Source: Frankiales bacterium
GTDB taxonomy: Bacteria > Actinomycetota > Actinomycetes > Mycobacteriales > SCTD01
NCBI GenBank assembly: GCA_025965615.1
Contig: JAOPWP010000060.1
Span: forward strand, 1 to 33,169
Length of the DNA: 33,169 bases
Direction of reading: 5' to 3'
Both the position numbers and the translations under genes were made by a program. Shown piece by piece: positions 1 to 33,169 of this stretch (positions are counted from its first letter, which is position 1; each line of letters starts with the position of its first letter). The notes beneath the pieces are model-generated. The model saw only the letters and a list, made by a program, of their open reading frames with translations. It did no database searches and was not told where the DNA came from.

Positions 1-1734
1 GACCGGCGGCGCCGGGAGGTGGCGCTGCTGCGGCTGCGCGGGGCCCCGCCGGGGGCGCTGGTGCGGCTGGTGGCCGGCGAGACCGCGGTGACCGTCGTGC
101 TGGCCGGCGCCGCCGGTCTTCCGCTCGGCGCACTGGCGACCCGATGGGCGCTGCCGGGCTCGGGCGGCCTGACCCGCTCCTCGGTCCTGTTCGCCCTGAC
201 GGTCGGCCTCGTCATCGCGGTGGGCACACAGCTCGGCCCGGTGCTGCGGTCGGCCCTGAGCCGCGACGCCGGCACCGTGCGAGCCGACGTCGTGACCCCG
301 GCAGTCGCCACCCGCAACCCGCTCGCACTACGCCTGGGGCTGGACGTCCTCCTGCTCGGGGCCGCCGCGTTCGTCTTCCTGATCACTGCCCGCAGCGGCT
401 ACCAGGTGGTGCTCGCGTCGGAGGGCGTCGCCCAGACCTCGGTGAACTACGCCGCGCTGCTCGGGCCGGCGCTCGCCTGGCCGGGCCTGGCCCTGCTCAC
501 GTGGCGGCTCGTGGCGGCCGCCCTGAACCGCCGCAGCGGCGGATGGTCCCGGGACGGAGCAGGGCGGGCTCCGGAGCTGCAGGCGGCGTCGCTGCGCCGG
601 CGGCGGCAGGTCGTCGCGCGTGGCGCCACGGGGCTGGCCGTCGCGGTCGGGCTGGCCGCCTCGACCGCCGTGTTCACCGCCACCTATGACCGGCAGGCGT
701 CCCTGGACGTCGCGCTCACCGTCGGCGCGGACGTGGCGGTGACCGCCCCACCCTCGGTCGCGCTGCCGGCCGGCACCGAGCGCATCCTCGCCGCGGCTCC
801 AGGCGTCCGGGCCGTCGAACCGGTTCAGCACCGGTTCGCCTACGTGGGGCCGGACCTGCAGGACGTGTACGGCATCAGCGCCGCCACGATCGGCCGGGCC
901 GCACCGCTGCTGGACTCCTTCACTCCCGGCACCACCATCCGGGCCGCGCTGGCCTCGCTGGCCGCGATCCCCGACGGGGTGCTGTTGTCGGCCGAGACCC
1001 TGCACGACTACCAGCTGCGGCCCGGCGACCTCGTCCGCCTGCGCCTGCAGACAGGCTCCGACCAGCAGTACCGGCCCGTCGACTTCCACGTCGTCGGGCT
1101 GGTGACCGAGTTCCCCACCGCGCCGAAAGACTCGTTCATCGTCGCCAACGCCGGCTACCTGGCCGCGCAGACCCAGTCGGCAGCGGTCAGCACCTACCTG
1201 ATGTCCTCGACCGACCCGGTCCGGACCGCCACCGCCCTGCGCCCTCAGCTGACCGGCACCGGTGCACAGGTGCAGGACGTGGTGTCGGCCCGTTCCACGG
1301 TCACCACCGTCTCCGGCCTGGCCGCCGCCGACCTGGCCGGGCTGGCCCGGCTGGAACTGGCCTTCGGCCTCGCGCTGGCGGTGGCCAGCTCCGGCCTGGC
1401 TCTGCTGCTCGGCGCCGCGCAGCGCCGCCGGGCGCTGGTCCTGCTCGGCGCGCTCGGGGCCACCCCCCGGCAGCGCGGCCGGTTCCTGGCCGGCGAGGCC
1501 TGGGCCGTGCTGGTCGGCGGTGTCATGGGCGGAGCGGTGATCGCGACGACGATCTCCTACCTGCTCGTGAAGGTCCTCACCGGCATCTTCGACCCGCCGC
1601 CGGCCGGGGCGACGCTGCCCGGCGCCTACCTGCTGGCCCTGCTGGTCAGCGTGACGGGCGCGACCGGCCTGGTGGTCCTGGCGCTTCGCCGGATCGGGAT
1701 CCACAGCAGCATCACTGCGCTGCGGGACCTGTGA
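1..1734 (+). CDS. FtsX-type ABC transporter permease, C-terminal part
   Basis: Partial gene: the frame is open to base 1, and the GTG at 19 lies inside a typical cytoplasmic loop (RRRREVALLRLRGA) that precedes a transmembrane pair, so the true start is upstream. About 577 residues are visible. Hydrophobic segments lie near residues 20-45, 55-75, 105-125 and 145-165 (counted from 19). An arginine-rich loop and a further segment follow near 200-220, then a large, probably extracytoplasmic, region near 225-430. A C-terminal FtsX domain has three membrane spans and the usual GALGATPRQ-like loop. Such permeases pair with a MacB/LolD-type ATPase to move lipids, peptides or drugs or to transmit mechanical force; the ATPase must lie outside the window. 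The substrate cannot be told. The gene converges on the histidine kinase gene with 22 bases between stop codons. Confidence 0.85.
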   Translation, partial: DRRRREVALLRLRGAPPGALVRLVAGETAVTVVLAGAAGLPLGALATRWALPGSGGLTRSSVLFALTVGLVIAVGTQLGPVLRSALSRDAGTVRADVVTPAVATRNPLALRLGLDVLLLGAAAFVFLITARSGYQVVLASEGVAQTSVNYAALLGPALAWPGLALLTWRLVAAALNRRSGGWSRDGAGRAPELQAASLRRRRQVVARGATGLAVAVGLAASTAVFTATYDRQASLDVALTVGADVAVTAPPSVALPAGTERILAAAPGVRAVEPVQHRFAYVGPDLQDVYGISAATIGRAAPLLDSFTPGTTIRAALASLAAIPDGVLLSAETLHDYQLRPGDLVRLRLQTGSDQQYRPVDFHVVGLVTEFPTAPKDSFIVANAGYLAAQTQSAAVSTYLMSSTDPVRTATALRPQLTGTGAQVQDVVSARSTVTTVSGLAAADLAGLARLELAFGLALAVASSGLALLLGAAQRRRALVLLGALGATPRQRGRFLAGEAWAVLVGGVMGGAVIATTISYLLVKVLTGIFDPPPAGATLPGAYLLALLVSVTGATGLVVLALRRIGIHSSITALRDL

Positions 1735-1756
1735 GGCCGTCGTCGGCACCTCGCCC

Positions 1757-3154
1757 TCACAGCTCCTGTCCGTCGGGCTCCTGCGGGAGCCAGATCGTCA
1801 CCAGCGCTCCGGGGCAGGCGTCCTGGATGCTCACCGCCCCGCCGTGCGCCCGGACGGCGTCCCGGACGATCGCGAGGCCCAACCCGCTGCCGCCACCGTC
1901 ACGGGCCCGGGCCTCGTCCAGGCGGTGGAAGCGCTCGAAGACGCGCTCCCGCTCGGTCACCGGGATGCCCGGGCCGTCGTCAGCCACGGTGAACTCCACC
2001 TGGCGGTCCACCGCCGCCACCGACACCCGGACGACACCAGCCGCGTGCCGGACCGCGTTGCTGAGCACGTTGCGGACGACCCTGCTCAGCAGATCCGGGT
2101 CGCCGTGGACCAGACCGGCCGACACCCCTCGGGTGTCCAGGGTGACTGTCGTGGTCGTGCGCAGCCGGGCCACCTCGGCGAACACGATCTCGTCAAGGTC
2201 CACCGGTTCGGCCCGATGCAGCCGGGGCGACTCGTCCAGCCGGGCCAGCGCCAGCAGGTCATCGACGAGGCGGCCGAGCCGCTCGGTGTCCTGCAGCATC
2301 ACGGGCGCCGCCTGCTGCCACCTGTCCGGATCTGCGCCGCGCTCATTGACCTCGAGCCGGACACGCAACGCCGCCAGTGGGCTGCGCAGCTCGTGGGCCG
2401 CGTCGGCGACGAAGCGGCGCTGCGCCTGCGCGCTGCGCTGCAACCGGTCGAGCAGGCCATTCATCGTCATGGCGAGCTCACGGACCTCGTCGTGGGCGAT
2501 GGGGACGTCGACGCGCCGGTCCAGGCCGCCCGCGGACAGCTGGGCCACCTGGCCGCGCAGCTGGTCCACGGTGTGGAGGGTGTAGCCCACCAGCACCCAG
2601 ACGGCGACGCAGATCAGCGCGAGCAGGACAGGGGCGCCGAGCAGCATCCGGACGCCGAGCTGCACCACCGCCTCCTCGACGTCGGTCAGCGGGGTCATGA
2701 CCAGGACGGTGCTCGGGACGCCGCCGACGGTCGGGGCCGCGGTGACGTGCGTACGGAAGCCTCGCTTCCCGACGCGGACCTCGGACGGGAACGCCGAGCC
2801 GGGTGGCGCCGGCACCTGCACCAGCGGCGGGAGGCCAGCCAGCGCAGCGCTGCTGGCCAGGACGTGCCCGTCCGGACCGAGTACCTGCACGAGGCTGCTG
2901 TCGCCGCCCGCCGAGCTGACGGCAGAGGCCATGTCGCCGCGCTCGAGGGCGCTGACGGCATCCGCCGCCCGGGACTCTGCGGCGTCGTCCAGACCAGCGA
3001 TGAGCCCGCCGCGCAGCGACACCACCAGCAGGGCGCTGGCCGCGGCCAATCCGACCGCGACGGCAACCGCCGCGATGACCGTCACGCGGACGCGCAGCGA
3101 GAGCTTCGCCCATCTGCGTCGCCCGGGTCGGGCTCTGACAGGGCGCTCAGGCAC
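1757..3154 (-). CDS. Two-component sensor histidine kinase
   Basis: A 465-residue membrane-bound kinase of the HisKA/HATPase_c type. Transmembrane segments lie near residues 22-47 and 167-190 and flank an extracytoplasmic sensor of about 120 residues. A HAMP linker follows (about 190-240), then the H-box HELRSP with the phospho-accepting His254, the N-box around RNVLSNAVRH (361-370), the G1 box DDGPGIP (392-398) and the G2 box GSGLGLAIV (422-430). All motifs for autophosphorylation are intact. It starts 8 bases inside the end of the upstream OmpR-type regulator gene, so the two are translationally coupled and should be cognate partners. The signal sensed is unknown; the sensor region has no motif I recognise. 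It is close in build to the CseC/TcrY-type kinases of actinobacteria. Confidence 0.92.
   Translation of the reverse strand: MPERPVRARPGRRRWAKLSLRVRVTVIAAVAVAVGLAAASALLVVSLRGGLIAGLDDAAESRAADAVSALERGDMASAVSSAGGDSSLVQVLGPDGHVLASSAALAGLPPLVQVPAPPGSAFPSEVRVGKRGFRTHVTAAPTVGGVPSTVLVMTPLTDVEEAVVQLGVRMLLGAPVLLALICVAVWVLVGYTLHTVDQLRGQVAQLSAGGLDRRVDVPIAHDEVRELAMTMNGLLDRLQRSAQAQRRFVADAAHELRSPLAALRVRLEVNERGADPDRWQQAAPVMLQDTERLGRLVDDLLALARLDESPRLHRAEPVDLDEIVFAEVARLRTTTTVTLDTRGVSAGLVHGDPDLLSRVVRNVLSNAVRHAAGVVRVSVAAVDRQVEFTVADDGPGIPVTERERVFERFHRLDEARARDGGGSGLGLAIVRDAVRAHGGAVSIQDACPGALVTIWLPQEPDGQEL
1776..1791. terminator. Small stem-loop after the permease stop
   Basis: Six-base perfect arms (GGCTCC / GGAGCC) with a TGCG loop lie about 42 bases after the permease stop and inside the last codons of the convergent histidine kinase gene. 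There is no T-run. It could help end the permease transcript, but it is short and within coding sequence, so this is only a candidate. Confidence 0.25.
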
Positions 3155-3824
3155 TGTCGGGGACGAGCCTGTACCCGGCGCCGCGGACGGTCACGATGAT
3201 CGGCCGGTCGGCGGGGGCTGCGAACTTGCGCCGCAGGTAGCTGACGTACACCTCGACGATGTTCGGGTCGCCCTCGTAGAACTCGTCCCACACGTTGGCC
3301 AGGATCTCCGACTTGCTGACCGCCTCACCGGGCCGGCGCATCAGGTAGTGCAGCAGTGCGTACTCCCTCGGTCGCAGCGCCAGCTCGGCGCCGCGCAACC
3401 GGACCCGGTGCTCGGCCGGGTCGAGCTCCAGCGGCCCGACGCGCAGCACCGCCGGACGTTCGCTCCCGCCCCGGCGCACGAGCGCCCGAAGCGTCGCCAG
3501 GAGCACCACGAACGAGCACGGTTTGGTGAGGTAGGCGTCCACGCCCAGGTCCAGGGCGTCGGCCTGGTCGTACTCGCCGTCCTTGGCGGTCAGCATCAAC
3601 ACCGGCGTCCAGACGCCCTCGGCCCGCAGGGTCCGGCACACGTCGTAGCCGTGCCGGCGGGGAAGCATCAGGTCCAGCACGATGGCGTCGTAGGGGTTGT
3701 CGCGGGCCAGCTGCAGCCCGGCCTCACCGTCGTGAGCGACGTCAACCGCGAAGCCCTCTGCCACCAGGCCGTCCCGCAGCGCCTCGGCCAGGTGGACCTC
3801 GTCCTCGACCACCAGCATCCGCAC
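3147..3824 (-). CDS. OmpR/PhoB-family response regulator
   Basis: 225 residues. The receiver domain (1-115) has the acidic pair E7/D8, phospho-acceptor D51 in IVLDLMLP, T79 and K101. A winged-helix DNA-binding domain occupies roughly 128-222, with the usual ALRPREYALLHYLMRRPGEAVSK helix region and a C-terminal VRGAGYRL wing. It should be phosphorylated by the overlapping kinase and act as a transcription factor. The start used is GTG; an ATG two codons later (MLVVEDE) is an equally good choice, and no strong ribosome binding site decides. The gene begins 9 bases after the stop of the DUF347 membrane protein gene, so the three form one operon. That membrane protein is a likely target or functional partner. 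Confidence 0.93.
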   Translation of the reverse strand: MRMLVVEDEVHLAEALRDGLVAEGFAVDVAHDGEAGLQLARDNPYDAIVLDLMLPRRHGYDVCRTLRAEGVWTPVLMLTAKDGEYDQADALDLGVDAYLTKPCSFVVLLATLRALVRRGGSERPAVLRVGPLELDPAEHRVRLRGAELALRPREYALLHYLMRRPGEAVSKSEILANVWDEFYEGDPNIVEVYVSYLRRKFAAPADRPIIVTVRGAGYRLVPDSA

Positions 3825-3833
3825 GTCGGGAGG

Positions 3834-4691
3834 CTACGCGTCCAGAAGGGCAGCTGGGGTCTCGTCACGCCGGCTGCGGGTCAGGTAGGCCACCACCGCG
3901 ACGATCGCGCCGAGGAACAACAGGCTGGTCACGGTGGTCCCCCATCCGAGCCCGCCGTCGGCACGGGCCTGGGACAGGTAGTCCCCGATCGACGCGCCGA
4001 GCGGCCTGGTCAGCACGTAGGCGATCCAGAAGGCCAACACCGCCCCGAGGGCCCCCGCACGGTGCCCGGCGTACACGATCGCGATCAGTGTGGCGAAGAT
4101 CAGCGCCGAGGCCCAGTATCCGACGGCCAGACGTTCGGCGACGAGGTCCCCTGCGGCGGTGCCCAGCGCGAAGGTGAACAGCACCGTGAGCCAGTAGAAC
4201 GACTCGCGGGTCGTCGTGACGATGCTGTGGATCGACAGTGTCCTCTCGCGTCGGTACCAGAGGGCGAACGTGGCCGCCAGTGCGAGCGAGAACAGCACCG
4301 TCGTGATGACGAGCGACACGCCGAGGTTGTCGGTGAGGTTGTCGGTGATCAGTGTTCCGACGACGCTGATCAGCACGATCGCCGACCAGTACACCGTCGG
4401 GACGTAGCGGCGCAGCCGGAACTGCGCGCCCAGCAGCGCCGCCAGCAGCACCGCCATCACCACCGTCGTGCCTGCGAGCCCGAGCCCGAGCGTGGTGTTC
4501 AGGTAGTCCGCCGCCGTCTCGCCGACGGTCGTCGCGAGGATCTTGATGATCCAGAAGAAGACGGTGACCTCGGGGACCTTGTTCAGCATCGTGCGCATCA
4601 GCGGTGCCTGGCGGTCCTGCGCGGTCTGCGGATCGTTGAGCGTCATGGGGCCCATGCTCCGGACGAGTGCTGAGAAGGTCCTGAAGGGCAC
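3834..4691 (-). CDS. DUF347-repeat (COG4705-type) integral membrane protein
   Basis: 285 residues (GTG start at 4691 preceded by GGAGG; an internal ATG at 4646 giving MTLNDPQ is an alternative). The sequence is built of four similar two-helix repeats. They begin near KVPEVTVFFWIIKILATT, RYVPTVYWSAIVLISVVG, ESFYWLTVLFTFALGTAAGD and VLAFWIAYVLTRPLGASIGD. Each has an aromatic-rich first helix followed by a G-T/S-x-x-x-D motif at the start of the second, which is the known DUF347 arrangement. The family has no established biochemical function that I know of; the repeated charged residue in the membrane suggests a channel or transporter (inference). It is the first gene of an operon with the following two-component pair, which may regulate it or sense the same stimulus. 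Confidence 0.85.
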   Translation of the reverse strand: MPFRTFSALVRSMGPMTLNDPQTAQDRQAPLMRTMLNKVPEVTVFFWIIKILATTVGETAADYLNTTLGLGLAGTTVVMAVLLAALLGAQFRLRRYVPTVYWSAIVLISVVGTLITDNLTDNLGVSLVITTVLFSLALAATFALWYRRERTLSIHSIVTTTRESFYWLTVLFTFALGTAAGDLVAERLAVGYWASALIFATLIAIVYAGHRAGALGAVLAFWIAYVLTRPLGASIGDYLSQARADGGLGWGTTVTSLLFLGAIVAVVAYLTRSRRDETPAALLDA

Positions 4692-4763
4692 CGCCCTCCA
4701 CCGACCCGAGGGCGAGGCATCCGTGCGGCCTCTGACCCTGCAGTCAGCGCGTCCCAGCCGGGG

Positions 4764-5597
4764 TCAGTAGTGGATCGCCCCGCGGCTCCCTCCGCCGACC
4801 GCCACGGCGTCGCCGTTGATCGCCACGCTCCGGGGCGAGGCGAGGAACGCGACGACGTCGGCGACCTCGGCGGCGGTGACGAGGCGGCCGATGGAGACGG
4901 ACTGCTCCAGTGAGGCCCTGACCTGCGCCGGGGTGGTCCCGGACCGCTCAGCCAGCCCGGACAGCAGCTCCGGAATCCGCTCCGTCACGGTCAGCCCCGG
5001 GTGCACGACGGTGACGTTGATCCCCGACGGGCCGAGCTCGTCGGCCAGGTTCTTGGTCAGGGCGGAGATGGCGACGTTGCGGACCGAGCCGAAGGGCGAT
5101 CCGGTGGTACGGGCGGCGAGCCCGCTGATGCTGATGATCCGGCCCCACGCCTGAGCGGCCATGAGCGGCGCCACCGCCCGGGCGCAGCGCAGGTAGCCCA
5201 GCACCTTGGTCTCGACCTGCTCGCGCAGGTCCGCGTCCACCAGGGCCGCGAGGGTCTGCGGGGCTCCCGGGGCCGCGGGCTCGGCCGCCGCGTTGACGAG
5301 CACGTCGACCCCCCCGAGCGCGGCCTGGGCTGCGTCCACCATGCGACGCACGGCCTCGTCGTCGGTCGTGTCCGTCGGCACGGTGAGGATCTCCGTGCCG
5401 TGCCGGCGCAGCCGCACCGCGGCCCGGTCGAGCGCCTCGGAGCCCCGGGCGACCAGCACCACGTGGGCCCCTTCGGCGGCCAGCACGTCCGCCACGGCGA
5501 GGCCGATGCCCCGGCTGGCGCCGGTCACGACGGCGCGCTTGCCGGTCAGCTGCAGGTCCACGGCGTCCCCCAGGTCCTCGGCGGTGCCGGCAGCCAC
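4764..5597 (-). CDS. SDR-family protein with degenerate active site
   Basis: 277 residues from GTG 5597. An internal GTG at 5561 (reading MDLQLTGKRAVV) with a GGGGGA box five bases upstream is a good alternative that removes a 12-residue tail lacking homology. The Rossmann motif TGASRGIG is at 25-32. The usual NNAG motif reads NAAA (102-105). The serine region ISISG is present near 156-158, but the expected YxxxK position reads GSVRN (170-174), so the catalytic Tyr and Lys are Gly and Asn. The rest of the fold is intact, including the LTKNLADELGPSGINVTVVHPG block. Such degenerate SDRs exist as a conserved group, so this is probably not a decayed gene. It may bind NAD(P) or a substrate without classical hydride chemistry. 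It is transcribed away from menB and shares its control region. Confidence 0.85.
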   Translation of the reverse strand: MAAGTAEDLGDAVDLQLTGKRAVVTGASRGIGLAVADVLAAEGAHVVLVARGSEALDRAAVRLRRHGTEILTVPTDTTDDEAVRRMVDAAQAALGGVDVLVNAAAEPAAPGAPQTLAALVDADLREQVETKVLGYLRCARAVAPLMAAQAWGRIISISGLAARTTGSPFGSVRNVAISALTKNLADELGPSGINVTVVHPGLTVTERIPELLSGLAERSGTTPAQVRASLEQSVSIGRLVTAAEVADVVAFLASPRSVAINGDAVAVGGGSRGAIHY

Positions 5598-5663
5598 CCC
5601 GCCGACCGCGACGCAGCGTAGCCATCACCGATGTCACGCCGTCCCCGCGTCAGCAGGACGGAC

Positions 5664-5675
5664 CGGGGGCCCCCG
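5664..5675. repeat. 12-base GC palindrome between divergent genes
   Basis: A perfect palindrome of five G and five C flanked by C and G, 32 bases upstream of the predicted menB -10 element. It may be a protein site or simply a by-product of high GC. There is no other support. Confidence 0.25.
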
Positions 5676-5705
5676 ACCCCGTTCGAGCCGTCCGCCTGCC
5701 CTCCG

Positions 5706-5718
5706 TATGGTCTGACCA
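5706..5718 (+). promoter_or_regulatory. Predicted leaderless promoter of menB
   Basis: TATGGT at 5706-5711 fits the TAnnnT -10 consensus. Its last T is seven bases before the A of the ATG at 5718, exactly where a -10 stands for a transcript that begins at the start codon. No purine-rich ribosome binding site precedes the ATG, which agrees with a leaderless message, common in actinobacteria. The -35 is weak (TTCGAG near 5682-5687). Confidence 0.55.
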
Positions 5719-5719
5719 T
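5707..5719. promoter_or_regulatory. FadR-type operator, copy 1 (menB)
   Basis: ATGGTCTGACCAT is a perfect inverted repeat (6-base arms, 1-base centre) overlapping both the -10 element and the start codon of menB. It matches the TGGTCNGACCA half-site pattern known for FadR-type GntR regulators. Near-identical copies occur at 6724-6738 and 25735-25750 in this window, each at a promoter. Bound protein would block RNA polymerase here. It could also influence the divergent SDR gene. Confidence 0.7.
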
Positions 5720-6641
5720 GGCTGACACGACGATCTCCGAGCTCTTCGACCCCGCCCAGTGGCGCCCCGTGGAGGGCTTCGACTTCGAGGACATCACCTA
5801 CCACCGGTCCACCGATCCGGGACGCTCGGGCGCGGTGGTGCGCATCGCCTTCGACCGGCCCGAGGTGCGCAACGCCTTCCGCCCCGGCACGGTCGACGAG
5901 CTGCACCGCGCGCTGGACCACGCGCGGGTCTCACCGGACGTCGGCTGCGTCCTGCTCACCGGCAACGGGCCCTCCCCCAAGGACGGCGGCTGGGCCTTCT
6001 GCTCCGGAGGTGACCAGCGCATCCGGGGCAGGTCCGGGTACCAGTACGCCGAGGGCGACACGGCCGAGACGGTCGACCCGGCCCGGACCGGCCGGCTGCA
6101 CATCCTCGAGGTCCAGCGGCTCATCCGCACGATGCCCAAGGTCGTCATCTGCGTCGTCCCGGGCTGGGCAGCCGGAGGTGGCCACAGCCTCCACGTCGTC
6201 TGCGACCTCACGCTGGCCAGTGCCGAGCACGCCCGCTTCAAGCAGACCGACGCCGACGTGGGCAGCTTCGACGGGGGCTACGGGAGCGCGGGTCTCGTGC
6301 GCCACGTCGGGCAGAAGTTCGGCCGCGAGATCTTCTTCCTGGGACGGGAGTACACCGCCGAGCAGATGCACCGCATGGGTGCCGTCAACGAGGTGGTGCC
6401 GCACGCCGACCTGGAGAAGGTCGCCGTCGAGTGGGCACGGCTCATCGTCGCGAAGAGCCCGACGTCGCAGCGGATGCTGAAGTACAGCTTCAACGCCGTC
6501 GACGACGGCCTCGTCGGGCAGCAGGTCTTCGCGGGCGAGGCGACGCGGCTCGCCTACATGACCGACGAGGCGACAGAGGGGCGCGACGCGTTCCTCGAGA
6601 AGAGGGACCCGGACTTCTCGGCCTACCCCTACTACTTCTGA
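5718..6641 (+). CDS. menB: 1,4-dihydroxy-2-naphthoyl-CoA synthase
   Basis: 307 residues, crotonase fold, cytoplasmic. The enzyme closes the second ring of menaquinone by an intramolecular Claisen condensation of o-succinylbenzoyl-CoA. The protein follows the M. tuberculosis MenB very closely, including the diagnostic insertion GNGPSPKDGGWAFCSGGDQ (82-100), the SGYQYAEGDTA loop, the oxyanion-hole region WAAGGGHSLH (150-159) and TDADVGSFDGGYGS (177-190). D178, S183 and Y280 match the catalytic Asp185, Ser190 and Tyr287 described for the mycobacterial enzyme. I chose ATG 5718 because similarity begins there and the upstream extension to 5631 has no ribosome binding site. No other men gene is in the window. 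It sits at the head of a catabolic gene set with a paralogue next to it. It is most probably a true MenB, but a recruited ring-forming or ring-cleaving role cannot be excluded. Confidence 0.9.
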   Translation: MADTTISELFDPAQWRPVEGFDFEDITYHRSTDPGRSGAVVRIAFDRPEVRNAFRPGTVDELHRALDHARVSPDVGCVLLTGNGPSPKDGGWAFCSGGDQRIRGRSGYQYAEGDTAETVDPARTGRLHILEVQRLIRTMPKVVICVVPGWAAGGGHSLHVVCDLTLASAEHARFKQTDADVGSFDGGYGSAGLVRHVGQKFGREIFFLGREYTAEQMHRMGAVNEVVPHADLEKVAVEWARLIVAKSPTSQRMLKYSFNAVDDGLVGQQVFAGEATRLAYMTDEATEGRDAFLEKRDPDFSAYPYYF

Positions 6642-6687
6642 GCCTGCGCCTGCCGTTCGGGATCCGGAACACGTCCGACACGGGCTC

Positions 6688-6716
6688 TTGATAACGATCG
6701 TTCCCAGTCGTACAGT
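6688..6716 (+). promoter_or_regulatory. Sigma-70-type promoter of the badI-like operon
   Basis: TTGATA (6688-6693), a 17-base spacer and TACAGT (6711-6716) form a strong housekeeping-type promoter; transcription would begin near 6723, giving a leader of about 77 bases. The spacer holds a perfect palindrome AACGATCGTT (6693-6702), and an FadR-type site follows directly after the predicted start point. Confidence 0.65.
6693..6702. promoter_or_regulatory. Palindrome in the promoter spacer (possible second operator)
   Basis: AACGATCGTT is a perfect 10-base palindrome touching the last base of the -35 and filling the first half of the spacer. AT-rich outer and CG inner bases are a common look for TetR-type operators, but no matching regulator is encoded here and no second copy was found. 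Confidence 0.4.
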
Positions 6717-6723
6717 GCCAGCA

Positions 6724-6738
6724 AATGGTCAGGCCATT
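6724..6738. promoter_or_regulatory. FadR-type operator, copy 2 (badI-like operon)
   Basis: AATGGTCAGGCCATT has arms AATGG/CCATT and differs from the reverse strand of copy 1 (ATGGTCAGACCAT) by a single base across 13 positions. It begins one base after the predicted transcription start, a place suited to repression. Confidence 0.65.
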
Positions 6739-6799
6739 AGTCGACCTGCTCCGGCGCCCGTCCCGGCCGCCGTCCGCACTGCGAGAGGAACAGCACGAC

Positions 6800-7600
6800 A
6801 TGGACATGGACGACTTCACGGACGTGCTCTACGAGGTGAAGGACGGCCTCGCCTGGATCACCATCAACCGCCCCGAGCGCTACAACTCCTTCCGCGCCCG
6901 GACGGTCGACGAGCTCGTCCTGAGCTTCAAGCGCGCGTGGGCCAGCGACGAGGTGGGCGCGATCGTCCTGACCGGCGCCGGCGAGAAGGCCTTCTGCACC
7001 GGCGGTGACCAGAAGCAGCGCATGGAGACCGGTGACTACGGCCCGTCCGAGAGCGGCCTGTTCGAGGTCGACTCGCTGCACCGCGTCATCCGCGACGTCC
7101 CGAAGCCCGTGATCGCCGCAGTGAACGGCTTCGCGATCGGCGGCGGTCACGTCCTCCACCTGCTGTGCGACCTCACGATCGCGGGCGAGACGGCCCGCTT
7201 CGGTCAGAACGGCCCGCGCGTCGGCTCCTTCGACGCCGGTTTCGGCACCGGCCTGATGGCCCGGGCCATCGGCGAGAAGCGCGCACGCGAGATCTGGTTC
7301 CTGTGCCGGCAGTACAGCGCGCAGCAGGCGCTGGAGTGGGGCCTGGTGAACAAGGTGGTGCCCGCCGAGGAGCTGCACAAGGAGGTGACCGCCTGGGGCG
7401 AGGAGATCCTGAAGCTGTCCCCGACGTCCCTGAAGGTCATCAAGCAGTCCTTCAACGTCGACACCGAGCACTTCGCCGGCGTCGGCCAGATGGCCTACTC
7501 GAGCCTGAAGATGTTCGGCGAGACCGACGAGGCCAAGGAGGGCATCACCGCCTTCAACGAGAAGCGCAGCCCGGACTTCTCCGCGTACCGCGGCAACTGA
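6800..7600 (+). CDS. BadI-like crotonase (2-ketocyclohexanecarboxyl-CoA hydrolase family)
   Basis: 266 residues. It resembles Rhodopseudomonas BadI, which opens the ring of 2-ketocyclohexane-1-carboxyl-CoA to pimelyl-CoA by a retro-Claisen reaction. Shared features include the FCTGGDQ block (65-71), the glycine-rich oxyanion motif FAIGGGHVLH (111-120), and NGPRVGSFDAGFGT (137-150). There the MenB catalytic Asp is Gly while the following Ser143 is kept, as in BadI. It lacks the GPSPKDGGW insertion of MenB. Start ATG 6800 is taken over the frame's earlier GTG at 6725 because similarity begins there and an AGAGGAA box lies just upstream (a second ATG at 6806 is possible). It is the first gene of a short-gap operon with an acyl-CoA dehydrogenase, an SDR and an esterase. 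The exact ring substrate is unknown. Confidence 0.8.
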   Translation: MDMDDFTDVLYEVKDGLAWITINRPERYNSFRARTVDELVLSFKRAWASDEVGAIVLTGAGEKAFCTGGDQKQRMETGDYGPSESGLFEVDSLHRVIRDVPKPVIAAVNGFAIGGGHVLHLLCDLTIAGETARFGQNGPRVGSFDAGFGTGLMARAIGEKRAREIWFLCRQYSAQQALEWGLVNKVVPAEELHKEVTAWGEEILKLSPTSLKVIKQSFNVDTEHFAGVGQMAYSSLKMFGETDEAKEGITAFNEKRSPDFSAYRGN

Positions 7601-7601
7601 C

Positions 7602-8735
7602 GTGGAGCTCTCCGCAGACCAGCGCGAGTTCGCCGAGGCTATCCGCGGCTTCTGTGCGCAGGAGTGCGGGAGCCTCGCGCAGCGGGACGCCCTGACCGAC
7701 GGCGGCACCCAGTCGAACAGCCGAGAGGTGCTGCGCAAGCTGGCAGAGCTCGGCTGGCTCGGCGTCTCGCTCCCCGAGCAGTACGGAGGTGGCGGCGGCA
7801 GCTTCGTCGACGAGTGCGTCTTCCTCGAGCAGACCTCACGTGGGCTCGCGCCGATCACGGCCTACTCCACGGGCCTGACCGCGGCGCAGACCTACCTCAA
7901 GTGGGGGTCTGAGGATCAGAAGAAGACCATCGTCAGCAACCTCGTCGCAGGCAAGCTCGAGGCCATCGCGCTGTCCGAGCCCGGTGCCGGCTCGGACCTC
8001 GGCGGAGTCAGGCTGAACGCGACCCGGGACGGCGACGACTACGTCATCAACGGTCAGAAGACCTGGATCTCGGCGGCGCACATCGCCGAGCACCTGCTGG
8101 TGCTGGCCCGGGAGGACGTCACCGGCACCAAGCACCAGGGGCTGACCCTGCTCATGGTGCCGACCAGCACTCCCGGCCTCACGATGCGCGAGATCCAGAC
8201 GATGGAGCCGCACACCGTGAACGACGTCTTCTTCACCGACGTCCGGGTCCCTGCTGCGGCCGTGGTCGGCCAGCCGCGCGGCGCCTGGAAGCAGCTCATG
8301 CGCGGGCTCAGCGTCGAGCGGCTCATCATCGCCGCGATGAGCCTGGGCGCGGCCCAGCGCTCCCTCGAGGACCTGCTGGCCTACGTGCGCCAGCGCGAGC
8401 AGTTCGGCCAGCTGATCGGCTCGTTCCAGGCCCTTCGGCACCGCATCGCCGACCTCGCCACCGACATCGCCTTCGCCCGCTCCTTCCTGTACGACGTGGC
8501 GCACAAGGTCGACGCCGGCCACGAGGACGCGCTGGCCTCAGAGAGCGCCATGGCCAAGATGCGCTGCACCGAGATCGCGAAGAACACCGCGCTCGAGGCG
8601 ATGCAGATGATGGGCGGCTACGGCTACGCCCGCGAGTACGGGATGGAGGGCCAGGTCCGCAAGGCCCTGGCCCCACCGATCTACGGCGGGACCAACGAGA
8701 TCCAGCGCGAGATCATCGCCAAGAGCCTGATCTGA
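7602..8735 (+). CDS. Acyl-CoA dehydrogenase (IVD/LCAD-type active site)
   Basis: 377 residues, FAD-dependent flavoenzyme introducing a 2,3 double bond into an acyl-CoA. Signatures are ALSEPGAGSDLG (123-134), the WISAA flavin region (155-159) and MQMMGGYGYAREY (334-346). The position where most family members carry the catalytic Glu reads IYGGTNEI (360-367), i.e. Gly362. E239 in the SVERLIIA helix sits where isovaleryl-CoA and long-chain dehydrogenases place their base, so that subclass chemistry is expected, suited to branched or bulky acyl chains. The GTG start lies one base after the stop of the BadI-like gene, so translation is coupled. A cyclohexanecarboxyl-CoA or branched acyl-CoA substrate would fit the neighbours (inference). 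Confidence 0.88.
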   Translation: MELSADQREFAEAIRGFCAQECGSLAQRDALTDGGTQSNSREVLRKLAELGWLGVSLPEQYGGGGGSFVDECVFLEQTSRGLAPITAYSTGLTAAQTYLKWGSEDQKKTIVSNLVAGKLEAIALSEPGAGSDLGGVRLNATRDGDDYVINGQKTWISAAHIAEHLLVLAREDVTGTKHQGLTLLMVPTSTPGLTMREIQTMEPHTVNDVFFTDVRVPAAAVVGQPRGAWKQLMRGLSVERLIIAAMSLGAAQRSLEDLLAYVRQREQFGQLIGSFQALRHRIADLATDIAFARSFLYDVAHKVDAGHEDALASESAMAKMRCTEIAKNTALEAMQMMGGYGYAREYGMEGQVRKALAPPIYGGTNEIQREIIAKSLI

Positions 8736-8781
8736 GCGGCACGCCGAGCTCCGAGCACCCCCCTACGACGCGAGGACCAGC

Positions 8782-9675
8782 ATGACGACCCCGTACTCCA
8801 GCAGCGTGCTCGACGGCAAGCGGATCCTCATCACGGGAGGCGGCACCGGCCTCGGCCGGGGGGTCGCCCGGCACCTGGTGGACCACGGCGCCGAGGTCCA
8901 CCTCTGGGGACGTCGCGGCGCGGTCCTCGAGGAGGCCGCGACCGAGGCCTCTGCGTCGCGGCCCGGCAGCGTGCACGTGCACACCGTCGACGTGCGCCAG
9001 TTCGACCAGGTCGACGCCACCATGCAGACGATCTGGGACGAGCACGGCCCGCTCACCGGCGTGGTCAACAACGCGGCGGCCAACTTCATCGCCCAGACGC
9101 AGACCCTCAGCCCGCGGGCGTTCGAGGCGGTCACGGGCACCGTGATGAACGGGTCGTTCCACACCACGCTCGCGGCCGGCCGGCGATGGATCGAGGGCGG
9201 CCTCCCGGGCAGCATCGTCTCGACGCTGACGACCTGGGTGTGGACCGGGTCCGCCTTCGTCGTCCCGTCGGCGATGGCCAAGGCCGCCGTGCACTCCATG
9301 ACGATGTCGCTCGCCGTCGAGTGGGCCAAGTACGGCATCCGGCTCAACGCGCTGGCTCCCGGGCCGATCCCGACCGACTACGCCTGGGAGATGCTCAACC
9401 CGACGGACAAGAGCTCGGTCGGCGCGACCCAGCCCGACCAGATCCCGGCCGGGCGGACCGGCACGATGGAGGAGCTGGCGAACCTGACCATGTTCCTGCT
9501 GTCGGATGCCTGCGACTACCTCACGGGTCAGACCATCGCGATGGACGGCGGCCAGATGCTCGCCGGACCAGGGACGTTCGCCGGCCTGAACGGCCTGTCC
9601 GACCAGGACTGGGCCGACATCCGCGAGAAGAGCAAGGCCGCGACCGCGGCGAGCAAGGCCCAACGCTCGGTCTGA
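8782..9675 (+). CDS. SDR oxidoreductase, 2,4-dienoyl-CoA reductase-like
   Basis: 297 residues. Rossmann motif TGGGTGLG (18-25). NNAAANF (96-102) corresponds to the NNAAGNF signature of the mitochondrial-type 2,4-dienoyl-CoA reductases, and FVVPSAMAKAAV (159-170) and WAKYGIRLNALAPGPI (181-196) match the same group. As in those enzymes the usual YxxxK reads SxxxK (S163, K167). The likely reaction is NADPH reduction of a conjugated dienoyl-CoA, removing a double bond that blocks beta-oxidation. The ATG follows a GAGGA box by seven bases, 46 bases after the acyl-CoA dehydrogenase stop. It does not look like BadH, the hydroxyacyl dehydrogenase of the classical cyclohexanecarboxylate pathway. The C-terminal tail after 260 is longer than in plain SDRs. 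Confidence 0.83.
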   Translation: MTTPYSSSVLDGKRILITGGGTGLGRGVARHLVDHGAEVHLWGRRGAVLEEAATEASASRPGSVHVHTVDVRQFDQVDATMQTIWDEHGPLTGVVNNAAANFIAQTQTLSPRAFEAVTGTVMNGSFHTTLAAGRRWIEGGLPGSIVSTLTTWVWTGSAFVVPSAMAKAAVHSMTMSLAVEWAKYGIRLNALAPGPIPTDYAWEMLNPTDKSSVGATQPDQIPAGRTGTMEELANLTMFLLSDACDYLTGQTIAMDGGQMLAGPGTFAGLNGLSDQDWADIREKSKAATAASKAQRSV

Positions 9676-9703
9676 CCGGGCACCCCAGGACGGAGAGCAC
9701 GCC

Positions 9704-10468
9704 ATGCAGGTACTCCCGGGCGCCGAGCCCTTCTCGGCACAGGGCGACGACGTGGGCGTGCTCGTGCTCCACGGCTTCACCGGTTCGCCGCAGTCGATGC
9801 GCCCGCTCGCCGAGGCCCTCGCCGCGGCCGGTCGGACGGTCGAGCTGCCTCGACTGCCCGGACACGGCACGACCGTCGAGGACATGGCGACGACGACCTA
9901 CCCGGACTGGCTGGCCGCCGCCGAGGCAGCGCTCGCCGACCTGGCCGGCCGTACCCGTCAGGTGGTCGTCGCCGGGCTGTCCATGGGTGGTGCCCTCAGC
10001 CTGGGCCTCGCCGTCGAGCACCCGGAGCTGGCCGGTCTCGTGCTGGTCAACCCGGTCGTCGACCCGACTCCCTTCGCGCCGCTCGTCGAGATGGCGACGG
10101 GCCTGCTCGAGCAGGGCGTGGACTTCGTGGACGGTGTCGGCGGCGACGTCGCCGACCCCGAGGTCCAGGAGCTGGCCTACGACCGGATGCCGGTACGGGC
10201 GGTGCTGTCGCTGGTGTCCTCTCTCGACCAGCAGAACACCCGGCTCTCCGACATCCAGGTCCCGACCCTCGTGCTGCACAGCGTGCAGGACCACGTCGTG
10301 CCGCCCAGCTCCGTGGAGCTGCTGCAGGCCCGGCTGGCCGGACCGGTCGAGCGGGTCGAGCTGGCCAACGGCTTCCACGTCGCGACGATCGACCTGGACA
10401 AGGACGAGATCAACCAGCGGGCCGTCGCCTTCGTCGAGAAGGTGACGACAGCCGTCCCGCTCAGCTGA
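9704..10468 (+). CDS. Alpha/beta hydrolase, Est30-like carboxylesterase
   Basis: 254 residues, no signal peptide, so cytoplasmic. Catalytic triad by motif: nucleophile S93 in GLSMGG (91-96), acid D196 in VQDHVVP, and H225 in NGFHVATID. The oxyanion motif HGFTG (23-27) and the PGHG turn (53-56) are typical of the Geobacillus Est30/monoacylglycerol-lipase group. It could cleave esters, lactones or CoA thioesters; given the neighbours, a thioesterase or lactonase role in the same pathway is possible. GGACGGAGAG precedes the ATG. It is the last gene of its operon; its stop overlaps the end of the convergent plsB-like gene by eight bases. Confidence 0.88.
   Translation: MQVLPGAEPFSAQGDDVGVLVLHGFTGSPQSMRPLAEALAAAGRTVELPRLPGHGTTVEDMATTTYPDWLAAAEAALADLAGRTRQVVVAGLSMGGALSLGLAVEHPELAGLVLVNPVVDPTPFAPLVEMATGLLEQGVDFVDGVGGDVADPEVQELAYDRMPVRAVLSLVSSLDQQNTRLSDIQVPTLVLHSVQDHVVPPSSVELLQARLAGPVERVELANGFHVATIDLDKDEINQRAVAFVEKVTTAVPLS
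10461..10468. other. Shared palindromic overlap of two convergent stop codons
   Basis: TCAGCTGA is its own reverse complement: the + strand reads TGA for the esterase at 10466-10468 and the - strand reads TGA for the acyltransferase at 10461-10463. The two operons therefore overlap tail to tail with no room for a separate terminator. Confidence 0.9.
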
Positions 10469-12341
10469 CCAGCCGGGCCGCTCGTGCGGCCACCTGCGCG
10501 ACGCGCCGCTGCAGGACCCGGATCTCGTCCACGAAGTCGCTCCGGCGCTGCTGGACGTCCGGTGCCGTGGCCTCCACGAGGCCGCGGTGCCGGGCCAGCC
10601 TCAGCGCCGTCTGGAACATCTCCGCGGACACCGACTCGGCGCTGCTGATCCGGCGTTGCAGCACCCACTGCTGGCCGAGGAGCAGGCACTGCGAGACGAA
10701 CCGCTTCTCCTCGAACGCTGAGCCGTCGTCGAGCGACAGCAGCTGCTCGGCGACGATCGCGTAGGCGTCCACGAACGGCCGCAGGACCAGGTGCGCGACG
10801 AACAGGCGCATCGAGCCGAGGTGCCGCTCGGCGTCCTCGGCACTCGGGCTGACGTCGAGCGTCTGCAGGTCGGGTGCGATCAGTCGCAGCTCGGACTGCA
10901 GCTCAGCGGCGAACTGCTTGCGGTCGGGGAAGAAGAACTCGAACTTCAGCAGGTCCCGCAGGCGCAGGCACTCGGCCCACGCGTCGTACGTGCCGGAGCC
11001 GAGGTCGCTGGCGCTCACGAACGCGACCTCCGCGATCGCCCGCAGCACGAGGACGTGGATCGCGCTGTTGCGGTAGACGCCCGCGATCAGGTGCTGCTCC
11101 GGACCGATGCCCCAGACCGTCGCGGTGCCACCCGAGAAGCTCGTGAGGACCCCGGAGGTCACCAGGTCCTGAAGCGCCCGCCGGACGGTGGCGACGTCGG
11201 TGATGTCGGCTCCCCCGGCGATCGGCCAGTCACGGCTGCCGAGGTAGTCCGCGAGCGGCTCGAGCGTCTGCAGCACCTCCTCCAGCGCCAGCGCCCGGTC
11301 GGCGGCGAGCAGGGCCACGCAGACCGCGGCGGTGGGCGTCACGGGGGTGGCACGGTTGATCCGGTGGGACACCTCGAGGGCGACGCGCTCGACCGAGTGG
11401 GCCTCGGACGCGTCCTCGAGGCGGAGCTCGGCCAGCCGGGCCCGGAGGGCGATCGGCTCCCCGATGTCCATGTAGATCCGGCCGAGCCGCCGGTCGAGGC
11501 CGCGCAGGTAGCCCAGGAACCACCTGGCGTTCTCCGGGGTCTTCCCCTTGCCCCTCGCCTCGGACGTCATCAGCTCGACCTCGGCGGCCGGCAGCTGGTC
11601 GTAGACGATCGAGACGGGCACGAGCATGACCTCGTCGGTGTCGCGGTCCTCCGCGGCGTCCACGACGTAGCGGAGCAGGCCGAGGCGCGGCGGCCGGAGC
11701 TTCCCGGTGCGCGAGCGGCCTCCCTCGATCGACCAGACGAGGTTCGCCCGGTCCGCGACCAGCTGACCCATGAAGGCGCGCATCGCCAGCTTGTAGATCG
11801 GGATGTCGGCCGTGGCCCGGCGGATGTGGACGATCCCGGTCCGCCGCGCGATCGGGCCCAGAGGGAAGAAGTCCAGGTTGGCGCCGGCGACGCCGAACGG
11901 CATCGCGATGCCGAACCTGGGCAGCGTCGGCGGCACCACCCACTCGTCGAGGTAGGACCGGTGGGAGATCAGGAAGGCGAGTGCGTGCCGGGAGTCCAGG
12001 GCCCGGACGCGGGCGAGCCCCTCCTCGTCGACGAGGACGTCGTAGCCGCGCAGCATCCACTGCCCCAGCCGGGACCAGCCGGCGAGGACGACGGGGTTGT
12101 GGGAGGCCGACATCTCCCGCAGGTGCTCCGCGGCTTCGCGGCGCAGCTCGTCGACGGGTCGGCCCAGCGACGTCGCAGCGGCCTGCAGCCCCTGCTCGAG
12201 CTCCGCCGAGCCCAGCACGTTCCCGACGGCAGGGGTGCTCGTCGGGGCCGTCCGGCGCGCGGCGCTCGACGGGCGGAGGACCCGTCCGGCGAAGGCAGAA
12301 CCCTCCGAGAGCAGGGTCCGGGTGACACCCGCATCAGCCAT
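10461..12341 (-). CDS. plsB: Glycerol-3-phosphate 1-O-acyltransferase, PlsB type
   Basis: 626 residues. It catalyses the first acylation of glycerol 3-phosphate, giving lysophosphatidate. The four acyltransferase blocks are visible: HRSYLD (H127, D132), the FFPLGPIARRTGIVHIRR region (158-175), EGGRSRTGK (206-214) and VPVSIVYDQL (242-251). The C-terminal half is PlsB-like and helical. It is shorter than E. coli PlsB (about 800) and nearer in size to the shorter mycobacterial PlsB1 paralogue. It is soluble or peripheral; no clear membrane span is seen. It starts 8 bases inside the end of the HAD-PlsC gene, is the last gene of the long operon, and should feed the enzymes encoded just upstream. 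Confidence 0.9.
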   Translation of the reverse strand: MADAGVTRTLLSEGSAFAGRVLRPSSAARRTAPTSTPAVGNVLGSAELEQGLQAAATSLGRPVDELRREAAEHLREMSASHNPVVLAGWSRLGQWMLRGYDVLVDEEGLARVRALDSRHALAFLISHRSYLDEWVVPPTLPRFGIAMPFGVAGANLDFFPLGPIARRTGIVHIRRATADIPIYKLAMRAFMGQLVADRANLVWSIEGGRSRTGKLRPPRLGLLRYVVDAAEDRDTDEVMLVPVSIVYDQLPAAEVELMTSEARGKGKTPENARWFLGYLRGLDRRLGRIYMDIGEPIALRARLAELRLEDASEAHSVERVALEVSHRINRATPVTPTAAVCVALLAADRALALEEVLQTLEPLADYLGSRDWPIAGGADITDVATVRRALQDLVTSGVLTSFSGGTATVWGIGPEQHLIAGVYRNSAIHVLVLRAIAEVAFVSASDLGSGTYDAWAECLRLRDLLKFEFFFPDRKQFAAELQSELRLIAPDLQTLDVSPSAEDAERHLGSMRLFVAHLVLRPFVDAYAIVAEQLLSLDDGSAFEEKRFVSQCLLLGQQWVLQRRISSAESVSAEMFQTALRLARHRGLVEATAPDVQQRRSDFVDEIRVLQRRVAQVAARAARLVS

Positions 12342-13800
12342 GGGCAGTCCTCGCCGTCGACTCGGCGGACGAGGGCCACGCCTCGAGGGTGTTCAGGTAC
12401 AGGTCGTGGACCCGGATGACCGCCCGGTCGAGGTCGGCCTTCTTCCAGCCGGCCGTCGGGATCGGCTCGTGCACGAGGACCTCGATCCTGCCGGTGCGCG
12501 CGGTCCGGGCGTTGCGCCACATGAGCTCCCCTGCGTTGCGGATGACGATCGGGACGATCGGCACCCCCGCCTGCATCGCGAGGTGGAAGCCACCCTTCTT
12601 GAACTGCCCCACCGTCGGGGTGAGCGAGCGGGTCCCCTCCGGTGAGATGACGATGGAGATGCCCGCGGCGAGGCGGTCCGCCGCCTGCTGCAGCGCGGCC
12701 CGCGCCTGGGTGCTGTCGGCCCGGTCGACGAAGGCGAAGTCAGCCAGCGTCAGCAGCTGCCCGATCACCGGCACGCTCGCCGCCTCGCGCTTCGCCACGG
12801 CCGTGAAGCCCCCGCGCAGGATGGTCGTCGTGACGAGCAGGTCGATGAGGGCGCTCTGGTGGTTGATGAGGAACACCGCCGGCCGGTGCGACCACAGGTG
12901 CTGCTCACCCTCGACGTCGACGTCGACGTCTCCGACGGCTCCCGCGACGTGGGCGAACAGCGACGTGGCGAGGTCGATCCCGCGCCGGCGGTTGCGCCCG
13001 AGCACACCGACGCCGAGCCCGGCCGCCCCGGCGCCGATCAGGGTGCCGTACATGGCAGCGGTCCGGATGGCGGGCTTGGGGTCGAGGCGACCGGGTCCCC
13101 GGCGGAAGCGCAGGACCGGCCACCTGCTCTCCTCGGCGCGCGCAGCCAGGAGCGGCTGGGGGTTCACCGCGCAGGGCTGACCCACGGCTGACAGGAAGGG
13201 GATGTCCTCGTCGCCGTTGGCGTAGCCGTGCGCACGGGCGAGGTCGAGGCCGCGTGCCTCGGCGAACGCCGTCACAGCGGCCAGCTTTCCCGGACCCCAC
13301 AGGGTCCGACCCGAGATCCTGCCCGTGAGCAGCCCCCCGTCGCTCTCCAGCTCGGTGCACAGCACGTTCGGGATGCCGAGCTCCCGGGCCAGCGGCCGCA
13401 CCTGGAAGCGGGTGGCCGAGGTGGCCAGGGCGACCGTGTGCCCCTGGCGCTGGTGGGCCTTGACGACCCGCCAGGCCTCGTGGAACAGGGTCCCGGCGAT
13501 GACCTGGCTGAACAGCCGCTCGCCGAGCTCGTCGATGTCCTCGACCGGGCGACCGGCCCAGCCCGCGATGCCCCGGCTCATGAGGGCGACGAACTGGTCC
13601 TCCGAGAGGGGACCACCGCCGGTCGCACGCAGGGTGTGGAAGGCCTCGGCCAGCCCGATCTCGAAGTTGCGCAGGCGGTGCGAGTAGAGGGCGCCGGCCG
13701 AGTAGCCGTCGATGAGAGTGCCGTCGAAGTCGAAGAAGACAGCTGTCTGCGGCCCACTGGGACCTCGACGGATCTCCTCGACGAGCGCGTCGACCTTCAT
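12334..13800 (-). CDS. plsC: HAD-IB phosphatase fused to 1-acylglycerol-3-phosphate acyltransferase
   Basis: 488 residues, two domains. The N-terminal half is a HAD-IB (SerB-like) hydrolase: DFDGT (24-28; D24 nucleophile, D26 acid/base), LATSAT (125-130), K172 and YANGDEDIP (193-201). A hydrophobic stretch (about 247-267) links to a PlsC domain: NHQSALID (313-320), FVDRADS (357-363), SPEGTRS (387-393) and GVPIVPIVI (412-420). It matches the build of mycobacterial Rv2483c. The acyltransferase makes phosphatidate; the phosphatase substrate is unproven. In this operon a phosphatidate phosphatase is otherwise missing before the WS/DGAT, so dephosphorylation of phosphatidate or lysophosphatidate is attractive (inference). 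ATG 13800 overlaps the upstream hydrolase stop as ATGA; the frame's upstream extension has no similarity. Confidence 0.9.
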   Translation of the reverse strand: MKVDALVEEIRRGPSGPQTAVFFDFDGTLIDGYSAGALYSHRLRNFEIGLAEAFHTLRATGGGPLSEDQFVALMSRGIAGWAGRPVEDIDELGERLFSQVIAGTLFHEAWRVVKAHQRQGHTVALATSATRFQVRPLARELGIPNVLCTELESDGGLLTGRISGRTLWGPGKLAAVTAFAEARGLDLARAHGYANGDEDIPFLSAVGQPCAVNPQPLLAARAEESRWPVLRFRRGPGRLDPKPAIRTAAMYGTLIGAGAAGLGVGVLGRNRRRGIDLATSLFAHVAGAVGDVDVDVEGEQHLWSHRPAVFLINHQSALIDLLVTTTILRGGFTAVAKREAASVPVIGQLLTLADFAFVDRADSTQARAALQQAADRLAAGISIVISPEGTRSLTPTVGQFKKGGFHLAMQAGVPIVPIVIRNAGELMWRNARTARTGRIEVLVHEPIPTAGWKKADLDRAVIRVHDLYLNTLEAWPSSAESTARTAHG

Positions 13801-14801
13801 CCGGTGGCCCTCTTCTCCAGTTCGGGTGCTGCGCCCTCGACCGCCACGCCCAGGTGCGCCGCGACGGCCTCGCCCACCCGCTCCGGGGCCTGCAGCCACG
13901 GCGCGTGGCCCGCGCCGGCGAGGCGGATCAGGTGCAGGTCGCGCAGTGCGACGAGCGAGTCGGCGGCGAGCAGGGGGCGCATGAAGACGTCGTCGTCGCC
14001 CCAGACCGCGAGGGTCGGCTGGGGCAGCCTGCCCAGCTCGTCGGAGGTCAGAGCGACCCCCCCGCGCACGGAGCCCAGCTTGATGAGCGCCCGGAAGTAG
14101 CTCGCGACGCTCGGGGCGTAGTCCGCGCGCGTACCCAGGAGCATCGCCGCGGTCAGGAGGTCGTCCGACAGCCCGTCGAGAGCACCGACCCCGAGCGTCT
14201 GCTCGTTCGCCCGCACGAACGAACGTCGCGACATGGGCAGGGACAGCAGGCGACGCCCGACGCCCGGGACGGCGAGCACCTTCATGACGAAGCTCGGCTT
14301 GACCCCGACGAACCCGGCGCCGGGTGCCCCGAGCAGCACGAGACGCCGTACCCGTCCCGGCAGCTCGAGCGAGGCGTACAGGCCGATCTGGGCGCCGAGC
14401 GAGTGGCCGACGAGATCCACCTCCGCGATCCCCAGCCCGTCGAGGAGCCCGGACACGACGGCCACGGCGTAGTCGCGGAGCACGGAGCCCACGGGCAGGG
14501 TGCTGGCACCGGACAGGCCGTGCCCCGGCCAGTCGACCGCGATGACCTGCCGGGTGCCGAGGTAGGGAATCAGGGGCGCGGCGAGCACGGTCGCCGAGGC
14601 GACGCCGTGCAGCAGCAGGACCGGTGGCTCGTCGCCGCTCGCCGTGCCGAACACCGAGAGACGCACGTCGACCGGCCCGAGGGCCGTGTCGACCACGACG
14701 ATCCGCTCCTGCGGGTCAAGCCCGTAGTGCCCGTACGCGGCGCGCTCGGCGGAGCGGATCCGGGCGTCGAGGGCGGCCGGCGCCTCCGCGCGGCTCCTCA
14801 T
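13797..14801 (-). CDS. Alpha/beta hydrolase (lipase/esterase-like)
   Basis: 334 residues. Triad by motif: S134 in GHSLGA (132-137), acid within WGDDD (267-271), and H299 in GAGHAPWLQAPE. Oxyanion motif LHGVAS (64-69). No secretion signal. It resembles the generic epoxide-hydrolase/lipase branch; candidate roles are a lipase or acylglycerol hydrolase that balances the neighbouring acyltransferases. The start is ATG 14801, which overlaps the WS/DGAT stop as ATGA; the longer frame reaching 14876 is rejected because it would cover the DGAT C-terminus. The Mtb plsB2-plsC region also has an esterase gene beside its DGAT, so the association recurs. Confidence 0.86.
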   Translation of the reverse strand: MRSRAEAPAALDARIRSAERAAYGHYGLDPQERIVVVDTALGPVDVRLSVFGTASGDEPPVLLLHGVASATVLAAPLIPYLGTRQVIAVDWPGHGLSGASTLPVGSVLRDYAVAVVSGLLDGLGIAEVDLVGHSLGAQIGLYASLELPGRVRRLVLLGAPGAGFVGVKPSFVMKVLAVPGVGRRLLSLPMSRRSFVRANEQTLGVGALDGLSDDLLTAAMLLGTRADYAPSVASYFRALIKLGSVRGGVALTSDELGRLPQPTLAVWGDDDVFMRPLLAADSLVALRDLHLIRLAGAGHAPWLQAPERVGEAVAAHLGVAVEGAAPELEKRATG

Positions 14802-16237
14802 CCGCGTGCCGCCCGTCGGGGACGCGTCGCCGCACGGGTCGTCTCGAAGACCTCGTCGAAGCCCTCGGACAGGCACCGCTTGAGCACTTCGGGGTCGGGG
14901 ACGGCGTCAGGGTCGACGTTCAGCCCGAGGCAGCACGTCCCGGCATAGGTGATCATCGCGATCATCGCCGCGACGCCGGGCCGCGGACCGAGCGGGTACA
15001 TGCCCACGATCTCCTGGCCCGCGAGGAACACCGGCTGGGACAGGCCCCGGATGTTCGAGATCTGGACGTCGGACGCGGTCATGAGCTTGGCCGAGAGCTC
15101 GATGATCACCGAGGCGGGCAGTTTGGTGAGCGTGGGCGAGATCTGGTCGAGGAAGCCGATCGCGGGCTCCTCCCGCACCTCCAGGACGAACTCGCGCACC
15201 AGCTGCATGCGCACGACCGGATCGCGCTCGGACAGGGGCGCCGCGAACCGCGCACCGGCGAAGCGGTTGCCGCCCAGCGGGTCGTTGTCGCGCCGCAGGC
15301 TCACCGGCATCCCGATGGGGAGCCGCTCGACGGACGCGCCGTGGTGCTCGTGGTAGCGCCGGAGCCCGCCGAGGACAGCGGCGACGAACGCGTCGTTGAC
15401 GGAGGCTCCAGCGGCCTTGCCCGCAGCCCTGAGCTGGTCGAGAGGGACGTCGAGGACGATCAGCCGGTTGCCGACCCCACCGGACCCGCGCAGCAGGGGC
15501 GACCTGTCCACGTCGGGCGGCGCGAGCATGCGGCTGAGGGACTGTGCGTACCGCGCGACGCCACCCGTCGTGCGCACGGGGTCGGCGAGGGAACGCCCGA
15601 GGACCCGAACCGCACCCGACGAGCGCCGCACCAGCTCGGTCGGCGCTCCCGTGAGGCGTCGGCGCAGCCGGCTCCCGAGCAGACCCGCTGCGGTGAGCGG
15701 CTCCCCCGGGGCCGCCGCCAGGCCGATGACCGCTCCGCCCGGGTCCGCCGTGCTGCTGTGCGCCAGCGTGAGCAGCTGGATGAGACCCAGCCCGTCGGTG
15801 AGGCTGTGGTGGAACTTGAACAGGTACGCGGCCCGGCCGCCGGACAGCCCGGTCACCAGGATCGCCTCCCACGGCGGCCTGGCCCGGTCCAGCGGACGCC
15901 TCATCAGCGACTCGCACAGGGCCAGGAGCGCCTGCTCGTCGCCCGGGTCGTGGAGGCGTAGGGAGTGGACGTGGTGGTCCAGGTCGAAGTGGGGGTCCGG
16001 CGCCCAGGCCGGTTGCACCAGCGGCACCAGGGGCTCCACCACGCGCTCGCGCAGACGGGGCACCCGGGTCGTCGTACGGACGTGCGCCTCGCGGAAGCGC
16101 TGCCAGTCAGGCTCTCCCGCGAGCACCTCGAGCAGGATGCCGGTGGACCGGGTGCGGGGGTCTGGCTCGGACCGCCACATCAGCGCCTCCCAGGCGCTCA
16201 TGTCAGACGCTCCCCCCCACGTCTCGGTGTCAGTCAC
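14798..16237 (-). CDS. Wax ester synthase / acyl-CoA:diacylglycerol acyltransferase
   Basis: 479 residues of the WS/DGAT (Atf) family, which esterifies diacylglycerol or fatty alcohols with acyl-CoA to make storage lipid at the membrane or lipid-body surface. The active-site motif HHSLTDG is at 143-149, with the second His and Asp148 the catalytic pair. PLDRARPPWE (115-124) and the C-terminal ISNIRG...GPRPGVAAMI block are also family hallmarks. Length is normal (about 450-480). GTG 16237 overlaps the gpsA stop as GTGA. The order gpsA, DGAT, esterase, HAD-PlsC, PlsB puts the whole glycerolipid route in one transcript and resembles the mycobacterial Rv2482c-Rv2485c region (recalled, not computed). 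Confidence 0.93.
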   Translation of the reverse strand: MTDTETWGGASDMSAWEALMWRSEPDPRTRSTGILLEVLAGEPDWQRFREAHVRTTTRVPRLRERVVEPLVPLVQPAWAPDPHFDLDHHVHSLRLHDPGDEQALLALCESLMRRPLDRARPPWEAILVTGLSGGRAAYLFKFHHSLTDGLGLIQLLTLAHSSTADPGGAVIGLAAAPGEPLTAAGLLGSRLRRRLTGAPTELVRRSSGAVRVLGRSLADPVRTTGGVARYAQSLSRMLAPPDVDRSPLLRGSGGVGNRLIVLDVPLDQLRAAGKAAGASVNDAFVAAVLGGLRRYHEHHGASVERLPIGMPVSLRRDNDPLGGNRFAGARFAAPLSERDPVVRMQLVREFVLEVREEPAIGFLDQISPTLTKLPASVIIELSAKLMTASDVQISNIRGLSQPVFLAGQEIVGMYPLGPRPGVAAMIAMITYAGTCCLGLNVDPDAVPDPEVLKRCLSEGFDEVFETTRAATRPRRAARG

Positions 16238-17271
16238 CAGGCATCTCCCTTGGTCTCATGGCCGGGCGGCCTGCGGAGCAGTCCCCGGTAGGCGTCCTGG
16301 GCCGTGGCGTCGGCGTTGACCACCGCATCGACCTCACGCGCGATGGGCAGCTCGACCCCCGCGTCGGCGGCCAGCTTGATCGCGACCGAGCTGGTCTTGA
16401 CGCCCTCGGCGACCTGCCGCATCCCGGCGAGCACCTCCGCGATCGTGCGTCCCCGTCCGAGCTGCTCACCGACGTACCGGTTGCGGCTGTGCGGGCTCGT
16501 GCAGGTCACGATCAGGTCGCCGACCCCGGCGAGGCCGGAGAAGGTCTCGCGCTCACCGCCGAGGGCCTGACCGAGGATGCTCATCTCACGGGCGGCCCGG
16601 GTCATGACCATGGCCTTGGTGTTGAACCCGGCGCCGGCGCCGTCCGCCATCCCGACCGCGATGGCGTAGACGTTCTTGAGCGCACCGGCGATCTCCACTC
16701 CGATCACGTCGGTGGTCGAGTAGATGCGGAACAGCGACGTGCGGAACAGGTCAGCCAGGCGAGCGGCCGTGCCCTCGTCCGGCATCGCGAGGGTCGCGGC
16801 GGCGGCGTAGCCCGTCATCACCTCGATGGCGATGTTGGGACCCGCCAGCGCACCTGCCGGGTGGCCGGGCAGGACGTCGGCGATGACCTCGGTCATCCGC
16901 TTCTGGGTGTCGAGCTCGAGGCCCTTGGCCAGGCTCACCACCGGGACCCAGGGTCGGACCATCGGTGCGATCTGCTCCAGCACGCCTCGCAGTCCCTGGG
17001 AGGGAACGGCGCAGACGAGGACGTCGGCCTCGCTCACAGCCTCCTCGAGCGAGCTCGTGGCGAGCAGCGACGGGGGCAGCGAGATGTCCGGCAGGTAGGT
17101 GCTGTTGGTGTGCTGCGCGCTCACCTCGTGGGCGACGGCCGCTGAGCGGGCCCACAGCACGGTCGGGGAGCTCTGCGCTGCGATGGAGGCCATCGTCGTC
17201 CCCCACGACCCCGCTCCCAGCACAGCCACCCGGGGCTGGCGGCGAGGGAGCGGAGCCGCGCCACTGCTCAT
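16234..17271 (-). CDS. gpsA: NAD(P)+-dependent glycerol-3-phosphate dehydrogenase
   Basis: 345 residues. It reduces dihydroxyacetone phosphate to sn-glycerol 3-phosphate, the acceptor for PlsB. Motifs: dinucleotide site LGAGSWGT (18-25), SLAKGLE (113-119), AGPNIAIE (143-150), the catalytic Lys199 in GALKNVYAIAVGM and D251 in GVGDLIVTCTS, and NRYVGEQLGRG. Length is standard. ATG 17271 overlaps the stop of the preceding gene as ATGA. The frame is open much further upstream, but that part is a shadow of the unknown-function and kinase genes, not a fused domain. Actinomycetes usually carry another gpsA elsewhere, so this may be a dedicated copy for storage lipid (inference). Confidence 0.95.
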   Translation of the reverse strand: MSSGAAPLPRRQPRVAVLGAGSWGTTMASIAAQSSPTVLWARSAAVAHEVSAQHTNSTYLPDISLPPSLLATSSLEEAVSEADVLVCAVPSQGLRGVLEQIAPMVRPWVPVVSLAKGLELDTQKRMTEVIADVLPGHPAGALAGPNIAIEVMTGYAAAATLAMPDEGTAARLADLFRTSLFRIYSTTDVIGVEIAGALKNVYAIAVGMADGAGAGFNTKAMVMTRAAREMSILGQALGGERETFSGLAGVGDLIVTCTSPHSRNRYVGEQLGRGRTIAEVLAGMRQVAEGVKTSSVAIKLAADAGVELPIAREVDAVVNADATAQDAYRGLLRRPPGHETKGDAW

Positions 17272-18281
17272 GGCAGCGTGGGGCAGTAGGTGTAGGAGCT
17301 GCTGCGCGTGTGGGCGAACTCGAAGATGCCGAGCCCGGGCCGGCCGTCCCAGGTGAAGGCGGCCAGGCGGTCGGTCAGCGAGGAGTCCAGCGTCCGGGGG
17401 GACACCGATCCGTCCAGCGGGTAGGTGTCGTGCTCCAGGTGGTCCCGGCCGGCCGGCTTGCCGTGGTGACCGCCGTAGCCGCCGCCCGACATGAAACCGC
17501 CGCCGGCCGAGGCGTCGGCGTCGATGCGGTAGGTCGCGCCCGCCTGCGTGCGCACCTCGACGGTGCCGCCCTTGAGGTCGAGGTCGTCGGTGAACTGCAG
17601 GTCGTGCAGCACGTCGACGATCGGGTCCAGCTCCCCGGACTCGTGCATGACGGCGCCCTCGAGGAGCAGCCGTCCCTGGCTGCGGTCCTCGACCAGGAGG
17701 AAGCCGACGGACCGGTCGTCGAACTGCGCCTGGTACCAGATGTGCAACCCCTGGCCGCCGGACATGGTGCGCACACCGCGCGAGCGGTCCCGCTGCCCGT
17801 ACCAGCCGTCGACCTGCTGCTGGATGCCGTCGATGGTGAGAGTGCCCGTGTAGTAGCCGGACTGGAACAGGTGGTCGAAGGCCGCGGTCACCGACTCGCC
17901 CTGCTTGACGGCCACCTCGCCGAACCAGGCCGGCGCGCGGGCGCGCCACTCCAGGTCGAACTCGAGCCCGGTCGGGTTGGGCCCGAGGCGCACGTGCCAC
18001 GTCTGCATCGGCTCCACGACGCGCCAGGAGAACGGGCCCGCGCTCGTGCCGTCCGTCGCGCTCAGCTCGGTCGAGAAGCGCACGTTCCGCTGCTCGGTGT
18101 CCGTCACCAGGATCGCGAAGCCGTCGACGGTGTCCTTCGGCGGGTAGATGCCGAGGCCGAACAGGATCGACGGGGACGCCGAGTCCCTCGAGTGCAGGTT
18201 GAACACGAAGCGGTCGAAGAACCGCTCCGGCAGGCCCTTCGCGTCGGGCGCGACCAGCTCGTCGTGGAACTCCTGCGTCAT
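17268..18281 (-). CDS. Protein of unknown function, beta-rich (possibly lipocalin/AttH-like)
   Basis: 337 residues, no signal peptide or membrane span. The sequence is rich in predicted beta strands with many W, Y and F and repeated DG turns. Notable blocks are FGLGIYPPKD (41-50), SGYYTGTLTIDG (141-152), YGQRDRSRGVR (161-171) and a Gly/His-rich stretch near 259-274. The pattern recalls the two-barrel AttH/CrtC-type lipocalin fold, which binds hydrophobic ligands, but that is a tentative impression and I do not recognise an experimentally studied member. ATG 18281 overlaps the kinase-like gene stop as ATGA and its own stop overlaps gpsA, so it is locked between an APH-like kinase and glycerolipid genes. 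A role as carrier, hydratase or isomerase for a lipid-like intermediate is possible. Confidence 0.75.
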   Translation of the reverse strand: MTQEFHDELVAPDAKGLPERFFDRFVFNLHSRDSASPSILFGLGIYPPKDTVDGFAILVTDTEQRNVRFSTELSATDGTSAGPFSWRVVEPMQTWHVRLGPNPTGLEFDLEWRARAPAWFGEVAVKQGESVTAAFDHLFQSGYYTGTLTIDGIQQQVDGWYGQRDRSRGVRTMSGGQGLHIWYQAQFDDRSVGFLLVEDRSQGRLLLEGAVMHESGELDPIVDVLHDLQFTDDLDLKGGTVEVRTQAGATYRIDADASAGGGFMSGGGYGGHHGKPAGRDHLEHDTYPLDGSVSPRTLDSSLTDRLAAFTWDGRPGLGIFEFAHTRSSSYTYCPTLP

Positions 18282-19345
18282 GCGTCCTCCAGGACCTGGT
18301 CCGGCTCCGGCGGCGCCGGAGCGAGCGGGATGCCGGCGGTGCGGTGCGCCGCGTCGAGAAAGCGCTGCACCAACGACGGGTCGGCGTAGTAGGGGTCGCC
18401 TTCGCCGCGCACCGCGCGCCGGCGTCCGTACTCGTAGAGCACGGCGAGCTTCCACAGGGCCAGCGCGCTGTACCAGTCCAGCTGGGACAGGTCGCGGCCC
18501 GTGCGCTCGGCGTAGCGCTGGGCCAGCTCGCTCCGGGTCGGGTAGCCGTCCTCGAGCAGCGCGGTCCCGAGCTCCTCGGTCGGTGTGAGCCCCTGGCCCG
18601 CCTCGGGGACGGAGGCCAGGAAGTAGCCGACGTCGAACAGCGGGTCGCCGAGCGTGGCGAGCTCCCAGTCCAGGACCGCCTCGACGCGCCCCGGAGCGCA
18701 TGCGGACAGGACGACGTTCCCGAGCCGGTAGTCGTTGTGGACGATCGCGGCACCGGACTCGGTGGGGACCCGCTCGTGCAGCCAGCGGTCGATGTCGGCG
18801 AAGTGCCGCGGGGGCCGGCCCTCCGGGTCGGCGACGAGGTGGCCCATGCGGCGCAGGTGCCGGCCGTTGAACCCTTCCGGGCGTCCGAGGTCCTCGAGGC
18901 CGGCTGCCCTCCAGTCGACGGCGTGCAGCTCGACCAGGGTGTCGATCAGCGCGTAGCCCACCTCTCGACGCGTTCCAGGCGTGTCCAGCGGCGGGGGGGT
19001 CCGGGTCGTGACGACCGGCCCGGAGGCGAAGCTCATGACGTAGAACGGGACGTCCAGGACCACCCCGGCCTCCGCGGTCGCCAGCACCCGGGCGACGGGG
19101 ACCGCGCTGTCCGCGAGCGCGGCGACGAGGCGGGCCTCCCGCAGCATGTCGTGCGCGCCCGGGGGCGTCGGGGGCGGCGGCGGGCGGCGGACCACGACGT
19201 CGCGCGTGCCGTCGGAGACCAGGAAGGTGAGGTTGGAGTGCCCGTCCCCGATGCGCTTCGCGGTCACCGGCCCGTCGCACAGGTGCCGCTCGCGCAGGAA
19301 GGCTCCGAGCGATGCGAGCGTCTCCGGTGTCCAGTCCCAGACCAC
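18278..19345 (-). CDS. APH-family phosphotransferase (ACAD10/11 kinase-domain type)
   Basis: 355 residues with a protein-kinase-like fold. The catalytic loop HNDYRLGN (203-210, D205) and the metal-binding LDWELATLGDP (225-235) match the kinase domain fused to acyl-CoA dehydrogenase in ACAD10/11, rather than antibiotic-modifying enzymes. The N-lobe VVVRRP (50-55) has Arg where many relatives have Lys. It sits between two crotonases and the unknown-function gene. The likely job is phosphorylation of a hydroxyacyl-CoA intermediate, which prepares a hydroxyl for elimination; this rests on characterised relatives, not on the sequence alone. GTG 19345 begins 6 bases after the preceding stop. A proline run occurs at 55-62. 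Confidence 0.82.
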   Translation of the reverse strand: MVWDWTPETLASLGAFLRERHLCDGPVTAKRIGDGHSNLTFLVSDGTRDVVVRRPPPPPTPPGAHDMLREARLVAALADSAVPVARVLATAEAGVVLDVPFYVMSFASGPVVTTRTPPPLDTPGTRREVGYALIDTLVELHAVDWRAAGLEDLGRPEGFNGRHLRRMGHLVADPEGRPPRHFADIDRWLHERVPTESGAAIVHNDYRLGNVVLSACAPGRVEAVLDWELATLGDPLFDVGYFLASVPEAGQGLTPTEELGTALLEDGYPTRSELAQRYAERTGRDLSQLDWYSALALWKLAVLYEYGRRRAVRGEGDPYYADPSLVQRFLDAAHRTAGIPLAPAPPEPDQVLEDA

Positions 19346-19351
19346 CTCAGC

Positions 19352-20203
19352 TCACCGCCCGGTGAACCGGGGAGGACGCTGCTCCTTGAACGCGGCGAGC
19401 GCCTCGGGCATGTCGTCGGTCTGCGCCAGCAGGGCCTGACCGCGGTTCTCGAGCTCCAGGGCCGCCTTGTACGACGTGATCTCCTGGTTCCGCTGGATGG
19501 CCCGCTTGGACATGCGCACTCCGCCAGGGGAGTTGGTGGCGATGAGCCTGGCCGTTGCGAGTGCCTCGTCGAAGAGCTGGTCGGTCGGCACCATCCGGTT
19601 CGCCAGGCCGATCCGGACGGCCTCGTCGGCCCCGACGATCCGTCCGCTGAAGCCGATCTCGGCCGCACGGCCGGGCCCGATCAGGCGGGGGAGGGTGTAC
19701 GACGTGCCCAGCTCCCCCATCGACAGGCCCACCTTGATGAACGCCGCGCTGAACTTGGCCGTCGGTGCCACGAGCCGGATGTCTGCGGCCAGGGCAAGGG
19801 CCAGGCCACCGCCGGTGGCGGGGCCGTGGATGGCCGCGATGACGGGGAACGGGAGGTGCCGGATCGCGGCGATCCCACCGGCCGCCGTCTCCTGGAACTT
19901 CAGGAAGTCGCGGACGCCCATGCGGGTGATGGTCTCGATCTCGTCGAGGTCGAAGCCCGGGCAGAACGCACGCTCTCCCGTCCCGGTCAGGATGAGCGCG
20001 CGGACGTCGCTGTCCCGGAGCGCCTGCGCGGCCAGGCCGTACTCGGTGAACATCCGCTCGGTCTGGGAGTTCATCCGCTCGGGGCGGTTCATGCGCAGCA
20101 CCGCGACGTCGTCGAGGACCTCGAGCGAGAGCGTCGACAGCTCGACCACCCGTACGCCGGCCGCCATGGTGGTGGTGTCCAGCACTGCTGACACGCCGCT
20201 CAC
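19352..20203 (-). CDS. Enoyl-CoA hydratase/isomerase-family protein (paralogue B)
   Basis: 283 residues (about 271 if an internal ATG at 20167, reading MAAGVRVVELS, is used). Crotonase fold with oxyanion-hole regions ERAFCPGFDL (77-86) and HGPATGGGLALAL (126-138). The two hydratase glutamates are absent: the GGGxE position is Ala135 and the PE position is Phe155. Instead E164 in SMGELGTSYTLPRL lies where enoyl-CoA isomerases carry their acidic residue. An isomerase or other proton-shuttling reaction is therefore likelier than simple hydration. Its C-terminal 60 residues are nearly the same as those of the upstream gene, showing tandem duplication. GTG 20203 overlaps the upstream stop as GTGA. 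Confidence 0.87.
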   Translation of the reverse strand: MSGVSAVLDTTTMAAGVRVVELSTLSLEVLDDVAVLRMNRPERMNSQTERMFTEYGLAAQALRDSDVRALILTGTGERAFCPGFDLDEIETITRMGVRDFLKFQETAAGGIAAIRHLPFPVIAAIHGPATGGGLALALAADIRLVAPTAKFSAAFIKVGLSMGELGTSYTLPRLIGPGRAAEIGFSGRIVGADEAVRIGLANRMVPTDQLFDEALATARLIATNSPGGVRMSKRAIQRNQEITSYKAALELENRGQALLAQTDDMPEALAAFKEQRPPRFTGR

Positions 20204-21012
20204 CGCCCCGTGAAGACGGGCTCGCGGCGCTCCTTGAAGGCGGCGAGCGCTTCGGGCATGTCGCTGCCGCGCGTCAGGAGCGCCTGGCCGCGGTTCTCCA
20301 GCTCGAGAGCGGCTGCGTAGGAGGAGATCTCCATGTTGGCCTGCAGCGCCCGCTTGGACAGCTGGACCCCGCCCGGGGAGTTCGCGACGATCGTGCGCGC
20401 CATCGCGACGGCGTCGTCCAGCAGGTCGTCAGGCTGGCTGACGCCGTTCACGAGGCCGATCGTCAGCGCCTCGTCCGCCAGGACGAACCGCCCCGTGAAG
20501 CAGACCTCGCTGGCGACGGCAGGCCCGACCAGCCGGGTGAGCAGCCAGGAGACCCCGAGGTCGCCTGCGGACAGGCCGATGCGGACGAAGGCGGCGTTGA
20601 ACTTCACGCTCGTCGACGCGAGGCGGATGTCCGCAGCCAGCGCCAGCGAGAACCCGCCTCCTGCTGCCGCACCGTTGACCGCAGCGATGACCGGCACCCG
20701 CATCGACCGCACCGCGAGCAGGGCCCGTGCCGCGCGCTCCTGCTGCGCGAGCATCCCCATCGCCCCGAGGCTCGGGAGGTCGTCGGCGTCCGCGAGGTCG
20801 TAGCCGGAGCAGAACGCCTTCCCCGACCCGGTCAGGATGACGACACGCAGGGCGTCCTCGGCGTCGAGCGCCGCCGCCACGCGCTCGAGTTCGTCGAACA
20901 TCTCGTTCGTCATCGCGTTGTAGCGGGCAGGCCGGTTGAGCGCCAGGACGACGACTCCCGGCGTGGGCTCGCTGAGCAGCAGCGTCTGGTACGTCTCGGA
21001 CAGGACCTTCAC
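20200..21012 (-). CDS. Enoyl-CoA hydratase/isomerase-family protein (paralogue A)
   Basis: 270 residues. Crotonase fold with GKAFCSGYDLADAD (64-77) and NGAAAGGGFSLAL (113-125). As in its neighbour, the canonical hydratase Glu positions are Ser122 and Phe142, and an acidic residue (D151 in SAGDLGVSWLLTRL) is in the isomerase-like place. The shared tail reads NSPGGV.LSKRA, then ALELENRGQALL, MPEALAAFKE and FTGR. AGGAG lies six bases before GTG 21012. The gap to the LivF stop upstream is 54 bases without a hairpin or an evident promoter, so the gene is probably read from the importer promoter. Confidence 0.88.
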   Translation of the reverse strand: MKVLSETYQTLLLSEPTPGVVVLALNRPARYNAMTNEMFDELERVAAALDAEDALRVVILTGSGKAFCSGYDLADADDLPSLGAMGMLAQQERAARALLAVRSMRVPVIAAVNGAAAGGGFSLALAADIRLASTSVKFNAAFVRIGLSAGDLGVSWLLTRLVGPAVASEVCFTGRFVLADEALTIGLVNGVSQPDDLLDDAVAMARTIVANSPGGVQLSKRALQANMEISSYAAALELENRGQALLTRGSDMPEALAAFKERREPVFTGR

Positions 21013-21066
21013 GTGCGCTCCTCTGATCTGGGTCGAGGTGGTTCGTGCTGCGGCCGCGGCTCTCGG

Positions 21067-21759
21067 CTACAGGGCGATGAGCTCCTGCACGGCCCGCGAC
21101 TTGAGGTCGCTCACCGGGCCGGACTGGACGAGCTCGCCGCTGCGCAGGGCGAGGAAGCGGTCTGCCAGCTCCTGGATCATGGCGATGTGCTGCTCGACGA
21201 GCAGGAGCGCCGTCCCCCGGCTCTGGATCTCGCGGAGGGCCGCCATCAGCTGGTCGATGACGACGGGCGCCAGGCCCTCCGTCGGCTCGTCCAGCATGAG
21301 CAGCAGCGGTTCGGCCATGAGCGCCCGCCCGATCGCGAGCATCTGCTGCTCGCCACCGCTCAGGGCGGTGCCGTGGCGGTCGGAACCGCGGGCCAGGTTC
21401 GGGAACAGCTCGTACACCGACTCGAGGGACCACTGCCCCTTGCGCCCTGAGGCGCGACCGAGCAGGAGGTTCTCCTCGACGGACAGGTTCGGGAAGATCC
21501 GCTTCCCCTGAGGGACGAGGGACACGCCGCGGGTCGTGGCCTCGTAGCCCTTGGAGCCCAGCTTCTTCCCATCGACGAGGATCTCACCCCGGACGGTGGG
21601 CACGCCGTAGACCGACATCAGCGTGGTCGACTTTCCGGCGCCGTTGCGGCCGACCAACCCGACCGTCTCCCCGGGCGCGATGGAGAAGGAGACGCCCTGG
21701 AGCACCACCGCCCCGCCGTACCCCGCGTGCACGTCGCGGAACTCGAGGACGGCGGTCAT
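21067..21759 (-). CDS. livF: Branched-chain amino-acid-type ABC transporter ATP-binding protein LivF
   Basis: 230 residues. Walker A GRNGAGKST (37-45), Q-loop VPQGKRIFPNLSVEENL (82-98), signature LSGGEQQ (133-139), Walker B LLLMLDEP (152-159) and a switch His in VEQH. The IFPNLSVEENL stretch is diagnostic for LivF. Its ATG overlaps the LivG stop as ATGA; the frame's 57-codon upstream extension is a shadow of livG. With LivG it powers the LivHM channel. Liv-type systems in catabolic clusters often carry organic acids rather than amino acids. Confidence 0.93.
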   Translation of the reverse strand: MTAVLEFRDVHAGYGGAVVLQGVSFSIAPGETVGLVGRNGAGKSTTLMSVYGVPTVRGEILVDGKKLGSKGYEATTRGVSLVPQGKRIFPNLSVEENLLLGRASGRKGQWSLESVYELFPNLARGSDRHGTALSGGEQQMLAIGRALMAEPLLLMLDEPTEGLAPVVIDQLMAALREIQSRGTALLLVEQHIAMIQELADRFLALRSGELVQSGPVSDLKSRAVQELIAL

Positions 21760-22457
21760 GCGGCACTCCCGAGGTAGGCCTTGATGACGTTGTCGTCGGC
21801 GCGGACCTCTGCCGGCGTACCGGTGGTGAGGACCCGGCCCAGGTCGAGGACGGTGATCACGTCGCAGGTGCGGAACACGCCCTCGACGTCGTGCTCGACC
21901 AGCAGTGCCGCGACGTTGCGCTCCTGGCACAGGTCCCGCACGTGCTGCAGCATCTTCACCGACTCGCTGTTCACGAGCCCTGCGCAGGGCTCGTCGAGCA
22001 ACACCACCCTGGGGCTCCCGATGAGGGAGATGGCCAGGTCGACGGATCGCTGTGTGCCGTAGGCGATCTCGCTGCAGATCTCGTCGAGGCTCTCCTCGAG
22101 CCCGAGGGCAGACACGATGCCCTCGAGGTCAGGCTCGGCATTGCGCCGGGCGACCATGTTGAGCTGCTGGCGCACCGTCATCGACCCGAAGACGGACGTC
22201 CGCTGGAACGACCGCGAGATGCCGTGCTCGCGGCGCCAGCGGATCGAGCGGGTCGTGATGTCCTCGCCCTCGAGCTTGACGCTGCCCGAGGTGAGCTTCT
22301 TGCGACCGGACAGGGCGTCGATGAAGGTCGACTTGCCGGCACCGTTGGGGCCGATCACACCGTGCACGAGCCCGGGTGTCAAGGTGATGGCCACGTCGCT
22401 GAGCGCGGCCAGCGCGCCGTACCGCACCGTCACCCCGGTGGCCTCGAAGATGGTCAT
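21756..22457 (-). CDS. livG: Branched-chain amino-acid-type ABC transporter ATP-binding protein LivG
   Basis: 233 residues from ATG 22457, which overlaps the LivM stop as ATGA. Walker A GPNGAGKST (36-44), Q-loop ISRSFQRTSVF (80-90), Walker B VVLLDEPCAGL (151-161) and switch His in VEHD. The signature reads IAYGTQRSVDLA (131-142) rather than LSGGQ or the LSYGEQ usual for LivG, a divergent but apparently functional version. Compared with LivF it is the second ATPase half. Confidence 0.92.
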   Translation of the reverse strand: MTIFEATGVTVRYGALAALSDVAITLTPGLVHGVIGPNGAGKSTFIDALSGRKKLTSGSVKLEGEDITTRSIRWRREHGISRSFQRTSVFGSMTVRQQLNMVARRNAEPDLEGIVSALGLEESLDEICSEIAYGTQRSVDLAISLIGSPRVVLLDEPCAGLVNSESVKMLQHVRDLCQERNVAALLVEHDVEGVFRTCDVITVLDLGRVLTTGTPAEVRADDNVIKAYLGSAA

Positions 22458-23515
22458 CGTCCGCCCCCTCTGCGTGCGCCGATCGGGAGGCGCCGCCACA
22501 GGCGCTGCAGCCCGCCTGTGATGCCGCCTGGCAGGAACATGAGGACCAGGATCAGAGCGAGACCGGTGTAGAGGTGCAGGTTCCCGGAGTCGTTGAACTC
22601 CGACTGGGCGTAGATGTACAGGGCCGCACCCACGACCGGCCCCACGAGCGTGCCGAGCCCGCCGACGATGGCGGCGATCAGGGAGTCACCGGCGGTCGCG
22701 AAGCCCAGCAGTTCGGGCGACACGAACCGGCTGTTCAGCGCGAACAGGGCGCCACCCACGGCGGCCACTGCCCCCGAGATGACGAAGGCGATGAGGCGGG
22801 GCACGAACGTCCCGTAGCCGGAGAAGCGCATGCGCTCCTCGTTCTCGCGGATCCCTTCGAGGGTGGTGCCGAAGCGGGACCGACCGACGACCCAGAGGGC
22901 GACAGCTGCGAGGACCAGGCAGCTCCACGCGACGGGCCAGAACAGCCCCGGATCGCCGACCTCTGCCCGGGTCAGGCCGAGGAACCGGGCGTCGGCCGGG
23001 TAGGAGACCTGCAGTCCGTCGAAGGCACCCGTGACGGGCCGGGACGACGTCTGCACGGTGAGCGAGTACAGCGCCTGGCCCAGTGCCAGCGTCAGCATCA
23101 GGAAGCCCATGCCCGACGCGCGCACGACGAGCGCCCCGAAGAGCACCGCGAGCAGCGTCGCCGCCAGCACCGCGACCGCAGCCGCCCGCATCGGGCCCCA
23201 GTCCCAGTGCGTCGTCGTCATCGCGACCATGTACGCGGATCCGCCGAAGAAGGCCGTGTGCCCCAGGCTGATCAGCCCGAGGTGACGGGCCAGGAAGCCC
23301 AGGGAGAGCGCCAGCAGAGCCAGGATCACGGCGTCCAGGGCCAGGCTCATGATGAAGGGGTCGCTCGTGATGAACGGCACCGTCAGCCCCAGCCCGAACG
23401 TGGCGGCGGCCACTGCGGCCCCGATCAGCCAGCCCCGGCGCGAGGTGGACGCCGGGACTGCAGGCGCCTCGACGGCGGCGGGCAGGTCGTGCGTCGACGT
23501 GGTCGAAGCCGTCAT
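22454..23515 (-). CDS. livM: Branched-chain amino-acid-type ABC transporter permease LivM
   Basis: 353 residues with about nine or ten hydrophobic segments and a polar N-terminal tail of about 25 residues. The family motif LGLISLGHTAFFG follows the early helices and the cytoplasmic coupling loop GIRENEERMRFSGY precedes the last group of helices. ATG 23515 overlaps the LivH stop. It forms the inner-membrane channel with LivH. Confidence 0.92.
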   Translation of the reverse strand: MTASTTSTHDLPAAVEAPAVPASTSRRGWLIGAAVAAATFGLGLTVPFITSDPFIMSLALDAVILALLALSLGFLARHLGLISLGHTAFFGGSAYMVAMTTTHWDWGPMRAAAVAVLAATLLAVLFGALVVRASGMGFLMLTLALGQALYSLTVQTSSRPVTGAFDGLQVSYPADARFLGLTRAEVGDPGLFWPVAWSCLVLAAVALWVVGRSRFGTTLEGIRENEERMRFSGYGTFVPRLIAFVISGAVAAVGGALFALNSRFVSPELLGFATAGDSLIAAIVGGLGTLVGPVVGAALYIYAQSEFNDSGNLHLYTGLALILVLMFLPGGITGGLQRLWRRLPIGARRGGGR

Positions 23516-24366
23516 GCGGCTCTCCGTCCGGCGAGGCCCGTCGGCCGCAGCAGCAGCACGAGCACGAGGGCGAGGTAAGGGATGACGACGGCGATGCTCG
23601 GCGAGATCGTGGTGCCGACCGTCTGGGCGATGCCGAGGCCCATGCCGGCCACCATCGCCCCACCGATGCTCCCGACGCCTCCGATGACCACGACGATCAG
23701 CACCGTGATGAGGATGCCGGCCCCCATTCCGGGGTCGAGCGACACGTAGGGGACGGCGAGGGTGCCGGCGAGCCCCGCGAGGGCCGCGCCGAGCGCGACG
23801 ACGAACAGGCTGACCCGGTCGACGTTGATGCCCATGATCGAGGCCGTCTCGAGGTCGTGGCTCGCGGCCCGGATGTGCAGGCCGCGCTCGCTGCGGCTGA
23901 GGTAGAGCACGAGGGCGCTCGCCATGGCGAGCGCCGCGACGATGACGAACAGCCGGTAGGTCGGGTAGTTCGTCCCGAGGACCGAGATGGAGCCGCTGAG
24001 CGCCGACGGCGGGTCGGCCGACAGGGTGCGCTCGCCCCAGATGAGGACGACGATGCGCTCTCCCACCAGGGCCAGGCCGAAGGTGACCAGGCCGACCTCG
24101 ATGTGCGACCTGTGCTCGAGCCGCCGGAAGAAGACCAGCTCGAGCACGACCCCGACGGCGGCGAGCACGACGGGGACCACCAGGAGGGCCACCCAGAACG
24201 ACAGCCTCGTGCCCACCGAGTAGGCGACGTAGGCGCCGACCATGTAGAGGGCGCCGTGGGCGAAGTTCGTGACCCCACGCAGCCCGTAGATCATCGCAAG
24301 GCCGGAGCTGAGCACCATGAGCAGGGAGCCGAGAGCGACTCCGTTCAGCACTTCCGCGATGCTCAT
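23512..24366 (-). CDS. livH: Branched-chain amino-acid-type ABC transporter permease LivH
   Basis: 284 residues, about eight membrane helices. N-terminal GLRGVTNFAHGALYMVGAY is the LivH hallmark (normally GxxNFAHG), and the coupling loop ERGLHIRAASHDLETASIMGI (about residues 163-184) contacts the ATPases. The start ATG 24366 has a GGAGGA box six bases upstream. A strong hairpin separates it from the binding-protein gene. Confidence 0.93.
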   Translation of the reverse strand: MSIAEVLNGVALGSLLMVLSSGLAMIYGLRGVTNFAHGALYMVGAYVAYSVGTRLSFWVALLVVPVVLAAVGVVLELVFFRRLEHRSHIEVGLVTFGLALVGERIVVLIWGERTLSADPPSALSGSISVLGTNYPTYRLFVIVAALAMASALVLYLSRSERGLHIRAASHDLETASIMGINVDRVSLFVVALGAALAGLAGTLAVPYVSLDPGMGAGILITVLIVVVIGGVGSIGGAMVAGMGLGIAQTVGTTISPSIAVVIPYLALVLVLLLRPTGLAGRRAA

Positions 24367-24391
24367 GACGTCCTCCGGGTTCGGCGGGCCC

Positions 24392-24423
24392 GGTCCGCGG
24401 CCTGCATGCGCAGGCCGCGGACC
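24392..24423 (-). terminator. Strong stem-loop between binding-protein and livH genes
   Basis: Perfect 14-base arms (GGTCCGCGGCCTGC and its complement) around the four-base loop ATGC, between the binding-protein stop and the livH start, 19 bases after the former. There is no T-run on the minus strand, so it is probably a partial terminator or 3'-end stabiliser that keeps binding-protein mRNA in excess over the channel genes, as known for other ABC importer operons. Confidence 0.75.
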
Positions 24424-24442
24424 AGCGAGTCGGTCAAGGCCG

Positions 24443-25678
24443 TCAGATCTTGCACTCGGGGTTGGCCGGCGGCGTGATGGCCGGACCGTCTCCGGACGCC
24501 ACGATCTTGAACGCCTTGCTGGTGCCGGTGCCTTCGACCTTGCCGACGTAGGACGGGCGCACCACCTGGTGGTCGGCGCCGCGGACGGTGACCTTGCCGG
24601 TGATGCTGTCGAAGGACAGGTCCTTCAGCGCGTCCCGGACCTTGATGGGGTCACCGTTGGTGGCCTTCTCGATGCCGGCGAACAGCGTCTGGGCCGCCAG
24701 GTAGGCGTCCGCAGGCACGTAGTACGGCTTGCTGCCGTTGGCCTTCTCGTAGGCCGCGACGAACTCCTTGTTGGAGGGGTTGTCCAGCGCCACGTTGTAG
24801 CCGACGTTGTTGTAGAAGCCCGACACGACGTCGCCGAGGACCGGGAACAGGGGCTCGGAGACCATGTTGAAGCCGAGCACCGTCTTGAACTTGGCCGGCA
24901 GGTTGAACTGCTGGGCCTGCTTGACGAAGGCGACGCCGTCGGCGCCGTACTCCACCGCGAACAGGGCGTCGGCCTGGCTGCTCTGCAGCTTGGTGATGTT
25001 GGAGCCGAAGTCGGTCGTGTTGAGCGGTGCGAACTGCTCGAGCACGACCTCCTTGCCGGCCTTCTTCGCCGCAGCCTTGAAGACCGCGGCCGCGTCGTGA
25101 CCGGTCACGTAGTCGACAGCCTGGATGGCCCACTTCTGGCCGGGCAGGTCCTTGAGGCTCTCGCCCAGGGCGTTGATGTCCATCTTGTTGGTCTGGACGA
25201 CGTGGAAGGCGTTCGCCGCGCACTGCTTGCCGATCAGGTCGTCGGCCTTGCCGAGCGAGTTGAAGGACAGCGCCCCCAGCGACTCGAGCTGGAGGTTGAG
25301 CGCACCGTGCTCGGGTGAGGTCATCACCGAGCCGATGAACTTGGCGCCCTTCTGCGTGACAGCCTCACGAGCCGCGCGCAGCGTGCTGTCGGCGGTGGCG
25401 TCGGTGCTGAGCTCGACCAGCTCGATCTGGTGTCCCGCGACGCCGCCCTTGGCGTTGACGAGGGCGACGGCGACCTTCCACCCCTTCACCGAGTCGCTCC
25501 CGAACTGGGCCAGGGCTCCGGTCGACGGCGGGATGAGGGCGACCTTGATGGCCTCCTTGGGCCCGGACGCAGCTGACTTCCCCTCGGTGGAGGCCGAGTC
25601 GGTGGTGCTCGACCCGCAGGCAGTGACGACGGCGCTCAGAGCGAGCACACCGATCGCGCGCTTGACGTTCCTTCTCAT
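24443..25678 (-). CDS. livK: Liv-type ABC transporter substrate-binding lipoprotein
   Basis: 411 residues from ATG 25678 (MRRNVKRAIG). Lipoprotein signal peptide with positive N-region, hydrophobic core LALSAVV and lipobox VTAC, lipidated Cys21, then a Ser/Thr-rich linker. The mature part is a type-I periplasmic-binding fold: IPPSTGALAQFGSDSVKG (start of lobe 1), GPVMTSP-like loop GSVMTSPEH, GYNVAL, YVPADAYLAAQ and a C-terminal RGADHQ motif seen in Liv-type proteins. Two further cysteines (CAANAF region and the last CKI) may pair. It is the first gene of the long operon, under the promoter at 25728-25756. The ligand cannot be told; an organic acid or its fragment is likely given the catabolic context. 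Confidence 0.92.
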   Translation of the reverse strand: MRRNVKRAIGVLALSAVVTACGSSTTDSASTEGKSAASGPKEAIKVALIPPSTGALAQFGSDSVKGWKVAVALVNAKGGVAGHQIELVELSTDATADSTLRAAREAVTQKGAKFIGSVMTSPEHGALNLQLESLGALSFNSLGKADDLIGKQCAANAFHVVQTNKMDINALGESLKDLPGQKWAIQAVDYVTGHDAAAVFKAAAKKAGKEVVLEQFAPLNTTDFGSNITKLQSSQADALFAVEYGADGVAFVKQAQQFNLPAKFKTVLGFNMVSEPLFPVLGDVVSGFYNNVGYNVALDNPSNKEFVAAYEKANGSKPYYVPADAYLAAQTLFAGIEKATNGDPIKVRDALKDLSFDSITGKVTVRGADHQVVRPSYVGKVEGTGTSKAFKIVASGDGPAITPPANPECKI

Positions 25679-25727
25679 GTGCAGAACCCCTACTGGTCGG
25701 CTGGCCTCGGTTGCTGTGGTGCAAGAC

Positions 25728-25756
25728 ACACTAGTTTGGTCAGACCGTTTGCACAA
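25728..25756 (-). promoter_or_regulatory. Promoter of the importer/lipid operon
   Basis: On the minus strand TTGTGC (25751-25756), a 17-base spacer and TAGTGT (25728-25733) make a plausible sigma-70-type promoter; transcription would begin near 25721, 43 bases before the binding-protein ATG, with AGGGG as ribosome binding site. The spacer is almost wholly taken up by the FadR-type palindrome. Confidence 0.6.
25735..25750. promoter_or_regulatory. FadR-type operator, copy 3 (importer operon)
   Basis: TTTGGTCAGACCGTTT contains the core GGTCAGACC shared with copies 1 and 2. It lies precisely between -35 and -10, so binding would exclude RNA polymerase. One outer base (G in place of A) breaks the full TGGTC/GACCA symmetry. 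Confidence 0.65.
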
Positions 25757-25828
25757 GCAGATGTTTCCTACGAGGTTTAGCCCGCCCAGAGTGCCGACGA
25801 GTGCTCGGACGACTGTCTACAAGACGCC

Positions 25829-26881
25829 TCAGCCGGGGGGAGAGAGGGACGACCGCTGCGCGCGGAACGCGTCGACGATCTGCAGCGTCGCGGCCTCGAG
25901 CTGCGGCGGCGTGAGGCCCCAGGCGGGGGCGACGAGCGCGAGGTGGTCGTACTCCCCCGCGTGCTGCGCGACACGGCTGACGAGCTCGTCAGGTCGACAG
26001 GCCACGGCGATCGCGTCGACAGCCTCGTCCGGCACCGCGCTGATGAGCGCCTGCCCGTCGCCTGCCCGGGCGGCGGCCCGGATCGTGTCCTGGGCCTGCG
26101 ACCAGCCGTGCAGCGCGAAGAGCCGGTCGTAGACCCTGGACGCTGCGTACTGGCCTATGGCGAAGGCGACTCGGTCCCTGGCGACCTGCTCGTCGTCGTC
26201 CACCGCGCACATGAGGATGCCCATGCGGGCGACGTCCGACCTGGAGCGGCCAGCGGCCTCGGTGGCGCCGGTCAGCTCGGGCTCCACCACCTCGTGGACG
26301 TACTTCCGGGTGAACATCGGGTGCCCGACCAAGCCGTCCGCCACCCGTCCCACGACGCGCATCATCAGCGGGTTGATCCCCGCGATCCAGATCGGGAGCC
26401 GCTCCTGCAGGGGTGGTGCGCTGTCCGACGTCGGCTTGAGGTCCAGGTGGTAGAAGCGGCCCTCGTGCTCCACGGGTCCCTCGTGCAGCCGCCACAGCTT
26501 GCGCAGGACCTCGACCAGCTCCTCCATGCGCACGGCAGGAGCCTCACCGGAGACGCCGTGCCAGTCCCTCATCATCGTCGCGGTCCCGTTGCCGAGTCCC
26601 AGGGTGAGGCGACCACCCGACAGGTCGTCCAGGTCGCGCGCCTCCGCGGCCCACATGAGAGGGGATCGCCCTACTCCGTAGGCGATGTTCGACCCGATGC
26701 GCACGCGCTCGGTCGCGAGGGCGTAGACGGCCATCGGGACGGTGGCCGAGCGGTTGTAGAGCTCGCTGGTCCAGACCGAGTCGAAGCCCGCCTCCTCTGC
26801 GGCAGCGGCCAGGGCCGCGCCGCGGCGGAAGCGCTCGGGACCCTCCCCGCTCGCGAGAACCGTCATCCCGTAGGTGGTCAT
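25829..26881 (-). CDS. LLM-class oxidoreductase, probably F420-dependent
   Basis: 350 residues, luciferase-like TIM barrel. Typical blocks are AAAAEEAGFDSVWTSELYNR (25-44), TERVRIGSNIAYGVGRSPLMWA (in strand 3 region), DLSGGRLTLGLGNG (the GRxxLGLGxG motif) and PIWIAGINPLMMRVVGRVADGLVGHPM. In actinobacteria such proteins usually use coenzyme F420, but a flavin cannot be excluded. It probably oxidises or reduces a CoA-ester or hydroxyl intermediate of the same pathway. ATG 26881 overlaps the racemase stop as ATGA; the 12-codon extension upstream is rejected. A 150-base control region follows before the importer genes. Confidence 0.88.
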   Translation of the reverse strand: MTTYGMTVLASGEGPERFRRGAALAAAAEEAGFDSVWTSELYNRSATVPMAVYALATERVRIGSNIAYGVGRSPLMWAAEARDLDDLSGGRLTLGLGNGTATMMRDWHGVSGEAPAVRMEELVEVLRKLWRLHEGPVEHEGRFYHLDLKPTSDSAPPLQERLPIWIAGINPLMMRVVGRVADGLVGHPMFTRKYVHEVVEPELTGATEAAGRSRSDVARMGILMCAVDDDEQVARDRVAFAIGQYAASRVYDRLFALHGWSQAQDTIRAAARAGDGQALISAVPDEAVDAIAVACRPDELVSRVAQHAGEYDHLALVAPAWGLTPPQLEAATLQIVDAFRAQRSSLSPPG

Positions 26882-28044
26882 GCTCCTGCCTCGACCACGG
26901 CGCGGGCCTCGAGCCACGCGGAGACGAGTGCGGGCTCGATTCCCCAGTCGGTGAGGGCAGAGGCAGTGTGCTCACCCGGCACCGGCGGGGGCCGGTCCAC
27001 CACAGCGGCGGTGCGGCTGAAGCGCGGCACCGGAGCCGGCTGCACGATCCCCTCGCTGACGAAGAAGGCCTCTCGGGCGACGTGGTGCGGGTGCTGAGCC
27101 ACCTCGTCCGCCTCCAGCACCGGTGCGATGCAGGGGTCGAGCCCGTCTGCGGCGGCTATCCAGGCGTCGCGGGTGCGGGTGCGCACAGCTCGCGCGAACA
27201 CCTCCTTCATCGCCGGCCACGAGGTCTGGTCCATCTGCTCGGGCAGGCCGTCCGGGAGTTCGAGGAGGGTGAGGAGGTCGGCGTAGAAGCGGGGTTCGAG
27301 AGCCGCCACCGAGAGCCACCGTCCGTCGGCGGTCTCGTAGACGTCGTAGAAGGGAGCGCCGCTGTCGACCAGGTTCGTGCCACGTTCGGGGTTCCAGCTG
27401 CCGGACTGGGCGAAGCCCATGAACGGACCTCCCATCATGGCCGCGCCCTCGACCATGGAGGCGTCGATGACCTGGCCGGTGCCTGACCGCCCCCGCTCGA
27501 GCAGAGCCGCCAGGATGCCGAGCGCGAGGACCATGCCGCCACCCCCGAAGTCGCCGACGAGGCTCAAGGGAGGGGTCGGTGGCTGGCCGCGTCGTCCGAT
27601 CAGGGACAGGACACCGCTGAGCGCGACGTAGTTGAGGTCGTGGCCGACCGCCTGGGACATCGGCCCGTCCTGCCCGAAGCCCGTCATCCGCCCGTACACC
27701 AGCCGCGGGTTGCGGGCGCTGCACTCGGCCGGGCCGATCCCGAGCCGCTCGGTGACTCCGGGCCGGAACCCCTCGAGGAGGGCATCGGCGCGCTCGACGA
27801 GCTGCAGGACCACCTCGGCCCCGTCGGCGTGCTTGAGGTCGACGGCGACCGACCGCCGCCCGCGGTTGAGCAGCTCCTGCCGCGGGTCGTCGTTGGGACC
27901 GACGAGCCCGCTCCCGGCGACGCGGTCGACCCGGATCACGTCCGCGCCCAGGTCGGCGAGCAGCATGGCGCAGAACGGACCCGGCCCGATCGAGCCGATC
28001 TCCACGATGCGGGTCCCGGCGAGGGGACCGGTGAACTGCGGCAT
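26878..28044 (-). CDS. CaiB/BaiF family protein, alpha-methylacyl-CoA racemase-like
   Basis: 388 residues. It matches alpha-methylacyl-CoA racemase of mycobacteria more than CoA-transferases: IGPGPFCAMLLADLGADVIRVD (19-40), NRGRRSVAVDLK (60-71), GFGQDGP (122-128), H135 in GHDLNYVALSG, D165 in VGDFGGGGM and E237 in FYDVYE, the positions of the racemase His/Asp/Glu catalytic set. The classical CoA-transferase Asp is not at the transferase position. The reaction would be epimerisation of a 2-methylacyl-CoA so that a stereospecific acyl-CoA dehydrogenase can act, as in sterol side-chain, pristanate or isoprenoid breakdown. GGGAGG precedes ATG 28044. It is separated from the upstream dehydrogenase gene by 97 bases containing a hairpin. 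Confidence 0.88.
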   Translation of the reverse strand: MPQFTGPLAGTRIVEIGSIGPGPFCAMLLADLGADVIRVDRVAGSGLVGPNDDPRQELLNRGRRSVAVDLKHADGAEVVLQLVERADALLEGFRPGVTERLGIGPAECSARNPRLVYGRMTGFGQDGPMSQAVGHDLNYVALSGVLSLIGRRGQPPTPPLSLVGDFGGGGMVLALGILAALLERGRSGTGQVIDASMVEGAAMMGGPFMGFAQSGSWNPERGTNLVDSGAPFYDVYETADGRWLSVAALEPRFYADLLTLLELPDGLPEQMDQTSWPAMKEVFARAVRTRTRDAWIAAADGLDPCIAPVLEADEVAQHPHHVAREAFFVSEGIVQPAPVPRFSRTAAVVDRPPPVPGEHTASALTDWGIEPALVSAWLEARAVVEAGA

Positions 28045-28087
28045 CAGGGCCCTCCCGGGAGTCGCGTGCTGCTGAAGGAGATGCGGG

Positions 28088-28113
28088 CGGCCTGCCCGGC
28101 GAGGGGCAGGCCG
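28088..28113 (-). terminator. Stem-loop between acyl-CoA dehydrogenase and racemase genes
   Basis: Ten-base perfect arms (CGGCCTGCCC / GGGCAGGCCG) with a six-base loop lie 28 bases after the dehydrogenase stop on the minus strand. No T-run follows, so it may be a weak terminator or an mRNA-processing structure inside a longer transcript. Confidence 0.55.
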
Positions 28114-28141
28114 GCTCTCGCGGCGTCGACCTCCACGCCGC

Positions 28142-29377
28142 TCAGGAGCTGAAGTCCCACATCGTGCTGGCGATGCGTCGGAGCTGGACCTCCTCCGTGC
28201 CCTCCGTGATCCGGTAGCGACGGTGGTGCCGGTAGATGAACTCGAAGGGGACGTGCCGGGTGTAGCCGACGCCCCCGTGCACCTGCATCGCCCGGTCGGC
28301 CGCCTCGCCCGCGAGGCGGTTGCCGCGCAGGTTGCACATCGACACCTTGTCGGTCACCGAGGTCTTCCCGTGCTCGTCCATCGTCCAGGCCGTCTTGTGG
28401 AGAAGCGAACGGACCATCTCCGCCTCGGTCTGCAGCTCGACGAGCTGCCACTGGATGCCCTGCTGGTCACGCAGCTTCTTGCCGAAGACGATGCGCTCGT
28501 CCGCGTACTTGACGGCTGCGTCGATGCAGAACTGCGCGGCGCCGAGGGAGGACGCCGCCTGCCGGATCCGGTTCTCGTGGACGAACAGCTGGGCGCAGTC
28601 CAGACCGCGGCCGAGCTCGCCGACCAGCGCGCTGTTCGGCACCCGCACGTCCTGCAGGTGCACCTCCGCGTGGTCGCTCGGCATGTTGAAGGTGTAGTGG
28701 TAGTAGGGGATCGAGAAGCCCGGGGCGTCGGTCGGCACGATGAAGGCGGAGATCCCGTCGGCCTTGCCGTCCTGGCCCGACGTGCGCGCGAAGACGAGGT
28801 CGATCTCCGCGGTGTCGACCGCGCTGTTGAACCGCTTCGCACCGTTGATGATCCAGTCGTCACCGTTGCGCGTCGCCGTCGTCGCCAGCCCGGTGGCGCC
28901 ACTGCCGTGGCCCGGTTCGGTGAGGCCGAAGGCGAACTCCATCTGCCCCGAGACGAGCCGCTCGAGGTACTGCTCGCGCTGCTCGTCCGTCCCGTACTCG
29001 AGCAGCACCAGGGCCAGCGGGAGGTTCGCGACCACGGAGTACTCGTGCGAGAGCTCGGCATGCAGACCGGGCCCGAGATGCGCGAGGTGCTCGCGGATGA
29101 CGGCCATGGCGAGGTTGGTGCCGTCGCTGCCACCCAGGGCCGTGGGGAGCGGGTAGCGGTAGAAGCCGGCCTTGTCGGCCCGCCGGCGCGCCTCGTACAT
29201 CAGCTCGCGCCACTCGCGCGTGGCGATGCCCCCACGCTCCAGGTCGGTCCGGCTGAACTCACGGCGGTGGTCGAAGTACTCAGGGTGCTCCGCCTCGATC
29301 GGCTTGATCTCGTCCGTGATGAACGTGTCGAGCCGAGAGATGAAGTCGGTGACGTCCTGCGGTACAGAGCAGTCCAT
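28142..29377 (-). CDS. Acyl-CoA dehydrogenase (ACAD10/11-like group)
   Basis: 411 residues, FAD enzyme. FGLTEPGHGSGATGL (150-164), the substrate/flavin loop RFNSAVDTAEIDLVFA, MQVHGGVGYTRHVPFEFIYR (364-383) and the catalytic Glu392 in ITEGTEEVQ. It is slightly longer than simple family members at the N-terminus. The run RHHRRYR (383-389) next to the catalytic Glu is unusually basic and could bind a phosphorylated acyl-CoA, which would fit the kinase-like gene directly upstream (120 bases, same strand); this is inference. ATG 29377 is preceded by AAGGGA. Confidence 0.9.
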   Translation of the reverse strand: MDCSVPQDVTDFISRLDTFITDEIKPIEAEHPEYFDHRREFSRTDLERGGIATREWRELMYEARRRADKAGFYRYPLPTALGGSDGTNLAMAVIREHLAHLGPGLHAELSHEYSVVANLPLALVLLEYGTDEQREQYLERLVSGQMEFAFGLTEPGHGSGATGLATTATRNGDDWIINGAKRFNSAVDTAEIDLVFARTSGQDGKADGISAFIVPTDAPGFSIPYYHYTFNMPSDHAEVHLQDVRVPNSALVGELGRGLDCAQLFVHENRIRQAASSLGAAQFCIDAAVKYADERIVFGKKLRDQQGIQWQLVELQTEAEMVRSLLHKTAWTMDEHGKTSVTDKVSMCNLRGNRLAGEAADRAMQVHGGVGYTRHVPFEFIYRHHRRYRITEGTEEVQLRRIASTMWDFSS

Positions 29378-29497
29378 GTGGCCTGCGTCCCTTCGGCTGG
29401 CTCCGGTGGTGAGCCGGAAGGTACGAGGCCAGGACGTCGCCGCCCAGCGCGGTCGACCCGGCGACTGTCGACTCCTCCAGCGAGGACCACGACGGGG

Positions 29498-30568
29498 TCA
29501 GCGGCACCCGAGCCAGGGCTCGCCCTCCTCCACCGCGTCGAGGATCTCGTGACCACGCTCGATCAGGCGGGGGAGGCTGCCTGCAGCCGTGATGACCGTC
29601 GGATCCGGTTCGGCCAGCTTCTGGTTCCGCTTGAGGATGACGGCGAGCGTGGCAGCGGTCTTGTAGTGGCTGAGCGCCTGGAACCAGTCCAGCCCCTCCA
29701 CCACCGTTGCGGGGCTGCCCGTGCACTCCCGCAGCAAGGTCGGGATCGTCGGCATGCCCTCACCCGCGGCGACGTTCGCCGGATCTCGGACCTCGGCGAA
29801 GCGGTGCTGCGGATCGGTGTGCATCAGCAGCCAGGCGAGGTCGGCCCGCGGGTCGCCCACCGACCAGATCTCCCAGTCGATGATGGCGGTCAGGCGCGGC
29901 CCGACGAACAGCATGTTGGCCAGCCGGTAGTCGCCGTGCACGAGCGTCGGGGCGACCGGGGCCGGCACGAGCGCCGCGAGCCGGTCGTGGAGCCGCTGAT
30001 GACCGGGGCAGAGGTCGGGGTCGACGGTGGCCAGCAGACGCGCCCACCGCTCGAGTTCCTCGCGTCCGACCGTGGCCGGTTCGTCCCCCAGGCCCACCGA
30101 CGCCAGGTCGACCCGCTGCAGCTGGAGCAGGGCCGCGGCGGCCGCGAGGGCCCGCCCGGTCACCTCCTGCGCCGAGGGCGGGAAGTCCGACACGTCCAGA
30201 CGAGGTTCGTACGACTGCCCGGGCGCCCGTGACATCACGAAGAAGGGCGGCGAGCCCGCGTCGGTCAGCAGGACCTGCGGGACGGGGACGCCGGACTGGT
30301 CGGCGAGCGCGCGCAGGACGCGGGCCTGGCGCAGCACGTCCCGGTTGCGCACGGGGGCGAGCCCAGGGGGCGCCACCTTGACGACCACGGGGACGTCCGG
30401 CTGTCCCGGCTGCTCGACCGTCGAGGCGAAGGTCAGGCTCGACACTCCACCCGGCAGTCGCCTCAGCGGCGACAGCTCGGCGGCTGGCCACCGCTCCCGG
30501 GCCGTGGCCTCGACGCGCGCCAGCAGCTCCACTTCGTCCAGGCCGGTCACAGCGGGACTGTGCGTCAC
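29498..30568 (-). CDS. APH-family phosphotransferase (LvaA/ACAD10-11-type)
   Basis: 356 residues, kinase-like fold. K64 in VVVKVAPPG, catalytic loop HGDYRLAN (211-218, D213), metal-binding IIDWE (229-233) and VGDPRADLAWLL. It is not an antibiotic-resistance type by context: it lies upstream of an acyl-CoA dehydrogenase on the same strand and divergent from an SDR. The LvaA kinase of levulinate catabolism and the ACAD10/11 kinase domains phosphorylate 4-hydroxyacyl-CoA so that a dehydrogenase-fold partner can remove the phosphate. The same function is proposed here. GTG 30568 start. Confidence 0.85.
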   Translation of the reverse strand: MTHSPAVTGLDEVELLARVEATARERWPAAELSPLRRLPGGVSSLTFASTVEQPGQPDVPVVVKVAPPGLAPVRNRDVLRQARVLRALADQSGVPVPQVLLTDAGSPPFFVMSRAPGQSYEPRLDVSDFPPSAQEVTGRALAAAAALLQLQRVDLASVGLGDEPATVGREELERWARLLATVDPDLCPGHQRLHDRLAALVPAPVAPTLVHGDYRLANMLFVGPRLTAIIDWEIWSVGDPRADLAWLLMHTDPQHRFAEVRDPANVAAGEGMPTIPTLLRECTGSPATVVEGLDWFQALSHYKTAATLAVILKRNQKLAEPDPTVITAAGSLPRLIERGHEILDAVEEGEPWLGCR

Positions 30569-30610
30569 GACGGCCGGGCAGGCAAGGCCGCGCCGCCGTC
30601 AGGGTGGAGA

Positions 30611-30637
30611 GGCGCACAGGTCGGGTCGCCGTGCGCC
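30611..30637. repeat. Inverted repeat between divergent kinase-like and SDR genes
   Basis: Seven-base perfect arms GGCGCAC / GTGCGCC separated by 13 bases, lying in the 104-base shared control region. It could be an operator for both genes. No second copy was seen. Confidence 0.35.
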
Positions 30638-30672
30638 TCGACGCGCTCGGTCGCGCAGCGGTACAAGGTTCC

Positions 30673-31470
30673 ATGACCTCGCCCGATCCCCTCACCGGCA
30701 GTCCCGTGCCCGTCCTGGAGCGCTTCGCCCTGGAAGGGAAGGTCGCGCTCGTCACCGGCGCGTCGTCCGGCCTCGGCGTGGCCTTTGCCGTCGCCATGGC
30801 CCAGGCCGGGGCCGACGTCGTGATCGGGGCCCGGCGACGGGACCGGCTCGACGACACCGTCCGCCTCGTCGAGGCGACCGGTCGCAGGGCCATCGCGGTC
30901 GAGACCGACGTCACCGAGGTCGAGCACTGCCGCCGGCTCGTGGCTGCAGGCATGGACGCCTTCGGCCGGGTCGACGTGCTGGTGAACAACGCCGGGGTCG
31001 GCGGGGAGTACAACCCCGCGACCGAGGACCCGCCCGAGCACTTCCGGGCCGTCATGGACGTCAACGTGAACGGCTCCTACTGGATGGCCCAGGCATGCGG
31101 GCGGGTCATGCAGCCCGGCAGCTCGATCATCAACATCTCCAGCGTCATGGCGCTCACGACCGCGAGGATGCCCGCCTCTGCCTACGCGGCGAGCAAGTCT
31201 GCCGTGCTGGGGTTGACCCGCGACCTGGCCGCGCAGTGGGGCGCCCGCGGGATCCGCGTCAACGCCCTGCTCCCGGGCGTCTTCCCGTCGGAGGCGACGG
31301 CGAACTACAGCGACAACTACAAGAAGAAGATCATCGATGCGCGGATCCCGCTCGGCCGGATCGGGGACCCCTCAGACATCGGCGCCACCGCCGTCTTCCT
31401 GGCCAGCGACGCGGCGTCCTACATCACCGGGGTCAGCCTTCCCGTCGACGGCGGCGTCCTGCTGCTCTGA
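30673..31470 (+). CDS. SDR-family oxidoreductase (ketoreductase/hydroxyacyl dehydrogenase)
   Basis: 265 residues from ATG 30673; AAGG five to eight bases upstream is a weak ribosome binding site, and the frame's extension to 30604 lacks similarity. A classical SDR with all catalytic features: TGASSGLG (28-35), NNAG (105-108), S156/S157 in INISSV, Y171 and K175 in AYAASKSA, and PVDGG near the end. It resembles FabG/gluconate-5-dehydrogenase-like proteins. Divergent from the kinase-like gene, it could interconvert a keto and hydroxy group on the acyl chain, as LvaD does in levulinate catabolism. Its stop is one base from the stop of the convergent MDR gene. Confidence 0.88.
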   Translation: MTSPDPLTGSPVPVLERFALEGKVALVTGASSGLGVAFAVAMAQAGADVVIGARRRDRLDDTVRLVEATGRRAIAVETDVTEVEHCRRLVAAGMDAFGRVDVLVNNAGVGGEYNPATEDPPEHFRAVMDVNVNGSYWMAQACGRVMQPGSSIINISSVMALTTARMPASAYAASKSAVLGLTRDLAAQWGARGIRVNALLPGVFPSEATANYSDNYKKKIIDARIPLGRIGDPSDIGATAVFLASDAASYITGVSLPVDGGVLLL

Positions 31471-31471
31471 C

Positions 31472-32461
31472 TCAGCCGGGACCGATCTCGACCACGACCT
31501 TGCCGGCCGCGGACCTGCTCTCGATCAGCTCCAGAGCCTGCCGGGCCGACTCGAACGGGAGCCGGTGCCCGACGAACGGGGAGACCACGGGGTCGGCCGC
31601 CAGGGCGAGCAGGGCCCGCGCGAGCTCGTCGGCGACCTCCGGGTGCCGTCGGACGAACGGCTCGAGAGCGACGCCCACCACGCTCAGGTCGCGCAGGAGC
31701 AGGCGGTTCACCTTGACGGTCGGGATGGTCCCGGCTGCGAAGCCCACGACGGCGAGCCGGCCACCGACGTCGAGCGAGCGCAGCGAGTCGACGAACCGGT
31801 CGCCGCCGACCGGGTCGACCACGACGTCGACCCCCCGCCCGTCGGTGAGCTCCCGCACGCGCTCGAGCCACGGGACGTCACAGCGCACGACCTCCGAGGC
31901 ACCTGCTGCCCTCGCCGTCTGCTCCTTGTCGGCCGAGGACACGACCGCGAGGGCCCGCCCTCCCAGGGCCGTCACGACCTGCACGGTCGCCGTACCCACA
32001 CCGCCGGAGGCCCCGTGGACCAGCACCGTCTCGCCGGCCCGGAAGCCCGTGCGGTACAGGGAGAACCAGGCGGTCGCGTAGTTCAGGTAGAAGGCCGCTC
32101 CCTCGGCGAAGCCCATGTCGGGCGGCAGGGGGACGGCGTACTGCGGTGGCACGAGGGCCCGCTCGGCCAGCCCACCCCAGACCGTGAGCCCGGCGATCCT
32201 GTCCCCCGGTACGAAGCGCGAGCCGGGAGGTGCCTCCAGCACGACCCCGGCCACCTCCCCACCGCTGACGTACGGAACCTCGATCCCGTGCTGGTAGGCA
32301 CCTCTGGCCTGCAGGACGTCGGGGAACGAGACCCCCGCCGCGTGCACCTCGACCAGGAGACGGCGCCCGTCGCTCCACGGGTGGGCGCCGACCGGCTCCG
32401 GCGCCTCGCTCACGGCACCACCGGCCGGGCCCGTCAGCTCGGTGATCACGAACGCCCGCAC
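31472..32461 (-). CDS. MDR-family NADPH:quinone oxidoreductase-like enzyme
   Basis: 329 residues, zinc-independent medium-chain reductase. N-terminal GroES-like domain with AAGVSFPDVLQARGAYQ and PYVSGGEVAGVV (63-74), then the nucleotide-binding motif VHGASGGVGTATVQ (148-161) and DPVGGDRFVDSLR. No structural or catalytic zinc ligands are seen. The family reduces quinones, enones or enoyl-CoA using NADPH; the natural substrate is open. GTG 32461 starts 21 bases after the regulator gene, so the two are probably co-transcribed. Confidence 0.88.
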   Translation of the reverse strand: MRAFVITELTGPAGGAVSEAPEPVGAHPWSDGRRLLVEVHAAGVSFPDVLQARGAYQHGIEVPYVSGGEVAGVVLEAPPGSRFVPGDRIAGLTVWGGLAERALVPPQYAVPLPPDMGFAEGAAFYLNYATAWFSLYRTGFRAGETVLVHGASGGVGTATVQVVTALGGRALAVVSSADKEQTARAAGASEVVRCDVPWLERVRELTDGRGVDVVVDPVGGDRFVDSLRSLDVGGRLAVVGFAAGTIPTVKVNRLLLRDLSVVGVALEPFVRRHPEVADELARALLALAADPVVSPFVGHRLPFESARQALELIESRSAAGKVVVEIGPG

Positions 32462-32482
32462 GCTGCTAGCCCGCGCCCTGGG

Positions 32483-33169
32483 TCATGCCGTCTGCTCGCG
32501 CTGGCGGTCCTCGGTCCGGTCACCCAGAGCCGGCAGCGCCGGATGGCCCTGCAGCCGCAACACCACGAGCGCGGTCTGGACGCTGAGCTGGTCGCTGGCG
32601 TCACCGAGGACGTCGAGCCCGGTCACGGCGCGCACCCTCGCCAGCCGCAGCCGCACGGTGTTCTCGTGGACTCCCAGCTGCGCGGAGCTGGCGCGCACGC
32701 TGCGGGACGCGTCGAAGTAGCAGTGCAGGGTCACGATCAGGTCCGCGGTGTGCAGGCCACCGGCCAGGAGCGGGCCGAGGATGTCGTCGACGTACGCGCG
32801 CACGGAGGCCACGTCGCTGTTGGCCACGAACAACCGGGCCGGGCCGAGGTCGTCGACCGCCAGGACGCGGACCTGGGCCTTCTCGGTGAACCGGTCGACG
32901 CAGAGGGCCACCTCACGGGCGGCGCGGTAGGCACGAGGGAGCCCCGTCGGCTCCGTGACGGCCGAGACGCCCACGATCAGCTCGCGGTCGAGCTCGAGGC
33001 ACGCGTCGCGGACGGCCTCCTTGACGCGGTTGACCATCGCCACCGGGCTGACGTCCGCGGGTGCTTCGACCAGGAGCATGACGCCCTCCGAACCGCGCGT
33101 GGCGAGGACCTCCACCCGGAGCAGGCGCGAGACCTCCCCGGCGAGCACCTCCTCCTCGAGCCTTCCTGC
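32483..33169 (-). CDS. PucR/CdaR-type transcriptional regulator, C-terminal part
   Basis: Partial: the frame is open to the window edge (229 codons including the stop; the GTG at 33148 is internal). The middle part has the GGDEF-like degenerate domain of this family (VGVSAVTEPTGLPRAYRAAREVAL). The C-terminus has the PucR-type helix-turn-helix with YFDASRSVRASSAQLGVHENTVRLRLARV (about 32710-32622), where HENTVR is the hallmark recognition helix. Such regulators usually activate the neighbouring catabolic genes in response to a small molecule; here the directly following MDR gene is the obvious target. Its own sensory N-terminus lies outside the window. Confidence 0.88.
   Translation of the reverse strand, partial: AGRLEEEVLAGEVSRLLRVEVLATRGSEGVMLLVEAPADVSPVAMVNRVKEAVRDACLELDRELIVGVSAVTEPTGLPRAYRAAREVALCVDRFTEKAQVRVLAVDDLGPARLFVANSDVASVRAYVDDILGPLLAGGLHTADLIVTLHCYFDASRSVRASSAQLGVHENTVRLRLARVRAVTGLDVLGDASDQLSVQTALVVLRLQGHPALPALGDRTEDRQREQTA

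What the first reader, a model, noticed from the sequence alone, without database searches (positions are those of the whole stretch)
5707..25750. Three near-identical FadR-type palindromes at the heads of two convergent catabolic/lipid operons
ATGGTCTGACCAT (5707-5719), AATGGTCAGGCCATT (6724-6738) and TTTGGTCAGACCGTTT (25735-25750) share the core GGTCAGRCC, or its reverse complement. Each coincides with a promoter: on a leaderless -10, just after a predicted transcription start, and exactly between -35 and -10. This spacing and sequence agree with the TGGTCNGACCA operators of FadR-type GntR regulators, which respond to acyl-CoA. It implies one regulon of menB, the badI-like operon and the 14-gene importer/storage-lipid operon, run by a regulator encoded elsewhere.
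Basis: partly seen in the sequence, partly recalled or inferred. Interest (0 to 1): 0.8.

Follow-up and report, generated by a model that had tools for sequence, protein, structure and literature searches.

The report
FadR-type repressor regulon for acyl-CoA catabolism
Two of three look-alike DNA palindromes in this actinobacterial genome are very likely switches for one repressor, whose gene sits on another contig and whose targets probably import and break down ring-shaped or branched acids; the third, at menB, is probably a look-alike.

Summary
The bare 11-mer TGGTCNGACCA is no commoner than chance, but the longer site with A/T flanks is: WWNGGTCWGACCNWW (up to one mismatch) gives 14 places in the genome, 0 for the reversed pattern; 11 lie upstream of genes or, at menB, on the start. 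The likely regulator is a GntR/FCD (FadR-subfamily) gene on contig C148 with its own site; in related genomes its orthologue sits in the same gene cluster, with the core before itself and before orthologous operon heads. One regulon for the badI-like and importer/storage-lipid operons is well supported. Two points are not: the menB site is missing at the start of 80 orthologues and in 15 family relatives and looks like a by-product of the leaderless start; and acyl-CoA as effector, since the protein has an FCD domain with conserved metal-site histidines and its nearest profiles are NanR, PdhR and LldR.

The parts
6723..6739 (.). Operator 2, AAATGGTCAGGCCATTA, just downstream of the -10 of the badI-like operon
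   Evidence: Matrix score 22.5, first in the window; a site in 5 of 13 orthologous promoters, as AAATGGTCAGGCC in G888 and G270
25734..25750 (.). Operator 3, GTTTGGTCAGACCGTTT, between -35 and -10 of the importer/storage-lipid operon (minus strand)
   Evidence: Matrix score 20.0, second in the window; a site in 4 of 4 orthologous promoters
5705..5721 (.). Site 1, GTATGGTCTGACCATGG, overlapping the leaderless -10 and start codon of menB; probably fortuitous
   Evidence: Matrix score 17.1, third in the window, but not conserved in menB relatives
6688..6716 (+). TTGATA-17-TACAGT promoter of the badI-like operon
6693..6702 (.). Second palindrome, AACGATCGTT, overlapping the -35; TetR-type in look
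   Evidence: AACGNNCGTT at this place in 10 of 13 clusters with a badI-like orthologue at 70% identity or more
25728..25756 (-). TTGTGC-17-TAGTGT promoter of the importer operon
   Evidence: read by eye
5718..6641 (+). menB, 1,4-dihydroxy-2-naphthoyl-CoA synthase
   Evidence: NF006186 573.7 bits, cut-off 378
6800..7600 (+). badI-like/MenB-like crotonase, head of the plus-strand operon
   Evidence: Best model is the menB-type NF005637 (354.1, cut-off 380), then badI TIGR03210 (339.3, cut-off 467.6): neither reached
7602..10468 (+). acyl-CoA dehydrogenase, SDR and alpha/beta hydrolase: rest of the plus-strand operon
   Evidence: Pfam; gene calls
21067..25678 (-). LivK/H/M/G/F-type ABC importer, head of the minus-strand operon
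   Evidence: NCBIfam, below equivalog cut-offs
17268..21012 (-). two enoyl-CoA hydratase-family genes, an APH-family gene and an Rv3169-family gene
10461..17193 (-). storage-lipid part: G3P dehydrogenase, WS/DGAT-type, alpha/beta hydrolase, HAD-plsC-type, plsB-like
   Evidence: not found in the stretches of the 22 relatives' clusters

Best explanation
Sites 2 and 3 are operators (consensus about WWTGGTCAGACCAWW) of a GntR/FCD repressor of the FadR subfamily. Its gene is on contig C148 (11679-12401, +), divergent from an acyl-CoA dehydrogenase gene. Shown by sequence: the regulator gene; its own site; sites at operon heads; the linkage and the sites in relatives. Inferred: binding by this protein, as a dimer; repression (sites lie on or beside the -10, or in the spacer); release by a ligand, more likely a carboxylate-bearing pathway compound held at the FCD metal site than a long-chain acyl-CoA. 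Targets by site: badI-like operon, importer/storage-lipid operon, two C148 units, the regulator itself, and units on C72, C92, C137 and C157 (SDR with CoA-ligase, TRAP-type binding protein, CoA-transferase, MarR and mutase genes, acyl-CoA dehydrogenase). The regulon most likely imports and activates a ring-shaped or branched carboxylic acid and breaks it down by a beta-oxidation-type route, and in this genome couples this to glycerolipid/wax-ester synthesis.
For: Regulator: GntR + FCD. Linkage: orthologues of 74% (G144) and 69% (G101) inside one cluster with reciprocal best hits to both window and C148 genes, and in further genomes. Own site: 23 of 32 regulator upstreams (own genome included) have the core at 2 mismatches or fewer against 1.45 in local single-base shuffles (one of the 23, L189, at -151). 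Operon heads at 2 mismatches or fewer within 220 nt: acyl-CoA dehydrogenase 17 of 20, importer 4 of 4, ligase 10 of 11; upstreams of six other genes as control 2 of 64. Matrix from 33 sites of other genomes ranks the window sites 1-3, chance 0.017 per window at 17 or more. De novo: GGTC-1-GACC is the top perfect 4+4 inverted repeat, 19 of 57 heads and 0 of 64 controls. Genome: 14 against 0. DNA contacts of E. coli FadR (R35, T44, R45, T46, T47, R49, H65; PMC4259882, passages) correspond, by the offset of the PDB match, to R49, S58, R59, T60, T61, R63, T79; R49, R59, T61, R63 are kept in 32 of 32 orthologues.
Against: In G101 and G144 themselves the pattern AATGGTCAGACCATT at up to 3 mismatches shows little genome-wide excess (11+15 against 9+7; 8+10 against 6+7), though six of G101's places lie in one 23-kb stretch of the cluster, two of those in coding DNA. 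The badI-like promoter has the site in only 5 of 13 clusters with an orthologue at 70% or more. Two regulator orthologues (G981, G1058; 66%) lack the site at their own and the dehydrogenase promoter although the recognition helix is the same. Some ligase-promoter hits (G144, and by likeness G902, G848) belong to a larger palindrome and may be another regulator's. FadR contacts T44 and H65 are S and T here. Three of 14 genome places are coding (C83, C237, C239). Binding and expression are not shown. C148 and the window are not shown to be joined.
Confidence: 0.82

Rival explanations
1. All three palindromes are chance matches near promoters.
For: The 11-mer shows no excess in the window (19 against 19.9 expected) and little in the genome (31 against 25).
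Against: The longer motif is 14 against 0 in control; sites recur at orthologous promoters in other genomes; the count without prior motif finds the same inverted repeat.
Confidence: 0.05
2. The sites are real but read by another protein, such as the second FCD regulator (C281) or another GntR protein.
For: Many GntR proteins read TGGTNNGACCA-like sites (recalled); the genome has a second FCD gene and a further GntR-like hit on C134.
Against: C281 differs in the recognition helix (SRGTLRDAI for SRTTVREAL) and no good site lies in its 10.5-kb contig; the C148 gene has a site and the conserved linkage. C134 was not examined further.
Confidence: 0.09
3. The menB site is also a working operator of the same regulator.
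For: Perfect 11-mer core; matrix score 17.05, as good as the regulator's own site (17.07); menB lies beside the badI-like operon.
Against: None of the 80 menB orthologues kept has it at the start (one, L071, has the 11-mer at -93); none of 15 family relatives in which menB was found, of 23 searched; the nearest reads TAGGGTCTCGACCATG, close to the window's TATGGTCTGACCATG but without the palindrome; no close menB is in the relatives' clusters (best hits 45-48% in 10 of 22).
Confidence: 0.2
4. The effector is an acyl-CoA, as in E. coli FadR.
For: Many targets are acyl-CoA genes; Rv0494, a whole-length match in the PDB list, carries the name fatty acid metabolism regulator there.
Against: FCD domain, no FadR_C hit reported at E up to 1e-5. 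NanR zinc ligands D172, H176, H222, H244 (PMC8012715, passages) align with N161, H165, H210, H232; the three His are kept in 32 of 32 orthologues.
Confidence: 0.3

Closest known systems
E. coli FadR (GntR, FadR subfamily)
   Same: Like recognition helix; operator core of the TGGTNNGACCA kind; represses fatty acid degradation genes (PMC4259882, passages, operators in its primer table)
   Different: FCD instead of FadR_C effector domain; targets here are not the fad genes; two of seven DNA contacts differ
NanR, PdhR, LldR (GntR with FCD domain)
   Same: Nearest NCBIfam profiles (105.3, 91.1, 89.6 bits, all below cut-off) and among the PDB hits; FCD metal-site histidines
   Different: NanR reads a (GGTATA)3 repeat (PMC8012715, abstract in listing); other targets
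chcpca cluster of Rhodococcus aetherivorans BCP1
   Same: badI/badH/aliB-like beta-oxidation of alicyclic acids in an aerobic actinobacterium (PMC5906575, passages)
   Different: Holds two TetR-like regulators; 'GntR' does not occur in that paper's main text
Predicted FadR-type operators of Mycobacterium smegmatis
   Same: GTGTGGTCAGACCACAC (MSMEG_0596) and TGGTAAGACCA (MSMEG_3527) in Table 3 of PMC2018728 (passages)
   Different: Predictions upstream of the regulator genes only

Membership tests
GntR family, FadR subfamily | N-terminal GntR winged helix | tested here: met
   PF00392 61.1 bits, cut-off 27
GntR family, FadR subfamily | C-terminal FCD domain | tested here: met
   PF07729 87.4 bits, cut-off 24.3
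GntR family, FadR subfamily | Odd-centred TGGTNNGACCA-type operator upstream of the gene itself | tested here: met
   TTCGGTAAGACCAAT at C148:11641-11655; 23 of 32 orthologous upstreams at 2 mismatches or fewer. Binding itself not tested
Metal-binding FCD (NanR type) | Asp plus three His metal ligands | tested here: inconclusive
   Three His kept in 32 of 32; Asp172 of NanR aligns with Asn161
Acyl-CoA-responsive FadR (E. coli type) | FadR_C effector domain | tested here: not met
   Only GntR and FCD reported at E up to 1e-5
Acyl-CoA-responsive FadR (E. coli type) | Release from DNA by acyl-CoA | not testable with these tools
   Needs protein
badI (2-ketocyclohexanecarboxyl-CoA hydrolase) | TIGR03210 equivalog cut-off, window 6800-7600 | tested here: not met
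   339.3 bits against 467.6; a menB-type model scores higher, 354.1 against cut-off 380
menB | NF006186 and TIGR01929 cut-offs, window 5718-6641 | tested here: met
   573.7 against 378 and 416.7 against 342.7

The most novel reading that the evidence does not exclude
An undescribed FCD-type GntR repressor runs an actinobacterial regulon for uptake and breakdown of an alicyclic or terpenoid acid, and in this lineage a horizontally gained importer operon has been joined to a complete storage-lipid module, so that one metabolite signal turns on both breakdown of the acid and storage of its carbon as wax ester or triacylglycerol.
Probability: 0.4. Interest if true: 0.65.

Novelty: new member of a known kind. 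Interest (0 to 1): 0.5.

Why it matters
It turns three look-alike palindromes into a named candidate regulator, an operator matrix and a list of promoters that can be tested at the bench. It would tie carbon uptake, acyl-CoA breakdown and storage-lipid synthesis to one repressor, and it gives a handle on an uncharacterised cluster whose regulator has an orthologue in 31 of 390 genomes searched in one family of the order.

Tried and rejected
The bare TGGTCNGACCA count as evidence: rejected, no clear excess. menB as a conserved target: rejected. The C281 FCD gene as the regulator: set aside for lack of a good site on its contig and a different recognition helix. A phylum-wide search for the importer's binding protein gave only the own genome, 1 of 396. 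The family of G101 added no further genome, 1 of 17. No paper on this regulator was found in the held library: searches TGGTCAGACCA (5 papers, one relevant), GntR + cyclohexanecarboxyl + actinobacteria + regulator (0), GntR + FCD + Pseudonocardia + acyl-CoA dehydrogenase (0), FadR + GntR + TGGTC + palindrom + acyl-CoA (3), GntR + alicyclic + regulon (1), cyclohexanecarboxyl + badI + Rhodococcus (4); of these I opened PMC2018728, PMC4259882 and PMC5906575, passages only, and PMC8012715, passages only. No structure prediction was run.
Full report
WHAT WAS CLAIMED. Three palindromes in a 33-kb actinobacterial contig (C125 of a 3.14-Mb, 282-contig genome) were read as operators of a FadR-type regulator encoded elsewhere, uniting menB, a badI-like operon and a 14-gene importer/storage-lipid operon.

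THE OBSERVATION. The three sequences are present as stated. The operons are convergent: 6800-10468 (+; crotonase, acyl-CoA dehydrogenase, SDR, hydrolase) and 25678-10461 (-; binding protein, two permeases, two ATPases, two enoyl-CoA hydratase-family genes, an APH-family gene, an Rv3169-family gene, G3P dehydrogenase, WS/DGAT-type gene, hydrolase, HAD-plsC-type gene, plsB-like gene), 14 genes with a largest gap of 76 nt by my own gene calls. No terminator-like site was found on the minus strand within that operon. Site 2 starts 7 nt after the -10 of TTGATA-17-TACAGT; site 3 lies between TTGTGC and TAGTGT, 17 nt apart.

CHANCE. The 11-mer is uninformative: 19 hits against 19.9 expected in the window, 31 against 25 in the genome. 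The flanks carry the signal: AATGGTCAGACCATT at up to 3 mismatches gives 10 forward and 7 reverse matches against control 2 and 1, and WWNGGTCWGACCNWW at up to 1 mismatch gives 14 places against 0 for the reversed pattern. Ten of the 14 are in non-coding DNA upstream of genes (C125 x2, C148 x3, C72 x2, C92, C137, C157; C137 is some 490 nt from the next start and near the contig end), one overlaps the menB start, three are coding (C83, C237, C239). Of the 11 that are not coding, six lie before genes that act on acyl-CoA or activate acids: badI-like, C148 ligase, C148 dehydrogenase, C157 dehydrogenase, C72 SDR+ligase, C92 CoA-transferase. Non-coding DNA makes up 4-22% of the 12 stretches measured.

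THE REGULATOR. A Pfam FCD search of the genome gives two genes. One, at C148:11679-12401 (+), is GntR+FCD and reaches the contig end. C148 carries two acyl-CoA dehydrogenase-family genes, three SDRs, a thiolase, a CoA-transferase/hydrolase-type gene, an HMG-CoA-lyase-like gene, an enoyl-CoA hydratase-family gene and a CoA-ligase. It has three sites: before the ligase (2719), before a dehydrogenase (10497), and 23 nt before the regulator's own start (11641).

CONSERVED LINKAGE. The importer's binding protein has strong relatives in only 2 other genomes of 397 in the order. In both (G144, G101) window genes and C148 genes form one cluster with the regulator orthologue (74%, 69%). The regulator orthologue occurs in 31 of 390 genomes of G144's family and in 1 of 17 of G101's. 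I fetched cluster stretches of 21 of these 31 genomes and of G101, 22 clusters in all, 11 of them only over 19.9 kb (and earlier fetches).

FOOTPRINT. Upstream of the regulator the core is present at 2 mismatches or fewer in 23 of 32 loci (own genome included; 5 more at 3 and 4 at 4), against 1.45 in local single-base shuffles, mostly as TAnnTTnGGTCAGACCnTT 24-51 nt before the start; one of the 23 (L189) is at -151. Within 220 nt the dehydrogenase head has it in 17 of 20 clusters, the importer in 4 of 4, the ligase in 10 of 11, the badI-like head in 5 of 13 (orthologues at 70% identity or more); upstreams of six other genes, as control, 2 of 64. A count without prior motif finds GGTC-1-GACC as the top perfect 4+4 inverted repeat (ranked by promoter classes, then by number): 19 of 57 heads, 0 of 64 controls. 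Many of these genomes are close to each other, so the counts are not independent events. Some ligase hits lie in a larger palindrome seen in G144 and may be another regulator's.

RESULTS AGAINST. In G101 and G144 the 15-mer pattern shows little genome-wide excess over its control (11+15 against 9+7; 8+10 against 6+7), although six of G101's places fall in one 23-kb stretch of the cluster, two of them coding. Eight of 13 clusters lack a good site at the badI-like head. G981 and G1058 have the regulator (66%, same recognition helix) but no site at its own or the dehydrogenase promoter.

INDEPENDENT MATRIX. A matrix from 33 sites, none from this genome, scores the window sites 22.5 (6723), 20.0 (25734) and 17.1 (5705); the next best in the window, in coding sequence, is 11.9. 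First-order random sequence with this genome's base steps has 3 hits of 17 or more in 6 Mb, 0.017 per window. The sites were collected by likeness to TGGTCAGACCA, so the matrix is independent of this genome but not of the idea.

MENB. The menB site scores as well as the regulator's own site (both 17.1), but it is not found at the start in any of the 80 orthologues kept of 585 found (one, L071, has the 11-mer at -93) nor in the 15 family relatives with a menB hit of 23 searched. The nearest of these has the leaderless start TAGGGTCTCGACCATG; the window has TATGGTCTGACCATG. The palindrome thus most likely arose from the -10 and start codon. A local, recent operator is not excluded.

MECHANISM. 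Of the seven residues that touch DNA in E. coli FadR (PMC4259882, passages), five have the same residue here by the offset of the PDB match, T44 is S58 and H65 is T79; R49, R59, T61 and R63 are kept in 32 of 32 orthologues. Sites lie on or beside the -10 or in the spacer, so repression is the likely mode (inference). NanR zinc ligands D172, H176, H222, H244 (PMC8012715, passages) align with N161, H165, H210, H232; the histidines are kept in 32 of 32. This speaks for a metal-assisted carboxylate ligand over acyl-CoA, but it is an inference.

PATHWAY. Profiles point to alicyclic-type enzymes (badI, cyclohexanecarboxylate-CoA ligase and dehydrogenase, a pimC-like dehydrogenase on C157) but none reaches its equivalog cut-off, and the badI-like gene scores higher on a menB-type model, also below cut-off. 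G144 has a P450, a ferredoxin-reductase-type gene, alcohol and aldehyde dehydrogenases beside its badI-like operon. A ring-shaped or branched acid is the best guess; the substrate is not established. The storage-lipid genes were not found in the 22 relatives' stretches, so their place under site 3 looks particular to this genome. At E up to 1e-60 the badI-like gene is found in only 2 of 24 genomes of the own family (own, with two copies, and a 44% match in G014), which suggests horizontal gain.

KNOWN OR NEW. FadR-subfamily repressors with this operator type are well known; this one and its regulon I did not find in the held library. The nearest described system found, chcpca of Rhodococcus aetherivorans, has TetR-like regulators (PMC5906575, passages). 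I file it as a new member of a known kind.

Noticed in passing
window 6693-6702: AACGATCGTT palindrome overlapping the -35 of the badI-like operon; AACGNNCGTT, mostly as CTTGATAACG(A/C)TCGTTCACAG or close variants, at the same promoter in 10 of 13 orthologous clusters: a second, TetR-type input. G144's cluster holds a TetR_N gene (L173:10426-10974).
   Followed up: partly
G000:C172:5602-6372 (L103, L111): A 64% identical paralogue of the badI-like gene in another neighbourhood.
   Followed up: no
G000:C72 (L150:2549-2565): A weaker operator-like site (score 14.9) between a divergent AMP-ligase and a 4HBT thioesterase-type gene.
   Followed up: no
L150:4371-5528; L122:292-2861: A 2-hydroxyglutaryl-CoA dehydratase D-component gene among the operator sites on C72, and a pair of such genes in the G101 cluster.
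   Followed up: no
G000:C137 (L270): B12-dependent mutase fusion (B12-binding, MeaB, mutase) with a MarR gene; the best-scoring operator-like site seen in this genome (25.2) lies upstream near the contig end.
   Followed up: no
window 10461-17193: Glycerolipid/wax-ester module (plsB-like, HAD-plsC-type, WS/DGAT-type, G3P dehydrogenase) at the end of an importer operon; not seen in the relatives' cluster stretches.
   Followed up: partly
G144 ligase promoters: Larger palindromes such as GGTCCGACAATTCTAAAGTCGGACC at two ligase promoters of G144, with like starts in G902 and G848: another possible regulator.
   Followed up: no

Follow-up and report, generated by a model that had tools for sequence, protein, structure and literature searches.

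The window, the whole 33,169-nucleotide stretch of Frankiales DNA analysed here, carries a core of four genes that probably serves the breakdown of a p-menthane acid, with a kinase and a lyase dehydrating an alcohol through a phosphoester and two crotonases perhaps acting as isomerases. This reading is built on observed gene content, gene order, homology and active-site motifs, from which we infer the substrate and the role of the crotonases. The core and the genes linked to it are as follows:

6725..7600, plus strand: BadI/MenB-like ring hydrolase (TIGR03210); start uncertain (6800 also possible)
7602..8735, plus strand: acyl-CoA dehydrogenase (ACAD), linked to the BadI-like gene (Pfam Acyl-CoA_dh)
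8782..9675, plus strand: SDR, 2,4-dienoyl-CoA-reductase-like, linked to the core (NF005811)
17268..18281, minus strand: putative phospho-lyase, 337 aa, Rv3169 family, DUF7064, 25-PSL homologue (NCBIfam, profile, Foldseek)
18278..19345, minus strand: APH-fold kinase, ACAD11-type, 355 aa (Pfam APH, PDB matches, motifs)
19352..20203, minus strand: crotonase A (crotA), atypical (Pfam ECH_1, E 6e-51; alignment)
20200..21012, minus strand: crotonase B (crotB), atypical (Pfam ECH_1, E 8e-53; alignments)
21067..25756, minus strand: branched-chain-amino-acid-type ABC transporter upstream of the core, with a substrate-binding protein, two permeases and two ATPases (Pfam Peripla_BP_6, BPD_transp_2, ABC_tran)
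26878..28044, minus strand: CaiB-type CoA-transferase (Pfam CoA_transf_3, E 4e-90)
28142..30568, minus strand: separate kinase/ACAD pair, the first APH kinase (29498-30568) and an acyl-CoA dehydrogenase (28142-29377)

The 337-residue protein is, judged by its sequence, related over its full length to 25-phosphosteroid lyase (25-PSL). A preliminary description of this DNA had rightly given its size and called it beta-rich; it had also called it unknown, which no longer holds, and had placed the whole core within 18278-21012, beyond which this gene lies. The protein belongs to NCBIfam NF053593 Rv3169_fam (208.5 bits, cut-off 150) and to Pfam DUF7064 (41.8 against a cut-off of 24.7). A profile of 16 lyase members has 25-PSL (9fzn) as its sole high-significance match, at E 5.4e-94 over positions 2-336 of 355. 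Full-length similarity and the common RDRSxGxR motif (GQRDRSRGVR at residues 162-171) place it in the 25-PSL family by fold and sequence. Aligned pairwise, the protein and 25-PSL share a modest similarity (E 2e-17) with about 22% identity, a level that does not fix the substrate. The top five Foldseek matches are all 25-PSL chains (9g4c/9fzn/9g2i; E 7e-18 to 2e-17); the AlphaFold model behind them was built from three sequences with a pLDDT of 56, and the fold match is used as support only.

The adjoining kinase matches Pfam APH at E 2e-41 and carries VHNDYRLGN as well as the LDWELATLGDP motif already pointed out in the preliminary description, which correctly counted it as the second APH-like kinase of the window. 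Its catalytic motifs (HxDxxxxN and DxE) are intact and invariant in all orthologues. The PDB matches are 9o56 (E 1e-48), 3dxp (E 1e-37), ACAD11 8v3v (E 1e-27) and 3ats (E 1e-7), and scores to ACAD11 chains, 3dxp and 9o56 reach 147-219 bits, against 75 bits to 9fsg. By fold, motifs and proximity to ACAD11, the protein is thus of the ACAD10/11 type, and a hydroxyacyl-CoA is a plausible substrate because it groups with these kinases. The acyl-CoA dehydrogenase that is fused or adjoining in that type is absent here: the neighbours are the crotonases and the DUF7064 protein, and the nearest ACAD gene is more than 8 kb off. The earlier remark that no dehydrogenase stands beside the kinase is right for acyl-CoA dehydrogenases, but the same cluster holds two of them (7602-8735 and 28142-29377). 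A dedicated non-flavin lyase probably replaces the ACAD partner, which would explain the missing dehydrogenase.

Kinase and lyase together probably form a two-enzyme ATP-dependent dehydratase, a chemistry that follows from characterised homologues. The kinase would use ATP to phosphorylate a hydroxyl group, which is most likely a tertiary one and most likely belongs to an acid bound to CoA; the lyase would then expel the phosphate to leave an alkene. Crotonases A and B might then shift the new double bond into conjugation, making the product accessible to the 2,4-dienoyl-CoA-reductase-like SDR and the BadI-like ring hydrolase. The pathway would handle p-menthane acids with a tertiary alcohol, such as oleuropeate formed from alpha-terpineol via C7 oxidation. 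It had been suggested that the core processes a hydroxyacyl-CoA in a way not yet described; the hydroxyacyl-CoA is plausible, but phosphorylation followed by phosphate elimination is known, both for 25-hydroxysteroids (PMC8449060, PMC7411048) and for 4-hydroxyacyl-CoAs (PMC12440821, PMC11342911).

Among known systems, the 25-hydroxysteroid kinase and 25-PSL of Sterolibacterium denitrificans likewise combine a kinase with a lyase that belongs to the same sequence family as the window protein, removing a tertiary alcohol in an ATP-dependent manner via a phosphoester (PMC8449060, PMC7411048). They differ in three respects: within the APH fold, the window kinase sides with the ACAD11-like enzymes; its gene is clustered with the lyase gene, whereas no lyase candidate lies near the S. 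denitrificans kinase gene (PMC8449060); and the host setting is the breakdown of alicyclic acids instead of anaerobic steroid degradation. In ACAD10/ACAD11 and bacterial LvaA/LvaC, an APH-fold kinase also phosphorylates a hydroxyacyl-CoA whose phosphate is then eliminated (PMC12440821), but a flavin ACAD performs the elimination, and a non-flavin DUF7064 protein takes that place in the window. Rv3168-Rv3169 of M. tuberculosis similarly pair an adjoining APH-fold gene (3ats) with an Rv3169-family gene under common control of Rv3167c, and the Rv3169 operon is strongly derepressed in the regulator mutant (PMC5340868). The window proteins are distant members of these families and, unlike them, stand with crotonases and ring-cleavage genes. 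The mrc cluster of Castellaniella defragrans unites the BadI-like MrcE, the 2,4-dienoyl-CoA reductase MrcC and an ACAD for perillyl-CoA (PMC4109377), a likeness of gene types rather than of compared Mrc sequences. No kinase-lyase step is reported for that pathway; its starting compound is limonene, and no tertiary alcohol has to be removed along it.

Conservation of gene order ties the core together. The crotonase–crotonase–kinase–lyase order is contiguous in seven genomes, the window and six others (L070, L074, L117, L118, L119 and L120), so that the conservation on which the preliminary description staked its proposal is found; L073 and L079 keep kinase, crotA and crotB contiguous. Outside the window's clade, 33 of 37 Rv3169-family genes in Mycobacteriales have an APH-fold kinase within 1.5 kb, where about 0.6 would be expected by chance, and the flanks of the other 4 show no kinase. 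Proteobacterial plasmids (L084, L123, L124) show the pairing as well, and in L082 a different DUF7064 protein occupies the lyase slot next to the same kinase. On R. opacus plasmids the lyase is far from any close orthologue of the kinase, and the adjoining P450 is not a CYP108. Over nine genomes, the correlation between the pairwise identities of kinases and those of lyases is weak (Spearman 0.2), which fits partner exchange; co-evolution is not claimed on this measure. A phylum-wide sample of 396 genomes contained no further close lyase, and the clade is therefore rare and patchy.

The overlapping starts and stops ascribed to all four genes are partly borne out. Kinase and lyase genes overlap by 4 nt, and crotB and crotA do so only with the longest-ORF start for crotA; crotA and the kinase gene are separated by a 6-nt gap. 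Such 4-nt overlaps extend the chain past the core into gpsA and WS/DGAT, so the core is no separate unit in the window. Further upstream, the ABC transporter, whose second ATPase was read from the sequence at 21756-22499, is proposed as a candidate importer of the acid substrate, and the CaiB-type CoA-transferase is a candidate for activating it with CoA; a 70% orthologue of the latter adjoins the lyase gene in L069. The first APH kinase gene sits 120 nt upstream of its acyl-CoA dehydrogenase gene. Both have orthologues in L073 (56% and 72%), where the lyase gene is 1.4 kb from that ACAD gene.

The linked genes bear on the substrate. The ring hydrolase scores 338.8 bits against TIGR03210 badI, under the equivalog cut-off of 467.6, and is for this reason called BadI-like and not BadI proper. 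With identity set at 70% or above, 11 of the 12 lyase-positive genomes have an orthologue (75-89% in the 10 besides the window's own) and none of the 15 controls does. The ACAD at 7602..8735 has 71-78% orthologues in L069, L073, L074 and L079. The SDR has NF005811 as its best match (224 bits, below the cut-off of 318), and its orthologues (73-82%) adjoin or lie near the core in L118, L119, L073, L074 and L079. BadI-like and dienoyl-CoA-reductase-like genes, both below cut-off, thus cluster with ACAD genes in the window and its relatives. Several relatives also possess CYP108 P450s, HMG-CoA lyase, thiolase and CoA-transferase; a locus of about 40 kb (L118, L168, L169) unites a P450 with its reductase, a ligase with cyclohexanecarboxylate-CoA ligase among its matches, the core, BadH-/BadI-like genes, HMG-CoA lyase, CoA-transferase and thiolase.

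Of the 12 lyase-positive genomes, 7 have CYP108 P450s with at least 56% identity to the M. paragordonae enzyme, itself nearest to P450tol and P450terp; none of the 15 controls does. Five of these 7 carry them on the same contig as the lyase gene, at a distance of 18 to 45 kb, and plasmids of R. ruber and M. paragordonae bear CYP108 genes. Both alpha-terpineol and 4-terpineol are hydroxylated at C7 by CYP108N14 (PMC11279926); this activity, together with the linked genes, points to p-menthane monoterpenoid acids, and we lean towards such an acid, for example oleuropeate, as the substrate. The window's own genome gave no CYP108 match at E 1e-60, so the acid there would be imported or made otherwise. 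This gap would also suit the same dehydration acting on another alicyclic or isoprenoid acid, a steroid side chain or a gamma/delta-hydroxy fatty acid, as would the steroid substrate of 25-PSL, the use of 4-hydroxyacyl-CoAs by ACAD11-type kinases (PMC12440821) and the R. opacus pROB02 P450, which was considered as P450terp for its terp-operon-like layout and rejected, since its best match is a CYP125-like protein at 302 bits and P450terp reaches 186. Such substrates are nonetheless unlikely given the BadI-like and CYP108 genes of lyase-positive genomes, and ring-opening enzymes would be superfluous for a straight-chain hydroxy acid.

The lyase fold superfamily, as listed by Foldseek, also holds kievitone hydratase, AttH and pericyclases, and the lyase profile finds kievitone hydratase (7a0q) as a weak match. 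That the protein is a hydratase or isomerase from the CrtC/kievitone-hydratase/AttH superfamily, with the kinase independent or regulating flux, is nevertheless improbable: 25-PSL is far closer in sequence and fold searches and has the RDRSxGxR motif in common with the candidate, and the constant kinase pairing suits a phosphorylated substrate.

The two crotonases are duplicated (54% identical to each other) and atypical, as the preliminary description had it. Aligned with canonical hydratases, the hydratases of the same loci retain both ECH catalytic glutamates (the GGGxE and PExxLG positions), whereas crotonases A and B from five genomes have other residues at both; crotonase A has the motif GLSMGE instead, and crotonase B GLSAGD. 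Tentatively, the two may act as double-bond isomerases. Their conservation with the pair despite lost standard catalytic residues could instead mean that they perform the key chemistry of an undescribed hydroxyacyl-CoA route, with the 337-residue protein binding acyl-CoA. That is more improbable still, as kinase-lyase pairs without these crotonases are common (e.g. L080, L126, L125, L084), which makes the crotonases accessories of this clade. An aminoglycoside-type resistance enzyme placed by chance in a catabolic cluster, for which the APH fold speaks, can practically be dismissed: no resistance-family model matches the kinase, whose sole NCBIfam match is a weak, sub-cut-off thiamine-kinase, its nearest PDB relatives besides 9o56 are 3dxp and ACAD11, and the linkage is conserved.

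To our knowledge, no enzyme has been described by which actinobacteria remove the tertiary alcohol from terpineol-type compounds, and dehydration by the kinase-lyase pair is a proposed way of its disposal. This chemistry, described for the anaerobic breakdown of steroids, would then probably extend to the aerobic degradation of terpenoids. There is perhaps an even chance that Rv3169/DUF7064 proteins are a broad phospho-lyase class working with APH-fold kinases as a general, ATP-driven means to dehydrate unreactive alcohols, the pair of this clade being adapted, with paired non-canonical crotonases, to CoA-bound monoterpenoid tertiary alcohols in aerobic actinobacteria. If true, Rv3168-Rv3169 of M. 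tuberculosis could be assigned by the same reasoning, and the widespread Rv3169 family, still called "unknown", would gain a testable function.

The core genes of the window lie on the minus strand, preceded by a first kinase and a transporter and followed by lipid genes.

30568-29498, minus strand: APH (aminoglycoside-phosphotransferase-like) kinase 1, first in minus-strand order
then, in order, minus strand: acyl-CoA dehydrogenase (ACAD), CaiB CoA-transferase, F420/LLM oxidoreductase
25756-21067, minus strand: branched-chain-amino-acid-type ABC transporter, between the F420/LLM oxidoreductase and crotonase B
21012-20200, minus strand: crotonase B
20203-19352, minus strand: crotonase A
19345-18278, minus strand: APH kinase 2
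18281-17268, minus strand: 337-aa protein (putative lyase)
then, in order, minus strand: GpsA, WS/DGAT, alpha/beta hydrolase, HAD-acyltransferase, GPAT
6725-7600: BadI-like hydrolase
7602-8735: ACAD
8782-9675: dienoyl-CoA-reductase-like SDR

The preliminary description placed the four-gene core at 18278-21012, a range outside which the 337-aa gene falls, and had all core starts and stops overlapping. The junctions are indeed tight, with 4-nt overlaps between kinase 2 and the 337-aa gene and between the latter and gpsA; crotonase A and kinase 2 are separated by a 6-nt gap. Homologues of GpsA, WS/DGAT, HAD-acyltransferase and GPAT (window 10461-17271) occur at 52–62% identity on a core-bearing M. 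paragordonae plasmid (L082:39488-40489; L083:10941-18204), which raises the possibility that the core island takes a glycerolipid or wax-ester branch along with it.

The 337-aa protein, earlier called unknown, belongs to a named family: it scores 208 bits against NCBIfam Rv3169_fam (curated cut-off 150) and also passes the curated cut-off of Pfam DUF7064. The 25-phosphosteroid lyase (25-PSL) is its only match in a direct PDB sequence search (E 2e-17) and is matched over positions 2-336 by a profile built from 16 family members (E 5e-94). The most conserved stretch of the family, RDRSxGxR, is shared with 25-PSL. A structure search with a low-confidence AlphaFold model (pLDDT 56) ranked 25-PSL first (E 7e-18), followed by kievitone hydratase and AttH.

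Kinase 2 has intact catalytic motifs, invariant across orthologues. Its PDB relatives are, in rank order, 9o56, 3dxp and ACAD11, then 9fsg, presumably the 25-hydroxysteroid kinase, and 3ats, which is Rv3168. ACAD11-type kinases phosphorylate 4-hydroxyacyl-CoAs, and an ACAD then expels the phosphate (PMC12440821, PMC11342911), whereas in the window a putative 25-PSL-like lyase would take that role. In S. denitrificans a 25-hydroxysteroid kinase step is likewise followed by a lyase (PMC8449060, PMC11061730). The simplest reading gives the putative lyase role to the 337-aa protein.

The four-gene order is conserved: an uninterrupted run of crotonase B, crotonase A, kinase and lyase genes is found in the window and in loci L070, L074, L117, L118, L119 and L120, and the genomes that carry it belong to five families of the genome set. 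L073 and L079 keep kinase and crotonases together, with the lyase elsewhere. Lyase orthologues form a clear group at 59–72% identity; the next matches within the order lie at ~32%, and Pseudonocardia plasmids carry a relative at 45%. Distribution is patchy, since a survey of 396 genomes from across the phylum yielded no member of the clade, and several core copies are plasmid-borne. In R. opacus B4 the lyase gene on pROB02 is broken into two reading frames and lacks annotation (L081:20001-21007); strain S8 has an intact copy in a plasmid region that closely resembles this one (L078:20001-21017).

In relatives, the BadI-like hydrolase, ACAD and SDR genes lie beside or near the core. Of the 12 lyase-positive genomes, some of which are not independent of each other (G386 and G314 belong to one genus), 11 have a BadI-like orthologue (at least 70% identity), versus 0 of 15 hand-picked lyase-clade-negative controls (Fisher p 9e-7). 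CYP108-family P450s (at least 56% identity to their M. paragordonae counterpart) are present in 7/12 versus 0/15 (p 9e-4), and on the lyase contig in five genomes (G361, G589, G101, G386, G314), at 18 to 45 kb from the lyase gene. Against P450terp, the P450 of M. paragordonae scores 423 bits and that of R. ruber 467 bits, and both score higher still against P450tol. CYP108N14 converts alpha-terpineol and 4-terpineol to 7-hydroxy forms (PMC11279926), and terpineol breakdown via oleuropeic acid is documented (PMC4109377).

Within a single ~40-kb region of G589, the core is accompanied by genes for the P450 with its reductase, a ligase with a sub-cut-off match to cyclohexanecarboxylate-CoA ligase, BadH- and BadI-like proteins, HMG-CoA lyase, CoA-transferase and thiolase. 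The M. paragordonae plasmid also encodes methylmalonate-semialdehyde and 3-hydroxyisobutyrate dehydrogenases, which one would expect were the isopropyl end released as isobutyryl- or methacrylyl-CoA. The G589 locus further has a methylmalonyl-CoA-mutase-family gene (L169:14251-16119), whose product might handle an end product such as isobutyryl-CoA or 2-hydroxyisobutyryl-CoA; that would bear on whether the tertiary alcohol is lost early. The window's genome holds a second BadI-like gene (64% identity; G000:C172:5602-6372, L170:5596-6426) near AMP-ligase and ACAD genes. A Rhodococcus ruber plasmid carries 2-hydroxyacyl-CoA dehydratase and activase genes near the lyase (L079:24392-27897); this system is mostly one of anaerobes, and the host is aerobic.

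Gene association suggests a p-menthane acid substrate, and we infer the following step order. An acid bearing a tertiary alcohol would be imported, or made via C7 oxidation, and linked to CoA. The kinase would phosphorylate the alcohol and the lyase would expel phosphate to leave an alkene, a dehydration with good homology support. Crotonases A and B lack both hydratase glutamates and retain an acid in GLSMGE (A) and GLSAGD (B); from these residues our guess is that they shift the double bond. The SDR would then remove one double bond, and hydration, oxidation and the BadI-like enzyme would open the ring. For the window's own genome, where a search found no CYP108, we propose instead that the ABC transporter imports the acid and CaiB activates it.

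The pairing of kinase and lyase is a general feature. Outside the window's clade, 37 distinct Rv3169-family genes from Mycobacteriales were examined, and an APH-fold kinase gene lies no more than 1.5 kb from 33 of them, against a chance expectation of ~0.6 for genomes with 7 to 39 APH genes each. Proteobacterial plasmids (L084, L123, L124) have such pairs too, and the R. ruber plasmid has two more kinase and DUF7064 pairs (L126:12405-16481; L125:2463-4685), one directly adjoining a CYP108-family P450. In M. paragordonae, the lyase slot of the plasmid, between the kinase 2 orthologue (58%) and crotonase A, is occupied by another, distantly related DUF7064 protein. A second Rv3169-family gene on R. 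opacus plasmids (L078:2919-17387) adjoins a gene of the ecdysteroid-22-kinase family; PEP-utilising-enzyme and pyruvate-phosphate-dikinase-like genes are close by, and the set may provide a further way to phosphorylate alcohols.

The preliminary description suggested that the core may perform chemistry not yet described; phosphorylation followed by elimination has precedent, so the core is not categorically new. The joining of an ACAD11-like kinase and a 25-PSL-like lyase with paired crotonases and ring opening appears to be new. Apparently new as well is the implication that the entire Rv3169 family consists of phospho-lyases; a link between the two was not found in the literature searched, most subscription journals lying outside its reach.
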